DNA of 64,000 bases from Lachnospiraceae bacterium (GTDB lineage: Bacteria > Bacillota > Clostridia > Lachnospirales > Lachnospiraceae). The notes beneath the pieces are model-generated. The model made no database searches. It worked only from the letters and a program-made list of their open reading frames with translations, and was not told where the DNA came from. Positions 1 to 64,000 of this stretch are shown here, in pieces. Numbering within the stretch: position 1 is the first letter of the stretch; each line of letters opens with the position of its first letter. The position numbers were made by a program, and so were the translations under genes. Location: positions 1 through 64,000 of the forward strand of contig JAFXQX010000030.1 in assembly GCA_017526745.1 (NCBI GenBank), written 5' to 3'.

Positions 1-35
1 GCATTTATTTCATCTTGTGATAGCATTCCGTCCAT
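1..35 (-). CDS. fliY: Flagellar motor switch protein FliY/FliN, first codons only
   Basis: Only the first 11 to 12 codons lie in the window. They read MDGMLSQDEINA, which matches the usual N-terminus of FliY/FliN-type switch proteins of Firmicutes, where this segment resembles the CheY-binding end of FliM. An AAAGGAGG ribosome binding site lies 11 bases upstream of the ATG. The gene follows fliM in the same direction, as expected for the fla/che operon. FliY versus FliN cannot be decided from so little sequence. Confidence 0.75.
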   Translation of the reverse strand, partial: MDGMLSQDEIN

Positions 36-59
36 ACTCTATCTCTCCTCCTTTCATGA

Positions 60-141
60 GGTATCGGCACGACTCCTTCGTCGTCCTGCCAGTTCGTCGG
101 AACGCATCTGAAAATGACTTCGTCATTGGCGTTCCTCCTCT
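60..141 (-). repeat. 82-bp tandem duplication, copy proximal to fliY
   Basis: This stretch is identical over 82 bp to 147-228, with a period of 87 bp (29 codons). On the minus strand each copy carries an AGAGGAGGAACGCCA ribosome binding site followed by ATG. It also carries a GAA-triloop hairpin (AATGAC-GAA-GTCATT) and a second hairpin (ACGAC-GAAGGA-GTCGT). It lies in the fliM-fliY gap. Confidence 0.95.
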
Positions 142-146
142 TCTAA

Positions 147-228
147 GGTATCGGCACGACTCCTTCGTCGTCCTGCCAGTTCGTCGGAACGCATCTGAAA
201 ATGACTTCGTCATTGGCGTTCCTCCTCT
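147..228 (-). repeat. 82-bp tandem duplication, copy overlapping the fliM 3' end
   Basis: This copy is identical to 60-141. It supplies the last codons and the stop of fliM. The fliM stop overlaps an ATG (ATGA) preceded by a strong ribosome binding site. An open frame of 67 codons starts at that ATG and contains the 29-codon unit twice. It ends inside fliY (at position 10), so it may be only a by-product of the repeat. Confidence 0.95.
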
Positions 229-1196
229 CTTAAAATCTCAGTAACTCTAACCGCGTATCCGTCTCTCGACGTACCCGGCAGGGCTTTGAATTTCTGAATG
301 TTTCCTACAAATATGTCGAGCTGTGAATCCACTTTGCTGCCAAGCTTTATGATATCTCCGAGCTGAAGGTTTACAAAATCGCTTACCGTGATCGTGCTCC
401 TTCCGAGCACAGCCCGTATCGGCATGTGGATCTTTCGTATTATCGTCTCGATGTGTTCGCTGAACTCTTCTCCGCTGTTGTCCTTCATGTTAGCGAACCA
501 GTACTTCGTATTCAGTTTGTCCATGACCGATTCGAGTGTGAAATACGGAAGACACACGTTCATCAGTCCTTCGACATCACCTATCTTGACATTTATCGTA
601 ACGATCGCGATCATTTCCGACGGTGCGATGATCTGTGCAAACTGGGGATTGGTCTCTACCCTCTCAAGGTAAGGATTTATATCCGTAACATTCTTCCACG
701 GTTCCCGCAGCAGCTGAACGCACACTGTTATGATCTTGTCTATGATCGACCTCTCGATCTCCGAAAAGTCCCTGCTCTTATCCAGCGGATTACCCTGGCC
801 TCCAAGCATTCTGTCGATTATCGCATATCCCAGATTGGCCGCTATCTCCAACAGAACGTTTCCGCCGAGAGGATCGAAGTTTACCACCGCAAGCAGTACC
901 GGGTTGGCAAGTGCGGTTGAAAATTCCGAGAACGTACATGCCTCCGAGTTGACAACGCTGACCTGTATGTTCTTTCGGAGGTACACCGGCAGGTTGGTCG
1001 AAAGGAGCCGGCCGTAGTGTTCGAATATTATCTCGAGAGTTCGCAGATGTTCCTTGGAGAATTTTGCCGGGCGTCTGAAATCGTAGCTTTTCGCCGATCG
1101 CTCGTCAATGCTATTGATGTCTTCTGCGTCAAGTTCGCCTGAGCTTAAGGCCTGAAGGAGACTATCAATCTCATTTTGCGAGAGAACTTCGCCCAT
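210..1196 (-). CDS. fliM: Flagellar motor switch protein FliM
   Basis: FliM is a C-ring component that binds phospho-CheY and transmits the switch to FliG. The N-terminal motif LSQNEIDSLL is the CheY-binding segment. A CheC-like middle domain and a C-terminal SpoA domain (about residues 250-325) follow. I chose the ATG at 1196 (328 aa) because GAGGTGAG lies 5 bases upstream. A GTG at 1205 would add three residues but has a weaker site. The gene lies between fliL and fliY in the flagellar operon. A 7-bp-stem hairpin (1218-1236) sits just upstream, and the 3' end lies in a tandem duplication. Confidence 0.96.
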   Translation of the reverse strand: MGEVLSQNEIDSLLQALSSGELDAEDINSIDERSAKSYDFRRPAKFSKEHLRTLEIIFEHYGRLLSTNLPVYLRKNIQVSVVNSEACTFSEFSTALANPVLLAVVNFDPLGGNVLLEIAANLGYAIIDRMLGGQGNPLDKSRDFSEIERSIIDKIITVCVQLLREPWKNVTDINPYLERVETNPQFAQIIAPSEMIAIVTINVKIGDVEGLMNVCLPYFTLESVMDKLNTKYWFANMKDNSGEEFSEHIETIIRKIHMPIRAVLGRSTITVSDFVNLQLGDIIKLGSKVDSQLDIFVGNIQKFKALPGTSRDGYAVRVTEILREEERQ

Positions 1197-1217
1197 TAAG
1201 CTCACCTCACTTCTCTC

Positions 1218-1236
1218 AACACAACTCCGTTGTGTT
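1218..1236 (-). other. Short hairpin upstream of fliM
   Basis: Perfect 7-bp inverted repeat AACACAA/TTGTGTT with a 5-base loop in the fliL-fliM gap, just upstream of the fliM ribosome binding site. There is no T-run, so it does not look like a terminator. RNA processing or translational control is a guess. Confidence 0.6.
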
Positions 1237-1265
1237 ACTCAAATTTTATTTATGCACACGATTAA

Positions 1266-1790
1266 TCACTGAAACTTAATGTCGCGGAAGTACGCTTCAT
1301 ACACGAAATCTGAATCAAACATGGCCTGAACCTTGGCAAGTATCGCTTCCTCTATGCCGTGTACATTGGCCTGTGCTTCTTCTTTGGTGTACTGTCCGAC
1401 AACTTCTATGATCTCGCTCTTTATCTTACTTTCTTTGGCAGCGAGCATGGGCTGGTAGGTCTTGTAATCCTCGTGTTCCTTGTTGATCGAGAAGGACATC
1501 GAGCACATAGCATAATGGTCTCTTCCATCGCCGCTGTCCTTTAGGGCAACGGTCATGGGATCGGCTATGTCGTAGACTTCGGAATTCTCCGGAAGAACCT
1601 GTGCCTCCTCAGCCACTTCCTCCTGTCCCGCACTGCTCTCAAGCTCGAGGTTTAAGATGGCTGCTATGTCATCAACCAGGGCTATCGTCTTGCGGTTTGC
1701 GGATACGGTCGAGAACATAATGATCCCCGTAAGCACTACATTTACGGCCACCAGCGCCAGTATGATAACTGACATAAGGTTTTTTTTCAT
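1266..1790 (-). CDS. fliL: Flagellar basal body-associated protein FliL
   Basis: FliL is a single-pass membrane protein of the basal body that associates with the stator. The predicted protein (174 aa) begins MKKNLMSVIILALVAVN, giving one transmembrane helix at about residues 5-27. A periplasmic-type FliL domain follows. A longer open frame starts at 1832, but its first 14 codons lack a membrane or FliL signature. A GAGGG site 9 bases upstream of the ATG at 1790 supports the shorter form. It lies between motB and fliM, the usual clostridial place. Confidence 0.9.
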   Translation of the reverse strand: MKKNLMSVIILALVAVNVVLTGIIMFSTVSANRKTIALVDDIAAILNLELESSAGQEEVAEEAQVLPENSEVYDIADPMTVALKDSGDGRDHYAMCSMSFSINKEHEDYKTYQPMLAAKESKIKSEIIEVVGQYTKEEAQANVHGIEEAILAKVQAMFDSDFVYEAYFRDIKFQ

Positions 1791-1846
1791 TGGTTTATTC
1801 CCTCTTTTTCTATAATTACCATCCCCGCTCAAACGCCGCTCCGGCT

Positions 1847-1865
1847 ACCCGATCAAAGATCGGGT
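1847..1865 (-). other. Perfect hairpin at the motB stop codon
   Basis: ACCCGATC and GATCGGGT form a perfect 8-bp stem with a 3-base loop and overlap the last base of the motB stop codon. No T-tract follows. It is one of several compact hairpins in the gaps of this operon. Confidence 0.7.
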
Positions 1866-2680
1866 CATGGTGCGGCTAAAGGATTGTATATCTTGATCTC
1901 GACGCGTCGGTTCTTGGCACGTCCTTCGGGTGTTCCGTTATCCGCTACGGGTATATACTCTCCGCGGCCGGAATGCTTGATGTTTGACGGATTGAGGTTT
2001 GTGTTCTCAACAAGGTAATCAAACACCGAAAGCGCTCTCGCACTTGACAGTTCGTTATTGTTAGCAAACTTTGCGGTACTGATCGGAACGTTGTCCGTAT
2101 GTCCTTCGACCTCTATAACAGACTCCGCATACTTCTGGAGGATGACTCCGACCTTCTCCATGAGGGGAAGAGCCTCTGGCTTGAGATCAGCCTTTCCGGA
2201 ATCAAACAGGAGCGCTCCGTTAAGTGTCAGTTCGACGTACTGCGATGTAAAATCAACATCGATATCACCGGTTAAGTTCTGCTCCGCAAGAGCCTCGTCG
2301 ATCTTTTCCGCCAGCTGCTCATTCTGTTTGAGCATCTCCGCCTGAACATCGGAAACCTTTTCATCGAACTCCTTGAACTCGTCGGACTCTTCATCGGACT
2401 GTGCCGCCTGTCCCATCGTGTTCATGTACTCATCAAGCTGTGAGAGCTGACTGACACCGTTATTTATAAGGAGTCCCTCAAGAAGGGACGATCCGCCCGA
2501 ATCGAATATCGAAAACGTCTGTGAAAAACTTGCCGCCACCAGTGCAAACTTCTCTGCGTCTATCGTTGACATCGCAAAAAGCATAACGAAGAAGCACAGC
2601 AGCAGGTTCATCAGGTCGGCAAAGGTCGATTGCCACGCCGGCGCGCCTTTCGGGGGCTCTTCTTCTTTGCGCTTGGCCAC
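1865..2680 (-). CDS. motB: Flagellar stator protein MotB
   Basis: MotB pairs with MotA to form the ion-driven stator and anchors it to peptidoglycan. The single N-terminal transmembrane helix contains the essential Asp (D22 in TFADLMNLLLCFF). The C-terminal OmpA-like peptidoglycan-binding domain shows GHTDNVPI, ELSSARA and NRRVEI motifs. The start is GTG and overlaps the motA stop by one base (TAGTG), so translational coupling is likely. Length 271 aa is normal. A perfect hairpin lies at the stop codon. Confidence 0.96.
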   Translation of the reverse strand: MAKRKEEEPPKGAPAWQSTFADLMNLLLCFFVMLFAMSTIDAEKFALVAASFSQTFSIFDSGGSSLLEGLLINNGVSQLSQLDEYMNTMGQAAQSDEESDEFKEFDEKVSDVQAEMLKQNEQLAEKIDEALAEQNLTGDIDVDFTSQYVELTLNGALLFDSGKADLKPEALPLMEKVGVILQKYAESVIEVEGHTDNVPISTAKFANNNELSSARALSVFDYLVENTNLNPSNIKHSGRGEYIPVADNGTPEGRAKNRRVEIKIYNPLAAP

Positions 2681-3477
2681 TACTCTTCGCCTCCCCCTTC
2701 TTCACCGCCGCCGGATCCCCGGTCACCCGGAGCCAGGAACGACTTAAGCTTTTCTTCTATGACACGGGGGTTCTCGCCTGCCTGTATTGAAAGGAGCCCC
2801 TCTATGGTGATCTCTTTGACCTTCATCTCCGCACCGTTGACTTTCTTGAGCTTTGAAGCAAACGGTGCGCAGATCCAGTTTGCAAGAACCGAACCGTAAA
2901 ATGTCGTGATGAGGGCAACGGCCATGTTAGGGCCCAGAGCCGCAACATCATCCATGTGATAAAGCATCATAACGAGTCCCAGCAGGGTTCCGATCATACC
3001 CCAGGCAGGACCCATACCTCCGAGATCCTCCCAGAATCCGATATTGACCTTATGACGGTCATCGATACTGATAAGCTCGGTTTCCATTATTCCTCTTACA
3101 AGATCGGGATCCGTACCGTCGACGATGAGCATGACTCCTTTTTGAAGGAAAACGTCATCAAGACCTGAGGCTGCTTCTTCGAGTGAAAGAAGGCCTTCTT
3201 TACGTGCCACGTTGGAAAGATCTATTATCTTCTGAATGATAGCGCCCGGATCCTCGCTTCCGTGCATGAAAGCGATCTTGGCGCTCTTTAAGCCGCCTAC
3301 AAAATCCTTGATGCTGGTACCGCCGAATATGGCAGCAAAAGCTCCACCAAACGTGATCATGGCAGAGGGGGCATCAAGGAAGTATTTTATTCCCGCTGCT
3401 CCGTCCTGTCCGAGAAGGATGGACACGAACATGAATACAAGGCCCGCTATTACACCTACTAAGGTTGCTATGTCCAA
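2680..3477 (-). CDS. motA: Flagellar stator protein MotA
   Basis: MotA is the four-helix stator subunit whose cytoplasmic loop contacts FliG. The family normally starts close to (M)DIATLxG. Here a TTG at 3477 gives exactly that start, with GGGAG 9 bases upstream. The in-frame ATG at 3513 would add 12 residues, has no ribosome binding site and sits closer to the promoter. The four hydrophobic segments and the GGMGPAWGMIGTLLGLVMM region near the third helix are visible. A sigma-A-like promoter (3551-3579) directly upstream suggests that motAB can be transcribed independently of the hook genes. Confidence 0.95.
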   Translation of the reverse strand: MDIATLVGVIAGLVFMFVSILLGQDGAAGIKYFLDAPSAMITFGGAFAAIFGGTSIKDFVGGLKSAKIAFMHGSEDPGAIIQKIIDLSNVARKEGLLSLEEAASGLDDVFLQKGVMLIVDGTDPDLVRGIMETELISIDDRHKVNIGFWEDLGGMGPAWGMIGTLLGLVMMLYHMDDVAALGPNMAVALITTFYGSVLANWICAPFASKLKKVNGAEMKVKEITIEGLLSIQAGENPRVIEEKLKSFLAPGDRGSGGGEEGGGEE

Positions 3478-3550
3478 AACAATACACTCCCGATTACTGA
3501 TTCGTGCGCTCATAAATCGGACGCTAGGCCATTAATAAACGCACATAGTT

Positions 3551-3579
3551 ATTTTACTAAATTATTATGTAAATGTCCA
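3551..3579 (-). promoter_or_regulatory. Sigma-A-like promoter for motAB
   Basis: Reading the minus strand, TGGACA and TAAAAT are separated by 17 bases. Each hexamer has one mismatch to consensus. The site lies about 70 bases upstream of the chosen motA start, downstream of a large stem-loop that follows flgE. Seen in sequence; activity is inferred. Confidence 0.6.
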
Positions 3580-3600
3580 TGAATTTTTCCTGTATTCAAT

Positions 3601-3657
3601 AAGTGCCCAAAAGGGACGCGTACCCTGTACGCGCCCCACTTTCATATTGGGTCACTT
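3601..3657 (-). other. Large nested stem-loop between flgE and motA
   Basis: Outer arms AAGTG/CACTT and CCCAA/TTGGG enclose an inner 11-bp stem (GGGGCGCGTAC with GTACGCGTCCC as read on the minus strand) with an AGG loop. The only non-Watson-Crick pair in the inner stem is G-T on the minus strand, which would be G-U in the transcript. It lies immediately downstream of the flgE stop. No proper T-run follows, so terminator or RNA-processing function is open. Confidence 0.7.
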
Positions 3658-3658
3658 A

Positions 3659-5239
3659 TTATCTCTTAAGGTTTGTAAGTTCCTCGAGCATGGAGTCGGA
3701 AACCGTGATTATACGGCTGTTTGCCTGGAATCCTCTCTGGGTTGTGATCATATCGGTAAACTCTGCGGAAAGGTCAACGTTTGACATTTCCAGAACACCT
3801 GTCGACAGGCTTCCGGAGCCGGCCGTGATATCTTCACCGATGCCGTCAAATGCTCCGGAGTTGGGTGTCGACTGGTAAAGGTTGTCACCGATCTTCTCAA
3901 GACCTGACGGATTTGCAAAGTTTGCAACCGCGATCTGTCCGAGGAGCTTGCTTGTTCCGTTATCATATGTTGCTGTGATCTTACCGTCCTGACCGATGGC
4001 AACTCCGCTCATCTGACCGACCTTACGTCCTGCGTACTGTCCCTCATAGTTACCGGAATTACCTTTGATCGTTGATGTACCCTTGTTATCATACATCGTT
4101 GATGTTCCGACAAACATCTTGATCGGATCCTGGAAAGCCTGGATACCGTCAGGTGTTGTGGCATCTATTGTGATCGTAAACGGCTGTTCGTTCGTGGTCC
4201 CTGGTATCAGGTTCTGGTTCTTACCTGTCTTGGGATCATAGTGGAGCGTATTCTGATCAAGAGATATGCTCTTGGGGAATCCCGTGGAATCCTTTTCTCC
4301 GGGGCCTCCTTCAGCATCATATCCGGTCTTTTCATATCCGGGTTCAGTCTTTTTGTGAATGAGGCTGTATCCTTTGGAATCCACAAGATCAAAGGCCTGG
4401 ATATTATAGTCACCTTCTTTTGCGATCTTTGTGTCGGTTCTGTCGTAATACGTAACACCGTCCACTGCCACTCCGCTTGCCTGAATAAACTTTCCCGAGT
4501 CGGCAGGAAATTCGATGTAATACTTGTCCACATTAGTGGTTCCGGGAGTTATAGTGTCTGATGTTACTGTGTAAGCCGACGTATAGTCAGTGATCGCAAA
4601 CTTTGCTATATAGCTGTAACCGAGGTTATCGTACAGGCTGATATTCGTGATCAGTCCCTTTGTTGATGAAAGCTGCGTGCTGTTCTTGTCTATAACGCCC
4701 GAAAGGTATGAATTTGTAGTCTGCTCGGGTTCAGAAACCAGCTTTTCGGGAGACATGATGCGAAGCGGGGTTACGGTGTTCTTGATGATCGTTCCCGGAT
4801 TGTTCGGATCTTCCTGCCAGCCCATTACGGTATAACCGTTTGAGGTCATGGCAAGGTTTCCCATACCGTCAACGTAGAATGCGCCTGCTCTTGTGAAGTA
4901 GTTGTTCGAGCCGTCACTTACTACGAAGAAGCTGTCGCCCTTTATCTGTACATCAAAGGGGTTTCCTGTTGACTGGGAAGCTCCCGATGTTGATATATTT
5001 GCATTGATCGCACCGGTCATAACGCCGAGACCGATCTGCTTTGCATTGATACCGCCGCGGCCTGTAGCTGCGTTTGCTGCCGATGCCGACTGGGTTGTCT
5101 GGTACATAAGTTCCTGGAATGTCACGTTCTGTGACTTGTATGCTACAGTGTTAACGTTTGCGATATTGTTACCGATAACGTCCATCTTGGTCTGGTGAGT
5201 CTTCAGTCCTGCAACACCTGAAAAAAGTGATCTCATCAT
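3659..5239 (-). CDS. flgE: Flagellar hook protein FlgE
   Basis: FlgE polymerises into the hook that links rod and filament. The N-terminus (LFSGVAGLKTHQTKMDVIG, then NNIANVNTVAYK) is the flagellar rod/hook signature. The C-terminus (DMITTQRGFQANSRI) is the matching heptad region. The 526-residue length reflects a variable D2/D3 insertion rich in Gly, Thr and Asn. AGGAGG lies 10 bases upstream of the first of two adjacent ATGs. The flbD gene that often follows flgE is not present before motA. Confidence 0.95.
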   Translation of the reverse strand: MMRSLFSGVAGLKTHQTKMDVIGNNIANVNTVAYKSQNVTFQELMYQTTQSASAANAATGRGGINAKQIGLGVMTGAINANISTSGASQSTGNPFDVQIKGDSFFVVSDGSNNYFTRAGAFYVDGMGNLAMTSNGYTVMGWQEDPNNPGTIIKNTVTPLRIMSPEKLVSEPEQTTNSYLSGVIDKNSTQLSSTKGLITNISLYDNLGYSYIAKFAITDYTSAYTVTSDTITPGTTNVDKYYIEFPADSGKFIQASGVAVDGVTYYDRTDTKIAKEGDYNIQAFDLVDSKGYSLIHKKTEPGYEKTGYDAEGGPGEKDSTGFPKSISLDQNTLHYDPKTGKNQNLIPGTTNEQPFTITIDATTPDGIQAFQDPIKMFVGTSTMYDNKGTSTIKGNSGNYEGQYAGRKVGQMSGVAIGQDGKITATYDNGTSKLLGQIAVANFANPSGLEKIGDNLYQSTPNSGAFDGIGEDITAGSGSLSTGVLEMSNVDLSAEFTDMITTQRGFQANSRIITVSDSMLEELTNLKR

Positions 5240-5329
5240 AAGGCATTTACCTCCTTAGCCTGTGCCCTTCCGTCATTCGGGGCCTGTGGAGGGATCTCCT
5301 GAAAGGTCCGATCCCGTTAACTGTTATCT

Positions 5330-5722
5330 TTAAGCTATCACCGCTCCGTCGATGTTCGTAAATACGTTGCCGTTTGAATCATCTTTGTCGAGAGCTGTTA
5401 TCACGGTCTGATTTTTCACATTTACTATGAATGCGAGCTGGTCGACCATCACCAGTGATTCATTGATTCCCTTCTGTCCTGCAGCCTGCATCCCTGCCGT
5501 AAGGCGGTTCATCACTTTGTCCGATAATTCGATGTTTCTTTCGGATAAACGGTTTGCTGCGTGCTTCGAAAACTTCGGTACTGCATTCTCTGTCTTCTTG
5601 CCTTCAAAAACCTCGGCGAATGATTTTCGCCCCCGGGCTGCGGCCTCGCTGCTTACGGCCTTTTCTAAATACTGGCTTGCTGCCTGTTCGATGGAGGGGA
5701 ACTGTCCGTTTAATACCTTCAT
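5330..5722 (-). CDS. Flagellar operon protein, TIGR02530-like
   Basis: This 130-residue protein lies between flgD and flgE, where Firmicutes carry a small conserved flagellar-operon protein (TIGR02530 type). The central segment KFSKHAANRLSERNIELSD followed by a hydrophobic segment near VMVDQLAFIVNVKNQTVIT fits that family from memory. No catalytic motif or signal peptide is visible. Its role is not established; a part in hook assembly or its control is inferred from position only. AAGGAGGA precedes the ATG. Confidence 0.75.
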   Translation of the reverse strand: MKVLNGQFPSIEQAASQYLEKAVSSEAAARGRKSFAEVFEGKKTENAVPKFSKHAANRLSERNIELSDKVMNRLTAGMQAAGQKGINESLVMVDQLAFIVNVKNQTVITALDKDDSNGNVFTNIDGAVIA

Positions 5723-5742
5723 AGGCTCCTCCTTATCTTCTG

Positions 5743-6441
5743 TCAGCCTTCTTCGTCTTCTGTGTCTGTCTCCTCGGTCTTGCCGTTCTCCGCATCCTCA
5801 ATGTGTACGAGTTCTGCCATTCTGTCCTGGTACTTTCTGAAATCTGCAAGTGCCGCCGGTGAGAGGAATTCCTTCTCGTATGTCGACATGTCGCCAAGCA
5901 CCTTTGTGAGATTGTCTACGACATCACGATAGCTCGTTGTGAGGCTTGCGAGTGTCGGAAGCGAGTTAAGGCTTGCCATGAACTCATTTGCAAGGTTATA
6001 AGCGTTCAAGTACTTCTCGTCCACGACTGAATCGAGGTCATCGATCGAATACTTCTCTTCGCCGATATTAAGATAACCTTTTCCGTTCTCAACTGAAACG
6101 AAATCCACTTTGCCGCCCTTTATGGTCTCTTCCCCGGTGGTCTCGTTCTTGACCTTGACCGTCACATACTGTCCTACAAGCTGTGAAGCTCTGGTCAGGT
6201 CGGATGATGCAACGAGGTTTGTCATCTGCTCCAGTTCGGAGAATGTGGCGAGCTGTGAAACATATTCGGTATTGTCAGTAGGCTCCAGCGGATCCTGATA
6301 TTTCATCTGGGTAACTAAGAGCTGGAGGAACGCCTCCTTGTCAAGATCACTCGACTTGGCCGTCTCGTTCTTCTTGGCTTCGGCAGCTGGCACACCGTTC
6401 TTCTGGATCTCTCCATTAACAATGTTTGCTACTGTTGACAT
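5743..6441 (-). CDS. flgD: Flagellar hook assembly scaffold FlgD
   Basis: FlgD caps the growing hook and is needed for FlgE polymerisation. The conserved N-terminal block appears as DKEAFLQLLVTQMKYQDPLE followed by PTDNTEYVSQLATFSELEQM. A shorter conserved region follows (ASQLVGQYV). At 232 aa it is longer than many FlgD proteins. The extra part is a charged C-terminal tail ending in Glu/Asp/Thr-rich sequence. It sits between fliK and the TIGR02530-like gene. Confidence 0.93.
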   Translation of the reverse strand: MSTVANIVNGEIQKNGVPAAEAKKNETAKSSDLDKEAFLQLLVTQMKYQDPLEPTDNTEYVSQLATFSELEQMTNLVASSDLTRASQLVGQYVTVKVKNETTGEETIKGGKVDFVSVENGKGYLNIGEEKYSIDDLDSVVDEKYLNAYNLANEFMASLNSLPTLASLTTSYRDVVDNLTKVLGDMSTYEKEFLSPAALADFRKYQDRMAELVHIEDAENGKTEETDTEDEEG

Positions 6442-6455
6442 ATGCTGTGTCTCCT

Positions 6456-8018
6456 TTATGCTGTGAAGTCTACGCTGTTACCTGATCTTGCCATCATGTC
6501 GGCTGTAAGCTTTTCCTCTTCGCTAAGCTCTTCGATATCGCCTTCTTCAAGATCACCGAGATTGATACGACGTCTCGTTCCTACTCTTCCGGCTCTTGCG
6601 GGATCCCTGTTCGTGTTTCCGTCTCCCGTATCCGATCCGGTGCCCCTGTTCAGATCGTAGTTTGCAACTGATACTTCAACTGCTTCCACTTTCTGTCCCT
6701 GCTCGTTGAATGTTTCCTGTAAGGTGATCAGCTGGCTTTCCAGCGCTGCCTTGACTGCTTCATTCTGTACAAGGATGTGGGCTGTAACTACTCCGTTTGT
6801 CGATGCTATGTTCATGTTCACCGTACCGAGTGATGCGGGATGAAGCTGAAGTTCCATCGATGTCGTATCGGGTGAGTAGTTGACTCTGATCGTTTCCGTT
6901 ACCTGACTCATTATCGACTCTGCCTCCGCATTTGCGCTTGTGTAATGAGTAACGGTCTCGATCACTTCTCCGAGGTTATTGACCGTGGTCTCTACCGTTG
7001 TGGCAGCGGGTGCTGCGGTCACTATCTCGCTTTCCGCAAATCTCGAAGCATGTTCAAAACCTTCGTTATTGCCTTTAAGGTTTGACTCCTCAGTCTTGAC
7101 AGCTGCCTTGAAGGTCTCTGTCGTTCCTGTTGTTGTCCTTGCCAGCGGATCCTGTGTTACAGGCTCTTCTGTGCTTCTTGCAGGCTCCTGAGGTTTTGCT
7201 TCGGGTGTCCCCTTAACCTCTACCGTAACAGTTTTTGTTTCCGTAAGAACTGTTTCGGGCCTTTCTTCTTCAATTATGATTTTCGATGCGTCAGCATCTG
7301 TTGTTTCGACTTCCCTGTCTTGGATTGGTACCTGAATCTCAATCTTCCCGTCCATGGGAACGACTGCTTCGTTTGTATGAAGCTCAGGTGCCTCTGAATT
7401 GTTTGTAAGATCTGAAAATGTTTCCTTGACCGCATCTTTGATAGATTCGTTCTTAAATACCGGTTCGGGGTCTTTGATACCGAACTGTGCGGTAAGGTCT
7501 GCAACCGCATCTTCTGCTGTCCCAACTATCTCTTTAACGTTCTGGTAAAGCTCGGCGTTTGTGATTAGTGAGATCGAATCGGGTGTTTCCGTAAGCTCCA
7601 TCGCAAGATCTTTGATGCTTACGGGATCGAGCAGATCGATTGCGGTAAGTCCGAGGGTTTCCATCGCCTGTGTGAGCTCTTCATCGCTCACCCCGAGTAC
7701 TTCCCTGATCTTGTTAAAGATCTTTGAAGCCTCTTGTGCAACTGCTTCGGTAAATTCCGCTTTGTCCGTCTCGTCTGAGATAACATCGCGCTTTACCGGT
7801 TCCTCGGCTTTGATCTCCTTGCTCTTAGGTGTTTCAACCGTTGTCCTGGGTGATCTTGTATCATCCGTCGGCTCAACTTTTGCCACATCTTCCTTGGCAT
7901 TGCTCATTACCTCGGAAAATCCCTGAGCGTCGGAAACCGCTGCGTTGCCGGGTTTGATTCCGGCCGTAACGTTTGTAAGCATCAGATCGCTTACATTGGT
8001 TACCGTAGTGTTTGCCAT
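6456..8018 (-). CDS. fliK: Flagellar hook-length control protein FliK
   Basis: FliK measures hook length and switches export specificity. The first 350 or so residues are low-complexity and rich in Glu, Thr, Val and Pro, as usual for the ruler part. The C-terminal Flg_hook domain is recognisable from MELQLHPASLGTVNM, VVTAHILVQNEAVKAAL and LITLQETFNEQGQ. The protein has 520 residues and ends in an acidic tail. GGAGG lies 7 bases upstream of the ATG. It is followed by flgD after 14 bases. Confidence 0.93.
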   Translation of the reverse strand: MANTTVTNVSDLMLTNVTAGIKPGNAAVSDAQGFSEVMSNAKEDVAKVEPTDDTRSPRTTVETPKSKEIKAEEPVKRDVISDETDKAEFTEAVAQEASKIFNKIREVLGVSDEELTQAMETLGLTAIDLLDPVSIKDLAMELTETPDSISLITNAELYQNVKEIVGTAEDAVADLTAQFGIKDPEPVFKNESIKDAVKETFSDLTNNSEAPELHTNEAVVPMDGKIEIQVPIQDREVETTDADASKIIIEEERPETVLTETKTVTVEVKGTPEAKPQEPARSTEEPVTQDPLARTTTGTTETFKAAVKTEESNLKGNNEGFEHASRFAESEIVTAAPAATTVETTVNNLGEVIETVTHYTSANAEAESIMSQVTETIRVNYSPDTTSMELQLHPASLGTVNMNIASTNGVVTAHILVQNEAVKAALESQLITLQETFNEQGQKVEAVEVSVANYDLNRGTGSDTGDGNTNRDPARAGRVGTRRRINLGDLEEGDIEELSEEEKLTADMMARSGNSVDFTA

Positions 8019-8066
8019 CTTCCGTCCTCCTCTCTTCAGTTTTCAAGGTGCGTTAACACTCACAAT

Positions 8067-8150
8067 CTATATCGACCTCTGAAGAGAAATACTTAACCCT
8101 GTTTTAGATATTTTAGGTGTGCCGCACAGGAAGGACTCTTCCCGCTTCAT
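8067..8150 (-). CDS. Candidate 27-residue small protein between ylxF-like gene and fliK
   Basis: The gap between the ylxF-like gene and fliK contains an ATG at 8150 with GGAGG 5 bases upstream and a 27-codon frame (starting MKREESFLCGTP) ending in TAG. I do not recognise the peptide. It fills most of an otherwise empty 151-base gap. A leader peptide, or a chance frame behind a ribosome-binding-site-like sequence, are both possible. Confidence 0.3.
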   Translation of the reverse strand: MKREESFLCGTPKISKTGLSISLQRSI

Positions 8151-8169
8151 GGGCCCCTCCTTCCAACAA

Positions 8170-9039
8170 TTACTGCGGATCCATGATCTTTGTCAGTTTT
8201 GATGCAAGCTCCTTGTCCATGGCCTGCAGGATCTTCGCCCGCGGACTGTCATCCATATGGTTTAATATCTTGGCCACAAGATCGAGGCTGTCGCCCATCT
8301 GGTCGAATATCGCCGCGGCCTGCTTGGGCTTCATCTCGCTGTACGTCTTGACGTACTGATCCATTATCTTGTCTTCCTCGAGCTGGGCCACAACCTGCTT
8401 GTACAGATATTCGGCATTCTCGGGGTCGATCTGCTCATAATATGATTTGTACTGGTCTATCTCGGGCGCCTTGTCGTTAAATACGACCTCTTCGTAGAAT
8501 TCGGTCTTGAGCTTCTGGAATTCGATCTGGCTGTCCTCAAACGTACGCAGGCGCAGGATCTCCTCCTTGAGAGCCTTGATCTCTTCGGATTCCTCGTCGC
8601 CGCCCTTGGCTGCGGCTTCTTTTAACTCGTCGATCTGCTTGTTGAGACGTTCGATCTCCGCAAGCGCATCGGGAAGATTATCGAATTCGCCTGCATATTC
8701 TTCGGTGCTGGTCGCTTCCGGGAGTATCTTGTTGATGACCGGAACGTCCTTTAGTATGGGGCGCAGCACTCCGGATCCGAACCCTCCGATATCGAGCTTG
8801 ATGAGAAGTGCCAGGATCGCAAGCCATATCAGGACGATCAAAATGACAATGATAAGCACGGAGGGCGAAAATCCTTCGTCCTCATCATCGATATCGGCAT
8901 AAAGAGCGCCCGAATCAGTCGCAAGGGCATCGAATCCTCCGCCTTTGCCGGCCTTCTTGGCAGCTTTCTTCTCTTCTTTTTCTTTTTTCTTTTTTTCCTT
9001 GTCGGAGAGCTCCTGGCTCTCTTCCATTTCGTCTGCCAT
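8170..9039 (-). CDS. ylxF: YlxF/MotE-like flagellar protein with MgtE-N type domain
   Basis: It occupies the place of ylxF between fliJ and fliK. The order of parts is a highly charged Lys/Glu N-terminus, one transmembrane helix at about residues 58-82, a Glu-rich coiled coil at about 125-180, and a C-terminal helical domain (QAAAIFDQMGDSLDLVAKIL, then LQAMDKELASKLTKIMDP) like the MgtE intracellular N-domain. MotE-type proteins of this layout act as stator or motor chaperones in other bacteria. That role is inferred here. Length is 289 aa. Confidence 0.85.
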   Translation of the reverse strand: MADEMEESQELSDKEKKKKEKEEKKAAKKAGKGGGFDALATDSGALYADIDDEDEGFSPSVLIIVILIVLIWLAILALLIKLDIGGFGSGVLRPILKDVPVINKILPEATSTEEYAGEFDNLPDALAEIERLNKQIDELKEAAAKGGDEESEEIKALKEEILRLRTFEDSQIEFQKLKTEFYEEVVFNDKAPEIDQYKSYYEQIDPENAEYLYKQVVAQLEEDKIMDQYVKTYSEMKPKQAAAIFDQMGDSLDLVAKILNHMDDSPRAKILQAMDKELASKLTKIMDPQ

Positions 9040-9063
9040 CTGTATCTACTCCGTTATATTTTT

Positions 9064-9092
9064 TGAGACAGTTCCTCCGTCCCCGAGTCTCA
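9064..9092. repeat. 29-bp dispersed repeat, TGAGAC family
   Basis: Begins TGAGAC, ends GTCTCA and has the core CCTCCGTCCC. The same 29-bp unit occurs at 38276-38304 (opposite orientation), 39488-39516 and 39518-39546, with a few differences. Here it sits in the gap between fliJ and the ylxF-like gene, inside the flagellar operon. Confidence 0.9.
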
Positions 9093-9100
9093 TGTCAGGT

Positions 9101-9158
9101 CCGCGAAGCGGGCGTGACACGGCGACGTTGAGTTCGACCCGTGAAGGGGAGAACTCAA
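9101..9158. other. Hairpin element in the fliJ-ylxF gap
   Basis: Contains a small CCGC-GAA-GCGG hairpin (9101-9111), the sequence GTGACACGGCGAC (9114-9126) and an 8-bp stem TTGAGTTC/GAACTCAA (9128-9135 with 9151-9158), which reaches into the fliJ stop. The GTGACRCGGCGAC-hairpin-GTTGG layout recurs in the fliF-fliE gap near 14751-14783, so the two gaps share an element. Confidence 0.65.
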
Positions 9159-9604
9159 TGTTGGTCTTCCGAGCCGAACCGGTAGCTTACGAGTTCGTCG
9201 ATCTCTTTGCTCTCCTTGGCGGCCTCTTCCTGCTTGAACACTTCGAATTCACGTTCCTTGAGCCGCTCGTGGGTCTTGCGGTCCTGCATTGCAGCGGTAA
9301 GCTTCTGGCGGGCGACCTCAAGTTCCTGACGGGCGGCCGCAAGGTTTAGCTCCTGCTGCCCGATGTGGTACTTGATGACCTCGAGTCCGTCCTCGGCCTC
9401 TTTGATCGAGGTAATATCAAGTTCAGCCCCGACAAGGCCTTTTAACACCGCCTCATGCTCGTCGCGGCGCGCCTTAAGGGCTAGAAGCTTTGCCTCTTCC
9501 TCGCGCTCTTTGGCCGCTGCCAGGGCGAATTCATTCTTCGCCTGGGTCTCGAGCTTTTCCTTCACATTGAGGATGTTCTGCATCCTATAACGAAATCTTG
9601 CCAT
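9155..9604 (-). CDS. fliJ: Flagellar export protein FliJ
   Basis: FliJ is a coiled-coil export chaperone that acts with the FliI ATPase. The protein (149 aa) starts MARFRYRMQNILNVKEKLE, typical for FliJ, and is predicted to be almost entirely helical with Glu/Lys/Ala heptads. It lies directly downstream of fliI. No ribosome binding site is visible upstream of the ATG. The preceding bases belong to a structured intergenic element (9609-9734). Confidence 0.9.
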   Translation of the reverse strand: MARFRYRMQNILNVKEKLETQAKNEFALAAAKEREEEAKLLALKARRDEHEAVLKGLVGAELDITSIKEAEDGLEVIKYHIGQQELNLAAARQELEVARQKLTAAMQDRKTHERLKEREFEVFKQEEAAKESKEIDELVSYRFGSEDQH

Positions 9605-9608
9605 AATA

Positions 9609-9734
9609 TGTTGGTAGGGGGGACCACCGCAGGTGGTGGGACCCTGGCTACACCGCGAGCCGCCATCCGACGCAGTCGGATTCTGATCGGCGAGCGTCCT
9701 TAGCCATTGTTGGTAGGGGGCGGGCGTCCTTAGC
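9609..9734. repeat. Structured intergenic element between fliI and fliJ
   Basis: Two perfect hairpins with GCA triloops (ACCACC-GCA-GGTGGT at 9623-9637; ATCCGAC-GCA-GTCGGAT at 9665-9681) lie between direct repeats TGTTGGTAGGGGG (9609-9621 and 9708-9720). An 11-bp repeat GCGTCCTTAGC (9694-9704 and 9724-9734) duplicates the fliI stop region. The element fills the whole gap. Confidence 0.85.
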
Positions 9735-11061
9735 TAACAGGTTCCTGCGCATCATCCGCAAATATCCCCTCGAGAAGCTCTATCTCCTCATCGAGCGTAT
9801 ACCTGCTGTCGACATCCTGACAGAGAAAATCATTCACCTGGTCTATCTTCTCGATGGAATAATCGATGTTGGGGTTCGCACCTGACTTATATGCTCCGAT
9901 ATTGATCAGGTCCTCGGCCTCTGTATATGTCGCAAGCACGGTCTTGAGGCGGTTTGCCACAGCCTTGTGCTCTTTGGTCGCTATCTGGCTCATGCAACGG
10001 GAGATGCTCTGGAGGACATCGATCGCGGGATAATGATTTTTATGGGCAAGCTTACGATCGAGCATTATATGTCCGTCCAGTATCGATCTTGCGGTATCCG
10101 TTATCGGTTCGTTAAAATCATCCCCGTCGACAAGTACCGTATACAGCCCGGTTATCGACCCCTTGTCATCACAGCCCGCACGCTCCAGAAGCTTTGGCAT
10201 CTGCGCATAAACGCTCGGTGGATATCCTCTTGTTACGGGCGGCTCACCGCTTGCCAGTCCTATCTCACGCTGTGCCATTGAAAAACGCGTCAGGGAATCC
10301 ATCATCAGAAGGACATCCTTGCCCTGATCGCGGAAATATTCGGCTATCGCCGTTGCGGTCTGTGCGGCCTTACGTCTTACAAGCGCCGGCTTGTCGGATG
10401 TTGCGACGACCACGACGGATCTTGCCATGCCTTCCTCGCCAAGGTCGCGCTCTATGAACTCACGTACTTCCCTTCCGCGCTCTCCAATAAGAGCGATGAC
10501 ATTTATGTCGGCCTTGGTGTTTCTTGCAAACATGCCGAGGAGCGTACTCTTTCCGACGCCGGAGCCGGCGAATATGCCTATACGCTGGCCTTTTCCTATA
10601 GTCATGATACCGTCCACGGCCTTGACGCCGAGAGGCAGTATCTCGCTTATGATCTCTCTTTTGAGCGGGTCGGGTGCCGGTGCTTCGATCGGGTAGGTGA
10701 GTGCGGTATTAAGCTCGCTCCCGTCGATCGGACGACCCAGTCCGTCAAGTGCAAGGCCCAGAAGTTCGGGTCCCACCTGAACCGAGAGAGGATAACCCAT
10801 GTTCTCGACTATGCAGCCGCTTCCGATCCCTTCGGTAGTCTCAAACGGCATGAGGAGTGTCTTGCCGTCCTTGAAACCGACAACTTCGGCAAATACAGCC
10901 TTGTCCTCTTCTTCGTCGACAATGATCCTGCACAGATCATCAAGCTTCGCATCGGGGCCGTTTGACTCGATCGTAAGACCGACCACGTTCACGACCTTCC
11001 CGAGCCGTTTGAAATATGTTTTATCGAATGATTTTTTGTATTTATCGAAGTCTATATCCAT
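9730..11061 (-). CDS. fliI: Flagellum-specific export ATPase FliI
   Basis: FliI energises flagellar type III export. The Walker A motif AGSGVGKST is at residues 165-173, and the Walker B strand VLLMMDS has Asp255. The T3SS ATPase signature MAQREIGLASGEPPVTRGYP is present. Length 443 aa is normal. No clear ribosome binding site precedes the ATG at 11061. The gap to fliH is filled by a 126-bp palindromic element. The gene order fliH-fliI-fliJ is conserved. Confidence 0.97.
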   Translation of the reverse strand: MDIDFDKYKKSFDKTYFKRLGKVVNVVGLTIESNGPDAKLDDLCRIIVDEEEDKAVFAEVVGFKDGKTLLMPFETTEGIGSGCIVENMGYPLSVQVGPELLGLALDGLGRPIDGSELNTALTYPIEAPAPDPLKREIISEILPLGVKAVDGIMTIGKGQRIGIFAGSGVGKSTLLGMFARNTKADINVIALIGERGREVREFIERDLGEEGMARSVVVVATSDKPALVRRKAAQTATAIAEYFRDQGKDVLLMMDSLTRFSMAQREIGLASGEPPVTRGYPPSVYAQMPKLLERAGCDDKGSITGLYTVLVDGDDFNEPITDTARSILDGHIMLDRKLAHKNHYPAIDVLQSISRCMSQIATKEHKAVANRLKTVLATYTEAEDLINIGAYKSGANPNIDYSIEKIDQVNDFLCQDVDSRYTLDEEIELLEGIFADDAQEPVS

Positions 11062-11079
11062 CTGTAAAATCTAAGGCGA

Positions 11080-11205
11080 GGGTTATATTGTTTCCAAGAA
11101 AACCCTGTGAAAGGGCCGGTACTTAGTCGTCGTCTTCTGACGACTTATGTACCGCTGCGCTTGAACAGGAGCGAGAGCGGGTTTTCGAGGAAATACATAT
11201 AACCC
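11080..11205. repeat. 126-bp nested palindrome between fliH and fliI
   Basis: Five pairs of perfect arms are nested in order: GGGTTATAT/ATATAACCC (11080-11088 with 11197-11205), TTTCC/GGAAA (11091-11095 with 11189-11193), GAAAACCC/GGGTTTTC (11098-11105 with 11179-11186), GGTAC/GTACC (11118-11122 with 11149-11153) and AGTCGTC/GACGACT (11125-11131 with 11139-11145). It occupies most of the 159-base gap. Confidence 0.9.
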
Positions 11206-11220
11206 GAGCCGTCTGCGTCA

Positions 11221-12075
11221 TCATGTGTAAGCCAGGATCCGCAACTCTTTCTTGAGAAGCTCGAGTTCGGTACCGATACTGCAGTCATATATCCCGCTGT
11301 CTGCCTCGATAAAGCTGCTGCCGGCCGAAAGCGTCATATCCTCGATGATCTCTACGGTCACGGAATTGCCCAGGCCCGCCGTAAGGTCGTCCCTGTTCTC
11401 CATGACATATTCATGATCTTCCTTTGACACATGAACAAGGAAGTTCCTGCCGCCTTCAATGTTTCTGATCGCATCCTTCAAAAGATAGCAAACGACATCG
11501 TTCCTGCCTGATAGGTCGATGCCGAACACATGCGAATAAACGTCGGTGAGCGTTTCTACGAACTTCGGTTCAAGCTCGGCGATCTTCGCCTCATATTCTT
11601 CGTCAAGCTGAGCCGCCTTGGCCCTGGCCTCTTCTTCTATCGCTGCGGCCCTGGCAAGCCCTTCGTTGTAGCCTGCCTCGTTTCCTTCGGCAAGCCCCTG
11701 CTGCCTGGCCTCTTCAATGACAGCCTCGGCTTTTTCGTTTGCTTCTTCTATGATCTTTGCCGCCTGCTCATTGGCATCGGCGATTATCGACTCTGCCTGT
11801 TCGTTCGCCTCTTCAACGAGCTTTTCGACAGCCTCGTTCCTGGCCTTTTCGGCAGCGACTTCTTCCTGGTCAGCAAGGAGCGCATCAACCTGAGCGGCAT
11901 CAAGACCTTCGTTAAAATCATCCGCAAAGTCTTCCTCGGGGGCTGCTTCGAGTATCTCCGAAAGTGCTTTTATCCTGTCGGATACAGCCTGGTTGGAATC
12001 GATGACGCGTTTCTTTTTGGCCTCGCCGTCGCCCGCATAGTTCACGTTGTAGGATTTGATCAGGGTACTAGACAA
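11221..12075 (-). CDS. fliH: Flagellar assembly protein FliH
   Basis: FliH is the stator-like regulator of the FliI ATPase. The protein (284 aa) has a long Ala/Glu-rich helical middle with many AEEANEQA-like repeats (about residues 75-165). A C-terminal domain resembling the FliH/V-ATPase E subunit follows (VETLTDVYSHVFGID). The start is TTG at 12075, overlapping the fliG 3' end by 8 bases. GGAGG lies 11 bases upstream. Translational coupling to fliG is likely. Confidence 0.9.
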   Translation of the reverse strand: MSSTLIKSYNVNYAGDGEAKKKRVIDSNQAVSDRIKALSEILEAAPEEDFADDFNEGLDAAQVDALLADQEEVAAEKARNEAVEKLVEEANEQAESIIADANEQAAKIIEEANEKAEAVIEEARQQGLAEGNEAGYNEGLARAAAIEEEARAKAAQLDEEYEAKIAELEPKFVETLTDVYSHVFGIDLSGRNDVVCYLLKDAIRNIEGGRNFLVHVSKEDHEYVMENRDDLTAGLGNSVTVEIIEDMTLSAGSSFIEADSGIYDCSIGTELELLKKELRILAYT

Positions 12076-13087
12076 CTATCTCATCTCCTCCGCCACGCGA
12101 GATAACGATCTCGGATGCATCCTCAAGACGCCTTATCGTATTGACTATCTTCTGCTGGGCTTCCTCGACGTCCTTCATGCGGACAGGGCCCATGAATTCC
12201 ATATCCTCTCTGATCATGACTGCGAGACGCTTTGAAAGGTTATTGAAAATCGCATTCTGAACTTCCTCGTTTGCACCCTTAAGAGCGATCGCAAGGTCGG
12301 AATTGTCGACATCACGGAGCACTCTCTGAATGGCACGGTCATCAAGCAGCAGGATGTCTTCGAATACGAACATCTTCTTTCTGATCTCGTCGGCAAGTTC
12401 GGGCTCGTCGATCTCGAGAGTTTCCATGATATGTTTCTCTGTACTTCTGTCTACCGTGTTCAGGATATCTACAACGGCATCCACACCGCCGATGATGGTG
12501 TAATCCTGATTGACGAGAGATGAAAGCTTGGATTCGAGTATCTTTTCCACCTCCTTGATGACATCGGGACTCGTACGGTCCATCATTGCGATACGCTTTG
12601 CAACATCCGACTGTCTGTCGGGCGGGAGCGCCGATATGATGAGCGCAGCCTGAGACGGATTCAGGTACGACAGTATGAGCGCGATGGTCTGGGGATGTTC
12701 ATCCTGTATGAAGTTAAGAAGCTGTGAAGCTTCGGTCTTACGTATGAACTCGAAAGGCTTAACCTGAAGAGATGCGGTAAGCTTTCCGATAACGTCGAGC
12801 GCCTTCTCGTTTCCGAGTGCCTTCTCGAGGAGCTCCTTGGCGTAGTTGATACCGCCTTCGGCGATGTACTGCTGTGCAAGACAGACGCCGTAGAATTCGT
12901 TTATGACCTCTTCCTTGACCTGCGGCGTGACGCTTCTGGTATTGGCGATCTCAAGAGTCAGGTCTTCTATCTCTTCCTCCTTGAGATGCTTGAATATGAG
13001 CGCACTTCTTTCGGGCCCCAAAGCTATGAGAAGAATAGCAGCCTTCTGGAGTCCGCTTAAGGCGGGTTCTTTTTCTTTAGCAGCCAT
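12068..13087 (-). CDS. fliG: Flagellar motor switch protein FliG
   Basis: FliG is the rotor protein that contacts MotA and the MS ring. The three FliG domains are present in order. The N-domain shows GLQKAAILLIALGPERSA. The middle domain shows FIQDEHPQTIALILSYL. The C-domain shows VFEDILLLDDRAIQRVLRDV with the charged torque helix. Length 339 aa is normal. The ATG follows the fliF stop by three bases and has GGGGG upstream. Confidence 0.97.
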   Translation of the reverse strand: MAAKEKEPALSGLQKAAILLIALGPERSALIFKHLKEEEIEDLTLEIANTRSVTPQVKEEVINEFYGVCLAQQYIAEGGINYAKELLEKALGNEKALDVIGKLTASLQVKPFEFIRKTEASQLLNFIQDEHPQTIALILSYLNPSQAALIISALPPDRQSDVAKRIAMMDRTSPDVIKEVEKILESKLSSLVNQDYTIIGGVDAVVDILNTVDRSTEKHIMETLEIDEPELADEIRKKMFVFEDILLLDDRAIQRVLRDVDNSDLAIALKGANEEVQNAIFNNLSKRLAVMIREDMEFMGPVRMKDVEEAQQKIVNTIRRLEDASEIVISRGGGDEIVV

Positions 13088-13090
13088 GTA

Positions 13091-14707
13091 TTACCCCCAT
13101 TCCTCGTTCAGCCAGTTCCGTAGAAGCTGTGCCGAGGCATCCGGATTGTCATCCACGAATTTCTCGACCATAAGGCGTATCTCGGACTTGGACTCGAGGT
13201 CGATATCTTCAACATTCTGATGTTCCTGGGTGGTTGTGAGCAGGTCGTCGACCGAAAGCTCGGGTTCCGCTTCCACTTCTTCTTCCTTGTTCTTCTTGAA
13301 AGTCGTAAGAACAACGATACCGAGAAGTGCCAGGATGAGCACTATCAGAATGATCTGAGCTATGTTCGAAGGAGAAAGGTTCAGGCCTTCCTCCGGCTGG
13401 AAAATCGGGACATCGTATGCAACGATCGAAATGTTTGCGACAGGTATTCCGGTCGCATTTGATACGAGGGTCAGCATTTCCTCGTCCACATCCTTCTTGA
13501 CCTTTTCCTCGTTCTGAACCTTGAACTCGTCAAATGTAATGCCGTCAAGAAGTCCCTGAGCCCTTACGTCACTCTCCTTATAGATCACGAAATGGGATGC
13601 CGTGATGCCGATGGAAGAATTGCCGTAGTCAATGGCTCCCGGGGGTGTGACTTTGTCCGTGATCTTCTCGCTCGGAAGATAGTCACGGGATTCTTCGGTA
13701 ACGGAATAGTTGGAGTTGTTGTTATCCTCCATCACGTAGGTCGTCTCTTCCTGGTTAGTATCGGTACCGGGAACTCCGCCTGCGCCGCCCTTTCCCTCGG
13801 CTTCGTATGTATCCTCGTGAGCCAGGACATTCGTACCGTTTGCATCCGCCTGGGTGTAATCATGCGTCGTCTCCTTCAGGGATGAAAAATCCATCCGAAG
13901 GTTCGGGGAAACCTTGACATCCTCGTAGAGGTTGGAACCCAGAAGGACCTGAATGACCTCCTGCTTGAGAGCGTTCTCGGCCTGGGTCTTGAGTGCGATC
14001 TGATTGGATGTGTTGACTGTACCGGAATTGTTTTCCGCCTCCTCCATTCCGGAAAAGAGGAGATTTCCCTGTGAGTCTATGATTGAGATGTTGTCGGTCG
14101 TCTTGTTGCCCAGTGCCGTTGCGATATTTCTCGCAAAGTTTTCGGCAACTCCTTCGGGAAGCGTATCATTAAGTTCGAGCATAACGGATGCATATGCTTC
14201 CTCTTCCTTGGCAAGGAGCGTTCCGTCATTGTCGGGGATCGAAAGGGTGACATACGCCTTCTTGACGTTTTCCGTCGCTTCCATGATCTCCTGAAGGTGA
14301 GACTCCTGGTAAAGCTTATATGTCTTCTGCTTGTCGGATTCGGTCGTGGACAGGCCGCCTGCAAGTGCACTTTCAAGACTGTATGAATCTGCGGGGAAAT
14401 TGTTGGCACCGAGAAGCAGTGTTGCTCTTGCGATGTCCTGCTTCTGTACCGAGATGATCAGACCGTCATCGGTCGTCTGGTAAGGTATCGAATCGCCTTC
14501 GAGAAGAGCGGTGATCTCAGACGCCTGTTTGGCGCTCTCGCACGTGATCAGTGTCTCGAATCTGGGTCTTGTCAGAATAGTAGCCAAAATGGCAAGTGCC
14601 AAAATAACACCTGCCGTTACGCTGATAATTATCGTTTTCTGTTTTGCGGTAAACTTGTCCCACCACTCCTGTATCTTCTGGAGTATTTCCTTAAGCCGGT
14701 CTACCAT
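13091..14707 (-). CDS. fliF: Flagellar MS-ring protein FliF
   Basis: FliF forms the MS ring in the inner membrane. Two transmembrane helices (about residues 20-45 and about 440-465) flank a large extracytoplasmic part with YscJ/FliF ring-building motifs (TLLGANNFPADSYSLE, LQEIMEATENVKKAYVTLS). The C-terminus MVEKFVDDNPDASAQLLRNW is the FliG-binding tail. I chose the ATG at 14707 (538 aa), 11 bases after GGAGG. A TTG at 14716 lies too close to that site. Confidence 0.95.
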   Translation of the reverse strand: MVDRLKEILQKIQEWWDKFTAKQKTIIISVTAGVILALAILATILTRPRFETLITCESAKQASEITALLEGDSIPYQTTDDGLIISVQKQDIARATLLLGANNFPADSYSLESALAGGLSTTESDKQKTYKLYQESHLQEIMEATENVKKAYVTLSIPDNDGTLLAKEEEAYASVMLELNDTLPEGVAENFARNIATALGNKTTDNISIIDSQGNLLFSGMEEAENNSGTVNTSNQIALKTQAENALKQEVIQVLLGSNLYEDVKVSPNLRMDFSSLKETTHDYTQADANGTNVLAHEDTYEAEGKGGAGGVPGTDTNQEETTYVMEDNNNSNYSVTEESRDYLPSEKITDKVTPPGAIDYGNSSIGITASHFVIYKESDVRAQGLLDGITFDEFKVQNEEKVKKDVDEEMLTLVSNATGIPVANISIVAYDVPIFQPEEGLNLSPSNIAQIILIVLILALLGIVVLTTFKKNKEEEVEAEPELSVDDLLTTTQEHQNVEDIDLESKSEIRLMVEKFVDDNPDASAQLLRNWLNEEWG

Positions 14708-14735
14708 CTCATTCAAGTCCTCCGGACAATGTCAA

Positions 14736-14780
14736 GATTGCGTAGCAATCGTGACGCGGCGACATCCGCGTAGCGGATGT
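14736..14780. other. Paired GTA-triloop hairpins between fliF and fliE
   Basis: GATTGC-GTA-GCAATC (14736-14750) and ACATCCGC-GTA-GCGGATGT (14762-14780) are perfect hairpins. They are separated by GTGACGCGGCGAC, which also occurs with one change at 9114-9126. No T-run follows either. They fill most of the 90-base gap. Confidence 0.85.
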
Positions 14781-14797
14781 TGGATGCCGGTCATTGA

Positions 14798-15112
14798 TTA
14801 AACCTGTATCTGCATTAGCTCCTTATATGCATCAAGAAATCTGTCGCGAAGCGCAACCGTATATGAAAGTGCGGTTGATGCCTTGGCTGAGGCTATCGCC
14901 AGGTCATGAGTGTTCTCGGAGATGCCGAGCGCGAACTTCATTTCCTCCTCTTCTTCCTTATGAAGGAGCGAGTTCGTCTCGCCGACGTTGGAGAGCATTG
15001 AGTTGAAAAGAGAAGTAAAGCTTCCGTCTGTCGCTTCCGTTTTCGTTGATGCATTTGCGGCGGCTCTTGCTATCGGCTCGGAGCCTATGTTTAAAATATT
15101 GGTTATATCCAT
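14798..15112 (-). CDS. fliE: Flagellar hook-basal body complex protein FliE
   Basis: FliE joins the MS ring and rod. This is a short protein (104 aa) of usual size. The C-terminal region shows the family pattern (THDLAIASAKASTALSYTVA, LRDRFLDAYKELMQIQV). It lies between flgC and fliF as in other Firmicutes. AAGGGTG precedes the ATG. Confidence 0.93.
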   Translation of the reverse strand: MDITNILNIGSEPIARAAANASTKTEATDGSFTSLFNSMLSNVGETNSLLHKEEEEEMKFALGISENTHDLAIASAKASTALSYTVALRDRFLDAYKELMQIQV

Positions 15113-15133
15113 GTGTTCACCCTTAAAGCCTTA

Positions 15134-15580
15134 TCATGCCCTGCCGATCTCGAGACCCTTCATTGCGATCGCCTTGCTGGAAGTAAATGCCGTTGCATTG
15201 GCCTGATAAGCCCTCTCCGCATCTATCATGTTCGTCATCTCGGTAACGATGTTGACGTTGGGATACAGAACATATCCGTCCTCATTTGCGTCGGGATGCG
15301 AGGGATCATATACCATCGTAAGATCCGACTGGTCCTCGTATACGCCCGTCGCCTTTACACCGTCGCCCACATCCATTCCGCGGGCACGGCGGAAGATCGT
15401 GCCGAAGCTTGTAACATCGGTAGTACGCTCCTGGAAAGTAACTATCTTTCTTCTGTAGGGCGTTCCTTCCTCGGTCCTTGTCGTGTTGGCATTGGCGACG
15501 TTCTGGGAGATTATATCCATGCGGAAGCGCTCTGCGGTCATACCGGATGCGTTAACGCCGAATGATTTAAAAATGCTCAT
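15134..15580 (-). CDS. flgC: Flagellar basal-body rod protein FlgC
   Basis: FlgC is a proximal rod component. The N-terminus (FGVNASGMTAERFRMDIISQ, then NVANANTTRT) carries the rod signature. The C-terminus (VTEMTNMIDAERAYQANATA) carries the matching heptad region. Length 148 aa is normal. A GGGGG site precedes the ATG. It follows flgB after 16 bases. Confidence 0.96.
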   Translation of the reverse strand: MSIFKSFGVNASGMTAERFRMDIISQNVANANTTRTEEGTPYRRKIVTFQERTTDVTSFGTIFRRARGMDVGDGVKATGVYEDQSDLTMVYDPSHPDANEDGYVLYPNVNIVTEMTNMIDAERAYQANATAFTSSKAIAMKGLEIGRA

Positions 15581-15596
15581 TGTCTATCCCCCTTCC

Positions 15597-15992
15597 TTAT
15601 TTGATCACAGCCCGAAGGTTCTTGAACTGGTTGTCGATACTGTTTGTGATGCCGTTATACTTGATCTGGTTGCTGGCAAGTTCAACGTTCTCGGTATCGA
15701 TATCCACGTTGTTCTTGTCCATTCTGTACGACCAGTTCGGAATATCCGTATAAGCTCTCGGCTCAAGACGTCTTAGATGCTTGTTGGCATCAGCCTCTTT
15801 TTCCGTAAGGCTCTTATAGCGGCTCGCCTTCAGGGCGTGCTGCAGTTCGGTCTCAAAAGAGACATCCTGTCTCTTGTAGCCCGGTGTGTCAACGTTCGCA
15901 ATGTTGTTTGCGATTGCTTCGTTCCTGGCCCAGGCACCGTCAGCTGCCTTGCCCAGGATATTGACGTGGTCAAATACTCCTGATGCGATCAT
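15597..15992 (-). CDS. flgB: Flagellar basal-body rod protein FlgB
   Basis: FlgB is a proximal rod protein and the first gene of the flagellar operon here. The rod signature is NEAIANNIANVDTPGYKRQD. The ATG at 15992 (131 aa) has AGGAGGGG 5 bases upstream. An ATG at 16028 would add 12 residues but overlaps the promoter -10 region, so it is rejected. A sigma-A-like promoter lies at 16014-16042. Confidence 0.95.
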   Translation of the reverse strand: MIASGVFDHVNILGKAADGAWARNEAIANNIANVDTPGYKRQDVSFETELQHALKASRYKSLTEKEADANKHLRRLEPRAYTDIPNWSYRMDKNNVDIDTENVELASNQIKYNGITNSIDNQFKNLRAVIK

Positions 15993-16013
15993 AGAGTCCC
16001 CTCCTAGCAACAT

Positions 16014-16042
16014 ATTGTATAATAACATGTAACAATTATCAA
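16014..16042 (-). promoter_or_regulatory. Sigma-A-like promoter of the flagellar operon
   Basis: On the minus strand, TTGATA and TACAAT are separated by 17 bases, each with one mismatch to consensus. The site is 22 bases upstream of the flgB start, downstream of the codY terminator. Confidence 0.65.
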
Positions 16043-16087
16043 GATGTAGTTTTGCGTATTGTTTCGGGCCCGTAAGGGGGCGAAAAT

Positions 16088-16120
16088 CAAAAAACGGACT
16101 TCGCCATGCGAAATCCGTTT
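16088..16120 (-). terminator. Rho-independent terminator after codY
   Basis: On the minus strand, AAACGGATTTCGC and GCGAAGTCCGTTT form a 13-bp stem with one T-G pair and an ATG loop, ending in a run of six T. It separates codY from the flgB promoter. It also lies downstream of a sigma-28-like box, so transcripts from that box would meet it. Confidence 0.85.
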
Positions 16121-16149
16121 CATTTATACGTCAAAATCCGTTTTAATAT

Positions 16150-16177
16150 TTATCGGCTGTTCACGTATAAAAGTTTA
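16150..16177 (-). promoter_or_regulatory. Sigma-28 (FliA/SigD)-like promoter box
   Basis: On the minus strand TAAACTTT and a perfect GCCGATAA are separated by 12 bases (optimum 11 in the best-known consensus). It lies just downstream of the codY stop and upstream of the codY terminator. If active it would transcribe towards flgB only by read-through of that terminator. Confidence 0.45.
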
Positions 16178-16194
16178 GCATATTTTGAGCAGAT

Positions 16195-16977
16195 CTACCA
16201 CTTCTTTTTTAATTCTTCTATCTCGTCATAGATCAGCTCGTTTGTGACTTTTATGTATGTTCCCTTCATTCCGGAAGACTTCGATACGATGACTCCGGCG
16301 CTCTCGAGCTTGCGGAGAGCATTAACGATAACGGACCTTGTGATGCCCTCGCGGTCGGCGATGCGGCTTGCAACAAGGATACCCTCAAGTCCGGACAGTT
16401 CGTCGAAAATATGTACCACCGCATCCGTCTCCGACGCGGAAAGTGTGGAAAGCGCAGCCTGTACGCCCTGCGCGCGCCTGTCCTCTTCGGCGGACTCCTC
16501 GGATACGGAACGGACCATCTCAAGTCCCACAACGGTCGCGCCGTACTCGGTAAGGATTATGTCTTCTATTGAGTATACTTCATTCCTAGGCCTATAGATG
16601 ACAAGCGTGCCGTAACGCCTGCCTGCGATATCGATAGGGGTCACTATCGCCTGGTACGCGCGGTTGATCTCCTCGGAAAATCCGAGCGTCTCAAGGTTAA
16701 CGCTTTCCTTGGTCGAGAGGATATCGACAAGTCTTTCATTAAGCCTCGGATCTATAAAAGAAGACACTTTAAGACCGGCAAAATCACCTATCTCGGAAAA
16801 CCCCGTCCCGGAAGACATTCCGAGTATCTTGCCCTTTTTTGAAAGGACCAGGACATTCGAATCAAGAACAGCCCTCATCGCGTCGCAGATGTCATTGAAG
16901 GCGACTTTTCCGCTGTTCTTGCGGTGAAGTATGGCGTTTATCTTCCTTGTATCGTCTAAGAGTCGTACCGAGCTCAT
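16195..16977 (-). CDS. codY: Global transcriptional repressor CodY
   Basis: CodY senses branched-chain amino acids and GTP and represses stationary-phase, motility and transport genes in Firmicutes. The family N-terminus RLLDDTRKINAIL appears at residue 4 with the ATG at 16977 (260 aa). A GAF-like ligand domain follows. The C-terminal winged helix (ASRIADREGITRSVIVNAL, then GMKGTYIKV) is highly conserved. The ATG overlaps the topA stop (ATGA), and AGGAG lies 8 bases upstream. A longer frame from 17058 is not supported. Confidence 0.96.
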   Translation of the reverse strand: MSSVRLLDDTRKINAILHRKNSGKVAFNDICDAMRAVLDSNVLVLSKKGKILGMSSGTGFSEIGDFAGLKVSSFIDPRLNERLVDILSTKESVNLETLGFSEEINRAYQAIVTPIDIAGRRYGTLVIYRPRNEVYSIEDIILTEYGATVVGLEMVRSVSEESAEEDRRAQGVQAALSTLSASETDAVVHIFDELSGLEGILVASRIADREGITRSVIVNALRKLESAGVIVSKSSGMKGTYIKVTNELIYDEIEELKKKW

Positions 16978-19049
16978 TTGGGCATCTCCTGTAAGTGCTT
17001 GCATTCTTCGTTCATGCACATAAGCTTGTTTCCTTTGCGGACCATAAGGCTTCCGCACTTTTCACATTTAACGTCAACAGGCTTTTGCCATGACATGAAC
17101 GTACAGTCCGCGCCGGATTCGCATCCGTAGAATATGCGGCCCTTCTTAGTCTTGCGGATAACGATATCCTTGCCGCATACGGGACATTTGATCCCGATCT
17201 TTTCAAGATACGGCTTGGTATTGCGGCACTCCGGAAATCCCGGGCATGCAAGGAACTTGCCGTGGGGTCCGTATTTTATGACCATCATGCGTCCACAGAC
17301 ATCGCATTTTACATCCGAGACTTCATCTTTGATCTCAACCTTTGCAAGCTCGTCCTCAGCCTTTTTGACCGCTTCCGCAAGGTCGGGATAGAAGTTCCTG
17401 ACTATCGTCTTCCACTCGATCTCACCTTCTTCAACGTTATCGAGCAGCATCTCGAGATTGGCCGTAAAGCGAAGGTCCACGATACTGGGGAAGGCTTCCT
17501 TCATGATCTTGTTGACCGCCTCACCCATTTCCGTGACGAACAGGTTTCTGTCCTCTTTTACGACATATCGTCTTGCTATGATGGTCGTGATAGTCGGAGC
17601 ATAAGTACTCGGTCTTCCGATGCCCTGTTCCTCGAGCGCTTTTACGAGTGAGCTTTCCGTATAATGCGGGGGCGCCTGTGTGAAGTGCTGCCTGGCATCA
17701 ATATCCTTAAGGGTGAGCGGCATCCCCTTCTGCAGATCGGTAAGTACGATGTTGTCGTCTTTTTCCTTGTCATCAGACTCCGTATATACTTTCATGAAAC
17801 CGTCAAAGACGCGCTTTGATGCAGATACGGAGAAACGGTATTTCCCGGCACCGATCTTAACCTGGGTCGTCTCAAACTTTGCGGGATTCATGCGGCAAGC
17901 CGTGTATCTGTTCCAGATGAGCGTATACAGCCGCAACTGGTCTCTTGAGAGCGAATCCTTGACAGATGCCGGAGTCCTTGAGATATCAGTCGGGCGGATC
18001 GCCTCGTGGGCATCCTGGATCTTCTTGGAAGATCTTGCCTTCTGCTCCGGGACGCTTGTTGCCGCATATTCGCTTCCGTAAACGTTCGTTATGTATTCTT
18101 TTGCCGCAGTCACAGCCTCGTCGGATATCCTGGTCGAATCCGTACGAAGATATGTGATGATACCAATCGTACCTTCGCCCTTTATGTCGATACCTTCGTA
18201 AAGCTGCTGGGCAAGGCGCATCGTCTTTTGCGTCGAGAAGTTAAGGACCTTGCCGGCCTCCTGCTGAAGCGTTGAAGTGGTGAACGGAAGCGGTGATTTT
18301 CGCGTTCTCTCACCCTTTTTGACCTCAAGTATCTCGAACTTTTCCTTCTTAATATAATCCGTGATCTGATCTTTTTCCTTTTCGGATGAGATCGCTATCT
18401 TGCCTTCTTCGTCCCCGGTAAAATGTGCGGTGAGCGGTTTCTTTTCTCCCTTTGCCCCGAGCAGTGCATCGACCGTCCAGTATTCTTCGGGGATAAATGC
18501 GGCAACCTCATCTTCCCGGTCGCATATCATGCGCAGTGCCACCGACTGGACACGTCCCGCCGAAAGGCCTCTTTTGACCTTGGCCCATAATACCGGTGAT
18601 ATCCCGTATCCGACCATACGGTCAAGAACACGGCGGGCCTGCTGGGCATCAACGAGTCCCATGTCGATCTCACGCGGATGCTTAAGGGATTCCTTGACCG
18701 CGTTTTTCGTGATCTCGTTAAACGTTATCCTGTAAACCTTCTTGTCTTCAAGCTTAAGGGCATACAAAAGATGCCAGCTTATAGCCTCTCCTTCGCGGTC
18801 CGGGTCGGTCGCGAGATATATCTTCTCGGCCTTTTTGGCCTCCTTGCGAAGTGATGCGATCAGATCGCCCTTTCCTCTTATCGTGATATACTTCGGATCA
18901 AAATCATTATCCGGGCTCACGCCTATCTGGCTCTTGGGAAGGTCACGCACATGACCCATCGATGCCATGACCTCATAATTGGGTCCCAGGAACTTTTTGA
19001 TCGTTTTAACTTTTGCGGGTGATTCCACTATGACAAGATACTTTGCCAT
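16974..19049 (-). CDS. topA: DNA topoisomerase I (type IA)
   Basis: TopA relaxes negative supercoils. The Toprim domain has TDPDREGEAISWHL (acidic triad region, residues 82-88). The active-site Tyr300 lies in GIITYLRTDSTRIS. Three C-terminal four-Cys zinc ribbons are visible, beginning CDVCGR, CPVCGK and CEKCGS. The ATG at 19049 (691 aa, MAKYLVIVESPAK) matches the family start and has GGAG 5 bases upstream. A longer frame beginning at 19145 would overlap the promoter. Confidence 0.97.
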   Translation of the reverse strand: MAKYLVIVESPAKVKTIKKFLGPNYEVMASMGHVRDLPKSQIGVSPDNDFDPKYITIRGKGDLIASLRKEAKKAEKIYLATDPDREGEAISWHLLYALKLEDKKVYRITFNEITKNAVKESLKHPREIDMGLVDAQQARRVLDRMVGYGISPVLWAKVKRGLSAGRVQSVALRMICDREDEVAAFIPEEYWTVDALLGAKGEKKPLTAHFTGDEEGKIAISSEKEKDQITDYIKKEKFEILEVKKGERTRKSPLPFTTSTLQQEAGKVLNFSTQKTMRLAQQLYEGIDIKGEGTIGIITYLRTDSTRISDEAVTAAKEYITNVYGSEYAATSVPEQKARSSKKIQDAHEAIRPTDISRTPASVKDSLSRDQLRLYTLIWNRYTACRMNPAKFETTQVKIGAGKYRFSVSASKRVFDGFMKVYTESDDKEKDDNIVLTDLQKGMPLTLKDIDARQHFTQAPPHYTESSLVKALEEQGIGRPSTYAPTITTIIARRYVVKEDRNLFVTEMGEAVNKIMKEAFPSIVDLRFTANLEMLLDNVEEGEIEWKTIVRNFYPDLAEAVKKAEDELAKVEIKDEVSDVKCDVCGRMMVIKYGPHGKFLACPGFPECRNTKPYLEKIGIKCPVCGKDIVIRKTKKGRIFYGCESGADCTFMSWQKPVDVKCEKCGSLMVRKGNKLMCMNEECKHLQEMPK

Positions 19050-19116
19050 CTGTACTCCTCCATGCCTCATCATAATATGAAGAAAAAGAATGCTCCCTTT
19101 CTTCGAAACATTCGCT

Positions 19117-19145
19117 AATATACAATATTTTATTTTGGATAGCAA
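19117..19145 (-). promoter_or_regulatory. Sigma-A-like promoter for topA-codY
   Basis: Minus strand TTGCTA and TATATT are separated by 17 bases, about 68 bases upstream of the topA start. Surrounding sequence is AT-rich. Confidence 0.6.
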
Positions 19146-19165
19146 GAAAAATATTCAGAAAATTT

Positions 19166-19552
19166 TCATGATTTGTCGACACAGGCAGTCTTACCTTCGT
19201 AATCGCTGCCGGTCTCCGAAGAAAACCTTGATGTGAACCTGGCGGGCTCATCAATAACGTCCGCCATAGTGTAAAATGCGGCCAGAACCATATGGGCTCC
19301 GTTATATTTAAGCGCGAACTTACCCTCGTCAAGAGCCGCTTTAAAACGGTCGATCTGCCACACGAGAATATCCGCGACAGTTATTCCGCAAACAACAAGT
19401 TCACAGAGAAAATCATTGTTTTGTCTGTAATAGTCAAACTCTTTAACGAGTTCGGGATATGCACTTATCCGGTTCCAGAAAACTTCAAGGACGCCGTCTT
19501 CTTCGGCGGCATCATCGCACAGTTTCCGGGCATATTCATACAATTCGTTCAT
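19166..19552 (-). CDS. Hypothetical protein, 128 aa
   Basis: I do not recognise this protein. It begins MNELYEYARKLCDDAAEEDG and looks soluble and mainly helical, with no signal peptide or metal-binding cluster. It lies 3 bases downstream of the alpha-hydroxy-acid dehydrogenase-like gene on the same strand and so is probably cotranscribed with it. It ends just upstream of the topA promoter. Confidence 0.75.
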   Translation of the reverse strand: MNELYEYARKLCDDAAEEDGVLEVFWNRISAYPELVKEFDYYRQNNDFLCELVVCGITVADILVWQIDRFKAALDEGKFALKYNGAHMVLAAFYTMADVIDEPARFTSRFSSETGSDYEGKTACVDKS

Positions 19553-19555
19553 GTT

Positions 19556-20572
19556 TTATCTGACCATGCTCGCAGTGATCGCGGAAAGCGATGCGGCTCC
19601 GCACATCCTCATAGCGTCGGCAAGCTCGGATCCGATCTTCTCGGTGTAGAGCTTGACGCCCGCTTCTGCGCCTCCGTATACCGCACCTACAAACGGGCGT
19701 GCTATAAGGACTGCATCCGCACCGAGTGCTATGGCTTTTAACACGTCAACTCCGCTCCTTATGCCGCCGTCAACGAGAATCATCATGTCATCCCCTACCG
19801 CATCGGCTATCTCGGGAAGGACCTCGGCAGTTGCCGGGCACTGGTCGAGCACGCGTCCGCCGTGATTGGAAACCACGATACCTGCGGCGCCCGCTTCTTT
19901 CGCCTTCATGGCACCGACAACAGTCATGATGCCCTTTACTATGAAAGGTTTCTGTGCCATTTCTATGATCTTTGCAAGTTCCTCCACGGACTTGAATCCG
20001 GCAGGTCTTTCAAGATTCTGCAGGAACGGGAGTCCTGCCGCATCAACATCCATAGCTACGACCGAGCAGTCCGACCCGCGGACCAGCTCGAACTTATCGG
20101 CAAGCGTCTGATCATCCCACGGCTTGACCGTAGGGATACCTGTTCCGCGACATTTCTTTATCGCCGCACAGGCATCGGCCATGACTTCCGGATAAACGCT
20201 GTCTCCGGTAAATGCGGCGATCCCCGCATCAGCACATGCCTGTACCAGAATACCGTTATATTCCATATCGTTGTACTTGGGGCCATAATGCATGTTAACG
20301 GCACCCACGGGACCGGCAAATACAGGATATCTCATCATTTGACCGAAGAAGTCAAACGATGTGTCGGGGGTGAACTGGCCATGGATAGTATCCATGTTGA
20401 CCCTTATCTCCTTCCACGTATCATAGTTCCTTGTGGCTGTATCCCCCAGTCCTTTTGAACCGGGTCCCGGAAGGGAATTCCCGCATGCCTTTCCGTTACA
20501 TTCGTTACATGCCATGCAGTGAGGCTTCATCGCCTCCCTGGCATTATCAAGCACTTCTTTGTATGTCATCAT
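19556..20572 (-). CDS. FMN-dependent alpha-hydroxy-acid dehydrogenase-like protein
   Basis: The fold and motifs match the lactate/glycolate oxidase and lactate dehydrogenase (FMN) family: FIVKGIMTVVGAMKAKEAGA, the active-site SNHGGRVLDQCPATAEVLPE and DGGIRSGVDVLKAIALGADA. It probably oxidises a 2-hydroxy acid in the cytoplasm; the substrate is unknown. An unusual N-terminal cluster C19-x2-C22-x2-C25-x4-C30 is present (HCMACNECNGKAC) and could bind metal or an Fe-S cluster. AGGAG lies 5 bases before the first of two ATGs, which overlaps the upstream small gene. Confidence 0.85.
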   Translation of the reverse strand: MMTYKEVLDNAREAMKPHCMACNECNGKACGNSLPGPGSKGLGDTATRNYDTWKEIRVNMDTIHGQFTPDTSFDFFGQMMRYPVFAGPVGAVNMHYGPKYNDMEYNGILVQACADAGIAAFTGDSVYPEVMADACAAIKKCRGTGIPTVKPWDDQTLADKFELVRGSDCSVVAMDVDAAGLPFLQNLERPAGFKSVEELAKIIEMAQKPFIVKGIMTVVGAMKAKEAGAAGIVVSNHGGRVLDQCPATAEVLPEIADAVGDDMMILVDGGIRSGVDVLKAIALGADAVLIARPFVGAVYGGAEAGVKLYTEKIGSELADAMRMCGAASLSAITASMVR

Positions 20573-20784
20573 CTGAGCTCCTGCATTTCCATTTCAAGGT
20601 CTTCGTGGAATTCCTTTTCGGCATCATCACCGGAAAGAAAACTGTTTCCGTTGTTGCATCCGATCGTCATGCCTTTCTTGATCGGCGCGATCAAGAATCC
20701 CGTAACAAGTCCGATGAGCATGAAAAACAGTGAGAATATCACTATGTCCTTCAGCCCGAAGATATGATTTTTCCAGTTCTGCAT
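20569..20784 (-). CDS. Small single-pass membrane protein, 71 aa
   Basis: The frame starts with AAGGAGGT and ATG (spacing 8). The product has one hydrophobic segment (about residues 14-34) and an acidic C-terminus. I do not know a family for it. It overlaps the next gene by 4 bases (ATGA), so the two are translationally coupled. It lies just after the terminator of the polysaccharide operon. Confidence 0.7.
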   Translation of the reverse strand: MQNWKNHIFGLKDIVIFSLFFMLIGLVTGFLIAPIKKGMTIGCNNGNSFLSGDDAEKEFHEDLEMEMQELR

Positions 20785-20807
20785 TTTAATACCTCCTTAC
20801 GATTATG

Positions 20808-20829
20808 AAAAAGCGACGTCCTACATCGC
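20808..20829 (-). terminator. Rho-independent terminator of the polysaccharide operon
   Basis: Minus strand GCGATGT-AGG-ACGTCGC (7-bp stem with one T-G pair) is followed by TTTTT. The left arm overlaps the last codons and stop of the preceding transferase gene. Confidence 0.75.
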
Positions 20830-22269
20830 ACCTTCGTCTCCTTTTATGACCATCCAGATCGTCTTTAATATCAGCTTGATATCCATCGATATCGACCACT
20901 CCGTTATGTATTTCGTGTCGAGCATAACGACCTGCTCGAAATCGGTGATGGACGATCTTCCCGATGTCTGCCACAGGCCTGTAAGCCCGGGCTTACAGAC
21001 GAGACGGGCCCTGTGATGGAACTTGTACTTCTCCCATTCGTCCTCTGTCGGAGGGCGGGTGCCGACAAGCGACATCTGCCCGAGCAGCACGTTAAAGAAC
21101 TGCGGGAACTCGTCTAGGCTCCTTCGTCTTAGAAAATCACCGATGCCCCTGTGCACCGTTCCGTCAGCATCGACGGTGTTGCCGATCACCCTGGGATCAT
21201 AGTCGAGCTTGAACATCATCCCGTCCTTGTTGCGGTTCTGTTCCATCAGCTCTTCCTTTATCTCATCGGCATTCGTATGCATGGATCTTATCTTGTACAT
21301 TCGGAATTTTCTGCCGTTCCTGCCCACACGGATCTGCGAATATATCACCGGTCCCGGCGACTGGCGCTTTATCATCGGAGACACAACCGCCAATATGATC
21401 AGGGTGATCAGGCTTCCTATAAGTCCTCCGACAATATCCATGCCGCGTTTTATCGCATGTTCCAAGGGAGAAGCGTATCTTGCAGCCGCGGTCAGTACCG
21501 TGATGCCGCCTACCCTGTTTCCGAACGGATGCGATCCCATGTGCCGCACTCCCGATACCGCAAAATGCATCGGGATCGTCATCTGTTCGCAGTCCTCCAT
21601 GAACCTGTCTATTCGCGGCGTGACCTTTTCAACGCCCACAAATACCGAATCGATCCACTCCCTGCAGATATACGAAGATGCATCCTCGATATCGCATACG
21701 ACGGGTATGCCGGACAGTTCGGTACGCTTATCCTTTCTCGTGAACACGATGCCGGCGATCTTATATATTTCACCGTTTCCGGCCGTAAGGTTTGCTATGG
21801 TCTCTTCGGCCAGATCCGGATCAACGACAACGAGCATCGAAAACTTCCTGCTGTCATTTATCTTCGTATGAGCCAGGATGATCTTCCAGACCACCCTTGT
21901 GACATATGAAATAACTATGTGCAGAAGGAAGGTTACGAACAAAAGGATACGCGAGTAATCCTCCGAGACCTTCAGAGCATACATATATACGACAGCAAAA
22001 CCGAAAACGGCGGTACAGTTCTTGAGCGTTTCGACAAGCTCCAGGAAAAAACCCCGCTTTAACACATTATGCATCGTATTGAGCGACATCACAACGACAA
22101 AATCGATGAGAAACAAAACGACCGCAAGTTCTTTGTACATGCTCTCCGGGTAGAGAATATGCCCAAACCTTATATACATCGCAAGAAGGTATGCGATCTG
22201 AAGGCTTATCTCCTCAACGATCACAAAATCGAGATGTTTTGTCCACTCCTGTCTGTATCTTTTGTACAT
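20821..22269 (-). CDS. Polyprenyl glycosylphosphotransferase (priming sugar transferase)
   Basis: This family transfers a sugar-1-phosphate to undecaprenyl phosphate at the inner membrane to start repeat-unit synthesis. The 482-residue protein has several N-terminal transmembrane helices, a Rossmann-like CoA-binding_3 middle region and a C-terminal bacterial sugar transferase domain (SLDEFPQFFNVLLGQMSLVG, TRPPT, CKPGLTGLWQTSGRS). It is the last gene of the operon, and its stop codon lies inside the terminator. A second, shorter priming transferase lies at 24505-25113. The sugar cannot be told from sequence alone. Confidence 0.93.
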   Translation of the reverse strand: MYKRYRQEWTKHLDFVIVEEISLQIAYLLAMYIRFGHILYPESMYKELAVVLFLIDFVVVMSLNTMHNVLKRGFFLELVETLKNCTAVFGFAVVYMYALKVSEDYSRILLFVTFLLHIVISYVTRVVWKIILAHTKINDSRKFSMLVVVDPDLAEETIANLTAGNGEIYKIAGIVFTRKDKRTELSGIPVVCDIEDASSYICREWIDSVFVGVEKVTPRIDRFMEDCEQMTIPMHFAVSGVRHMGSHPFGNRVGGITVLTAAARYASPLEHAIKRGMDIVGGLIGSLITLIILAVVSPMIKRQSPGPVIYSQIRVGRNGRKFRMYKIRSMHTNADEIKEELMEQNRNKDGMMFKLDYDPRVIGNTVDADGTVHRGIGDFLRRRSLDEFPQFFNVLLGQMSLVGTRPPTEDEWEKYKFHHRARLVCKPGLTGLWQTSGRSSITDFEQVVMLDTKYITEWSISMDIKLILKTIWMVIKGDEGAM

Positions 22270-22275
22270 TTCCCC

Positions 22276-22833
22276 TTACTGTTTACCTGTGATCATCCTT
22301 ACCGCCGCAAGAAGATCCGGCACCTTTTCCCCTATCTTAACTGTATTTACCCCGTATCTGCCGCCTGCCTCGATGTCGGTATCCTCATCTCCGATCATCC
22401 ACGAGTGCTGTCTGTCGATCGTAATCCCAAGTGCTTCAAGGTCGCGCTCCGCCTCCTCGAAAAGGCCGGTCCCCGGCTTGCGGCAGCTGCAGCCATCCGA
22501 GCCGTCATGCGGGCAGTAATATACCCCGTCGACAAAAGCACCGCAGGATGAAAGATCGCTGATCATCCTGTCGTTTATCCCGAAAAAGCCTGCCTCGTCA
22601 AGCGTTCCGAGCGCGATGCATCTCTGGTTTGTCACAACTATGGATATATAGCCTTTTTCATTTATGATTGAGACCGCCTCGTATACATCCGGCAGTATCT
22701 CAAGATCATCCTCACAAAGCACATGACAGTGCACGGGCATCCTTTTGTTGATGACGCCGTCACGGTCAAGAAAGATAACGGGGCGAAGCCCCGCACCGGA
22801 TCCCAAAGCCTCTTTTCGCAGATATGCTCTCAT
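22276..22833 (-). CDS. gmhB: HAD-family heptose bisphosphate phosphatase (GmhB-like)
   Basis: The protein (185 aa) has HAD motif I DRDGVINKRMP, motif II VVTNQRC and motif III/IV WMIGDEDTDIEAG. It also has the zinc loop CPHDGSDGCSCRKPG typical of GmhB and HisB-type phosphatases. With the adjacent GHMP kinase and nucleotidyltransferase this points to the D-glycero-alpha-D-manno-heptose-1,7-bisphosphate step. The ATG overlaps the kinase stop (ATGA). Histidinol phosphatase is a less likely alternative because no his genes are near. Confidence 0.87.
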   Translation of the reverse strand: MRAYLRKEALGSGAGLRPVIFLDRDGVINKRMPVHCHVLCEDDLEILPDVYEAVSIINEKGYISIVVTNQRCIALGTLDEAGFFGINDRMISDLSSCGAFVDGVYYCPHDGSDGCSCRKPGTGLFEEAERDLEALGITIDRQHSWMIGDEDTDIEAGGRYGVNTVKIGEKVPDLLAAVRMITGKQ

Positions 22834-23798
22834 GAATAAAACAGCACCCTCGTCCCGTTAAGCTCGGGGTGAAAATCAACCCTGCGAAGTCCGACGGCCC
22901 TCTCCACGGAAGGCTGTTTTTCCTCGTCACAGTAGAAGAGCAAAAATCCCCCGCCGCCTGCTCCGAGAAGCTTTCCGCCTACGGCTCCCGCCTCTATCGC
23001 TTTGTTGTAATAGTCCATTATCTCATCATTTGCTATGCCGTCTGCCAGTTCCATCTTGTGCATCCAGCCTTCGTGGAGCATCTTTCCGAACTTCTCGTTA
23101 AAGCCTTCGTTTAGCAGAACATCTTTCATAGAAGCAGCCTGGGCGGCCATAAAATCAAGTATCGGCATATTGGCATCGGTATTATCATTCTGCCTGGAAA
23201 GGACATTGTTGGCACTTCTTGTTATTCCGGTATAAAAGAGCATTAGGCGCTGACGCATGAGCCTGGCATTGTGCTCATCAAGAAATATCCTGGTCCTGTC
23301 GACCGTTCCGTCCGCATTGAACCTGAAGTAGTTTGTTCCTCCGAAGGCGGCGGCGTACTGGTCCTGCTTCCCTATCGGATGCTTCAGGATATCGATCTCA
23401 ATTTGGCATGCCTGCTCGGCAAGCTCTTCGGCAGAAGGACGCGAGCCGACAAAAGTATGAAGCGCATTAAGCAGTCCCACCGCAAAGGTACTAGAAGATC
23501 CGAGTCCGGTCCCCGCAGGGATATCTCCTATCGATGTTATCTCTATGCCGCCGCGGATACCTACAAGTTTCAGTGCTTCCTTGACGATATCATGCTGGAG
23601 TTCTTCAACCGTATCGACCATTTCCGTCTTGGAATAGCTAACCCTTATCCTGTTATCAAACTTCGGGTTGACGGTTATGTACATGTATTTGTTGATACCG
23701 GAAGATACTACGGCTCCGCCGTGCTTTTTGTAATACCCGGGGAGGTCGGTCCCTCCCCCCGTAAAGCTTATGCGAAACGGTGTTCTGGTAATGATCAT
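22830..23798 (-). CDS. hddA: GHMP kinase, D-glycero-D-manno-heptose 7-phosphate kinase-like
   Basis: The start IITRTPFRISFTGGGTDLP is typical of HddA-type sugar kinases. The GHMP motif 2 IPAGTGLGSSSTFAVGLL and motif 3 GGKLLGAGGGGFLLFY are intact. It would phosphorylate heptose 7-phosphate at C1 in GDP-heptose synthesis. The context (gmhB-like downstream, hddC-like upstream) supports this. Related kinases for fucose exist, so substrate is inferred. Length 322 aa. Confidence 0.87.
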   Translation of the reverse strand: MIITRTPFRISFTGGGTDLPGYYKKHGGAVVSSGINKYMYITVNPKFDNRIRVSYSKTEMVDTVEELQHDIVKEALKLVGIRGGIEITSIGDIPAGTGLGSSSTFAVGLLNALHTFVGSRPSAEELAEQACQIEIDILKHPIGKQDQYAAAFGGTNYFRFNADGTVDRTRIFLDEHNARLMRQRLMLFYTGITRSANNVLSRQNDNTDANMPILDFMAAQAASMKDVLLNEGFNEKFGKMLHEGWMHKMELADGIANDEIMDYYNKAIEAGAVGGKLLGAGGGGFLLFYCDEEKQPSVERAVGLRRVDFHPELNGTRVLFYS

Positions 23799-24508
23799 TT
23801 TGTATTCTCCATAATGCTTTTCCAGTCTGTCTGGGCCTTTTCGTAGTTTTGCATCGTGCCGATGTCGATCAGATAATCTTTGATCTCAAATCCCGACATC
23901 TTCCCGACAAGATGCGGCAGCACGTCTTTTCCAAGATCGCACATCCCTTCTTTCGGAATATAAGAAAACAGTGTCTCGTTTGCCACATATATGCCCGCAT
24001 TCGCCAGATCGGACTTGGGATTTTCGGGTTTTTCGACAAATTCGGTTATATGATTTTGGCTGTCAAGCGCAGCTATTCCGCAGCCTTTCGGATCATTGGT
24101 GTGAAACAGCCCCATCGTAAGAGGCGCACCGCACATTTTATGAAATGCGGTCATGCCGGCAAGATCTGCATTGGTCAGGTTGTCAGCATATGCTATCAGG
24201 AAATCCCCGCTGTCGCGGACAAAATCACGGTTATCCCTTATCGTTCCCGCCGAGCCTTTAAGCTCCTGTTCGTATACCTCGACAAGCTTCACCCGTGACG
24301 TGCGGTTATTCTGACCGATAAACTCTCTTACCGGATCCGTAAGATAATGCGTGTTAATGAGCACCTCGGTGATGCCGCACGAATCAAACAGATCCACCCA
24401 CCATGCAAGGAGCGGGCGGTGGCATATCGGGACGAGGCATTTGGGGATCGTATCGGTGATCGGGCGAAGTCTCGTTCCGAGACCCGCCGCAAGAAGATAT
24501 GCTTTCAT
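23795..24508 (-). CDS. hddC: Sugar-1-phosphate nucleotidyltransferase, HddC-like
   Basis: The N-terminal motif AAGLGTRLRPITDTIPKCLV and the FVEKPENPKS segment define a nucleotidyltransferase. At 237 aa it resembles HddC, which would make GDP-heptose from heptose 1-phosphate. It overlaps hddA by 4 bases and the upstream transferase gene by 4 bases. The isomerase GmhA needed to start the pathway is not in this window. Confidence 0.85.
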   Translation of the reverse strand: MKAYLLAAGLGTRLRPITDTIPKCLVPICHRPLLAWWVDLFDSCGITEVLINTHYLTDPVREFIGQNNRTSRVKLVEVYEQELKGSAGTIRDNRDFVRDSGDFLIAYADNLTNADLAGMTAFHKMCGAPLTMGLFHTNDPKGCGIAALDSQNHITEFVEKPENPKSDLANAGIYVANETLFSYIPKEGMCDLGKDVLPHLVGKMSGFEIKDYLIDIGTMQNYEKAQTDWKSIMENTK

Positions 24509-25113
24509 TTAACTCCTTTTTGGCCAAAGACCACAAATACCGTCCGAAGAAGGATCGCGATATCAAAAAGGATGCCGCAGTGGTCCACGTAGTACAGTTC
24601 CATTTCCTGGCGTCGTCCGCTCGAGTACGTGACATTGCTTCTGCCGTGTGTCTGCCAGTAGCCGGTCATTCCGGGCTTTACCGACAGTATCCTGTCAAGA
24701 TCGCTGCCGTAGACAGACGCTTCCTCCGGCGTAACGGGGCGGGGGCCGACAAGAGACATATCACCGGCAAGGACATTTATCAGCTGGGGTATCTCGTCGA
24801 TCGACAGTTTTCGAAGTATCCTTCCCGCTCTCGTTATCCTCGGGTCGTCGTCGATCTTCAGCTCTTTTTCATAGACCTTCTTCTGCTCCGTCGAAAGATG
24901 TTTGTCGTAATCATCAGCATCTTCCACCATCGACCGAAACTTTAACATACGAAATGATCCGCCGGATTTCAGGCAGACCCTGGCATGGATGACGGGACCT
25001 GCGGAATCGGCTTTTATCACGATCGCAACGATGAGCACAAGCGGCAAAAAAACGATCAGAAGTATCAGCGATATAAGGATATCAGCCAGTCTTTTGACGC
25101 CTTTGTATATCAT
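24505..25113 (-). CDS. Bacterial sugar transferase (undecaprenyl-phosphate sugar phosphotransferase)
   Basis: A short (202 aa) WcaJ/CpsE C-terminal-domain-type enzyme with one N-terminal membrane helix and motifs LSIDEIPQLINVLAGDMSLV, GPRPV and VKPGMTGYWQTHGRS. It initiates lipid-linked glycan synthesis. It overlaps the tyrosine kinase gene by 4 bases. It is a second priming enzyme in the same operon. Confidence 0.92.
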   Translation of the reverse strand: MIYKGVKRLADILISLILLIVFLPLVLIVAIVIKADSAGPVIHARVCLKSGGSFRMLKFRSMVEDADDYDKHLSTEQKKVYEKELKIDDDPRITRAGRILRKLSIDEIPQLINVLAGDMSLVGPRPVTPEEASVYGSDLDRILSVKPGMTGYWQTHGRSNVTYSSGRRQEMELYYVDHCGILFDIAILLRTVFVVFGQKGVK

Positions 25114-25823
25114 TTACCGTAATAGTTTCCGTAATACTTGCCGTAGTACTTGCCATAGTATTTGCCGTAGTACTTGCCGTTGATATCGACCTTGTTGAGT
25201 ACCACGCCGAGGATGTTGCACTCGGTCTTGTTCAGCTGGTCGATGACACGCTGTGCAAAGCCGTGTCCGATCGTTCTTGTCTCAACGACAAGGACAACGC
25301 CGTCGCACTGCTTGGCAACTATGGCTGAATCTATAACGCTTCCGAGAGGAGGCGTATCGATTATGATGTAATCGAACTGATCGCGGAGAGTCTCAAGCGC
25401 ATGTCCGAACCTTTTCACGCCGAGAAGTTCCGCGGGGTTCGGAGGAACGGCACCCGTCGGTATCAGGAAGAGTCTGGGTATGTTGGTCATGAATATGCAC
25501 TCTTCAAGGGGCTTTCGCCCTGCAAGATAATGGGCAAGACCTCCTGTCGTCTTGGACATCTGGTAACGTCCGTTAAGCACGGATTTGCGCATGTCGGCAT
25601 CGATGAACAGTACCCGTTTTCCTGCCTCTATCATCGATATCGCAAGATTGAACGAGACGGATGATTTTCCCTCTCCGGGAACACAGCTCGTAAATGCGAT
25701 CGTCTTGATATCGTCACCGCAGAAATCGATATTGGTACGCAGCGTCTTGAAGGCCTCGCTGAGGCGAAAATCAAGCGTTATCTTTTTGTTGATCGTGATA
25801 AGGTTACGACCGTCGTTAGCCAT
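25110..25823 (-). CDS. cpsD: Tyrosine-protein kinase CpsD/CapB type
   Basis: Bacterial tyrosine kinase that phosphorylates its own C-terminus and tunes polysaccharide polymerisation with CpsC and CpsB. Walker A SCVPGEGKSSV, Walker A' VLFIDADMRKS and Walker B YIIIDTPP are present. The C-terminus is a run of five YYG units separated by Lys or Asn, giving ten tyrosines as phospho-acceptors. This tail is encoded by 12-bp repeats. Length 237 aa. It is followed by the priming transferase with an ATGA overlap. Confidence 0.95.
   Translation of the reverse strand: MANDGRNLITINKKITLDFRLSEAFKTLRTNIDFCGDDIKTIAFTSCVPGEGKSSVSFNLAISMIEAGKRVLFIDADMRKSVLNGRYQMSKTTGGLAHYLAGRKPLEECIFMTNIPRLFLIPTGAVPPNPAELLGVKRFGHALETLRDQFDYIIIDTPPLGSVIDSAIVAKQCDGVVLVVETRTIGHGFAQRVIDQLNKTECNILGVVLNKVDINGKYYGKYYGKYYGKYYGNYYGK
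25113..25178 (-). repeat. 12-bp coding repeats for the tyrosine tail
   Basis: Five tandem 12-bp units encode (K/N)GYY at the C-terminus of the tyrosine kinase. Slippage could change the number of tyrosines. Confidence 0.85.
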
Positions 25824-25826
25824 GGC

Positions 25827-26777
25827 TTACTTCCTCCTCATTCTCCTGTCATTTTCAAAACCGAACGGGTCGGGCTCGCCCGGCTCCTCAAGTTCATTGC
25901 CTTCTTCGGGCCGGACGGAAGATTCCTTGGCCTGGCGAAGCAGTTTCGAAGCATCGGACAGAGTCTCTGTTGCCACAATGTGCGAGTGGTCAGCGACCGT
26001 CGCACTTCCTGCCGCCTTCTTTCTTTTTCTGTTCTTTCTCGAACCGCTCTTTACAAGTTCTTCATCAAGTACCGGTATCGATCCGAGTACGGACAGACCG
26101 AGATATTTTTCCACGTCATCGGGATTTTTGATCGTATCATCCATTATATAGATGATAATGATGATCATCACAGCTATAAATGCGCCAAGCACGCCTCCGA
26201 TCACAGTATCCCTTATCGTCTTCGGACTGGAGATCTTGGTCGGGAGATTTGCTTCCTCGACAACATTTACCGCCTCGGTGTTCATAACGTTAGCTATATG
26301 ATTAGCGGCAGATACCCTTACCTTATCGGCGATCGCCCTAGCCAGGTACGGATCGGTATCTTCGGCAGTTATCGAAACGATCCTGGTATCCGTCGGAACG
26401 GACACGGTTATCGATTTTGCAAACTTCTCGTTGTCGATATCAAGACCGAGCTGCGCCTTTACCTCTTCAAGCACCGGACGGCTCGTGACGAGTTCCTGGT
26501 AGTCCTTGGTAAGCTGCGATCCCGACTGAAGGTCGCTGTATGTGAGCGAGTCGGAATTCTGCCTGTTGATGACATATATCTTTGTTGTGGATTCGTATTT
26601 GGGAATGATCAGGAAAGAGCAGAAAAGATAAGTTGCCGCCGCGCCCAGTACGGCGCATAGAATAACTATCCATATCTTGGACAGAACAACGGCAAACAGT
26701 TCAAGTATATCTATCTCAAAGACGTCTTCATCGCCTTCGATAATACGGTGGTTATTGTCGATCTCGTTTTTGTTCAT
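25827..26777 (-). CDS. cpsC: Polysaccharide chain-length regulator / kinase activator (Wzz, CpsC/YveK)
   Basis: Membrane adaptor that activates the CpsD kinase and controls chain length. The N-terminal Wzz domain has a transmembrane helix at about residues 33-58. A conserved extracytoplasmic part follows (YESTTKIYVINRQN). A second helix lies near residues 190-215. The cytoplasmic tail is long, basic then acidic (about 80 residues), and ends in RRMRRK. Length 316 aa. It lies between cpsB and cpsD. Confidence 0.93.
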   Translation of the reverse strand: MNKNEIDNNHRIIEGDEDVFEIDILELFAVVLSKIWIVILCAVLGAAATYLFCSFLIIPKYESTTKIYVINRQNSDSLTYSDLQSGSQLTKDYQELVTSRPVLEEVKAQLGLDIDNEKFAKSITVSVPTDTRIVSITAEDTDPYLARAIADKVRVSAANHIANVMNTEAVNVVEEANLPTKISSPKTIRDTVIGGVLGAFIAVMIIIIIYIMDDTIKNPDDVEKYLGLSVLGSIPVLDEELVKSGSRKNRKRKKAAGSATVADHSHIVATETLSDASKLLRQAKESSVRPEEGNELEEPGEPDPFGFENDRRMRRK

Positions 26778-27511
26778 CAGCTGTCTATTATCCCGTTATC
26801 GATCATCGTCAAAGGGTTATCGTAAAGTATCCTCTCGCAGGTCTTTTGCCCGCAGCACCCGGTGATAAAGCGTGCCGCATCTTTCATGAGCGGCGCCCTG
26901 TGCCTGATGCCGTGGGAATCGGTCGCTACAAAGTGTACCATGTCTTCCTTCAGAAGCCTTACGGCAAACGGTGTTCTTGCAAACATCCTTTTGTACAGGC
27001 TCTCGGTATTGACCTGGACATATGCTCCCATCTCTATCAGATGGTAAACATCATCGAGCTTTCCATCCAGTTCGATGCACCGCTCGAGATGGGCTATTAC
27101 GGGGTGATATCCGGCGTTAACGAGCAAAGAGATGCCTTCTTCCATCTCGCGAAGCGAAGCCGTATAGGAAAACTCGGTCAGAACGTAATCGGACCCTGCC
27201 ATGGTGAGCACTTTTTTCTCGTCAAGCCACTGTGTCATGCTCGGAGTATAGTGGATCTCGCTTCCGAGATACAGGTCCATCTGCGACAGCCTGTCGTCGG
27301 AAGAAGCTGCCCTGGCAAGCGTTTCAAACCGGCTTCGCAGCACATCGCATGCGGCATCCGCAAATCCGATGCGGTAATGAGGTGTCATGATCACGGTGCG
27401 TATACCCTCATCATACATGAAGGAGAGCATATTAAGCGAATGCTTCATGTCGCGGGCGCCGTCATCAACGCCGAAGAGCACATGGCAGTGTATGTCCGAA
27501 AAAGGTTTCAT
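26777..27511 (-). CDS. cpsB: Tyrosine-protein phosphatase CpsB/CapC (PHP domain)
   Basis: Metal-dependent PHP-fold phosphatase that dephosphorylates CpsD. Metal ligands lie in DIHCHVLFGVDDGARD, TPHYR, GSEIHY, HPVIAHLERC and FVATDSHGIRHR. Length 244 aa is typical. It overlaps cpsC by one base beyond the stop (ATGA) and follows the small secreted protein after 3 bases. Confidence 0.95.
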   Translation of the reverse strand: MKPFSDIHCHVLFGVDDGARDMKHSLNMLSFMYDEGIRTVIMTPHYRIGFADAACDVLRSRFETLARAASSDDRLSQMDLYLGSEIHYTPSMTQWLDEKKVLTMAGSDYVLTEFSYTASLREMEEGISLLVNAGYHPVIAHLERCIELDGKLDDVYHLIEMGAYVQVNTESLYKRMFARTPFAVRLLKEDMVHFVATDSHGIRHRAPLMKDAARFITGCCGQKTCERILYDNPLTMIDNGIIDS

Positions 27512-27514
27512 CTC

Positions 27515-28003
27515 TCAGTGAAGCGTTAAAGGTGCTGCCGGCGCAGGTGCTCCGGGAACGTTCATCTCGACAATGGAAACCGTTCCGAATGCGGGGGCGA
27601 AAAATCCCACATAACCGTTCCTTACAGTGCATGGAACAACGATCTTCCTGCCGTTCGGAAGAAGTATGTAAGCAAACACGTTGCCGGCACCGTTGCGAAG
27701 TCCGGCGACCGCCAGCACGACAGGAACATCTCCGCCCATGTAGTTAGCGGGAGCGGCAATGTCAACAGTTGACTTGACGGACGGTACCAGTCCGGCTGCA
27801 GCGGCATCCTGTGAAATAAAGTCCGCAAGCGCCTCGAGCTGTTTTACGGTCGGAACGTTGATCTTAGGCGCCGAAGGTGTCGAAGAGCCCGGAACAACAA
27901 CCATGACCGTTCCGGCTACGGGCGACGGCGCTGCCGATACAAACGTCGAAAAAGCCATTGCCAGAACCAGTGCCGCAACTGCTGTGATCCTTATCTTTCT
28001 CAT
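27515..28003 (-). CDS. Small secreted protein of unknown function
   Basis: The 162-residue product has a clear signal peptide (residues 1 to about 24, MRKIRITAVAALVLAMAFST, then cleavage after VSA). The mature part is rich in Pro, Val and Ala with no Cys pair, lipobox or sortase signal. I do not recognise a family. It lies between the LCP protein and CpsB genes, so it is made together with the surface glycan machinery. A structural or modulatory envelope role is a guess. Confidence 0.8.
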   Translation of the reverse strand: MRKIRITAVAALVLAMAFSTFVSAAPSPVAGTVMVVVPGSSTPSAPKINVPTVKQLEALADFISQDAAAAGLVPSVKSTVDIAAPANYMGGDVPVVLAVAGLRNGAGNVFAYILLPNGRKIVVPCTVRNGYVGFFAPAFGTVSIVEMNVPGAPAPAAPLTLH

Positions 28004-28035
28004 TTCATCTCCTCCTGATGTGAAGTTTGGTGCAT

Positions 28036-29154
28036 TTACTGTTCTGTATAATACCGGTCGATGATCAGATCTTTAAGAGCATCTTCATCAACAATATAAC
28101 CCATTTCATATTCGTAGTCATCTATCTCGCCGGGCTCGATCTTTTTCATCTGTCCCGGGACCACGGCCACATTATCCTCGTCAAGTTCAAGATCCAGCAT
28201 CAGTTTTGCCAGATAGGTCATCTCATCTATCGAAAGGTTTGTGGCAACCTTATCGGCTTCATTGTTATAAAGAGTTATCGGGTATGTGATGTTCTTTGCC
28301 GTCTGTGATTTTAACGCAGGAAAGAGTTTCTTCATATACTGCATCTGCCTCTTCATTCTGCCCATGGCGCTGTCGTCTATGGAAGTATCCCGTCTTGCCA
28401 CGAAGATAACCGCATCTTTTCCCTTAAGGAGATAGTCGGAGATGCCCTCTTTCATCTTGGGGTTCCACTTGGTAAGGTCTTCCGGTATATCAACCGTTAT
28501 GCCCCCGAGCGAATCATTTATATCGGGTATCGCCGAGATGTCGATCGCAACATATCTGTAGATCGGAAGATTATACAGAAGATCGCTCACGCATCCGACG
28601 ACCGCTTCATTAGTTTCGGCGCCCTGCGTTCCGTAACTGTGCGAGACGGCGATTGGTGCCTTTTTCTTCGACGCGACTTCGTTATTAAGGTCGAGCACTT
28701 TCACGTCGGTCACCGTATCTCTCGGAATGCACAGGAAACTTACCGTTTTTTGGACGGCATCCACGGTTCCGACAACAAGCGTATCCGCCTGATAGGGGTT
28801 TGTGTTGTTAACCTCGTCCACGAGCGAATAATCATCTATCCCCATAACGAGTATGTTTATGAGGTTGTCGTTGTACCTGTACTGTTTTCCTTTATATGTG
28901 ATGGAATTGTCTTCCTGATAGACCGATGTACCGTCTCTCGGAGGCGCCTCGTCGAGCTGGCTGATCCTGTGGACCGGTATGGTATTTGCCGCATTTGCCT
29001 GAAACATATCGGCAGTAAGATAGTCGGCCCGCTGCCACTTCTTCCAGATAAATGCAAAGACGATAAGGAGAACGAGCGCAATGACCGACAACGAGATCAG
29101 CAGCGCTTTGGCCCAGGCGGGCGTATTCTTTTCTCCCCTTTGTTTTCTGCCCAT
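28036..29154 (-). CDS. LytR-CpsA-Psr (LCP) family glycan-to-wall ligase
   Basis: LCP enzymes transfer lipid-linked glycans to peptidoglycan outside the membrane. One N-terminal transmembrane helix (about residues 16-37) is followed by the LCP domain with NILVMGIDDYS, LCIPRDTVTDV, GGITVDIPEDL and FVARRDTSIDDSAMGRMKRQ. Length 372 aa is typical. Its ATG overlaps the sortase stop (TAATG). It probably attaches the polysaccharide made by this operon. Confidence 0.93.
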   Translation of the reverse strand: MGRKQRGEKNTPAWAKALLISLSVIALVLLIVFAFIWKKWQRADYLTADMFQANAANTIPVHRISQLDEAPPRDGTSVYQEDNSITYKGKQYRYNDNLINILVMGIDDYSLVDEVNNTNPYQADTLVVGTVDAVQKTVSFLCIPRDTVTDVKVLDLNNEVASKKKAPIAVSHSYGTQGAETNEAVVGCVSDLLYNLPIYRYVAIDISAIPDINDSLGGITVDIPEDLTKWNPKMKEGISDYLLKGKDAVIFVARRDTSIDDSAMGRMKRQMQYMKKLFPALKSQTAKNITYPITLYNNEADKVATNLSIDEMTYLAKLMLDLELDEDNVAVVPGQMKKIEPGEIDDYEYEMGYIVDEDALKDLIIDRYYTEQ

Positions 29155-30071
29155 TAATATCTTACCTCATCTAATACCGCGCAGACGAAGAGTCTTTTGC
29201 TCTCGTCGCCGCAGTGCGTTACGAGCATGATCACATGATCTCCGAGCTGCGGCTTTGCGTCCGGCCGTATGTTCATCGACAGGTCCCTTACCTCCCCTAT
29301 CGAATCGAAAAACCCGGCGAACGATACCGGATCGTTAAAATCATTTGAAGCCAGAATATGGTCGCTGCTTCCTATATAACATGCATATATCCTGTATGAA
29401 AGCTGCGCATCCGTTAGCACTATATCGATCCTGTCATGCTCTTCAAAGAACTTCGCATCCCTGAAGCGGTGAAGTCCTCCGAACATCGATCCGTCATCCG
29501 GTGACTGTCCGTAGATCAAAGTGACCGGATCGGAAAAGTCGCGGCTGTTCATTGAATCCGTGATTATAGATCCCTTCGCACTTTCTCTCCCGTCGATCGA
29601 GTGCGTGAAGTAGAAGGGATCCGCCGCATCCTCACAATATACTACCGGATATGCGATATCCGTCCCGGGGATATCAATGAATGCGTATATATCCGGGCAG
29701 ATGGCGATGTAACTGTCAAGGTCGGCATCAACGTTTTTGTCACCGCTTGACTCAAACGAGCCGTACCAGCCTTCGGGCCGGGCAGGGATCGCGGCGGATG
29801 CTTTCTCCATGGCATCGAGCGCATCCTCTATTTCTTCGCCGGTGTCGGAAATACTGCTTTGAGATTCCCCTATGGCGGAAATGCTGCTTTGAGATCCTCC
29901 GGCGGATCCGTTACCGGCAGATTGTGTATCAGCTTCCCCGTATCCGTGCATGCGCATGTATACAATTGCGCACACAAGTACCAGAACCAGAAGTGATACA
30001 GCCGCTATCGCTATGATCATGCCTTTCGGCGTATGATTTTCCGCGTTGTTTCTGCCTGATCTGTCGCCCAT
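29154..30071 (-). CDS. Class B sortase-like protein with altered catalytic His
   Basis: Sortase B enzymes cleave a sorting signal and attach proteins to the wall. There is a transmembrane helix at about residues 19-39 and a Ser/Gly-rich linker with a short repeat (GESQSSIS). The sortase fold follows (FIDIPGTDIAYPVVY, DDGSMFGGLHRFRD). The expected His of the YGH motif is Gln189 (LIYGQSPDDGSMF, codon CAG). The Cys (VTHCGD) and the downstream Arg (SKRLFVCAV) are kept. Activity is therefore uncertain. A pseudo-sortase is possible. Confidence 0.85.
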   Translation of the reverse strand: MGDRSGRNNAENHTPKGMIIAIAAVSLLVLVLVCAIVYMRMHGYGEADTQSAGNGSAGGSQSSISAIGESQSSISDTGEEIEDALDAMEKASAAIPARPEGWYGSFESSGDKNVDADLDSYIAICPDIYAFIDIPGTDIAYPVVYCEDAADPFYFTHSIDGRESAKGSIITDSMNSRDFSDPVTLIYGQSPDDGSMFGGLHRFRDAKFFEEHDRIDIVLTDAQLSYRIYACYIGSSDHILASNDFNDPVSFAGFFDSIGEVRDLSMNIRPDAKPQLGDHVIMLVTHCGDESKRLFVCAVLDEVRY

Positions 30072-30072
30072 A

Positions 30073-30822
30073 TCACTCGGCTTGCTTTACAACATTTATT
30101 ATGCTCTGGGTTGATTCGTATTCCGTATCTTCAAAGGTCGCCTCCTGAATGGCGCTGACAAGATGGCGTATCTTGGCGTCCTCGGCGGCCTGTCTCTTCT
30201 CTTCTTTGGAAAGGAATGCCCATTCCTTTGCCGTGTAACCGACCTTTATCATATCGGACCCGCACTCGGGGCATATTCCTCCCTGTCCCGAGATGCTGTT
30301 GCATCTGTAGCAGACATATACGTATCCGCTGTAGCCCGTGTGATCCACGGTCTCATCTTCAGGCCGGATCTCCGGTTCGGGATCCTTTACCGGTTCCGGT
30401 TTTATTTCGGTTTCCGGTTCGGTCATTTCCGCGATGATCGAAGGCTTTATTTCGGGCTCCGGATCGGCTTCGGGATCGATCTCGGGTGCTTTGTCCGGAT
30501 CGGCTTCGGGTTTGATCTCGGGCTCCTCGATTGTATTGACTGTCTCGGTCGAAAGCTCCGGATCCGGTTCGATCTTTATCTTCGGTTCACGTTTCGGGTA
30601 CAGTTCCCAGAAAGTATCGGGAATGGGCGGTTCGGCCCCCTCCGGGGAATCCGGCGGAAACGTCGCGTCTATGATAGATTGCCTTCCCTCGGTGTCAAGA
30701 TCGTTCCAGTCAAACGATTCTATTCCGAGAGAAACCATGCGTGCACCGCACCTGGGACACGTATCCAGGATATCCTGAAGCAGATCTGTGTATTTGCAGT
30801 TACCACAGCATCCGATAAGCAT
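30073..30822 (-). CDS. Double zinc-ribbon protein with acidic Pro-rich linker
   Basis: First gene of the polysaccharide operon (249 aa). An N-terminal zinc ribbon (CCGNC ... CPRC, residues 5-25) and a second near residues 170-190 (CYRC ... CPEC) flank a Pro/Glu/Asp-rich linker with many EIKPEADPD-like repeats. No transmembrane segment is seen. I do not know a function. The linker suggests a flexible adaptor, and its place suggests regulation or scaffolding of the operon products. GAGGGG precedes the ATG. Confidence 0.8.
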   Translation of the reverse strand: MLIGCCGNCKYTDLLQDILDTCPRCGARMVSLGIESFDWNDLDTEGRQSIIDATFPPDSPEGAEPPIPDTFWELYPKREPKIKIEPDPELSTETVNTIEEPEIKPEADPDKAPEIDPEADPEPEIKPSIIAEMTEPETEIKPEPVKDPEPEIRPEDETVDHTGYSGYVYVCYRCNSISGQGGICPECGSDMIKVGYTAKEWAFLSKEEKRQAAEDAKIRHLVSAIQEATFEDTEYESTQSIINVVKQAE

Positions 30823-30852
30823 AGTTCACCCCTCACCCCTCAAACTCGATTA

Positions 30853-30881
30853 ATTTTAGCATACTTAACATAACTTGGCAA
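30853..30881 (-). promoter_or_regulatory. Sigma-A-like promoter of the polysaccharide operon
   Basis: Minus strand TTGCCA and TAAAAT are separated by 17 bases, with TG just upstream of the -10. It lies 31 bases before the first gene. Confidence 0.65.
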
Positions 30882-31057
30882 CATGATAAAAACAGAATTT
30901 GGATCTTTCCCCGGACACGGCAGGCAAATTAACACTAAGGGGAAAATCGACTCATTCCGTCAATCCGGCTTTGTGGCTGAAAAGAGTTGACATAATTTGG
31001 AAACAGGGGCGGCCGTTGCGCCAGGACAGATAACAGTCGTCATGCGCAGGATGGCCC
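30882..31057. other. Intergenic region, no gene seen
   Basis: The divergent gap between the polysaccharide operon and comM is 375 bases. Apart from the two promoters at 30853-30881 and 31058-31086 I see no gene, RNA motif or repeat in it. Confidence 0.6.
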
Positions 31058-31086
31058 TTGACTTGTCCGATCTGTTCGGATATATT
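31058..31086 (+). promoter_or_regulatory. Sigma-A-like promoter for comM-dprA
   Basis: TTGACT and TATATT are separated by 17 bases, about 110 bases upstream of the comM ATG. Confidence 0.6.
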
Positions 31087-31197
31087 AACCATATACTTTT
31101 GCATTTCAATATGATCATCTAATTTCTGTGGTCATGATCCCCGTATTGAATCAGACAAACGACAGCCTCCCATCTGTTTTATGGAGGTTATCAGCAT

Positions 31198-32718
31198 ATG
31201 TATTGTTCTGTAATGTCAGGCGGCATCCGCGGTATTGACGGATTTTCGGTCAGTGTTGAGACGGACGTGTCAAGCGGTCTGCCCGGTTTTGATATCGTTG
31301 GTTTCGTAGGAAGCGAAGTGAAGGAAGCAAAGGACCGTGTCAGAACGGCCCTGAAAAATACAGGGTACATGCTTCCGGTTGCACGTATCACAATAAATCT
31401 GTCTCCGGGTGATATCAAAAAAACAGGAACCGGTTTTGACCTGCCCATCGCCCTGTCGGTACTATCGTGCATGGAAGAGATACGGGCCGAAGCCCTGGAA
31501 GATGTTTTTGTTGCCGGAGAGCTGTCGCTTTCAGGAGAAGTATGTCCGACAAAAGGTATACTTCCGATGATCATGATGGCCAAGCGGTGCGGGATCAGGA
31601 AATGCATCATTCCCGCGGCAAACAGTGCGGAAGGTGCGGTTGTCGAAGATATCAGGGTCTATCCCGTCTCATCGCTCGCCCAGACCGTTGATCTTCTGTC
31701 GGGAAACTGTGATATAAAGCCCGTGAAAAATCGCCTGCTAACCCACCTTCACACCGGTAAACAATACGAACATGATTTTGTTCAGATACGCGGTCAGGAA
31801 ACTGCCAGGAGGGGTGCGGAGATCGCAGCGGCTGGTTTACATAACATCCTAGTGATCGGACCGCCCGGCGCCGGAAAAACTCTCCTGGCAAAATGCATCC
31901 CGTCAATACTGCCGCCGCTTTCCAAGGAAGAGTGTCTGGAAGTATCAGCCATATACAGCATTAAAGGAGCTCTGTCATCCGACAATCCGCTGATCGTAAG
32001 GCGTCCCTTTGTGGCCGCTCACAGTTCGTCGACGGATATCTCACTTGTCGGCGGAGGTGCGGTCCCCAGGCCCGGTGCCGTCAGTCTTGCCCACAAGGGG
32101 GTTTTGTTTCTCGATGAGATCCCGGAATTCTCCAGGCGGTCTCTCGAGACGCTTCGCCAGCCTCTTGAAGACGGAAAGGTCTGTATCACGAGGAACCGCG
32201 ATATCTGTGTGTTCCCATCTGATTTTATGCTCATTGCCGCCGCCAATCCGTGTCCGTGCGGCCATTACCCCGACATGAACAAATGCACGTGCGATGAAAA
32301 AAAACGCGCAAGATATCTGTCGAAGATATCGGGCCCGTTTCTGGACAGAATGGATCTGTGCATTCAGGCAAACAAAGTTACCTGCGCCGATCTTCAGGGC
32401 AGTGGTATGCCCGAGAGTTCCGAAGCCATACGGGACCGCGTGATCGCAGCCCATGACATACAGCGAAGAAGGTTTAAGGGGTCAGGGATACAGTTCAACT
32501 CGCAGATGGGTAACCGGGACATAGAAAAATACTGCTCTTTGGGGCGGCAGGAATCGGCACTTATGAGAGAACTGGCAGAAAAACAAGAAATGAGCGCGAG
32601 AACTTACTACCGGATGCTGAAGGTGGCAAGGACGATCTCCGATCTTGCCGGCAGAGAGCACATCAGCGAAGAGGCGATCCTGGAAGCGGTCCGTCTCAAA
32701 AGCAGAGTGCTGATATAG
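31198..32718 (+). CDS. comM: YifB/ComM family Mg-chelatase-like AAA+ ATPase
   Basis: ComM is a hexameric helicase that helps branch migration in natural transformation. The N-terminal ChlI-like domain shows the family start (CRGIDGFSVSVETDVS-like, GLPGFDIVG). Walker A is GPPGAGKTLLAK and Walker B is VLFLDEIPEF. The C-terminal Mg-chelatase domain includes NPCPCGHYPD. Length 506 aa is normal. GGAGG lies 10 bases upstream of the ATG. dprA follows after 11 bases on the same strand. Confidence 0.95.
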   Translation: MYCSVMSGGIRGIDGFSVSVETDVSSGLPGFDIVGFVGSEVKEAKDRVRTALKNTGYMLPVARITINLSPGDIKKTGTGFDLPIALSVLSCMEEIRAEALEDVFVAGELSLSGEVCPTKGILPMIMMAKRCGIRKCIIPAANSAEGAVVEDIRVYPVSSLAQTVDLLSGNCDIKPVKNRLLTHLHTGKQYEHDFVQIRGQETARRGAEIAAAGLHNILVIGPPGAGKTLLAKCIPSILPPLSKEECLEVSAIYSIKGALSSDNPLIVRRPFVAAHSSSTDISLVGGGAVPRPGAVSLAHKGVLFLDEIPEFSRRSLETLRQPLEDGKVCITRNRDICVFPSDFMLIAAANPCPCGHYPDMNKCTCDEKKRARYLSKISGPFLDRMDLCIQANKVTCADLQGSGMPESSEAIRDRVIAAHDIQRRRFKGSGIQFNSQMGNRDIEKYCSLGRQESALMRELAEKQEMSARTYYRMLKVARTISDLAGREHISEEAILEAVRLKSRVLI

Positions 32719-32729
32719 GAGGGACGGTC

Positions 32730-33872
32730 ATGAACGAAAGAATATATGATTACTGGATTGCAACGCTTCAGGACGGATACATCGGTAATCTCATCCGCAT
32801 CACACAGGAGGCAGGCGGTGCAAAGAGCCTCTACAACATGAGTAAAAATCATATGATATCAGAACTCGGCCTGTCGCAAAAACTGTCCGATCATATAGCT
32901 GAAAACAGGCCCGGCGAGGATCATCTGACCGTTGATTACGAAAGGATGCTCGGCAAAGGAATTAGTTATGTAAACTATACTGATGATGATTTTCCGCCAA
33001 AGCTCCGTAACATCGCAAGTCCGCCGTACGGGATATTTGTTAAGGGCTCACTTCCCGATCCGAACGCTACTTCGGTTGCCATAGTCGGCGCTAGGGATTG
33101 CAGTGAATACGGACGTCTGATGGCGGAATATTTCGGAAACCGCCTGGCCAGGGAAGGAGTACAGGTCATCAGTGGAATGGCATGGGGAATTGACGGGATC
33201 GCCCAGTCTGCCGCCCTTGCAGCAGGAGGAAGATCGTTTGCCGTAATGGGATGCGGGGTTGACATAACATATCCGGCGAAGAACGCCGTACTTTACAGGA
33301 GACTTTGCTCGGAAGGTAACGGGGTGATCAGCGAGTACGCTCCACAAACACCGGCCATTGCCAGGCAGTTCCCGCCGAGAAACCGAATAATATCTGCTCT
33401 GTCGGATGTGCTTATAGTCGTTGAAGCGCGTGCCAAAAGCGGCACTTTGATAACCGTGGACATGGCGATAGACCAGGGCAGGACCGTGATGGTAGTACCG
33501 GGCAGGCTGACGGACAACTTAAGCGTCGGTTGCCTGAAACTCCTATATCAGGGGGCACTTCCCGCCATCGGGATCGACTCGGTATTGGAACAGCTGGGAC
33601 TGCAAAAATGCGTAGATATCTCGACCCATAAAAAACAACGTCAAAAGAAAGAGGCTAACGTGGCCATGCCAAACGGATCAGCCGGCCTTACACCTGATCT
33701 TCAGACTGTTGCAGATATTTTATCTCTTGAGCCTTTGAGCATCGATGACATTGCGCGGCGTTCCGGCCTTGACCAGAGCACGGCAATGATAATGCTAACT
33801 AAACTTGAAATGACAGATCAGGCCAAAGAGATCTTCCCGGGATTTTTCGTAAGACAATACAGTATCACGTGA
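32730..33872 (+). CDS. dprA: DNA-processing protein DprA/Smf
   Basis: DprA loads RecA on incoming single-stranded DNA in transformation. The Rossmann-like core shows VAIVGARDCSEYG, ISGMAWGIDGIAQSAALAAG, MGCGVDITYP and FPPRNRIISALSD. The C-terminal winged helix (LEPLSIDDIARRSGLDQST) is present. Length 380 aa is usual. It is close to comM but, unlike in many Firmicutes, topA does not follow. A polysaccharide operon lies on the other side of comM and topA is 12 kb away on the other strand. Confidence 0.95.
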   Translation: MNERIYDYWIATLQDGYIGNLIRITQEAGGAKSLYNMSKNHMISELGLSQKLSDHIAENRPGEDHLTVDYERMLGKGISYVNYTDDDFPPKLRNIASPPYGIFVKGSLPDPNATSVAIVGARDCSEYGRLMAEYFGNRLAREGVQVISGMAWGIDGIAQSAALAAGGRSFAVMGCGVDITYPAKNAVLYRRLCSEGNGVISEYAPQTPAIARQFPPRNRIISALSDVLIVVEARAKSGTLITVDMAIDQGRTVMVVPGRLTDNLSVGCLKLLYQGALPAIGIDSVLEQLGLQKCVDISTHKKQRQKKEANVAMPNGSAGLTPDLQTVADILSLEPLSIDDIARRSGLDQSTAMIMLTKLEMTDQAKEIFPGFFVRQYSIT

Positions 33873-33906
33873 ACCTAAGGAATCTACCTGCAGGATATGA
33901 TGCTTC

Positions 33907-34659
33907 TTACTTCAGAAGATCCGAGATAACTTTCTCCCAGTCTTCCCTGCTCTTTGAACCGAGTATGGGGTCTGAAATACGATCTCCGTTTTCGTTAACA
34001 AAGATCGTTACCGGAACAGCATCTAACTGCATAAATTTAATGAGCTCCGGGCTTGCCACAACGATAGGGTATTCCACGTTCGTATCTTCCACGATCCCCA
34101 TCGCATCATTGATTATTTCAGGGGTGATACTGCCGTCATCATAGTCTATGGCATCAACTGTAACACCTACGATCTCAAAGCCCTTATCCTTATACTTTCT
34201 TTCGATATCAGCCAGGTCCGGCATTTCATTTATGCATGGTCCGCAAAATGTTCCCCAGAAATTGAGCATGGTAACTTTGTTTTTTGAGATGAGACTACCA
34301 AGAGTCATTTCTTCCTGAAGCAGGTCATAAACCTTAAATCCCGCAAATTCACCGTCAATCTTTTTGTCAGAAACGGCTTCATCACTCTTATTATCAGACG
34401 CAGCTCCGTCATCCTCCGCATTCTCAGCTACGGTCTCCTCACCCGACTCATCTGACTCATCTGTAAACTGGTCAAATTCATCGTCGTACTCCTCGAATTC
34501 CATATCCTCCTCGTCCGGTGCGTATTCTGCGTCATCATAGTCCTGCGCCGTAACGTTTTCCTCTTCAAGATCATTAGTATCTTTATCACCGCACCCGGCA
34601 AGCATCCCGGCCGTAATAACAATTGCTGTGATCAATCCCAATACGGTTTTTCTTTTCAT
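33907..34659 (-). CDS. TlpA/ResA-like thioredoxin-fold lipoprotein
   Basis: A membrane-anchored thiol-disulfide protein. The signal peptide ends in the lipobox LAGC (Cys20). A strongly acidic low-complexity linker of about 70 residues follows, then a redoxin domain with active site WGTFCGPCINEMPD. It likely reduces or exchanges disulfides outside the membrane, for example in cytochrome maturation or oxidative repair. The ATG at 34659 (250 aa) has GGAAGGAA upstream. The longer frame from 34683 adds residues before a normal signal peptide. Confidence 0.9.
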   Translation of the reverse strand: MKRKTVLGLITAIVITAGMLAGCGDKDTNDLEEENVTAQDYDDAEYAPDEEDMEFEEYDDEFDQFTDESDESGEETVAENAEDDGAASDNKSDEAVSDKKIDGEFAGFKVYDLLQEEMTLGSLISKNKVTMLNFWGTFCGPCINEMPDLADIERKYKDKGFEIVGVTVDAIDYDDGSITPEIINDAMGIVEDTNVEYPIVVASPELIKFMQLDAVPVTIFVNENGDRISDPILGSKSREDWEKVISDLLK

Positions 34660-34766
34660 AATCGTTCCTTCCGTTAATAACAAAACATTTTATCACGTTT
34701 ATGGTATCATATTGGCGGGAAACAGTAAAGAATAAACATATAAGCGTCGCAGGCAATGACAAAACC

Positions 34767-35591
34767 ATGAACGTTATACGTATAAATGATCTTAACGACG
34801 ACAGACTGTCGTTCTATATCGGATATAATGAACCTTCGCTCCTGCATATAAACGAGCCCGGACCGGGAGTCTTTATCGCAGAAACACCGATGGTCATACT
34901 GCGTGTTCTTGACGCCGGGATCCGGCCGCTGTCTTTTTTTGTTGAAGAAAGATCGATCGAACGCGAAGAGGTGCGTTCCATCCTGGCCCGTGCCAAAGAA
35001 TGCGATGTATTTACTGCGCCTCTTGATGTGATAAACCGTATCACGGGATTTAATCTCACAAGAGGTGTTCTCGGCGCATTTTTGCGCCCGGCGCTTCGTG
35101 ATCCCGACGAACTTCTGGCCTCGGCAAGGCACGTTGTACTTCTTGAAGATATCGTCAATCCCACCAATGTCGGTGCGATATTCCGCTCCGCCGCGGCGCT
35201 CGGAGCCGACCTGGTCCTTCTGACACGGGCATCATCCGATCCGTATTACAGGAGGGCTGCCAGAGTCTCCATGGGCACCGTTTTTCAGATTCCATGGACA
35301 TATGTTCCGAAAGAGTGTGACCCGGTAAAATTGCTTCACGCTCATGATTTTAACGTGATCTCCATGGCACTTGTTGAGGGCGCGATACCCGTCTCGGATC
35401 CCGTACTGCAGTCGCACCAAAAAACTGCCGTTGTATTCGGCTCCGAAGGTGACGGCATCAGCGCCGCAACGCTTGCAGCAAGCGATCATGTTGCGATCAT
35501 CCCCATGCACAACGGGGTTGATTCGCTTAACGTTGCCGCATCCTCAGCAGTTGCGCTTTATGAACTGTTCTCCCGGCAGCAGAGGATTTAA
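34767..35591 (+). CDS. TrmH/SpoU family RNA 2'-O-ribose methyltransferase
   Basis: SAM-dependent methyltransferase with a trefoil knot. The three SpoU motifs are visible: NPTNVGAIFRSAAALGADLV, VVFGSEGDGIS and MHNGVDSLNVAASSAVALYE. An N-terminal substrate-binding region precedes them. The RNA target (tRNA or 23S rRNA) is not clear. I chose the ATG at 34767 (274 aa) because an extended -10-like TGGTATCAT at about 34702-34710 overlaps the earlier ATG at 34701. No strong ribosome binding site is seen for either. The stop overlaps the convergent clostripain-like gene stop (TTAA). Confidence 0.88.
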   Translation: MNVIRINDLNDDRLSFYIGYNEPSLLHINEPGPGVFIAETPMVILRVLDAGIRPLSFFVEERSIEREEVRSILARAKECDVFTAPLDVINRITGFNLTRGVLGAFLRPALRDPDELLASARHVVLLEDIVNPTNVGAIFRSAAALGADLVLLTRASSDPYYRRAARVSMGTVFQIPWTYVPKECDPVKLLHAHDFNVISMALVEGAIPVSDPVLQSHQKTAVVFGSEGDGISAATLAASDHVAIIPMHNGVDSLNVAASSAVALYELFSRQQRI

Positions 35592-37195
35592 TCTTCCGCC
35601 AAATACCATTCATCATCTTCGTCGTCATAATAGTAAACAGCATCTTCATGCTCATCATATACGAGCATCATATCTGTTTCATCATCATAGAAATAGACGT
35701 TCCCGTCTTCGATCAGATACCAGATCTTTTCTTCATAATCGTATTCCCAATCCTCGGAATCCACCGTTGTATCACAGGAGTTCCAGCCTTCCTCATATGT
35801 GCTCCAGCCGCACCACGAATCTTCGAACTGGCTGTAATCACAGTAATCATCGCATCCGCTGGCATCAACAAACCCTCCCAGCCAGTCTATATACTTCTTG
35901 TCAAATCCGCATTTGGAATAAACATCAACAAGCTTATTGTAATACTCCCCGTCACCGTACGGAAGGCTGACGGCCAGCCCCGTCAGTTCGTTCTTATCGG
36001 AGGTGTGCCCGAAATAGGCGACACTGGACTTAAGTGATGTGCGAAGGTCATCGGCAGCCTGACCTTCTGCACCGGCACTTTCGACTATCGACAGCACGTC
36101 ACTAACGTAAAAATCATCCATTGTAACGAAACTGTCATCATCTTCCCATGCTTCAAATAAGCTGTCTATCAATCCTCTTCCGATAGCCTTGTGAAGTTTG
36201 CTGTAATTAGATCCCGTGAGCTTGTCGGAATTCTTATATGCGTACTGCATCCACTTGTCAACAAGATCGCCGACAGCACTCTCATTCACAAGGATCATTG
36301 TTGACGAGCCGCCTCTGTCGTAATCGTTTTCATTTGCCTCAATCATACTGTCAATGATCTTTTTCCCAAGCAACGGAGCTGATATTCCGGGATTTGACTC
36401 AAACAGGCTCATCCATTCCTTATATGACCATCCGATCTCGGACTCAAAATCCTCAGACAGCACGGCATACCTGCAAAAAGGCGCAAGGACGTAACACGTC
36501 TCAAGATTGGCCATAATGCAGCAATCCATTCCTATAATGTCAAAGCTTATGTCGGAATTATCGCGAAGTGCTTTTTGTATCTCATCAAGAGTCAGGGACG
36601 AAGAATCATCCTGCCACTCATCATATCCGAAACCATACACCGGACCTCCGCCGTGATCCCAGAAGATGAGCATATACCTGTCGGCCGGAAAATTCTTCTT
36701 TCCATAATCTATAAAATCGGACAACGTCCCGGAAACAGTACAATCGAGTTGCCCAAGGTCATCTTCAAGCAGCTCGAGTTGTTTATCCTTGATACGGTAT
36801 ATCTGGGACTTCTCCGAAGAGATACCATAATCATGCCAGTTTTTTGTTCCCAGGGTCTCAATGATCACATTTACGTTATCACCCACACCCGAACCGATCA
36901 TCTCGGAAATATCGTTTGTGGCCACACCTGCTTTGGTTTCAAGGTCAGAGCCGTTCATATAAACGAGGATGGTCGCAGATTCTGCGTCGCTGTATATATT
37001 TACCGGTTCGACATTGATATTATCAATCTCACTTTGACTGTTCTGTCCGATTGTATCACTTTCGTTTTCGTCAACGTCTTCTGCAATTTCTTCTTCGACT
37101 TCCCAATCCTCATCATCCCAAAAATCATCGCATCCGCATAGCGAAAACGCCGTCACAATAAGTATGGGCAGAACAGTCCTTAGTATTCTTTTCAT
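35588..37195 (-). CDS. Clostripain-like (C11) cysteine peptidase lipoprotein
   Basis: The 535-residue protein has a lipoprotein signal peptide (lipobox LCGC, Cys22). An acidic linker and a C11 peptidase domain follow: TILVYMNGSDLETKAG, catalytic His181 in FWDHGGGP, and Cys226 in GMDCCIMANLE. The long C-terminus (from about residue 440) is rich in Asp, Glu, Tyr and Trp and ends in short repeated YYYDDEDDE-like segments of unknown use. It likely cleaves after Arg/Lys at the cell surface. It starts 9 bases after guaA on the same strand and converges on the methyltransferase gene. Confidence 0.9.
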   Translation of the reverse strand: MKRILRTVLPILIVTAFSLCGCDDFWDDEDWEVEEEIAEDVDENESDTIGQNSQSEIDNINVEPVNIYSDAESATILVYMNGSDLETKAGVATNDISEMIGSGVGDNVNVIIETLGTKNWHDYGISSEKSQIYRIKDKQLELLEDDLGQLDCTVSGTLSDFIDYGKKNFPADRYMLIFWDHGGGPVYGFGYDEWQDDSSSLTLDEIQKALRDNSDISFDIIGMDCCIMANLETCYVLAPFCRYAVLSEDFESEIGWSYKEWMSLFESNPGISAPLLGKKIIDSMIEANENDYDRGGSSTMILVNESAVGDLVDKWMQYAYKNSDKLTGSNYSKLHKAIGRGLIDSLFEAWEDDDSFVTMDDFYVSDVLSIVESAGAEGQAADDLRTSLKSSVAYFGHTSDKNELTGLAVSLPYGDGEYYNKLVDVYSKCGFDKKYIDWLGGFVDASGCDDYCDYSQFEDSWCGWSTYEEGWNSCDTTVDSEDWEYDYEEKIWYLIEDGNVYFYDDETDMMLVYDEHEDAVYYYDDEDDEWYLAED

Positions 37196-37203
37196 ATGTC
37201 AGA

Positions 37204-38181
37204 TCATTCATATTCGATAGTTGCGGGACCCTTCGTGGAAAGATCATAAAGGACGCGGTTGACACCGGAAACCTCGGCGAAAATCCTGTCGCGGATCTTC
37301 TTTAACAGCTCATAAGGTACCTCTTCAACAGTAGCTGATGTTGCATCAACGGAATTGACTGCGCGGATGATGACCATCCAGTCATCGGTACGTTTTCCGT
37401 CCTTTATACCTGTCGATGTGAAGGGAGGTACGACCGTGAAATACTGCCATACTTTTCCTTCAAGGCCTGCTGCCGCAAACTCTTCGCGAAGTATCGCATC
37501 GGATTCACGGACCGCCTCAAGCCTGTCGCGCGTAATGGCGCCGACACAGCGAACACCCAGTCCCGGGCCAGGGAAGGGCTGACGGTATACCATGTTATCG
37601 GGAAGCCCGAGCTGCTTTCCCACTACTCTGACTTCATCCTTATACAGATATTTAACGGGCTCAACAAGTTCAAAATCAAGTTCCTTCGGAAGTCCGCCCA
37701 CATTGTGGTGCGCCTTTACACCGTCAGACTCAAGAATGTCGGGGTAGATCGTGCCCTGAGCCAGGAATTTTATTCCTTCCTGCTTTGCAGCTTCTTCCGC
37801 GAATACGTCTATGAATTCCTTTCCGATTATCTTACGCTTTGTTTCGGGATCGGAAACGCCTGCAAGCTTATCAAGGAAGCGGTCAACAGCATCAACATAT
37901 ATGAGATTGGCATCCATCTGGTTCTTGAATACCTCTATGACCTGCTCGGGTTCACCCTTTCTCAAGAGGCCGTGATTAACATGAACGCACACAAGGTTCT
38001 TACCTATTGCCTTTATAAGAAGTGCAGCAACTACCGAAGAATCAACACCTCCTGAAAGTGCCAGGAGAACTTTTTTATCTCCCACCTGCTCTTTGATCGC
38101 CTTTACCTGATCGTCGATAAAAGCATTTGCGGCTGTCGCATCGGTTATTCTTTTCAGTGATTCGGGCCTTAGATCTGCCAT
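37204..38181 (-). CDS. guaA: GMP synthase ATP-PPase subunit (GuaA without glutaminase domain)
   Basis: It converts XMP to GMP using ATP and ammonia. The PP-loop SGGVDSSVVAALL and the C-terminal dimerisation block (RQPFPGPGLGVRCVGAITRD, ATIEYE end) are intact. The protein is 325 aa. The usual N-terminal class I glutamine amidotransferase domain is missing and no separate one is nearby. It therefore resembles two-subunit GuaAa/GuaAb systems, or may use free ammonia. A sigma-A-like promoter lies at 38233-38261. Confidence 0.95.
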   Translation of the reverse strand: MADLRPESLKRITDATAANAFIDDQVKAIKEQVGDKKVLLALSGGVDSSVVAALLIKAIGKNLVCVHVNHGLLRKGEPEQVIEVFKNQMDANLIYVDAVDRFLDKLAGVSDPETKRKIIGKEFIDVFAEEAAKQEGIKFLAQGTIYPDILESDGVKAHHNVGGLPKELDFELVEPVKYLYKDEVRVVGKQLGLPDNMVYRQPFPGPGLGVRCVGAITRDRLEAVRESDAILREEFAAAGLEGKVWQYFTVVPPFTSTGIKDGKRTDDWMVIIRAVNSVDATSATVEEVPYELLKKIRDRIFAEVSGVNRVLYDLSTKGPATIEYE

Positions 38182-38232
38182 GATTTTCTCCTTGTCATCA
38201 ATACACTACTGCTGAAATCAGTTACATGTACA

Positions 38233-38261
38233 AATATACTCCATCACCGCCCTTGAAGCAA
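38233..38261 (-). promoter_or_regulatory. Sigma-A-like promoter for guaA
   Basis: Minus strand TTGCTT and TATATT are separated by 17 bases, about 50 bases upstream of the guaA ATG. I looked for a purine riboswitch in the short leader and saw none. Confidence 0.6.
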
Positions 38262-38275
38262 GAGCGGACCACACT

Positions 38276-38304
38276 TGAGACAGGGGGACGGAGGTATTGT
38301 CTCA
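38276..38304. repeat. 29-bp dispersed repeat, TGAGAC family (reverse copy)
   Basis: Begins TGAGAC and ends GTCTCA. Its reverse complement matches the units at 9064-9092, 39488-39516 and 39518-39546 (core CCTCCGTCCC). It lies upstream of azlC in the opposite orientation to the two copies downstream of azlD. Confidence 0.9.
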
Positions 38305-38347
38305 CAAGAGTGGAACAGCAGGGACCGTCCCCACTGTTCCACTCTTG
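38305..38347. repeat. 43-bp near-perfect palindrome
   Basis: Perfect 14-bp arms CAAGAGTGGAACAG/CTGTTCCACTCTTG enclose a GGGACCGTCCC centre. A diverged half lies at 39461-39487 in inverted orientation (GGGGACGGTCC then GTTCCA). GGGACGGTCC cores of this kind occur in REP-like elements; a link to a REP-type transposase is inference. Confidence 0.9.
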
Positions 38348-38373
38348 GCAAATCCGGGCGAAAGTTATAATAT
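38345..38373 (+). promoter_or_regulatory. Possible promoter for azlCD at the palindrome edge
   Basis: TTGGCA (38345-38350) begins inside the palindrome. It is followed after 15 bases by TATAAT, or after 17 bases by TAATAT. The first spacing is short, so the promoter is tentative. Confidence 0.4.
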
Positions 38374-38403
38374 ATACGGCGGAGCAGAACACAAAACAGC
38401 AAA

Positions 38404-39153
38404 ATGGGAAAAGATTATTCGTTAAAACTTGAAACTAACCGCTCCGAGCTTGTAAAGGGCATGCGCGACGGCGTGCCGATCGGGCTCGGATATTTTGCGG
38501 TCGCATTTTCGCTTGGGATAACCGCCAAGTCGATAGGGCTGGCCCCGGTAACATGCATGATCACAAGCGTGCTCTGCCATGCATCGGCCGGTGAATACGC
38601 CGTTTACACTGTGATAGGCGAGAATGCGGCATACATCGAAATGGCAATAATGGTGCTTGTCGCAAATGCGAGATACCTTCTGATGAGCGCGGCGATGAGC
38701 CAGCGGATGGACAGCAGCCTTTCATTTTTCCACAGGCTGCTTATGGGATTCGGTATCACCGACGAGCTTTTCGGAATATCGATAGCGCGTCCGGGAATGC
38801 TCAATCCCAACTATATGTACGGCGGTATGCTGATATCAATTCCCATGTGGGCGGCAGGATCCGCGATCGGGTGTTTTTCCGGCGGTGTTCTTCCGGAGAG
38901 GATCGTAAGCGCTCTTTCGGTCGCACTTTTCGGAATGTTCCTTGCGATAATCATCCCGCCCGCAAGAGGCAACCGTCTGATCGGTGCGATAATCGCCGTG
39001 TGTTTCGCACTCAGCTTCATCTTTTCCAAACTGCCGCTGCTGTCCTCGATCTCGGGCGGGACCAAAACGATCATACTGACAGTTGTGATCTCCGCTATCG
39101 CCTCCATCCTCTTTCCGGTTGCGGACGAGGAAGAAAAGGAGGACGGCCGATGA
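38404..39153 (+). CDS. azlC: Branched-chain amino acid exporter large subunit AzlC
   Basis: AzlC is a multi-pass membrane protein that with AzlD exports branched-chain amino acids. The family start GVPIGLGYFAVAFSLGITAK and the MSAAMSQRM region are present, with several hydrophobic helices over 249 aa. The ribosome binding site is weak (GGCGGAG, far upstream). azlD overlaps its stop (ATGA). The pair is bracketed by inverted short repeats. Confidence 0.93.
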   Translation: MGKDYSLKLETNRSELVKGMRDGVPIGLGYFAVAFSLGITAKSIGLAPVTCMITSVLCHASAGEYAVYTVIGENAAYIEMAIMVLVANARYLLMSAAMSQRMDSSLSFFHRLLMGFGITDELFGISIARPGMLNPNYMYGGMLISIPMWAAGSAIGCFSGGVLPERIVSALSVALFGMFLAIIIPPARGNRLIGAIIAVCFALSFIFSKLPLLSSISGGTKTIILTVVISAIASILFPVADEEEKEDGR

Positions 39154-39455
39154 CTCACAGTATTTTTATCTACATACTCATAGCCGCAGTTGTAAGCCTT
39201 ATAATCCGGGCGCTTCCGACTACTCTTTTGCGCCGGAAGATAACAAACAGATTTATCCGTTCATTCCTGTACTACGTTCCGTATGCAACCCTTTCGGTCA
39301 TGACATTTCCCGCGATCACCGAAGCAACAAAAAATCCCGCCGCAGGGTATGCCGCCCTCATCGTCGGGATAGTAGTCGCATGGTTTCGAAAAAACCTGTT
39401 CGAGACAGCCGTTTTATGCTGCCTCACTGTGCTTGTCATAGAGTTCTTTTTGTGA
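39150..39455 (+). CDS. azlD: Branched-chain amino acid exporter small subunit AzlD
   Basis: A 101-residue, three-to-four-helix membrane protein of the AzlD family (LIIRALPTTLLRRK, SFLYYVPYATLSVMTFPAI). The ATG overlaps the azlC stop, with GGAGG 7 bases upstream inside azlC. It functions only with AzlC. Repeats begin 5 bases after its stop. Confidence 0.92.
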   Translation: MTHSIFIYILIAAVVSLIIRALPTTLLRRKITNRFIRSFLYYVPYATLSVMTFPAITEATKNPAAGYAALIVGIVVAWFRKNLFETAVLCCLTVLVIEFFL

Positions 39456-39460
39456 AACAC

Positions 39461-39487
39461 CGGGGACGGTCCTTACCGTTCCATTTT
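39461..39487. repeat. Diverged half of the GGGACGGTCC palindrome
   Basis: Matches, in inverted orientation, the right part of the palindrome at 38305-38347 (GGGGACGGTCC, GTTCCA). It directly abuts the 29-bp repeat at 39488, the same neighbour relation as at 38276-38347 but reversed. Confidence 0.75.
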
Positions 39488-39516
39488 TGAGACAACACCT
39501 CCGTCCCTCAGTCTCA
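39488..39516. repeat. 29-bp dispersed repeat, TGAGAC family, tandem copy 1
   Basis: Begins TGAGACAACACC and ends CAGTCTCA. Identical to the next copy at 39518-39546, one base apart. Confidence 0.92.
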
Positions 39517-39517
39517 C

Positions 39518-39546
39518 TGAGACAACACCTCCGTCCCTCAGTCTCA
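39518..39546. repeat. 29-bp dispersed repeat, TGAGAC family, tandem copy 2
   Basis: Identical to 39488-39516. Its last three bases, TCA, supply the stop codon of psd on the minus strand, so the repeat inserted at, or defined, the end of psd. Confidence 0.92.
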
Positions 39547-40350
39547 TTGTTTTCGTCCTATCATCTCGCCCATCTTTACAGGCGTTTCCCTTCCTTCCGA
39601 AGTCGCTTTGATCAATCTGTCATCAAGCACGATCCTATTCTTCTGCACGAGAAGAATGACCGTCGATCCGCCGTAGTTAAAATACCCCTTCTCCTCTCCG
39701 CGGAAGCAGACGTGCCTTCCGTGGTGATTTTTGATGCGTCCTACGAGCATGGCACCGACCTCCATCTGAACGATGGGCCCGAAATTCCCGGTCTTGATAA
39801 CGCAGTATTCGCGGCTGTTCTCGGTAAACACGGGCAGCTGCTCAAGCGCGACGGGCTGTACCGTATGAAGCTTCCCGGGGATGAAATGATTGTCGCCTTT
39901 AACACCGCTGTCTATATATGCATAGCGGTGGTAGTTATCTACGCACAGCCTGAACACGAGGCAGTATCCGCCATCAAAGTGTGCGGCAGTCTTCTTTGAA
40001 TGAAGAAGCCTCTTTAAAGAGTACCGGGACTGCTTGACGAGGATCACTGTATCTTCCCTTATTTCATATACTGACAAGAGGCCGTCGCACGGCGATACAA
40101 ATGCGGACGGATCAAGATCGAACACTCTCATGCCCGGTCTTACCCGCCTGACAAAGAAATCATTAAAACAGTGAAAATCATTTGCTATGTATTCCGACAG
40201 GTCGATAGAGTTGGCATTGACAAACGGTCTTATCAACAGGCAGGACAGACGGCTGTCCATAAAAGCTCCGCACAGTTTTGAAACAGGCGGCTGGATCAGC
40301 ACTTTTAATATGATTCGTCCGAAGACTGTATTATAAAGAAAATCAAGCAT
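39544..40350 (-). CDS. psd: Phosphatidylserine decarboxylase proenzyme
   Basis: Psd makes phosphatidylethanolamine from phosphatidylserine. The self-cleaving serine lies in YFNYGGSTVILL (GGST in place of the common LGST). The catalytic block DNYHRYAYIDSG and the FVSPCDG region are present. I chose the ATG at 40350 (268 aa); a GTG at 40365 overlaps the pssA stop. No ribosome binding site is obvious for either. It is cotranscribed with pssA, which makes its substrate. Confidence 0.9.
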   Translation of the reverse strand: MLDFLYNTVFGRIILKVLIQPPVSKLCGAFMDSRLSCLLIRPFVNANSIDLSEYIANDFHCFNDFFVRRVRPGMRVFDLDPSAFVSPCDGLLSVYEIREDTVILVKQSRYSLKRLLHSKKTAAHFDGGYCLVFRLCVDNYHRYAYIDSGVKGDNHFIPGKLHTVQPVALEQLPVFTENSREYCVIKTGNFGPIVQMEVGAMLVGRIKNHHGRHVCFRGEEKGYFNYGGSTVILLVQKNRIVLDDRLIKATSEGRETPVKMGEMIGRKQ

Positions 40351-40354
40351 AAGT

Positions 40355-41050
40355 TTAATGTGCACACGAACGAAGTATCAGCATGATCACAAACTCAAGC
40401 GCCCCGATACCGCACAGTACGGCTACACCCTTGACGCCGGGTTTTCTGACTTCGATCTTTGATACGAAAAGGTACCCTACAATGACCATGACACCGTAGT
40501 AGACAACAGTCATGTCAAGAGGGGTCATGAACTGCAGGAGCATTACAAACGGGAAAATGAGTGCGGCACTTGTAACGGGAAGGCCTGTGTATGATCTTCG
40601 CTTGCCGCCCTCTTCCTTCTGGCGTTTCTCTTCCATGACGTTGAAATATGCAAGCCTTATCATCGCCATGAGGACGTACAGCATCATTACGAGAAAGCAC
40701 AGGAGCGGCACGACAAAATCAAGCGGATTACCGGTATGAAGGCGAGGGATCATGGTGAATTCCGGATTCTGCCACACAAGAACTTCCCCGATGATAGCGG
40801 GAAGGACACCGAATGCAACAAGATCCGAGAGCGAGTCGATCTGAACGCCGAACTTGATCTCATCTTCCGTCCTGTTCTTTTTATGGCGTGCGACCTCACC
40901 GTCAAACGCATCGCACAGTCCACAGAACAGCAGGAAAAACGTTCCGAGGAACGGATGCCCCTGTCCCATCAGTGTTATCGTTATACCGAGTCCTGCCGAA
41001 ACAAGCGACAGATATGTCAGTATGACCGTGTAGTTATAATACCCTATCAT
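40355..41050 (-). CDS. pssA: CDP-diacylglycerol-serine O-phosphatidyltransferase
   Basis: PssA makes phosphatidylserine in the membrane. The CDP-alcohol phosphatidyltransferase motif is present as DAFDGEVARHKKNRTEDE followed by KFGVQIDSLSD. It has about six hydrophobic helices in 231 aa. The ATG overlaps the upstream gene stop (ATGA). psd follows, so the two form a phosphatidylethanolamine route. Confidence 0.93.
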   Translation of the reverse strand: MIGYYNYTVILTYLSLVSAGLGITITLMGQGHPFLGTFFLLFCGLCDAFDGEVARHKKNRTEDEIKFGVQIDSLSDLVAFGVLPAIIGEVLVWQNPEFTMIPRLHTGNPLDFVVPLLCFLVMMLYVLMAMIRLAYFNVMEEKRQKEEGGKRRSYTGLPVTSAALIFPFVMLLQFMTPLDMTVVYYGVMVIVGYLFVSKIEVRKPGVKGVAVLCGIGALEFVIMLILRSCAH

Positions 41051-42105
41051 TCCTCATCTTCCTCACTTTGCAGAAAACCGATCCTTCTCTTGATCGAAAA
41101 ATGCCCGATCACAACGATCAGTGCACATGTTAAAACACAGATGTAAAACGAGATACCACGGCTGGCAAGCTCCAGGCTGATGGCATCTTCATTGCTCATA
41201 AGGTTGTTAAGACCGTCGAGCAGCAGGTAGTCGATAACACCCATGGCTCCGGGGACCGGGATCGAATTGGATCCTATGACCGAGAGCGCATGCGTCGACC
41301 ATATATCAACAACCTTGTCGTATGCGCCTCCGCCCGCCAGAAATACCATAACGGAAACACATATCTGCAGGGATCTTTGCAGGAAATTAAACAGGAAACA
41401 TTTTACAAGCATCCCGCGATGCCCGTCGATCATCTCCGCACAGTCCCTGTACTCATTCGTGATCCGGTCAAGCTTCTTCTCAAGCTTTGTCGTATTCCTG
41501 ACAAGTTTTATCTTTGCGAACAGACGGATGAAAAATCGTCCGATCCCATGAACCCAGTCCTCACGCTTGATCAGAAGTATTATAAACGTTATCAGCGTCG
41601 CCTGGATCAGATATCCTATGATGATGAGTGCCTTGGAAAGCGGGGTAAAATCCAGGAACAGATAAGGCGAGACTATCACGGCGATAATACCTATTGCCAT
41701 GATGGATGCGGTGTACATGACAAGATTTAACAAAAGGGCGACGGCAGTGACCGCAGTCGGAACGGCATCAGCCATCATAAAATACGCGCTTGCAGGCTGT
41801 CCGCCGGAAGCAGACGGCGTGATCGCCGAAAAATATATATCGGCCGCAGAATAAACTATGCCTTTGTTGATGGATCTTTTATGCCCGAATGCCTTTAGGA
41901 CCGCAAGCAGTGCCAGTCCCTCAAAGAGCACAAAACACGCCATACAGACTATGGCCATCATGATCCAGAACGGATTGGCATCCCTGAAATACTGTATAAA
42001 ATCATCAAATGAGTAATCTTTTGTCTGCTGTGCGACCGCCCATATCGAAAGAGCTGCAAGAACGAGTGCCACGACAGTCCACATCCGGCTTTTCTTTTTT
42101 TCCAT
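41047..42105 (-). CDS. Flippase-like membrane protein (MprF N-domain / UPF0104 type)
   Basis: A 352-residue polytopic membrane protein resembling the lysylphosphatidylglycerol synthase transmembrane region (GLALLAVLKAFGHKRSINKG, TPSASGGQPASAYFMM, PVPGAMGVIDYLLLDG). It lacks the soluble synthase domain, so a lipid or glycan translocation role is inferred. It is coupled to pssA and psd, which fits lipid handling. Confidence 0.85.
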   Translation of the reverse strand: MEKKKSRMWTVVALVLAALSIWAVAQQTKDYSFDDFIQYFRDANPFWIMMAIVCMACFVLFEGLALLAVLKAFGHKRSINKGIVYSAADIYFSAITPSASGGQPASAYFMMADAVPTAVTAVALLLNLVMYTASIMAIGIIAVIVSPYLFLDFTPLSKALIIIGYLIQATLITFIILLIKREDWVHGIGRFFIRLFAKIKLVRNTTKLEKKLDRITNEYRDCAEMIDGHRGMLVKCFLFNFLQRSLQICVSVMVFLAGGGAYDKVVDIWSTHALSVIGSNSIPVPGAMGVIDYLLLDGLNNLMSNEDAISLELASRGISFYICVLTCALIVVIGHFSIKRRIGFLQSEEDEE

Positions 42106-42111
42106 AATATG

Positions 42112-42948
42112 TTATCTGAGTATCTCGTCGATCGTGGTGACCGTGGAAAAGGTCCCTTTGTGAGCGGATATTATCTCCTTCATCCTTGACAGTTCAAAAT
42201 AGTTTATGTAACACACGAGCGTCTTGTTCTCGCCGCTTATCGCACCGTATGAATCCGTAACGGTACAGGTTTTGTTGAGTTTGTCCTTGATATCCTTTAT
42301 CAGGCCGTCGACATCCTTTGTGATTATCGTGACCTGTTTGATCGCCTCAAAGTGGTCGGTAAAGTGGTCGATCACGGCTGTCGCAACAATATAAACAAGG
42401 AGAGACAGCAGTGCAGAATTCTTATTGATCATGATGAATGCCGCAAAATATACGCATGCGTTGAACGCGATCAGGATAAAGGTCATGGAAAAATCCCTGC
42501 CGGTCGCATCAGAGAGTTTCTTGATGATTATGTTCGCAAATATCTCCGATCCGTCGATGCATCCGCCCTGCCGAAGGATCAGCGACAGTCCCGCGCCGAG
42601 TATCGCACCGCCGAATGCTACGGCAAGAAAATGCTCGGTATTGATCTCAAACGATACCTTCTCAAATGCGGCTATCCCGAGTGTATATACAAGCGATCCG
42701 ACTGCCGCCTTGATGCCGAACTCTTTTCCAAGCATTGCGGCGCCGGCAATGATAAACGGAAGAAATACCGCAAACACGCAGACCGAAAGATTCCAGCCCG
42801 AGTGTTTTGATATCAGGATTGCGATACCCGCCGTACCGTAATCTATCGCATCGTTCGGAAGCAGAATGCATGCTACCGAAAAGCTCGCAAGAAGTGCGCC
42901 GAGGATTATCAGAATATACGAAACGGCCCTTCCGAATCTTTTGTCCAA
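42112..42948 (-). CDS. YitT family membrane protein (DUF161 plus DUF2179)
   Basis: The 278-residue protein has five to six N-terminal helices (GTAGIAILISKHSGWN, GGAILGAGLSLILRQGGCID, GSEIFANIIIKK). The C-terminal soluble domain is DUF2179-like (TIITKDVDGLIKDIKDKL). Function is unknown. The start is TTG with GGGAG 7 bases upstream. A sigma-A-like promoter lies at 42983-43011. It heads the YitT-flippase-pssA-psd set. Confidence 0.9.
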   Translation of the reverse strand: MDKRFGRAVSYILIILGALLASFSVACILLPNDAIDYGTAGIAILISKHSGWNLSVCVFAVFLPFIIAGAAMLGKEFGIKAAVGSLVYTLGIAAFEKVSFEINTEHFLAVAFGGAILGAGLSLILRQGGCIDGSEIFANIIIKKLSDATGRDFSMTFILIAFNACVYFAAFIMINKNSALLSLLVYIVATAVIDHFTDHFEAIKQVTIITKDVDGLIKDIKDKLNKTCTVTDSYGAISGENKTLVCYINYFELSRMKEIISAHKGTFSTVTTIDEILR

Positions 42949-42982
42949 AACACATCTCCCACTGTTAAAATCTAACTTATAT

Positions 42983-43011
42983 ATTTTACACTATGTAACG
43001 CCCGCGGTCAA
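42983..43011 (-). promoter_or_regulatory. Sigma-A-like promoter for the yitT-pssA-psd operon
   Basis: Minus strand TTGACC and TAAAAT are separated by 17 bases. It is divergent from the promoter at 43050-43078. Confidence 0.65.
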
Positions 43012-43049
43012 AGAAGTCTTCGCCTTTTTGCTCCGCCGTTTTGTCTTCG

Positions 43050-43078
43050 TTGACTTGGCAATTCAAATGGATTAGAAT
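43050..43078 (+). promoter_or_regulatory. Sigma-A-like promoter for the UDP-sugar dehydrogenase gene
   Basis: TTGACT and TAGAAT are separated by 17 bases, 33 bases upstream of the ATG. Confidence 0.7.
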
Positions 43079-43111
43079 TTAGGCAATGTTTTGTGTTCTG
43101 GAGGAATTATA

Positions 43112-44353
43112 ATGAGCGGATCAAAGAAATACAATATTGCAGTGGCCGGAACCGGATATGTGGGACTGTCTCTCGCGGTTCTTCTGGCCCAGCACAATCA
43201 TGTGACTGCCGTTGACCTGGTACCCGAAAAGGTCGATCTTCTCAACGCCCGCAAGTCACCGATAAAGGATGAATATATAGAAAAATACCTTGCGGAAAAG
43301 GATCTTGATATCACCGCAACACTTGACGGAGACAGCGCATATAAGGATGCTGATTTTGTCATCATCGCAGCTCCGACAAACTACGACAGCCAGCGCAACT
43401 TCTTCGACTGTTCGGCGGTAGAATCGGTCATCGAGCAGGTCCTTCGCTGCAGCGATCATGCGATGATGGTCATCAAATCAACGATCCCCGTAGGATATAC
43501 CGAATCGGTCAGGAAAAAATATAACACCGACAGGATACTGTTCTCGCCCGAATTTTTGCGCGAATCAAAGGCCCTTTACGATAACCTCTATCCGTCAAGG
43601 ATCATCGTATCGTGCGACGAGGGCTCAAAGGACGCCGCGCACACATTCGCATCGCTTCTTACGCAGGGTGCTCTCAAGGAAAACATAGACACGCTCTTTA
43701 TGGGATTTACCGAAGCCGAGGCGGTCAAGCTCTTTGCAAACACTTATCTCGCGCTTCGTGTTTCATATTTCAACGAGCTTGACACATACGCCGAATCCAA
43801 GGGTCTTAACACCGAGGAGATCATCAAGGGCGTGTGCCTCGATCCGAGGATCGGCGACCAGTACAATAACCCTTCGTTCGGCTACGGCGGATACTGCCTG
43901 CCCAAGGATACGAAGCAGCTTCTGGCAAACTTTACCAATGTTCCGCAGAACATGATAAGTGCTATCGTCGAGAGCAACAGGACGAGAAAAGACTACATCG
44001 CCGACCGCGTGCTCACGATCGCCGGTGCATACGAGAACAGCAGCCAGTGGGATCCCGCCAAGGAGAAGGACGTGACCGTCGGCGTATACCGCCTGACCAT
44101 GAAGACGAATTCCGACAACTTCCGCCAGTCCTCGATCCAAGGCATCATGAAGAGGATCAAGGGAAAAGGGGCGAAAGTCATCATATTCGAGCCTGCTCTT
44201 TCCGACGGGGAATCGTTCTTCGGATCAAAGGTCGTAAATGACCTGGCCGAATTCAAGAAAATGAGCGATGCCATCATCGCAAACAGGTACGACTCCTGCC
44301 TGGACGATGTCAAAGATAAGGTATATACGAGAGATATATTTAAGAGGGATTAG
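43112..44353 (+). CDS. UDP-glucose/GDP-mannose dehydrogenase family protein
   Basis: NAD-dependent oxidation of a nucleotide sugar to the uronic acid, probably UDP-glucose 6-dehydrogenase. The Rossmann start [54 protein letters not shown] and the catalytic Cys in [15 protein letters not shown] are present. I chose the ATG at 43112 (413 aa) because GGAGG lies 7 bases upstream. It probably supplies uronic acid for one of the surface glycans. Its stop overlaps the stop of the convergent ATPase gene. Confidence 0.93.
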
Positions 44354-45771
44354 ATTTTGAACAGATCATCCAGCGTAACAACGGATTGTATCACTCCCGC
44401 GTGGGTATTGGGGACAAGTCCTTTTGTTGTTACAAGTGTCGGAAATATCGCATATCCTGTTCCGGTTTGTTGAACAAGGTCATTTATCTTTTTGTTTATA
44501 TTGTTTTCATCCTTATCCGTTATCGTATATTCTGAAGCCGAATACTTCATCTCGCACAGATTAATAACCTGATCCCTTCTTACTATCAACATATCTATCT
44601 GCGAACCGAAGATTCCTTTTTCCGGGTCCTTTTTACACTGCCAGGAGTTTACTTCCGTAAGTACCCCGGATATACCCAGTTTCATCTTTATCTGAATTAC
44701 GTGTTCGAGACATACCCTCTCAAATGCGAGGCCACACCACGTGTTATATGACGGAGTGTTGATGCTGTTCGACCAAAAGTGTTCATCACTCGGAGCATTC
44801 TTTAAATATTTGTAATAGAACAAAGTATAGTTATCAATCAACTGGTACAACGCATTCTTTTTTTTCATTCCATAAGCATTGTATCTTCGTATGAATCCGC
44901 AGCTTTCAAGTTCCTCGAGCCTTAGTGTAAGATCGCCTGAATTAACAATTCGGGCTGCATCTATAATCTCCTCGCGGGTCATTCCAACCTTCTTGTTACC
45001 AAGAGCCTGAACGATCTTAAGATATACATCCGGGTTTTTAAATATAGATGCGTACAGGTATTTAAACTCATCTTTAAGCACTGCATCATCAGAAAACAAA
45101 ATCTCATCAATATTCTGAGCAAGGCTTAGCCCCTTCTTTAAGAAAGTCCAGTAATATGGAACGCCTCCAAAGATCATATAATACTGAAGGATCTGCTCAC
45201 GATTAAGAACCAGTCCTTTTGCGTGAACATAATCCTCACACTGTCGTAGTGAGAAAGGTTTTAGCGCAATCTTCTCGGTTAGCCGGTTGTATAGCCCACC
45301 TTTATTATGTATGACCTTCGAGATCATCCACGCCGTGGCAGATGAACAGCATATAAGGATCACATCTTTTCTGGCTGATGCAAATCCATTCCAAAAATTC
45401 TCAAGAGCCATTATCAGGTTGCTTTTGGGCGTATCCATCCAAGACAGCTCGTCTATGAATATGATCTTCCTGCTCTCTTTTGACTGTCTTATCAGCTCCT
45501 TGAGCCCTTCAAACGCCTCAAGCCAATTTTGAGGTTTCTTTTTAAAGTCATATCCTGCCTCGCTTAGGGAGGCTATAAACGCAAATATCTGGTCACTCAT
45601 TCCTCCATCATAAAGACCTGCATGCTGGAACGTAAGCCTATTGGTGCAGGCTTCTCTGACAAGATAGGTCTTTCCTATCCCTCTTCTCCCATATATGGCA
45701 ATAAAGTGTGATTCAGTGTCATTTATTGCCATATTCAGCAATTCTATTTCCTTATCTCTTCCGATAAGCAA
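44350..45771 (-). CDS. AAA ATPase with DUF234-type nuclease-like C-terminus
   Basis: STAND-like ATPase (473 aa). Walker A is [12 protein letters not shown] and Walker B is [13 protein letters not shown] winged helix follows near residues 265-315, then a C-terminal PD-(D/E)xK-like region ([20 protein letters not shown]). Proteins of this family are common, often stand-alone, and of unknown function; a DNA or defence role is only suspected. The TTG at 45771 has GGAGG 9 bases upstream and gives the usual start [16 protein letters not shown] six bases earlier is too close to the ribosome binding site. A long hairpin lies directly upstream. Confidence 0.85.
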
Positions 45772-45785
45772 TGGCAAACGCCTCC

Positions 45786-45832
45786 TATAATCCGCTTAAT
45801 CTATATTGTGCGACGAGATTAAGCGGGTTATA
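45786..45832 (-). other. 17-bp stem hairpin upstream of the ATPase gene
   Basis: Arms 45786-45802 and 45816-45832 (TAATCCGCTTAATCT type) pair over 17 bp with one G-T pair and a 13-base loop. The stem overlaps the leading edge of the AGGAGG site for the ATPase, so it could hide the ribosome binding site or terminate upstream transcription. Confidence 0.7.
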
Positions 45833-45850
45833 GCCGGTGCAGTTATGACT

Positions 45851-45877
45851 CCGAGTCTACCGTTTTGGAGGACTCGG
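45851..45877. other. 7-bp stem inverted repeat
   Basis: CCGAGTC and GACTCGG pair with a 13-base spacer in the gap after the HAD gene. No T-run follows. The rest of the 131-base gap holds only the larger hairpin. Confidence 0.5.
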
Positions 45878-45902
45878 ACATTAAATTCCTCGATTATATG
45901 CT

Positions 45903-47972
45903 TCATCCCAACACATCCCTTATATCCGTCATTCTCCCAAAAAACGGATCCTCAACCTTCAATGACAGAAAGTCATCGTCAAGTATCCTTACCCTGTTTA
46001 CAAGCGCCAAAAGTGCCTCATCTAACGGCTTATTTACACTTCTAACACCTTCCGGAACTATCGAGATATAATCTTCAAAAAACTGTATGATCCCGGCCTG
46101 GGCTCGAACAAAGCAGCGAAGATCATTCTCGCTTCTTGTTTCCTTGGCATATACCGGGGCACCTTCATCATTAAACTCAAGCATCTGTGGGAAGGGCGCC
46201 GTAAGAATCGTCTCAAGTATATAGTAATTATCGAAGATTTGGCTTGTATCCTTCTCTGTATCTGAATAGAACGGCTCAATATCGAGACCCTTTTCTGCCA
46301 TGAACTCCGGCTCAAGTTGCAGGAAGTAGTATCCTTTCATGTGTCCTTCAAACATACGAGACAGATACATCTGTGTGGTTCCCTTGGCAACAAAATCAAA
46401 CATCACGGTATCAGCTCCGTTGATTCCAAGCGCATTAATATAATCCCTGTAATGCTCTCTCTGCTTCGCGGCCTTTTCCAGTATAGCCTCCTGTCTCGTC
46501 CCTGAAATCTGTGAAATATCGATTCCAAACCTCTTCATCGTCGCTTCTTCCACAGTCCCCGAATACTTCATACCGTCAACATATTCAATATCTTTCTCAT
46601 CTTTGACACCAGCACGTATCGCCACAGTTCTCGATGTTAGAAAATAGTATGAATGTGTGTCCGGATCAATCATTTCATATAATCTCTTTATCAGATACCC
46701 ATCCCTTGCACAAAACAATAGGTGCGTTTCATTATCAGTTGCCGCTTTTTCCCTCATCCAATGGACAAAATCCGTTATCATTGGCGCGCAGAACAGATAT
46801 CCGATATCATCCGAATCATTCACGCAAAGCCTTTGGTCGCTGTCCTCAAAAACAAATGGATTGTTAAAAATACGTGATATGAACATTCCAAGCTTAATCC
46901 TGTCCGGCAGCGTCCTCAAACGATCGTCAACTCCGAGTCCTCCAAGCGCATCATATAACTGCATGCCTCCATATATCCTAAACGTATCTATTCCCTGTTC
47001 GGATGCACTGTCAATATCAGCGATTTCGTCATCACCCACATGAAGAAGTTTTTTCCCCGGAAAATCCTTTTTCAGTTCATCAAACAAATGCTGCGTCTTA
47101 AGAGTATCGTATTCGGAAGACACATAGACCTTCTTATACCCGTTTATGCCCATCTTATTAAGGAGAAAACATATCTGCTCCTTATCATAATAACAATCCG
47201 ACGTGATAACAACATCCTTACCAAACTCCACCGCTTCTCGAAAAATCTCACAAACCTTTCGTCTCGGTGTCATAACGGCAAGGTCAGTCTCCCATTCAAT
47301 GCGGCTTAGTTCCTCTGCCGAGACCATACCACCTGGACACTGTTTATCATGATCCGCCTTGTCGAGTACTGCTTCATAAATATCTGTCAGCTTCGGAGAA
47401 CCTTTACGGGACAGTTCCTTTTCCGTCATTATCCGCAGCTGTGCAAGATCCGGTATCACGATGCCCTTATTTCTCAGCCTCATATCAACCAGTTCGAAGA
47501 CATCCGTATAATTGCAGACCTTTCTTGCTACAAGCGTATCAAACAGGTCGAAACTTACCACATCGGAAGCATCTATCTTTTGTTTCAGATCCGAAATACG
47601 ATAGCCTTCCACTCCGGAAAAATCATATGCCACATCACTTGGGGCAAGCAGGTCTTTTCCGCGGACATCAAATAATTCAATGTCGTTCTGTGCGCAAAAA
47701 TCCCCGATCCTTTTCGTGATAGCCTTGCAAGACCCCGGACGCGCAACAACTATGATACAGCCTACATTTTTTTCAATTGTATCTTCAATGGGAATGATCG
47801 GATATCCGTACATCGTGCCATCAGTACGAAATCCGTCAAGAAGACCGACAATGGACAACTCATCTCCATGGTCGGATAAGAAACGCTGTGTCTCGGTACC
47901 GAGACCATAAAGCGCTATTGTTCTATTTTTTAACAAACCAAAAAAGTCCGAATTCATATTTAACCGAATCAT
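45903..47972 (-). CDS. HAD-superfamily protein with N-terminal Rossmann-like module
   Basis: Last gene of the glycan operon (689 aa). Residues about 16-110 form the shared module (TIALYGLGTETQRFL, Asp in IVGLLDGF). A HAD domain follows with motif I VSFDLFDTLVARKV and motif IV HVGDDEIADIDSASEQG. A long C-terminal region, unassigned, follows. HAD proteins of this size occur in glycan clusters as phosphatases or possible transferases. Substrate is unknown. The start overlaps the DUF268 gene by 50 bases; a later ATG at 47957 is possible. No clear ribosome binding site. Confidence 0.8.
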   Translation of the reverse strand: MIRLNMNSDFFGLLKNRTIALYGLGTETQRFLSDHGDELSIVGLLDGFRTDGTMYGYPIIPIEDTIEKNVGCIIVVARPGSCKAITKRIGDFCAQNDIELFDVRGKDLLAPSDVAYDFSGVEGYRISDLKQKIDASDVVSFDLFDTLVARKVCNYTDVFELVDMRLRNKGIVIPDLAQLRIMTEKELSRKGSPKLTDIYEAVLDKADHDKQCPGGMVSAEELSRIEWETDLAVMTPRRKVCEIFREAVEFGKDVVITSDCYYDKEQICFLLNKMGINGYKKVYVSSEYDTLKTQHLFDELKKDFPGKKLLHVGDDEIADIDSASEQGIDTFRIYGGMQLYDALGGLGVDDRLRTLPDRIKLGMFISRIFNNPFVFEDSDQRLCVNDSDDIGYLFCAPMITDFVHWMREKAATDNETHLLFCARDGYLIKRLYEMIDPDTHSYYFLTSRTVAIRAGVKDEKDIEYVDGMKYSGTVEEATMKRFGIDISQISGTRQEAILEKAAKQREHYRDYINALGINGADTVMFDFVAKGTTQMYLSRMFEGHMKGYYFLQLEPEFMAEKGLDIEPFYSDTEKDTSQIFDNYYILETILTAPFPQMLEFNDEGAPVYAKETRSENDLRCFVRAQAGIIQFFEDYISIVPEGVRSVNKPLDEALLALVNRVRILDDDFLSLKVEDPFFGRMTDIRDVLG

Positions 47973-48903
47973 TTAGCACATCAGGATCAGCATCGTATTC
48001 AATATGGGTTCCGTAATCGATCGAATACTCCTTCAGATCGCATCTGTCAAACTCTTTAAATATGGTACGCGGTGAAAACACTCTGTGTGCATTAAACTCC
48101 ACGCCTTCCATGCCTACCGGCACTGCTATATATATTGAACCGCCTTCGGCAACCTTTTTCTGAATGGAATCAAAGCACTTAAAGCATGCCTCCGGGTCAA
48201 TCGGATCCCCATATCTTCCGAGGCCGAAGTGTTCAAGCGAACACAGGGCAGACAGGCTGTGTATCGAATCGTTTTCAATGGTCTCAAGCATTGTCGCATC
48301 CGACTGAGTAAAACTTACACCCGGTATGATCGCATCGAGCGGTCTTACATCAATAAGAGAAACCTTCTGTCCGAATGTCAAAAGGTTAGATATAAACCCA
48401 TCCACTCTCGATCCTATGTCGTAGTGTATATCAGGTCTTTCTTCAAACACATGTCGCGCACACCACAGATCCTGCCAAAAATAATGATTTACAGAGCCTG
48501 CCTGCGATACACGATCGATTGCAAAAAACTGCTTTCTGTCCGGATTGTAGGCAAATGATTTTCTCTTGTTTTGACTGTTATACTCTTTGGCCTCCTGCTC
48601 GATCATCTCGGCAGCGGCCTCATAAAACAACAGATACGGTATATTAAGTCTGCACAACACTTCTACAGCTTTGGTGATCTGTCTGACCCCTCTCCACGTC
48701 AAAACAACTGTATATTTTTCGGCGCAGTTCTTAAGTTTCTCTTCATCCTTAACGACAGGAATGGAAAGAATCTCATTTCCAGAATAAGACGGATCAAAAA
48801 AGAACTTGATCTCGTGTCTGTCCCCGAGAAATTTTGCGGCATTACAGCTCATTTCGTCGGTTCCGTACAGTATGTACTTTTTCCCTGTAGAGTTATTATC
48901 CAT
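47923..48903 (-). CDS. DUF268-like methyltransferase-fold protein with N-terminal module
   Basis: A 326-residue protein. The shared Rossmann-like module is at about residues 8-105 (KKYILYGTDEMSCN, Asp in KFFFDPS). A DUF268-like domain follows (HYDIGSRVDGFISNLL, SLCALEHFGLGRYGDPIDP-like region, VPVGMEGVEFNAHRVFSP). DUF268 resembles SAM methyltransferases (DIGSR in place of the glycine loop). It overlaps GT10 by 8 bases and the HAD gene by 50. Function is inferred as glycan modification. Confidence 0.8.
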   Translation of the reverse strand: MDNNSTGKKYILYGTDEMSCNAAKFLGDRHEIKFFFDPSYSGNEILSIPVVKDEEKLKNCAEKYTVVLTWRGVRQITKAVEVLCRLNIPYLLFYEAAAEMIEQEAKEYNSQNKRKSFAYNPDRKQFFAIDRVSQAGSVNHYFWQDLWCARHVFEERPDIHYDIGSRVDGFISNLLTFGQKVSLIDVRPLDAIIPGVSFTQSDATMLETIENDSIHSLSALCSLEHFGLGRYGDPIDPEACFKCFDSIQKKVAEGGSIYIAVPVGMEGVEFNAHRVFSPRTIFKEFDRCDLKEYSIDYGTHIEYDADPDVLNDSVKYEFGLFWFVKK

Positions 48904-50266
48904 TACACTTATCCAGAAGCTCCTGAATTGAGATTACTTTTGTATCACAAATGCTGAGTATGCTGTCCCTGATAATATCATACTCGGAAGAGACAGTAAC
49001 TATCACAAGATCAGGGGCGGACAGTTTGCCAAGTTCCGACAGTTTTATCGTTTTTGCATCAGTGCCGGAGTCGGATACGCGGTTATCTATGCAAAACGGT
49101 ATTGTGATATCATCGCGGCGCTTCAGATCTTCGTAAAGGATCTTCCCAATCCTGCCCATACCATAGACTGCAACAGAGGAAATATCAGTTTCTAAACCTT
49201 CACTTAAATTCCTTCCCTGTTGTATCAGCTCACACATTGAAGAGGCTATCTCAAAATTGACCTTGAATTTGTCGGTACCCGCCTGTCTTCCTATCCAAAA
49301 ATCTTTATAATGTCCTGGCCATGTCCCTTCAGGTTTTCTTTTTAAGGACTCAAGATCATCCGTAAACAGCTTTTGCAGGAATGAATAATAAAGATCACTC
49401 TCTTCTTTTTCTATCTTAAGCTGCTCATCACTCAGCCAAGGCTGCATGATCATCTGACACCAGAGCTCATCATCCTCATCGATCTGCCTGACCTTTTCAA
49501 GCGCTGTCTTGAAAGAATCCCGGTCGCTGCAACATATGATCGCTTCAGGGTTCAGATCTCTGTTTACAAGCGGGTTGCCCCAATATATCGGTATGGTCCC
49601 TGCCTCAAGGCTCGTATATACTTTTTCCGAAGTATATCCGGGAAAACATGCATTCTCAAATGCGATCGAAAATTTGTATCTGCTCTTTATATCGGTACTG
49701 TTTTTAACAAGAGCTGTAAGATCGTCTCCGCCGGAATCCACAAGTCCCATATTGTTAAGAAACGCGCCATACGAATCAACACGTTTATATTCCGATAATA
49801 TATCGAAAATCATCTTACGGTTGCTGTGGCCGTTCGGATTACTGTAAATAAAGTTACAGAAACCTTTCTTTTCATCAAGAAGCTTTTGGGCCTGAGCAGT
49901 GTCTTTTATTGGGTTTTCCCATTTTGTGATAAATGATGAAAGAAATCTTCTGTTCGGTCTTCTTACGATCCGGTCATCACTACCACGGCAGGCATATCCT
50001 ATCCCGTAATCAAATACATTTAGGTCGGGAAGAATGCACTCACCCGGTGCAAACACACAGATCGCAGCAGAAGAATACAGCCTCTTGAACTGCTCAAGCA
50101 TACCATGATCGGACAGTATACCCTCCGAAACGAACAAAATTTCCGGCTCTTTGTCATCCCAAACAAGATCATAGCTGTCGACATCTTTTTTATCAAAAAG
50201 AAGTGTTTGAGCAAGTCCCAAAACATCATTTATTCCCGGATATATTCCGTAAACCCTGCGTCCCAA
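48896..50266 (-). CDS. GT10 (fucosyltransferase-type) glycosyltransferase with C-terminal module
   Basis: Residues to about 300 form a GT10-like enzyme with the alpha-1,3-fucosyltransferase signature YKFSIAFENACFPGYTSEKV, then SLEAGTIPIYWGNPL. GDP-fucose is the usual donor, and this is inferred. From residue 364 the protein carries the shared Rossmann-like module (SVAVYGMGRIGKILYE, Asp in PFCIDNR). A helical QQGRNLSEGL segment precedes it and closely resembles the stand-alone protein at 60845-61246. Length 456 aa. Confidence 0.87.
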   Translation of the reverse strand: MGRRVYGIYPGINDVLGLAQTLLFDKKDVDSYDLVWDDKEPEILFVSEGILSDHGMLEQFKRLYSSAAICVFAPGECILPDLNVFDYGIGYACRGSDDRIVRRPNRRFLSSFITKWENPIKDTAQAQKLLDEKKGFCNFIYSNPNGHSNRKMIFDILSEYKRVDSYGAFLNNMGLVDSGGDDLTALVKNSTDIKSRYKFSIAFENACFPGYTSEKVYTSLEAGTIPIYWGNPLVNRDLNPEAIICCSDRDSFKTALEKVRQIDEDDELWCQMIMQPWLSDEQLKIEKEESDLYYSFLQKLFTDDLESLKRKPEGTWPGHYKDFWIGRQAGTDKFKVNFEIASSMCELIQQGRNLSEGLETDISSVAVYGMGRIGKILYEDLKRRDDITIPFCIDNRVSDSGTDAKTIKLSELGKLSAPDLVIVTVSSEYDIIRDSILSICDTKVISIQELLDKCNG

Positions 50267-50288
50267 TCTTATTCTCCCATCTAAACTA

Positions 50289-51434
50289 TCAGCCTTTGCT
50301 GTTTATCCTGTCGATAAGCCTGTTCCATCTACCAAGATCCGTCTCGTCAAGCCCGGCAATATTGGGCCTGTCTGTCTTCCTCGGAAGTGTGGAATCATCA
50401 AATTCAAACTCCTGCCCTGCATTTCTGACATATGTAAGTTCCATGCAATCTGCAAGTCTCAGCCCGTCAATCAGAGCATATTTTGAATAATTATTTGCAT
50501 GAACATGAATGAGTGAATGTGTTCTGCCAAGCCTTTCAAGGCATGCACCGTAGTATGCCCATCTGTCTGATCTCAATAGTCCATGTATCTCGAACACAAG
50601 CTGGTCGAACTGCTGAAGGAGCTTGTCATCAACCTTCTCAAAAAACTCCCATTCTCCTCCTTCTATGTCCATCTTAAGTATCATGCCCAAAAGACCGTCA
50701 TGTCCGTTTTGTTCCATCGCCTCATCAAGAGTACAGAAGATGGGATCATCAATTCTACTTCCCGTGATACCTTTTTTGAAGAAGTGAAACCTGTCATTTT
50801 CAAATGGAAGCTTATCCACCGTAAAATCATACATAAACAGATCATATCCGCGATCTGCCATATCCTTATCCCAGCTTATCTCATCGCCGATCCCTATCGA
50901 ATATGCTACCTTCCCGCATAGATCATCATGCATAACATATCCTCCGTCAGCATCTCCTCCGACGCGGATAAGGTTCATTTTGTCAAACCTATGGATCTTC
51001 ATGGGTGCAAGAAACTTTTTTAAATCCGACAGCTCAGTTGATGTCAGTTTTTGGGAATACACGGAACTATTATCAGATGAGTATGACACATACTCTTTCA
51101 TATGCGCAAAGGAATCTGCGCCTTCGAATGGAATGATCTTCCAAACGATAGCCCCGGCACCCCGGTCTTCAAGATCCGCTTTAACCTGGTCAGCCACATT
51201 CTTATTCTCTATTGCGATCACAACGGCATCTGCATCTGCGTAATCAATCTCATCCGGATGACACACCTTAACACCGTCTATACTAAGGCTGTCCTTCGAT
51301 CTGTCTGCAACACAGATGACCCTGCAATATCCTGTAAGCTCCAGCTGCTTTGCGTACTGCCTTCCAATGTTTCCTGCACCGTAAATGACTATGTCTGATC
51401 CCTGTTTGATCTTAGAAAAAGGAAATAAATACAT
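50289..51434 (-). CDS. FkbM-type methyltransferase with N-terminal module
   Basis: The module spans about residues 12-100 with a complete glycine motif (DIVIYGAGNIGRQYA) and Asp in VICVADRS. The C-terminal half is a SAM-dependent FkbM/Methyltransf_21-like domain (VGGDADGGYVM, KMDIEGGEWEFFEKV, QLVFEIHGLL). It would methylate a sugar of the glycan. Length 381 aa. Gap to the next gene 22 bases; same operon. Confidence 0.85.
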   Translation of the reverse strand: MYLFPFSKIKQGSDIVIYGAGNIGRQYAKQLELTGYCRVICVADRSKDSLSIDGVKVCHPDEIDYADADAVVIAIENKNVADQVKADLEDRGAGAIVWKIIPFEGADSFAHMKEYVSYSSDNSSVYSQKLTSTELSDLKKFLAPMKIHRFDKMNLIRVGGDADGGYVMHDDLCGKVAYSIGIGDEISWDKDMADRGYDLFMYDFTVDKLPFENDRFHFFKKGITGSRIDDPIFCTLDEAMEQNGHDGLLGMILKMDIEGGEWEFFEKVDDKLLQQFDQLVFEIHGLLRSDRWAYYGACLERLGRTHSLIHVHANNYSKYALIDGLRLADCMELTYVRNAGQEFEFDDSTLPRKTDRPNIAGLDETDLGRWNRLIDRINSKG

Positions 51435-51461
51435 TCTCTTACCCTCTGCCTATCTCTGATC

Positions 51462-52886
51462 CTATGATTTTAATCCGTAAAAATCATTAATGAGCTTTTT
51501 GATGTTTTGCCCAAACACTTCCATTGAAAAATGATCATCGTATATCTTTCTTGATCTTGCGCCTATATCCTTAAGGCTATCCTTATGATCGATACACCAT
51601 CGTATCTTCCTGCTAAGCCCCTCGGGATCATCGGAACTAAACACCAGACCGTCATATTCGTCCGTGATGTACGCAGAATTGCCGGCAGCATCAGAAACTA
51701 TACAAACCCTGCTATACTGCATCCCCTCGCATACGGATATCGGCATTACATCCTCTCTTGACGGACAAATAAGCAGATCAGCACTGCGTAGTTCCTTCAT
51801 TACACTGTCTCTGTCCATTAATGAACAGAACTCAATACAATTACCGAAGCTCGCAGACCTTGCCATCTGCTCCTTGGCATAAGCGCTGTTGTTGTTTCCT
51901 ATGATCCTGAAACATATCCTGTCTCTCTCGCTGTCAGTCAAAGATAATACCGCATCTACAAGAACATCCTGCCCTTTGTATTGCTGGACATTTGCAAGAA
52001 CAAGCGCTGTGAGTTTATCATCTGTGCCCAGATCTTTTGTTTGTGCAAGGTACTTCTCATCGACATCAGGGAGTCCATATAAAAGCAGTTTTACATCAAT
52101 TTGCGGATTGTATTTTTCAAATGCCTTCGCTGCAAGCGGTCCCGCCGCACACACAACTATATCGTCAAAATCGATCGAACGTAATCTTTTTATATCAAGA
52201 GAATCGTAAAAGCACGGAGGCTCATGCAGCCACCATATGATCTTTGATCGCCCCGCTCTATTCGACAAAAAGCGGTAGTAATGGATCGTGTTGCAGATGA
52301 TATACAAAAAACCATTTATCCAGGAAATACCGTCGGCAGTATCTATCTCCAGATTGGGATCTACTATAACCGGGATGTTGATTTTTACAAGTTCATCTCT
52401 TATGACTCCGTCATGCCATGATGCAAACACGACTCTAAACCCTGCCTTGCAAAGAGTTTGTGCGGCATAAAACAGCACCATTGTGGCACCATTATTATCA
52501 AGATTCGGCGACATAAGAAGAAGCGTGTTATCTGTCCCTTTTTGAACCAATGATGAATTATCCGATTCGGGTGCATAAACCTTAACGGGAGCCTTTGGAT
52601 TAAGAATGTCTTTTCTGTCAGGAAGTTCACTGCTGCCGATGATATCGCTTTCTCTTACACCCATTTTCAGAAGCTGCTGTCTCATCTGAGGCTCGTGAAC
52701 GCTTAATATCACTATAAGATCATATTTAAGAGAACTGATTTTCTCAGGCGAATAAACCGTATGACCGTCAATGATTTTCCCCTGCTTGCCGGTGTCGTTA
52801 TCAAGCAGACCCACGATCAGATCATCCCTGATCCATCTCTTATATTTACTGTAATAATCACCCAGTCCAAAAATCAGTAATCTCAT
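51462..52886 (-). CDS. GT4 family glycosyltransferase with N-terminal module
   Basis: Residues 1-95 are the shared module with a degenerate glycine motif (MRLLIFGLGDYYSKY) and Asp in IVGLLDND. The rest is a GT-B enzyme of GT4 type: LTALVLANVQQYKGQDVLVD and the donor-site region DLLICPSREDVMPISVCEGM. It would transfer a sugar from a nucleotide donor to the growing glycan in the cytoplasm. Length 474 aa. No membrane segment. Confidence 0.88.
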   Translation of the reverse strand: MRLLIFGLGDYYSKYKRWIRDDLIVGLLDNDTGKQGKIIDGHTVYSPEKISSLKYDLIVILSVHEPQMRQQLLKMGVRESDIIGSSELPDRKDILNPKAPVKVYAPESDNSSLVQKGTDNTLLLMSPNLDNNGATMVLFYAAQTLCKAGFRVVFASWHDGVIRDELVKINIPVIVDPNLEIDTADGISWINGFLYIICNTIHYYRFLSNRAGRSKIIWWLHEPPCFYDSLDIKRLRSIDFDDIVVCAAGPLAAKAFEKYNPQIDVKLLLYGLPDVDEKYLAQTKDLGTDDKLTALVLANVQQYKGQDVLVDAVLSLTDSERDRICFRIIGNNNSAYAKEQMARSASFGNCIEFCSLMDRDSVMKELRSADLLICPSREDVMPISVCEGMQYSRVCIVSDAAGNSAYITDEYDGLVFSSDDPEGLSRKIRWCIDHKDSLKDIGARSRKIYDDHFSMEVFGQNIKKLINDFYGLKS

Positions 52887-52915
52887 TTATCTTACCAAGA
52901 TAGTTTTGTTTATGA

Positions 52916-54007
52916 TCACTCAAACCGGTCCAGAAGCTTTGCAGCCTTCTCGAGCTTCTGCCGGGCCTTTGTCTTTTCTGCCGAGCTCACCCATGATCCG
53001 TCAAAATGATGGATGGCATAAGTGTTCTCTGATATCCTGAGTTCTCCTGTATATGGATTCTTAGGAGACAAAACATCGACAGGATATACGGAAAGCCCAT
53101 TGAAATTCTGAAAATCCGCGCTTTCTTTCATTCCCATTTCGCTCAGAATGCGGCTCTGGATAACGGGGCTGGGGGTCATGTCATATGATCCATCAGGATT
53201 TACAAAATGATTTGTTTCATAGTAATTCATCATTTTGCGCATTATCTCATTGTGCCTTGCCGCTCCAAATCCAAGACCAAACGCAACAATCCCGGGGAAT
53301 TCCATACCACAAAATGCCTCATTATATCGCAGATCATCGAGACTCTTTATAATCTCAACATCTGTATCAAGATATATACCGCCTTCTTCAAATATGATCT
53401 TCAACCTGAAATAATCAGGTACAAATCCATACTTTCCGGCTTCATAGGCTTCTTTTGTAAAGTCAGTTTCCGTTATATCAAGATTATTCTCGTTCCACTC
53501 TATGATCTCATAGTCCAGACAGAACCTCTTCCAACTGTCAATGTTCTCCTTATATTTTTCCGGCAAAGGATTTTTACCAAGCCAACAATAGTGTATCTTA
53601 GCCGGGATCCTGATATCCTCGGCCTGTTTGATATCGATCTTTCCATCACTCATATTGAACATGCAGTGGAACACATAACAATCTATATCATCGAGCCATG
53701 AATACCCGTTTAGTTCCTCTACGATTTCTGCAAAAGCGGCACATGTCGGCAGTATTACGATTTCGCTTAAAGATATTTTTTTTAGATCTTCAAGTGTTAT
53801 TACATTGAACTCTTTATTACCTATCCAAACAGACTCGCCTTTTTTATTCGGACTGTTATCAAGCAGATAACCTATCCTGTCTATCCATTCATAACCTTGA
53901 TACGCATGGATGATCTGTTCAAATTCGTGTCCTATTCCATAGCAGACTATTTGTTTTTCACGAATTTGCTGTGTAAATTCCTTCAATCTACATCTTTTTA
54001 ATCTCAT
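52916..54007 (-). CDS. GT32-type glycosyltransferase with N-terminal module
   Basis: The module is at about residues 17-115 (KQIVCYGIGHEFEQI, Asp in GYLLDNSP). The catalytic part has the capsular-polysaccharide/DXD glycosyltransferase motifs IPAKIHYCWLGKNPLPEKY and FEEGGIYLDTDVEIIKSLDD. Length 363 aa. Acceptor and donor are unknown. Confidence 0.87.
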   Translation of the reverse strand: MRLKRCRLKEFTQQIREKQIVCYGIGHEFEQIIHAYQGYEWIDRIGYLLDNSPNKKGESVWIGNKEFNVITLEDLKKISLSEIVILPTCAAFAEIVEELNGYSWLDDIDCYVFHCMFNMSDGKIDIKQAEDIRIPAKIHYCWLGKNPLPEKYKENIDSWKRFCLDYEIIEWNENNLDITETDFTKEAYEAGKYGFVPDYFRLKIIFEEGGIYLDTDVEIIKSLDDLRYNEAFCGMEFPGIVAFGLGFGAARHNEIMRKMMNYYETNHFVNPDGSYDMTPSPVIQSRILSEMGMKESADFQNFNGLSVYPVDVLSPKNPYTGELRISENTYAIHHFDGSWVSSAEKTKARQKLEKAAKLLDRFE

Positions 54008-54021
54008 GGTTTCCTTTCGAG

Positions 54022-55596
54022 TTATAAATAATCCATTATTCGATCAGCGACAAAAGAAAAATAATATTCATTATAATGTTCGGGAACCACGCCATATTTA
54101 AATAACTCATCAGTATACTTCAGGTGATCAGGAATATCCGCAAATCTTATGATGTTGATTCTGTCGGATCTATCTTCAAGATACTTGTAGTAATCGGACA
54201 GCATTTTGTTTATTACCGAAACATCATCTTTATGCTTTTTGTCTTGATTGTAGATATTACCAATACGCTCCGAAAGATAATTCTCGACAAGAACAACCTT
54301 GCAACTATCATCCAGTTCATTAATCACATTAATAAACCTATCACATGACTCTTTCCATAGTTTTTCGCATTCTTCACTATTCCTCGAAATAATATTGAAC
54401 TCCGAAAAATCGTTTCTTGACAAATCCAAACCATCACTGTATGTATAGTAACAGCCGTTACATTCCATGATATCGAATCGTTCCTCAAGAAGATCGATCA
54501 GCAATAAATCCGGTGGTTGCCGGCGGACATCACTTATCAATGACCCTTGAAAATCTTTTTCAACCATTCTTTGACGGTATTCGTTACATGCTATCGGCTT
54601 ATGTTTTTCGTTTTTATCCGACATTATCGAGATAATGCTGGAAAAACTGAATCTTACATTTCCTATATCAGCTGCAGTGATATAATTGGATATGCGTCCA
54701 AGGCTGTATCCACCCATAGCTACAACTCTCCTGTTCAAAGAGTTGATCTCGTGTGAGAAGGCCGACCTGAAAAAAGACGCCCCGTATCTTTTTAACTGTT
54801 CCGCGGTTTTATCATCAACATGAGGAACTATTGCCCTGAAACGCATATTGGCGTGCGGAGTAAGTTCGCGATACAGTTCCTCGAATGCACTGTTTGAAAA
54901 CTCTCTTTCTTTATATTCATTTGACAGCATCTCAAAAACCGAAAACAATTCCTTGAATTTCTCGACATCTTTTTGCGCACTGTCCGTAAAACTTCCATTT
55001 CTGATCCTATAATGGTATAAAGGCTCTCCCAGAAAGAAATAACTGTCACAAACGCGATACATGATTGAATAAAGGAACAGATCCTCCGCTACCGTATTGG
55101 AAAAACACAGTTTTTCCCTGTCCCAGAAACTTTTTCTATACATCTGTTTCCAGCAGGCAGGCGCAGCCAGTTTTCTGATAAAGTCCAAACCGATTCGCAC
55201 ATAAGGACTGTTCCCGCCTATATGCTCACATCCGTTCTCCTCCCAATAAAAATCGCATTCCACGATATCTGCATTGTCAGACACCATTTTATCAAGCATC
55301 TTTTCAACGTAATCCGGTTCAACCCAGTCATCCGCATCAACAAAACAGATATATTCACCTTTTGCTTCTGCTACGCCCTGATTCCGTGCATCTCCCGCGC
55401 CGCTTTTTTTCTGTCGGACTATCCTGATTCTGTTATCAGTTTGCGCAAATCGATTGCAGATTTCCGGGCACTTATCATTACTGTCCCCCATTACAATGAT
55501 TATCTCTAAATCATCAAAAGTCTGAGCAATGACCGAATTCAGGCATTGCTCTATAAACTCTTCTGTTTCAAATACAGGAATAATAACAGAAACCAT
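54022..55596 (-). CDS. GT2 glycosyltransferase fused to DUF6270-like domain
   Basis: The N-terminal 230 residues are a GT2/GT-A enzyme (VSVIIPVFETEEFIEQCLNS, YICFVDADDWVEPDYVEKM). The C-terminal 230 residues (MGGYSLGRISNYITAADIGN, PDLLLIDLLEERFDIME, then a late YFSFVADRIMDYL) resemble DUF6270, an SGNH-like domain found in glycan clusters. It lacks the Rossmann-like module of its neighbours. Length 524 aa. Confidence 0.83.
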   Translation of the reverse strand: MVSVIIPVFETEEFIEQCLNSVIAQTFDDLEIIIVMGDSNDKCPEICNRFAQTDNRIRIVRQKKSGAGDARNQGVAEAKGEYICFVDADDWVEPDYVEKMLDKMVSDNADIVECDFYWEENGCEHIGGNSPYVRIGLDFIRKLAAPACWKQMYRKSFWDREKLCFSNTVAEDLFLYSIMYRVCDSYFFLGEPLYHYRIRNGSFTDSAQKDVEKFKELFSVFEMLSNEYKEREFSNSAFEELYRELTPHANMRFRAIVPHVDDKTAEQLKRYGASFFRSAFSHEINSLNRRVVAMGGYSLGRISNYITAADIGNVRFSFSSIISIMSDKNEKHKPIACNEYRQRMVEKDFQGSLISDVRRQPPDLLLIDLLEERFDIMECNGCYYTYSDGLDLSRNDFSEFNIISRNSEECEKLWKESCDRFINVINELDDSCKVVLVENYLSERIGNIYNQDKKHKDDVSVINKMLSDYYKYLEDRSDRINIIRFADIPDHLKYTDELFKYGVVPEHYNEYYFSFVADRIMDYL

Positions 55597-55630
55597 AAAA
55601 TATCCTCTTGCCTGTGATCAAGAATTTGCT

Positions 55631-56827
55631 TTACGCTGTCAAATATACCTGATCAAGGTCTTTTTGAAATAAACGAGTGATCATCTTGCCGAAAAGCTCA
55701 GAGCATTTTACATAATCCTCATTTATCCTATAACCCTTTTCTTCCAGCTTCATTTCTATTTCTTCTTCATACACCAACGAAGAAATAATAACATAATCAT
55801 CCGACGGATCGGCGAAGAACTCATCCGGTGTTACAACGCTTTTTACGCCGACATCTTCTGCTTTCACTTTAACGTCAATTATCCGTTTAAGAGATATTTG
55901 TTCCGATTGAATTAATGTAGATAAAATATGTCCGTATTTTCCATACCCCCAGATCGATACCGTTTTACCCGTAAGCATTTCGCGGATCGAAGCGCCCAGC
56001 AACAACAATTCATCTTTTTTGATCATACTGTCAATAACAAAATCCAGTTTTCTTTTAAATGTATAATTATCACAAAACCGTATTACAGCCTCATCAACAT
56101 CCCCTTTCGAAAACACGTAAGGTTTCCATACTTTATTCCATGGCTCTCTTGGCCATCCGTGGCATCCAAACGGAAGATCATCAGGAAACTCCGAAAACCT
56201 TTTTTTATCATAAGCCTCCATAGAAAAACGACTTGCCAGATCTATCGGCGGAACCGAAAAATCGATGTCTTCAGAATTACCACAGTACCCCCAAAACTCG
56301 TCTTCTCCAACTTCAAAAATTTTCCCCATTCCGGTTCTATGATAGATTTTTTCCTTTTCGGTCAGTATTCGTAAACAACTACTGATCTTTCTAAGTGAAA
56401 AGCCACCATTACCCACACAGTATTCCTCCGTAGGTCCTAGTGCCTCATAAATATTTCTCCATAAATACTTCGGTAGCGGAGCACCTATATAATCAAACCC
56501 AAGATCACAAAACTCCTTTAGTCTGTCAGAGAACACATAAACATCCAGTTGATGAAGCAGCATGTATTTGTAGTCAGCAAATCTGCGGTATAATTTCTCA
56601 CTCAGCATCAGACGGCTGTATGCATCTCTCCCGTCAAAATCAGAATCGTCAAAGCATACAGTCTCGACACCACTCAAGTATCCGATTTTTTCTTTCAGTC
56701 TTCTCGGGGCAATAATATAAATATCATAATGCCCCAAAATGTTTATCAGCCTGTCAAAGGAAATCCGCTCATTCTCATCAAATTCGGCTTTATAGCACGG
56801 AACAACAATACAAACTTCATATTTCAT
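55631..56827 (-). CDS. DUF5672-type glycosyltransferase with C-terminal module
   Basis: The N-terminal part matches DUF5672 proteins, thought to be GT-A-like (VCIVVPCYKAEFDENER, YKYMLLHQLDVYVFSD, GFDYIGAPLPKYLW, VGNGGFSLRKIS). From residue 288 it carries the shared module with an intact glycine pattern (VSIWGYGKYGHILST, Asp in LKRIIDVK). Length 398 aa. Gap to the next gene is 2 bases. Confidence 0.82.
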   Translation of the reverse strand: MKYEVCIVVPCYKAEFDENERISFDRLINILGHYDIYIIAPRRLKEKIGYLSGVETVCFDDSDFDGRDAYSRLMLSEKLYRRFADYKYMLLHQLDVYVFSDRLKEFCDLGFDYIGAPLPKYLWRNIYEALGPTEEYCVGNGGFSLRKISSCLRILTEKEKIYHRTGMGKIFEVGEDEFWGYCGNSEDIDFSVPPIDLASRFSMEAYDKKRFSEFPDDLPFGCHGWPREPWNKVWKPYVFSKGDVDEAVIRFCDNYTFKRKLDFVIDSMIKKDELLLLGASIREMLTGKTVSIWGYGKYGHILSTLIQSEQISLKRIIDVKVKAEDVGVKSVVTPDEFFADPSDDYVIISSLVYEEEIEMKLEEKGYRINEDYVKCSELFGKMITRLFQKDLDQVYLTA

Positions 56828-56829
56828 GG

Positions 56830-58041
56830 TTAAATCATTACCTTTGACAGCTTCTCCTGAAAATCTTTACCATCCAAAGCCATTCTTTCAAACAACATAC
56901 TGACAATTTGCCCTATAAGATTGTTCTCCTCTTCTATATCAATAAAATCAGACAACTCAAACCTCTTTTTCTTTTTCATAAGCACCGTAACATATTGATC
57001 GCTTCTTTTAGTCGAATCACTGCAGCAGACTTTAATTTCCGCGATTTCATTTAGTTCTTCGGAAATATTGATAGCATTTTCTTTATTCCAAATTATGAAA
57101 TCACCTTCTATGCAATCGAAGTTCCATTTATGCAATCCGGACCAATTCTCATGTACGGCTTCAGCCTTTCTATGTCTCAGTTTGATAATGCCATTTACCT
57201 TTACGGTATACAGGCACTTGATCAACCCTCTGTACGGATCAAAAGAATGATCCATTGAATTGCTTATGTACATGCATTTTGCATAGTTTTCCCCAAATAG
57301 ATTTGAAATTAATTCAAACATTCCGAAATAGCAATAGTATGTCCTCTCTATTGCCAATTCATCCCTGGCATTCATCAAATTATAATAATATGCCAAAGGA
57401 TCCACAGGAATCAGGTTTATGAAACCATCTGGTATCTTCTCACCAAAACCAGTCATCAGTGCGCAGCCAATATCCATTACCACATCACCGTCTTTAACCA
57501 CCCCCGCCAGGTCGGGTTCCTCAAAAAGGAGTTCTCTTCTGTTCGTTCTTCGAGATTGTTTTAAAAAAGGGGCACTTTCTGCATTTCTATCAAGTCCGTA
57601 CTCCAACCAAAAGTTTATCTCACTATCAAGGTTGCTAAGCCAAATGCGAAATGCTTCCAACAAATCAACCTTCCACCTGAACACCATTTTATTATAGAAT
57701 TGTTCTAATTCAGTCCTTTCAACATGATCTCTTATATATTCAATATCAGTAATAGCCTGAGTTTTACCCGGAAATTCAGAATTAATAATTCCCAGTATTT
57801 CCCTGCGAGCTTCACGTGAATTAACACCAATTACAACTCGGATCGAATCGTCATCCCGGCACAGTTTGATTGCCTCATCCTTACTGATAATGTCCAGATC
57901 TAAATATTGTGTGCCAACTTTTTTCGAATCAGAATCACAAAGAGCGAACACTGTGAATTTATCTTTTCGGAGAATATCCACCAGATAAGCCGCATGCCTT
58001 CCTGCTCCATAAACGATACATTTTTTCATTTGATTCCTCAC
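56830..58041 (-). CDS. Methyltransferase-like protein with N-terminal module
   Basis: The module is at about residues 5-110 (KKCIVYGAGRHAAYLVDI, Asp in FALCDSD). The C-terminal part looks like a SAM methyltransferase fold (GDVVMDIGCALMTGFGEKI, VDPLAYYYNLMNA, SNSMDHSFDPYRGL). I do not know a named family. Length 403 aa. The pairing of DIGC with the SNSMDH segment is typical of methyltransferases, so modification of the glycan is inferred. Confidence 0.78.
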   Translation of the reverse strand: MRNQMKKCIVYGAGRHAAYLVDILRKDKFTVFALCDSDSKKVGTQYLDLDIISKDEAIKLCRDDDSIRVVIGVNSREARREILGIINSEFPGKTQAITDIEYIRDHVERTELEQFYNKMVFRWKVDLLEAFRIWLSNLDSEINFWLEYGLDRNAESAPFLKQSRRTNRRELLFEEPDLAGVVKDGDVVMDIGCALMTGFGEKIPDGFINLIPVDPLAYYYNLMNARDELAIERTYYCYFGMFELISNLFGENYAKCMYISNSMDHSFDPYRGLIKCLYTVKVNGIIKLRHRKAEAVHENWSGLHKWNFDCIEGDFIIWNKENAINISEELNEIAEIKVCCSDSTKRSDQYVTVLMKKKKRFELSDFIDIEEENNLIGQIVSMLFERMALDGKDFQEKLSKVMI

Positions 58042-58071
58042 ATAACAGTCTCGAAACTCTTTTGCGCCCCT

Positions 58072-59214
58072 CTAAGACTCTTTTGTTTTACAATGGTTTC
58101 TAACCTTCACCAAGCTTGAACCATAAATATATCCTCTTATAGGAGCAACCATTCCCTTTGAAAAACCACATTTCCACAAACAATATGTAAATGATAGCTG
58201 ATCTCTGCAGCTGTGATTCATGACCTCATTCCACCATTTTTCCATCAGTTTCTTCATTTGTGTATCATGTTTCCTAAACAGTACTCCTGTTTCATACAAT
58301 CCATAATGACTAGGCATCCGTTCGCGTATGTATCCGAACATCTGATTCAGTATAACTTCTTCCTTGTCCATGCGTTCAAAAACGCAGACCATTCCCTCCG
58401 TATATAGACAGTCATATCTGGAGTGAGGATAAATCGAAATCCATGTTTTTTCCCCAATCATATCACGTACGAATTCGTACATGGCATCCTTTATTGACAT
58501 ACTTCCATCAACATATAAACTGTATTCATAGTTTGAAAACATGGCGCATCCGAGTATCTTGCATAATCTGGCTCTTCTGACCGGATCTAAAGATTCCCTT
58601 GGAATGATTCCATTAAGATCAATCCATTTCATCCCATATCCATCATGAGGCGGATTATCCGAAACGCAATAATAATCACACATATCAGTATCATATACAT
58701 GTTCAGCTTCCGCATCATAATTACCGGATATGCATGTATATACAGCAATTCTCTTTTTTCCCGGATTCTCCAAAATCGGGAACTTATAGCTCACATCAGT
58801 ACCGGTTACGTCTTGCTCAGCTATATCATGAATCGAAATCGCTTTTTTTCTGTAAAATGCTTCAACAAGTTCATCCGAAAAACGAATTTCATCCCACGTT
58901 ACAACATCCGATGGAGTATTATCTGATATCTGTTTTACAATATCATCAACCTTCTCTCCCTCTGCGAGCACAAAAAAAAGAACCCCTTTTCTATCGAATA
59001 ATTCTCTTGGCGATCGACATACAATCCCATTCTTTATAGTCCTCCCCCACATCATCGGATCATTATCGCAAAAACAAGTCGGGAATATGTCCAGCATCTG
59101 AAGTGCATCCCAGCCTTTTCCTTTTGCGATAAACCCGCATCCCCATATGCATATTTCAGAGTACAATTCACTCCTGCATGCATCAATCTTATTTTTCAAT
59201 GATTTTTGTTCCAA
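58072..59214 (-). CDS. DUF616 glycosyltransferase-like protein with N-terminal module
   Basis: The module is at about residues 18-115 with a degenerate motif (EICIWGCGFIAKGKG, Asp in TCFCDNDP). The catalytic part matches DUF616 (RIAVYTCISGNYD, ARLCKILGCAMFSNYEYSLY, VDGSMSIKDAMYEF), a family related to glycosyltransferases. Length 380 aa. It overlaps the amidotransferase gene by 26 bases. Confidence 0.83.
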   Translation of the reverse strand: MEQKSLKNKIDACRSELYSEICIWGCGFIAKGKGWDALQMLDIFPTCFCDNDPMMWGRTIKNGIVCRSPRELFDRKGVLFFVLAEGEKVDDIVKQISDNTPSDVVTWDEIRFSDELVEAFYRKKAISIHDIAEQDVTGTDVSYKFPILENPGKKRIAVYTCISGNYDAEAEHVYDTDMCDYYCVSDNPPHDGYGMKWIDLNGIIPRESLDPVRRARLCKILGCAMFSNYEYSLYVDGSMSIKDAMYEFVRDMIGEKTWISIYPHSRYDCLYTEGMVCVFERMDKEEVILNQMFGYIRERMPSHYGLYETGVLFRKHDTQMKKLMEKWWNEVMNHSCRDQLSFTYCLWKCGFSKGMVAPIRGYIYGSSLVKVRNHCKTKES

Positions 59215-60832
59215 GAAACAGTTCCTCTATTCTTTCCTGAGGCATAACACCCATTCCAAAAAAAGATTCGGGAATAGTGAACCCTTCTTTTCTTCTGTTG
59301 ATCAGATTATGTGGGAGTTCACTATTATATGCATTCTTTAAAACATATTTGAGTATACCGTTTGGGCACCTCTCATTCTGCGAAAGCGAAAAAGCATACT
59401 CTATAAGTTTTTTCGAAAGGAACGGAACCCTGACTTCCAGAGAATTGGCCATAGATACTCTGTCGGTTTTGGGCAGAATATCATCCGACAGATATGTATA
59501 GAATTCCATATACTGCATCCTGGTAATGGGCGGAAGATCCTTGTGATAGTGCTTTCTCAGAAACCAAAACATGTCATAATCATCACTTATTCCTAATCTT
59601 TTTTTCAGCTTTTTATGTTCGGGAAGGGGCCTGAACACATACCATTGATATATAAATTCAAGATCTTCATCAACTGTGGTCTTCCTTCCTGATTCAAAAT
59701 CTTTCAGACGTAGATGTCTCGGATATCCGGCAAACAACTCATCGCCACCTTCTCCCGAAAGCATTACTTTACACTTCTTCTTTGCCTCTCTTGAAACTAT
59801 AAATGTAGGATAGGCAGATGTATCAGCAAATGGTTCGTCATACCACTCTTTAAGATTATTGTACAGATCTCGGAACTCATTTTTTTTAACGAAGTATTTA
59901 TTCCCGTTAAACCCGTACTTTTCCTCAAGGCATCTGACGTAAGGTAATTCGTTATTTCTATGGTCATAAAATCCGATGGAAAACGTCTGATATGAATCTG
60001 TTTTTGCCAAAGCCTCAACCGTAATGATACTCGAATCCATACCACCACTAAGGAACCCCCCCACGGGAACATCGGCAACAAGTTGTTCTCCGATCGACTC
60101 TGAAACCAGCTCTTTTACAGTTCCTAACTTGTCATATATGATCTCATTACCTTCTTCTGCATTCGGTTTCAGGCTCCAAAATGAAGCATTACTTTCAACA
60201 GCACCTCTTTCATAGTCGTAAACCAACTCACAAGCCTGTTCCAATTTGAAGACATCCTTATATATTGTTTTGGGTGCCGGAATACACAGAAAATTATAAA
60301 AATCCAGAATTGCCGTATTATCGATCTGAAGAGAAGTGTCATTTATTAGGCTGGTAATAGCCTTAAGCTCAGAGGCATAAGCAAAGTCTCTGCCATTATA
60401 ATAATAGTAAAGAGGCTTGATGCCAGCTATATCCCGGAAAAGCTTAAGTTTTTTTTCACGTCTGTCAAGTATTGCAATGGCATACATCCCATCAATATGC
60501 TCGACAAATCTGTCTCCCCATTCCAGGTATGAATTGAGTATTACTTCACTGTCCGTTGTTGATCTGAAGGAATACCCTTTTTCCATAAGATCATTTCGAA
60601 GCGGCTCAAACCCATATATCTCTCCGTTAAATGTCAATGCCACGCTATGGCTTGTATCCTCCATAGGTTGCATCCCGTTATCAGAGAGATCTATGATTGA
60701 TAACCGGACAAATCCCATGGTAAAATCATCAAAGCAATTAATCCTCTTACCATCCGGTCCCCGGTGTACAATAGAGTTCAATGCTTTCTTATAATTCCAT
60801 GTTTTCTTTGTCCCGCCAAGGATTCCACACAT
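59189..60832 (-). CDS. asnB: Asparagine synthase-like glutamine amidotransferase
   Basis: The N-terminal glutaminase has the catalytic Cys2 (MCGILGG) and RGPDG. The C-terminal ATP-PPase has SGGMDSSIITVEAL and LSGEGGDELFAGYPRH. Length 547 aa. In glycan clusters such enzymes amidate uronic acids or other sugars, as well as making asparagine. A glycan role is inferred from context. It lacks the shared module. Confidence 0.88.
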   Translation of the reverse strand: MCGILGGTKKTWNYKKALNSIVHRGPDGKRINCFDDFTMGFVRLSIIDLSDNGMQPMEDTSHSVALTFNGEIYGFEPLRNDLMEKGYSFRSTTDSEVILNSYLEWGDRFVEHIDGMYAIAILDRREKKLKLFRDIAGIKPLYYYYNGRDFAYASELKAITSLINDTSLQIDNTAILDFYNFLCIPAPKTIYKDVFKLEQACELVYDYERGAVESNASFWSLKPNAEEGNEIIYDKLGTVKELVSESIGEQLVADVPVGGFLSGGMDSSIITVEALAKTDSYQTFSIGFYDHRNNELPYVRCLEEKYGFNGNKYFVKKNEFRDLYNNLKEWYDEPFADTSAYPTFIVSREAKKKCKVMLSGEGGDELFAGYPRHLRLKDFESGRKTTVDEDLEFIYQWYVFRPLPEHKKLKKRLGISDDYDMFWFLRKHYHKDLPPITRMQYMEFYTYLSDDILPKTDRVSMANSLEVRVPFLSKKLIEYAFSLSQNERCPNGILKYVLKNAYNSELPHNLINRRKEGFTIPESFFGMGVMPQERIEELFLGTKIIEK

Positions 60833-60844
60833 TTTCGTAATCCT

Positions 60845-61246
60845 TTATACATCCATATCATAAACAAGCTGCGTAATAGAAATTGTTGGTCTGCCAAGTG
60901 TTCTTTCTATATCCTTGTGTATCTCATCATACAGATAAGGTAGTGTCACAATAACAATATCCGGTTTTTTGTTTGGTGGAACTTCATCTAATTTATAACA
61001 GTCAATATCAAAATATAGTTTCGGACTTCCCTGGTCCAAAGCATAAAGAAGTCGAACGGTTTTACTGTCCTTAAGCTCACGAACAACACAGTTCCCCAAA
61101 TCATTCATACCATAAACAGCAACGCTGTTATAACCCAACGCCTTGAGATAGTCCTCCATTTTTCGCCCGTTTTGCTTAGCAACCAAAAACTGGAGAGCGG
61201 CATTATAGTTCTCGTAATATGCATGTAATTGCTTTTCATCCACCAT
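60845..61246 (-). CDS. Stand-alone Rossmann-like module protein
   Basis: A 133-residue protein with an N-terminal helical segment (LVAKQNGRKMEDYLKAL) and then the shared module (SVAVYGMNDLGNCVVREL, Asp in LLYALDQG, IVIVTLPYLYDE). It has no catalytic partner domain. It resembles the C-terminal end of the GT10 protein more than the other modules. It lies between the amidotransferase and GT2 genes. A scaffold or regulatory subunit of the assembly enzymes is inferred. Confidence 0.8.
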   Translation of the reverse strand: MVDEKQLHAYYENYNAALQFLVAKQNGRKMEDYLKALGYNSVAVYGMNDLGNCVVRELKDSKTVRLLYALDQGSPKLYFDIDCYKLDEVPPNKKPDIVIVTLPYLYDEIHKDIERTLGRPTISITQLVYDMDV

Positions 61247-61252
61247 ATATTA

Positions 61253-62386
61253 TTACTTCCTGTATACATGCGCCGGAACCGAAAAACTCTCGACTCCAAT
61301 GTTTATCAGTTCGTTCATCACGTCCAGCATCTTATCATTCCCCACCGAAAGAACCAAATGAAATCCTCCCTCATCCAACTTTCTTAACATATCTTGCGGA
61401 GAAAGAATGATAATGCCTTCCTTCACTGTTCCCCACTTGTTCTTATCTTTATCAGCGAAATAGACTACCCGTTCAGACAATTCGTTTTTTATTACCCCTC
61501 CAATATGACCGGATCCGTAGAGTATTATGTTGCTTCCCGGTGGAATTTCTTTATCATGAATAATTGGGGCACATATTCCGGAAAATTTGGAATTAATATC
61601 GTCAAATTCTATATCCCTGTATTTAAGCATAATACTGTAGAAAAGCATGAGTTGAGTCGGGGATTCTTTTATATTGTTCAATATCCAATCCAAATACTTT
61701 AGATATAATCGTTTATTCTTTTCCTTGACCTGATCCGCCTTTCCAACCGCCAACGAAGCATCATGTAATCTGTAAAGATAGAATACCCCGGGAATATAGC
61801 CAATCTTTTTCCCGTAATACAACATACGCAACCAATATTCATAATCCTCGGCGCAAAAAAGAGTTGTATCATATTCTCCCATCTGATCAAGAACCTCTCG
61901 TCTATACATAAAACAGGCTCCAACAACATCCCCCGTATACATATCCTGTTCAATATACGGTAGTGCCTCATAAAGAAACTTCTTTTTATCATCAACAAAA
62001 AGGAAGCCTGTGCATACCATACTGTAATGGTCATTGCGATCCAAATACTCATTCATTACTTCTAACGCGCGAGAAAGGAACCAATTATCATCCGACGTCC
62101 ATGTCAGGTACTTACCTCGTGCATGTCTGAAGCCAATATTCAAAGACTCAGGTAATTGTTTATTGGTTTCATTATGTATAACTCTTATCCTGTTATCAAT
62201 TTCTTCGTAGTGCCTGGCAATTGACAACGTATCATCCGTAGAACAATCATCTACAATGATCAATTCCCACTCTGTAAAAGTCTGTCTCAAAATACTGTCA
62301 ATTGATTCACAGATATAATTAGCTCTGTTGTAAGTCGGCATCACAACCGAGATCTTAGGGGTGTTCATTTTACCGTACCTATCCAT
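61253..62386 (-). CDS. GT2 glycosyltransferase with C-terminal module
   Basis: The GT-A domain has ISVVMPTYNRANYICESIDS, the DDCSTDDTL acid pair and LTWTSDDNWFLSRALEV. From residue 284 it carries the shared module (NIILYGSGHIGGVI, Asp in VVYFADKD). Length 377 aa. It overlaps the preceding toroid-methyltransferase gene by 22 bases. Confidence 0.87.
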   Translation of the reverse strand: MDRYGKMNTPKISVVMPTYNRANYICESIDSILRQTFTEWELIIVDDCSTDDTLSIARHYEEIDNRIRVIHNETNKQLPESLNIGFRHARGKYLTWTSDDNWFLSRALEVMNEYLDRNDHYSMVCTGFLFVDDKKKFLYEALPYIEQDMYTGDVVGACFMYRREVLDQMGEYDTTLFCAEDYEYWLRMLYYGKKIGYIPGVFYLYRLHDASLAVGKADQVKEKNKRLYLKYLDWILNNIKESPTQLMLFYSIMLKYRDIEFDDINSKFSGICAPIIHDKEIPPGSNIILYGSGHIGGVIKNELSERVVYFADKDKNKWGTVKEGIIILSPQDMLRKLDEGGFHLVLSVGNDKMLDVMNELINIGVESFSVPAHVYRK

Positions 62387-63999
62387 GCGCAGAAGAGATC
62401 CGGCGTCGGATCCTCATTCTTTAAATCCTCAACCACGGAAACTTTATCGCAAAAGCAAGAAAGCATATCTTTAAGGCATTGTTTGTCAAACCATTGCTCC
62501 CATTCGCCAATCTCATAATGTCCGTATAATTCTATATTTTTATCTATAATGATTATTCTTCCGCCTTTCTTTGTGACACGTGCGAGCTCTCGTAATGAGC
62601 TCCAAATATCTATAGCATGCTCCAGTGCCTCGCACGTATATACCACATCAAAGAAATCATCTTCAAACGGAATCATTGTCAACGTACCGATCCTTTTTTC
62701 CACAACCGATCCCGGAACAAATTTCAAGACTTTTTCCGAAATATCCATAGCGTATAACCCTATACCCGCTACTCTTTGGGAAAGATTTTTGATATATGCC
62801 CCCTTTCCACAACCCGCATCTAGCACATTTAATCCATCGCCCTTTTTGTTTTCGTTAACATATTTTTTTAGCGAAGATTCTATCACTATATATCGTCCGT
62901 CTTCGATGCTATACTCATCTTTAAAACCTGACGATTGATTATCAAATTCAATCTTATTCTTATAATATAATGCATCTAAAAAATATTTATTAGCCCAACT
63001 AATCTCAGAATAGGGGAAATAACTGTTCTCTTCATCTTTTGCGTACTCCGAAGGATAACTTCCAAACCATCCCCCTGAATCATTTTGAAGTTTGACCGCA
63101 TATTTAAAAACTTTATTCCCAGTTTCAACGTCACCCAGTCGAAACCACACAAGAGCCAATTGAAACATCCCGGTAGAGCATACCCAATTGCAATCATTAT
63201 AGGCTGGAATCTCGCCATTCTCCTTCATATAGTTTTTCTTAATGCGATCCATTGCGTCCCGAACAACATCAATGCAGTTTAAATCGACAAGGGCCTCCAT
63301 AACATATGCATAGAAATGTGAAAGGAGCGAGAATTTCTCAATTTTCTCTCCGCAATTATTCAAATAATATTTCAACGCTTTTTTCGCTTTTTCAATGTAT
63401 TCGTCTCTTTTTAAAATATAACCTGCTTCCATAAGTGGAGACAGGCAATACAAATGTATTATCTCGTCATAAACACTACCATTTCCAAAATCATTTTCTC
63501 GTGGCGATCGCAATCTTCCACTTTTATCAATATTTGATATGATCCAATCACATCCACATTTAATATGTTCATCAACGATAGGAAGGATATTGCGTATCGA
63601 AATAAGTCCTTTTAAAATCTGTCCAGAATCAAAAACATACGGCTTAGTATCCTCAGTGTTATACCAAGAACCATCATCTTTTTGTATAAAACATAACCAT
63701 TTTGCATATTGAATTGCTAAATCCCTATACCCCCACCTTAAAAGTGAAGGAATATAATAACCGGACACTTCAGGATAAGGCAAACAGTTATCACTATTAT
63801 TCTTTACCCCCTTATCTTCAATGGTATTGTTCTTTATCCATTCTATCGATTTTCTGTAAGATCCAATGTAATCAGTTCTCCCTTTAATCCGTTCCCTAGT
63901 AATAACGTATTTGAGCTCTTCAAAAAACAAATATTTGATTTTTTTACAATTCAATCCCTTCGCAATATCATTCCTAGTATTTGTATCTAGTACCGTAAT
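62365..63999 (-). CDS. Alpha/alpha-toroid plus SAM methyltransferase fusion, 5' end open
   Basis: The N-terminal two thirds (to about residue 335 counted from the TTG at 63954) is a repeated helical toroid like prenyltransferase or glycoside-hydrolase barrels (FIQKDDGSWYN, YYLNNCGEK, LQNDSGGWFGS). The C-terminal part is a class I SAM methyltransferase (GLNVLDAGCGKGAYI, DVVYTCEALEHA, GGRIIIIDKN). The frame stays open to the window edge. The TTG at 63954 has no proper ribosome binding site, so the true start may lie outside. Confidence 0.75.
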   Translation of the reverse strand: MTVLDTNTRNDIAKGLNCKKIKYLFFEELKYVITRERIKGRTDYIGSYRKSIEWIKNNTIEDKGVKNNSDNCLPYPEVSGYYIPSLLRWGYRDLAIQYAKWLCFIQKDDGSWYNTEDTKPYVFDSGQILKGLISIRNILPIVDEHIKCGCDWIISNIDKSGRLRSPRENDFGNGSVYDEIIHLYCLSPLMEAGYILKRDEYIEKAKKALKYYLNNCGEKIEKFSLLSHFYAYVMEALVDLNCIDVVRDAMDRIKKNYMKENGEIPAYNDCNWVCSTGMFQLALVWFRLGDVETGNKVFKYAVKLQNDSGGWFGSYPSEYAKDEENSYFPYSEISWANKYFLDALYYKNKIEFDNQSSGFKDEYSIEDGRYIVIESSLKKYVNENKKGDGLNVLDAGCGKGAYIKNLSQRVAGIGLYAMDISEKVLKFVPGSVVEKRIGTLTMIPFEDDFFDVVYTCEALEHAIDIWSSLRELARVTKKGGRIIIIDKNIELYGHYEIGEWEQWFDKQCLKDMLSCFCDKVSVVEDLKNEDPTPDLFCAWIGTVK

Positions 64000-64000
64000 A

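Follow-up and report, generated by a model that had tools for sequence, protein, structure and literature searches.

A Rossmann-like module on unrelated enzymes of a surface-glycan operon: a candidate nucleotide-binding docking and control device

Introduction

It is not settled how cells arrange their soluble glycan enzymes and keep them in balance at the membrane. The closest precedent for the domain described here is the PF13727 domain of WbaP. According to PMC10942596, the enzyme dimerises through this domain, which also responds to uridine nucleotides: UMP, UDP and UTP are potential stabilising ligands, UDP-Gal destabilises and UMP inhibits the enzyme. The same paper finds it puzzling that one N-terminal domain is common to two unrelated glycan enzyme classes. 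In PglD-type enzymes, according to PMC8040287, UDP is held by two Asp residues of the N-domain, and the Asp equivalent to the one that closes strand 2 in our module touches the ribose.

The window, that is, the whole stretch of 64,000 nucleotides that was analysed, holds part of a Lachnospiraceae operon in which the original prediction recognised one homologous module on unrelated partner enzymes. No paper describing this module was found among open-licence PMC papers, going by titles and the openings of abstracts, and the term "Rossmann" is absent from PMC12419801.

Results

The operon is read from the minus strand. At the window edge lies g01 (62365..64000, its frame open to contig position 64224), which joins an N-terminal module straddling the window end (contig 63895-64176; E 4e-19) to a methyltransferase (PF08241). 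This is followed by g02 (61253..62386), a GT2 enzyme with a C-terminal module (61256..61531; E 2e-13), by g03 (60845..61246; E 2e-12), a stand-alone module protein of 133 residues, and, immediately downstream of g03, by g04 (59189..60832), an asparagine-synthase-like amidotransferase that has no module. N-terminal modules are found in g05 (58072..59214; module 58867..59157, E 7e-10), joined to TOD1_MUCI70 (PF04765), and in g06 (56830..58041; module 57724..58023, E 3e-12), the C-terminal part of which looks methyltransferase-like by eye and matches no Pfam family at E<=1. DUF5672 is joined to a C-terminal module in g07 (55631..56827; module 55634..55966, E 9e-13), and g08 (54022..55596), composed of GT2 and DUF6270, carries none. 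Three further N-terminal modules belong to g09 (52916..54007; module 53666..53956, E 2e-7; Gly_transf_sug/Caps_synth), g10 (51462..52886; module 52602..52883, E 6e-19; GT4-type, PF00534) and g11 (50289..51434; module 51087..51398, E 1e-19), whose partner is an FkbM-type methyltransferase with PF05050 at 21.7 bits, slightly below the 22.7 cut-off. The GT10 enzyme (PF00852) g12 (48896..50266) has its module at the C-terminus (48899..49180; E 8e-13), and g13 (47923..48903) couples DUF268 (PF03269) to an N-terminal module with a degenerate loop, YGTDEMS (48610..48882; E 8e-6). Finally, g14 (45903..47972; 689 residues) has an N-terminal module (47628..47924; E 3e-8) and a part that was earlier labelled HAD-like; an FDxFDTL motif is visible by eye, and no Pfam family matches the protein at E<=1.

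All 11 segments that had been predicted, each about 90-110 residues long, belong to one Rossmann-like family by profile search. The test HMM was built from 104 modules, all from other genomes, and was run against 217 six-frame open reading frames of at least 80 residues from the window and the contig extension. It found the 11 segments at E values from 1e-19 to 8e-6, with the top unrelated frame at E=0.1; the 104 modules had come from searches seeded with window modules. Among 15,000 shuffled window modules the top score was 13.3 bits, compared to 20.0 for the weakest segment, that of g13. Together, the other-genome HMM and the shuffles rule out chance similarity. When only the ten remaining window modules served as the profile, 10 of the 11 were recovered at E<0.05 and the g14 module was missed (E=3.6). 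An ordinary dehydrogenase domain was rejected on the length of the segments and on Pfam, which finds no oxidoreductase partner in the window operon.

The original prediction had counted module proteins as 11 of 14; all 11 stand, and g01, the 14th protein, has a module as well. Its placement of seven modules at the N-terminus, three at the C-terminus and one alone is correct for those 11, and the Asp that it saw closing strand 2 in every segment is one of two invariant columns in the alignment, the other being the first Gly of the loop. Its central claim of one homologous module on unrelated partners is supported, as is the kinship to PglD_N and NAD-binding domains; the segments do not fall into unrelated families.

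The operon continues past the window end with three more module proteins (contig 65396-67090, 67165-68277 and 68296-69336), which, with the 11 and g01, makes 15. When the remaining genome was searched with an 11-row profile, three weak matches only were obtained (E 0.004-0.04), in a search that also missed the module at 65396-67090. A 114-row profile gave 15 matches at E<=1e-8, every one inside the operon. RmlC-like, epimerase and C-methyltransferase genes lie beside the window operon. A WbaP-like large phosphoglycosyl transferase (Bac_transf) with a related PF13727 domain is encoded at 20821..22269 on the minus strand; it belongs to another glycan gene group of the window, outside the module operon.

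The same arrangement was found in related genomes, where it is an operon-wide trait. By crude gene calling, 523 of 1,574 genes in 100 chosen loci carry the module; at least three module genes occur in 81 of these loci, and in one locus the module is on 14 of 14 genes. Module genes are clustered in runs, with a sum of 350 compared to a mean of 237.6 and a maximum of 267 in 500 shuffles of gene order. Where a g14-type anchor has a module, other modules are present in 63 of 65 loci, versus 3 of 11 where the anchor has none (Fisher 4e-7), a count that leaves out locus L076 and is confounded by anchor descent. In two of the profile searches many lone matches of about 220 or 630 residues are probably, by length, Rex and CapD, so that the per-genome tallies of those searches overcount. 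By sequence, the partners fall into about 97 clusters, of which 50 have a single member, and partner types in related proteins include tailoring enzymes, methyltransferases and radical SAM proteins. Neither PF13727 nor GFO_IDH_MocA is among the 25 of 58 Pfam families listed for 100 module proteins drawn at random from 404, and crude motif checks of 525 module proteins found one that is hexapeptide-like and zero that are CapD-like.

The modules are highly divergent, with about 20% identity. Sharing a locus barely raises the similarity of modules above that seen between loci (z 1.7, reached by 104 of 2,000 shuffles), and because of this no operon-specific docking code is visible; such a code, and gene conversion, were rejected. 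Also rejected were separate families of N- and C-terminal modules (z -0.5, no difference) and a polymer-specific sugar ligand, as neighbouring gene sets vary (an IspD-type gene is present in 29 loci). Divergence of this order would suit a folding or stability domain with no common role, spread via repeated gene fusion, and domain fusions are indeed frequent among glycan enzymes. Kept Gly and Asp residues, presence on most enzymes of some operons and stand-alone copies would all be unexpected of such a domain, which we consider to have the slimmest chance of the explanations weighed here.

The model of g03 (pLDDT 95.4, pTM 0.90) has helices at residues 4-25 and 30-36, followed by a Rossmann-like domain that resembles Rex, CapD-type N-domains and the WbaP regulatory domain; Foldseek alone gave weak TM-scores of about 0.5. 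Across genomes, the loop Gly is kept in 517 of 534 modules (97%) and the strand-2 Asp in 448 of 530 (85%), Val taking its place in 51 (about 10%). The residue after this Asp is most often Asn in N- and C-type modules and Lys in stand-alone ones. Two observations are evidence for ligand binding: Gly and Asp are retained, and domains related to the module bind UDP-sugars, NAD or, as judged by thermal shift, uridine nucleotides. If the ligand were NAD(H) or CoA, the module could sense redox or energy state in the manner of Rex. The third Gly of GxGxxG is often missing, however: it is present in 121 of 339 modules of N-type, in 116 of 165 of C-type and in 21 of 27 that stand alone. Moreover, matches to a Rossmann fold do not identify the ligand; we regard this explanation as highly unlikely.

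A grip on the substrate is another use to which ligand binding could be put. The module would grip an NDP-linked substrate by its nucleotide, as PglD-type acetyltransferases do with two Asp (PMC8040287). In a bold form of the idea, some of the glycan would be attached to a nucleotide carrier while it is tailored or assembled. Profile matches to VioB (1.4e-7), the C-methyltransferase TylC3 (0.024) and PerB (0.039) favour it, and many of the partners are tailoring enzymes. C-methyltransferases contain a domain that grips such a substrate in the same way, and the related PF08484 domain of one such enzyme lies beside the operon (contig 70770-71987), where the other-genome HMM detects it at E=1e-9. 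Against this, glycosyltransferases already possess a donor site of their own, in most modules another residue, most often Asn, stands where PglD has its second Asp, and in the g02 model, whose pTM of 0.80 is not decisive, the module sits behind a linker predicted with low confidence (about 60-79). A substrate grip is an improbable function for the module.

Stand-alone copies bear on whether the module acts beyond its own polypeptide. Both neighbours are known for 21 stand-alone genes, and 18 of these adjoin a module-free, co-directional gene, compared to 263 of 462 fused genes (p 0.011). Of 21 distinct module-free neighbours, 11 have module-fused homologues, compared to 198 of 1,030 among the remaining module-free genes (p 8e-4). 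Split and fused pairs occur; for example, a WbsX enzyme is followed by a stand-alone module in locus L116, and the two are a single fusion in L037. That the stand-alone module is a mate of asparagine synthase only was rejected, as the one other AsnB homologue found lies in a locus, L119, that shows no stand-alone module.

Some stand-alone proteins have a hydrophobic N-terminal stretch, as judged by hydropathy thresholds chosen after the sequences had been seen. It is present in 9 of 10 rows of a hand-picked alignment (KD19 1.36-2.63) and in 10 of 15 proteins of a second, partly overlapping set (KD17>=1.4). It is a minority feature at KD19>=1.9, which is reached by 4 of 29 stand-alone proteins; 7 of these 29 start right where the fetched sequence does, which makes truncated fusions possible, and 3 are from L076, with frames apparently broken. 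The hydrophobic family has matches in 23 of 245 genomes at E<=1e-12, several being fused proteins, and g03 of the window operon is without the stretch. The split and fused pairs, the copies beside module-free enzymes and the hydrophobic family are evidence for action in trans.

A rival explanation is a sensor working only in cis. Here, the module would bind a pathway nucleotide, such as UMP or UDP, and tune its own catalytic domain, with no complex formed. The idea has the WbaP domain as its closest precedent, with its potential uridine nucleotide ligands and the inhibition by UMP (PMC10942596). It is also favoured by the Gly and Asp kept in most modules, by the slightly greater similarity of modules on the same partner type (z 3.6, reached by 1 of 2,000 shuffles) and by a module position that is purely N- or purely C-terminal in 43 of 46 partner clusters (shuffled mean 19.8, maximum 30), though common descent alone could explain the last. 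Stand-alone copies adjoining module-free enzymes argue against it, as do the roughly 10% of modules without the Asp and the low-confidence linker of g02, which does not suggest rigid contact in cis. Methyltransferases and radical SAM proteins also carry the module, and we know of no UMP release by either. A purely cis-acting sensor is, on balance, rather unlikely.

Discussion

We propose, with a probability of about 45%, that the module is a nucleotide-binding docking and control device that gathers the enzymes of a pathway; docking, the ligand, membrane insertion and complex formation are what we infer. The family would comprise small Rossmann-like domains of nucleotide-binding type, in the group of PglD_N, CapD-N, the WbaP domain and Rex, with an operon-wide role in assembly and control. 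Most enzymes of a surface-glycan pathway would carry it at whichever end the catalytic domain permits, and those without their own module would be served in trans by the stand-alone copy. Contacts between modules, probably gated by a nucleotide that they bind (our first guess is a uridine nucleotide), would draw transferases and tailoring enzymes that are otherwise soluble into one complex. Where a locus encodes a stand-alone copy whose N-terminal stretch is hydrophobic, that copy may hold this complex at the membrane, the assumed site of lipid-linked glycan building.

A broader reading, possible yet doubtful, is that the nucleotide-gated module is a general recruitment code for membrane-tethered surface-glycan complexes in many Bacillota and some Spirochaetota. 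Just as tentatively, this code would span glycosyltransferases, methyltransferases, radical SAM, LicD, pyruvyl-transferase and HAD-like enzymes, acting in trans where it is unfused. It would then be likened to the carrier or recognition domains that unify other assembly lines. Natural stand-alone copies can be expressed, mixed and assayed, which allows a direct test between docking and nucleotide sensing; should docking prove true, the module would be a tag for building glycan assembly lines.

Compared with known systems, the module is closest to PF13727 (CoA_binding_3) of WbaP and PglF/CapD-type dehydratases, with which its modelled fold agrees. None of the window's module proteins matches PF13727 at E<=1, and this family is not among the 25 of 26 listed for 15 segments. 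The two differ in reach: PF13727 has two partner families, whereas the related module has dozens, falling into the ~97 clusters and sometimes on most genes of an operon, as well as stand-alone copies. The four-helix membrane bundle that precedes PF13727 in WbaP is not seen in module proteins by hydropathy, and even one 19-residue window of KD>=1.9 is present in only 18 of 496 fused proteins.

With PglD_N (PF17836) of the acetyltransferases PglD, NeuD, VioB and PerB, the module has the strand-2 Asp and the overall pattern in common, whereas the second Asp, of the pair that binds ribose and uracil, is usually another residue. The top PglD_N match among window modules is g06, at 25.9 bits as an open frame and 22.8 as the annotated protein (cut-off 23.4), the other ten being below 23.4 bits or unlisted; in a set of 104 related proteins, 7 match an NCBIfam NeuD/PglB/VioB model at E<=1e-5. 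Pfam finds no left-handed beta-helix acetyltransferase partner in the window operon; among related proteins, it assigns Hexapep to 2 of 104 in one set and 2 of 100 in another. The NAD(H)-binding domain of Rex is similar in fold and profile; unlike Rex, the module was seen with no DNA-binding partner and its GxGxxG is often incomplete. The C-terminal domain PF08484, found by the module HMM, is a longer model (160 positions) and, to our knowledge, occurs only inside C-methyltransferases. PF22674 (C2185-like_N) scores 17.7 bits on g10 and 12 on g11, under its 27-bit cut-off. RiPP recognition elements are small domains common to many unrelated enzymes of one pathway, and the module may be likened to them, by analogy only, as one small domain placed across unrelated pathway enzymes.

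The module in the window operon

The glycan operon occupies 45.9–62.4 kb of the window on the minus strand, and most of its proteins carry a Rossmann-like module of approximately 90–110 residues. All 11 segments named in the original prediction were found and aligned, and their only invariant columns are the loop's first Gly and the Asp that ends strand 2. That observation holds, and the count was too small, as 15 proteins of the full operon carry the module once the contig beyond the window is included (101 kb in total, of which the window covers 1–64,000). Here, g01, the protein reaching the window end, also has an N-terminal module, interrupted at that end, and past it lie three more module proteins: a GT2, a methyltransferase and one without a Pfam family above cut-off. 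In addition to these 15, the module HMM matches the PF08484 domain of a C-methyltransferase at L001:7771–8988 (Lnnn being numbered loci of a 100-locus comparison), which suggests that PF08484 and the module have a common origin.

By Pfam, the module's partners in the window operon are GT2, TOD1_MUCI70, DUF5672, Gly_transf_sug/Caps_synth, GT4, GT10 and DUF268, with an FkbM partner scoring just under the cut-off; for g06 and g14 (45903..47972), no partner family was found in Pfam at E≤1. The module-free proteins are g04 (asparagine-synthase-like) and g08 (GT2 plus DUF6270). In the same genome outside the operon, the first profile gave three weak matches (E 0.004–0.04), and all 15 matches of a larger profile at E≤1e-8 fall within this operon.

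Elsewhere in the window, a flagellar gene cluster, mostly on the minus strand, spans 210–16028 (fliM, motAB, flgE, fliK, fliI, fliG and fliF-like, recognized by eye from the starts of the ORFs). Exopolysaccharide initiation genes lie at 20821–27511, comprising a WbaP-like transferase with PF13727 (20821–22269) and, by eye, a heptose-type kinase and nucleotidyltransferase, CpsD, Wzz and CpsB.

Homology of the segments

An HMM built from 104 modules outside the window's genome scored the 11 window segments at 1e-19 to 8e-6, with the best unrelated one among 217 ORFs at E=0.1. The searches that yielded those 104 modules had started from the window, which makes the test independent as regards sequence but not as regards discovery. 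The weakest module scored 20.0 bits versus 13.3 bits for the best of 15,000 shuffles. Together, this HMM and the shuffles rule out chance similarity. When each window module was searched using the other ten only, 10 of the 11 were recovered at E<0.05, g14 being missed.

Recurrence in other genomes

A module on many enzymes of one locus is a recurrent architecture. In 20 clusters from related genomes plus the window's contig, 121 module proteins were found at E<1e-4, counting the PF08484 protein; the module is N-terminal in 77, C-terminal in 39 and stand-alone in 5. Titled genomes were then scanned with g14 relatives, giving at least 79 loci, mostly from Lachnospiraceae among the matches listed, which also include Paenibacillus, Cohnella, Propionispira, Selenomonas, Brachyspira, a Spirochaetaceae and a Rhodocyclaceae genome. 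The 79 loci listed hold 404 module proteins at E≤1e-3. Across all 100 loci, with genes called crudely from long ORFs, the module is on 523 of 1,574 genes; at least three module genes occur in 81 loci, at least eight in 25 and none in 8, fractions that are not genome-wide rates because loci were picked for module matches or a g14 relative.

The extreme is Lachnospiraceae bacterium A4, where one locus has the module on 14/14 genes; genome-wide, 60 matches reach E≤1e-6 there and 42 do so in Dorea sp. 5-2. Matches were also found in 76/99 relatives (E≤1e-3) and in 94/249 genomes of a phylum sample (E≤1e-8), many in both sets being single matches of Rex or CapD length.

Where the anchor, the g14-type gene, has the module, so do 318 of 931 other genes, with at least one in 63/65 loci. 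Where it does not (12 loci), the figure is 13 of 142, and 3/11 loci have any module once L076 is set aside because its gene call seems to have a broken frame (Fisher 4e-7). This association is confounded by descent. Runs of module genes are longer than in shuffled gene order (350 versus 237.6, maximum 267). Among modules of the same locus there is no clear excess of similarity (z 1.7), and among those on the same partner type there is a slight one (z 3.6).

Several other genes recur in the 100 loci and in none of the 8 module-free ones: IspD-type (29 loci, e.g. L060:12922–13659), ribulose-phosphate-3-epimerase-type (19, e.g. L090:8469–9131) and zinc alcohol dehydrogenase genes (14, e.g. L052:14265–15470), which suggests CDP-polyol polymers in some loci. 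An 842-residue protein at L078:5654–8182, for which Pfam gave no family at E≤0.001, belongs to a cluster found in 12 loci, and 92% of the cluster's members lie no more than two genes away from one with the module. Propeller-like proteins, recognized by eye, lie in or beside module operons (L001:1241–2350 and L085:1858–3012), and a Pfam search gave them no family over cut-off.

Partner families and module position

The 104 related proteins matched 50 Pfam families at E≤1e-4, counting overlapping families separately. These include GT2 (21), radical SAM (12), FkbM (9), CDP-glycerol glycerophosphotransferase (5), LicD (4), DUF4422 (4) and pyruvyl transferase (2). Three of the 104 match MptE-like (PF01973), a family linked to flagellin glycosylation. 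A random 100 of the 404 module proteins in the loci listed gave 58 families, RgpF and PIG-L among the additions.

Single linkage of 496 fused partners produced 97 sequence clusters, including 50 singletons and one chained cluster of 202. Apart from the latter, 46 clusters have at least two members, and in 43 of them the module is purely N- or purely C-terminal, whereas 2,000 shuffles gave 19.8 such clusters on average and never more than 30. Common descent would be enough to account for this fixed position. Possible double modules, with a second, weaker match, are seen in L049:15473–17131 (E 0.002) and L038:8538–10421 (E 2e-5).

Stand-alone copies

Module proteins below 190 residues number 29 of 525, of which three are in L076; seven start right where the retrieved sequence is cut off and could be incomplete. 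A co-directional module-free neighbour is present for 18 of 21 stand-alone genes with both neighbours known, versus 263/462 fused (p 0.011). Distinct module-free neighbours have a homologue with a fused module in 11/21 cases, versus 198/1,030 other module-free genes (p 8e-4); the remaining ten, g04 among them, have none. In L116, a module-free WbsX enzyme is followed after 29 bases by a stand-alone module, whereas in L037 the WbsX family and module form one fused protein.

The stand-alone g03 (60845..61246) belongs to one family among these copies (E 3e-19), matched at E≤1e-12 in 23/245 genomes, several via fused proteins. A hydrophobic N-terminal stretch precedes a helix and the module in 9 of 10 aligned members picked after inspection (KD19 1.36–2.63; 1.9 or more in four), and in 10/15 of a second, partly overlapping set (KD17≥1.4). 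From hydropathy alone, we infer that copies with this stretch may insert into the membrane; g03 itself has none.

The putative ligand site and known systems

The loop's first Gly is retained in 517/534 modules, the strand-2 Asp in 448/530, and both loop Gly residues together with the Asp in 369/530 (27/27 and 25/29 for Gly and Asp in stand-alone modules), counts partly biased towards these letters by the search model. Val replaces the Asp in 51 modules, often followed by Ser or Thr (e.g. L088:16320–17399, a DUF4422 protein, and L045:12342–13448), and this subclass possibly binds another ligand or none.

For g02, a GT2 with a C-terminal module (61253..62386), structure prediction from 57 sequences gave a model (pTM 0.80) with two confident domains joined by a linker, about residues 211–280, with confidence mostly 60–79. 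This predicted geometry does not suggest that the module acts as a rigid substrate grip, although it may still do so. Our tentative reading, at a probability of roughly 45%, is a nucleotide-binding-type module for docking and control. Its main rival, a sensor acting purely in cis, appears less likely.

An earlier description of the module was not found in the open-licence PMC papers searched. Its domain group is already known and includes a known regulatory member. In a PglD-type enzyme, the equivalent Asp contacts ribose and the next Asp contacts uracil (PMC8040287). In the modules, Asn is the commonest residue at that second position, which leaves it uncertain whether uracil would be bound. 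In WbaP, a large phosphoglycosyl transferase with the related PF13727 domain, UMP, UDP and UTP are reported as potential stabilising ligands of the isolated domain, along with inhibition of enzyme activity by UMP and a dimer interface formed mostly by this domain, and the authors propose feedback control (PMC10942596). For EpsZ, a model has the corresponding domain in contact with a response regulator that activates the enzyme (PMC12802240).
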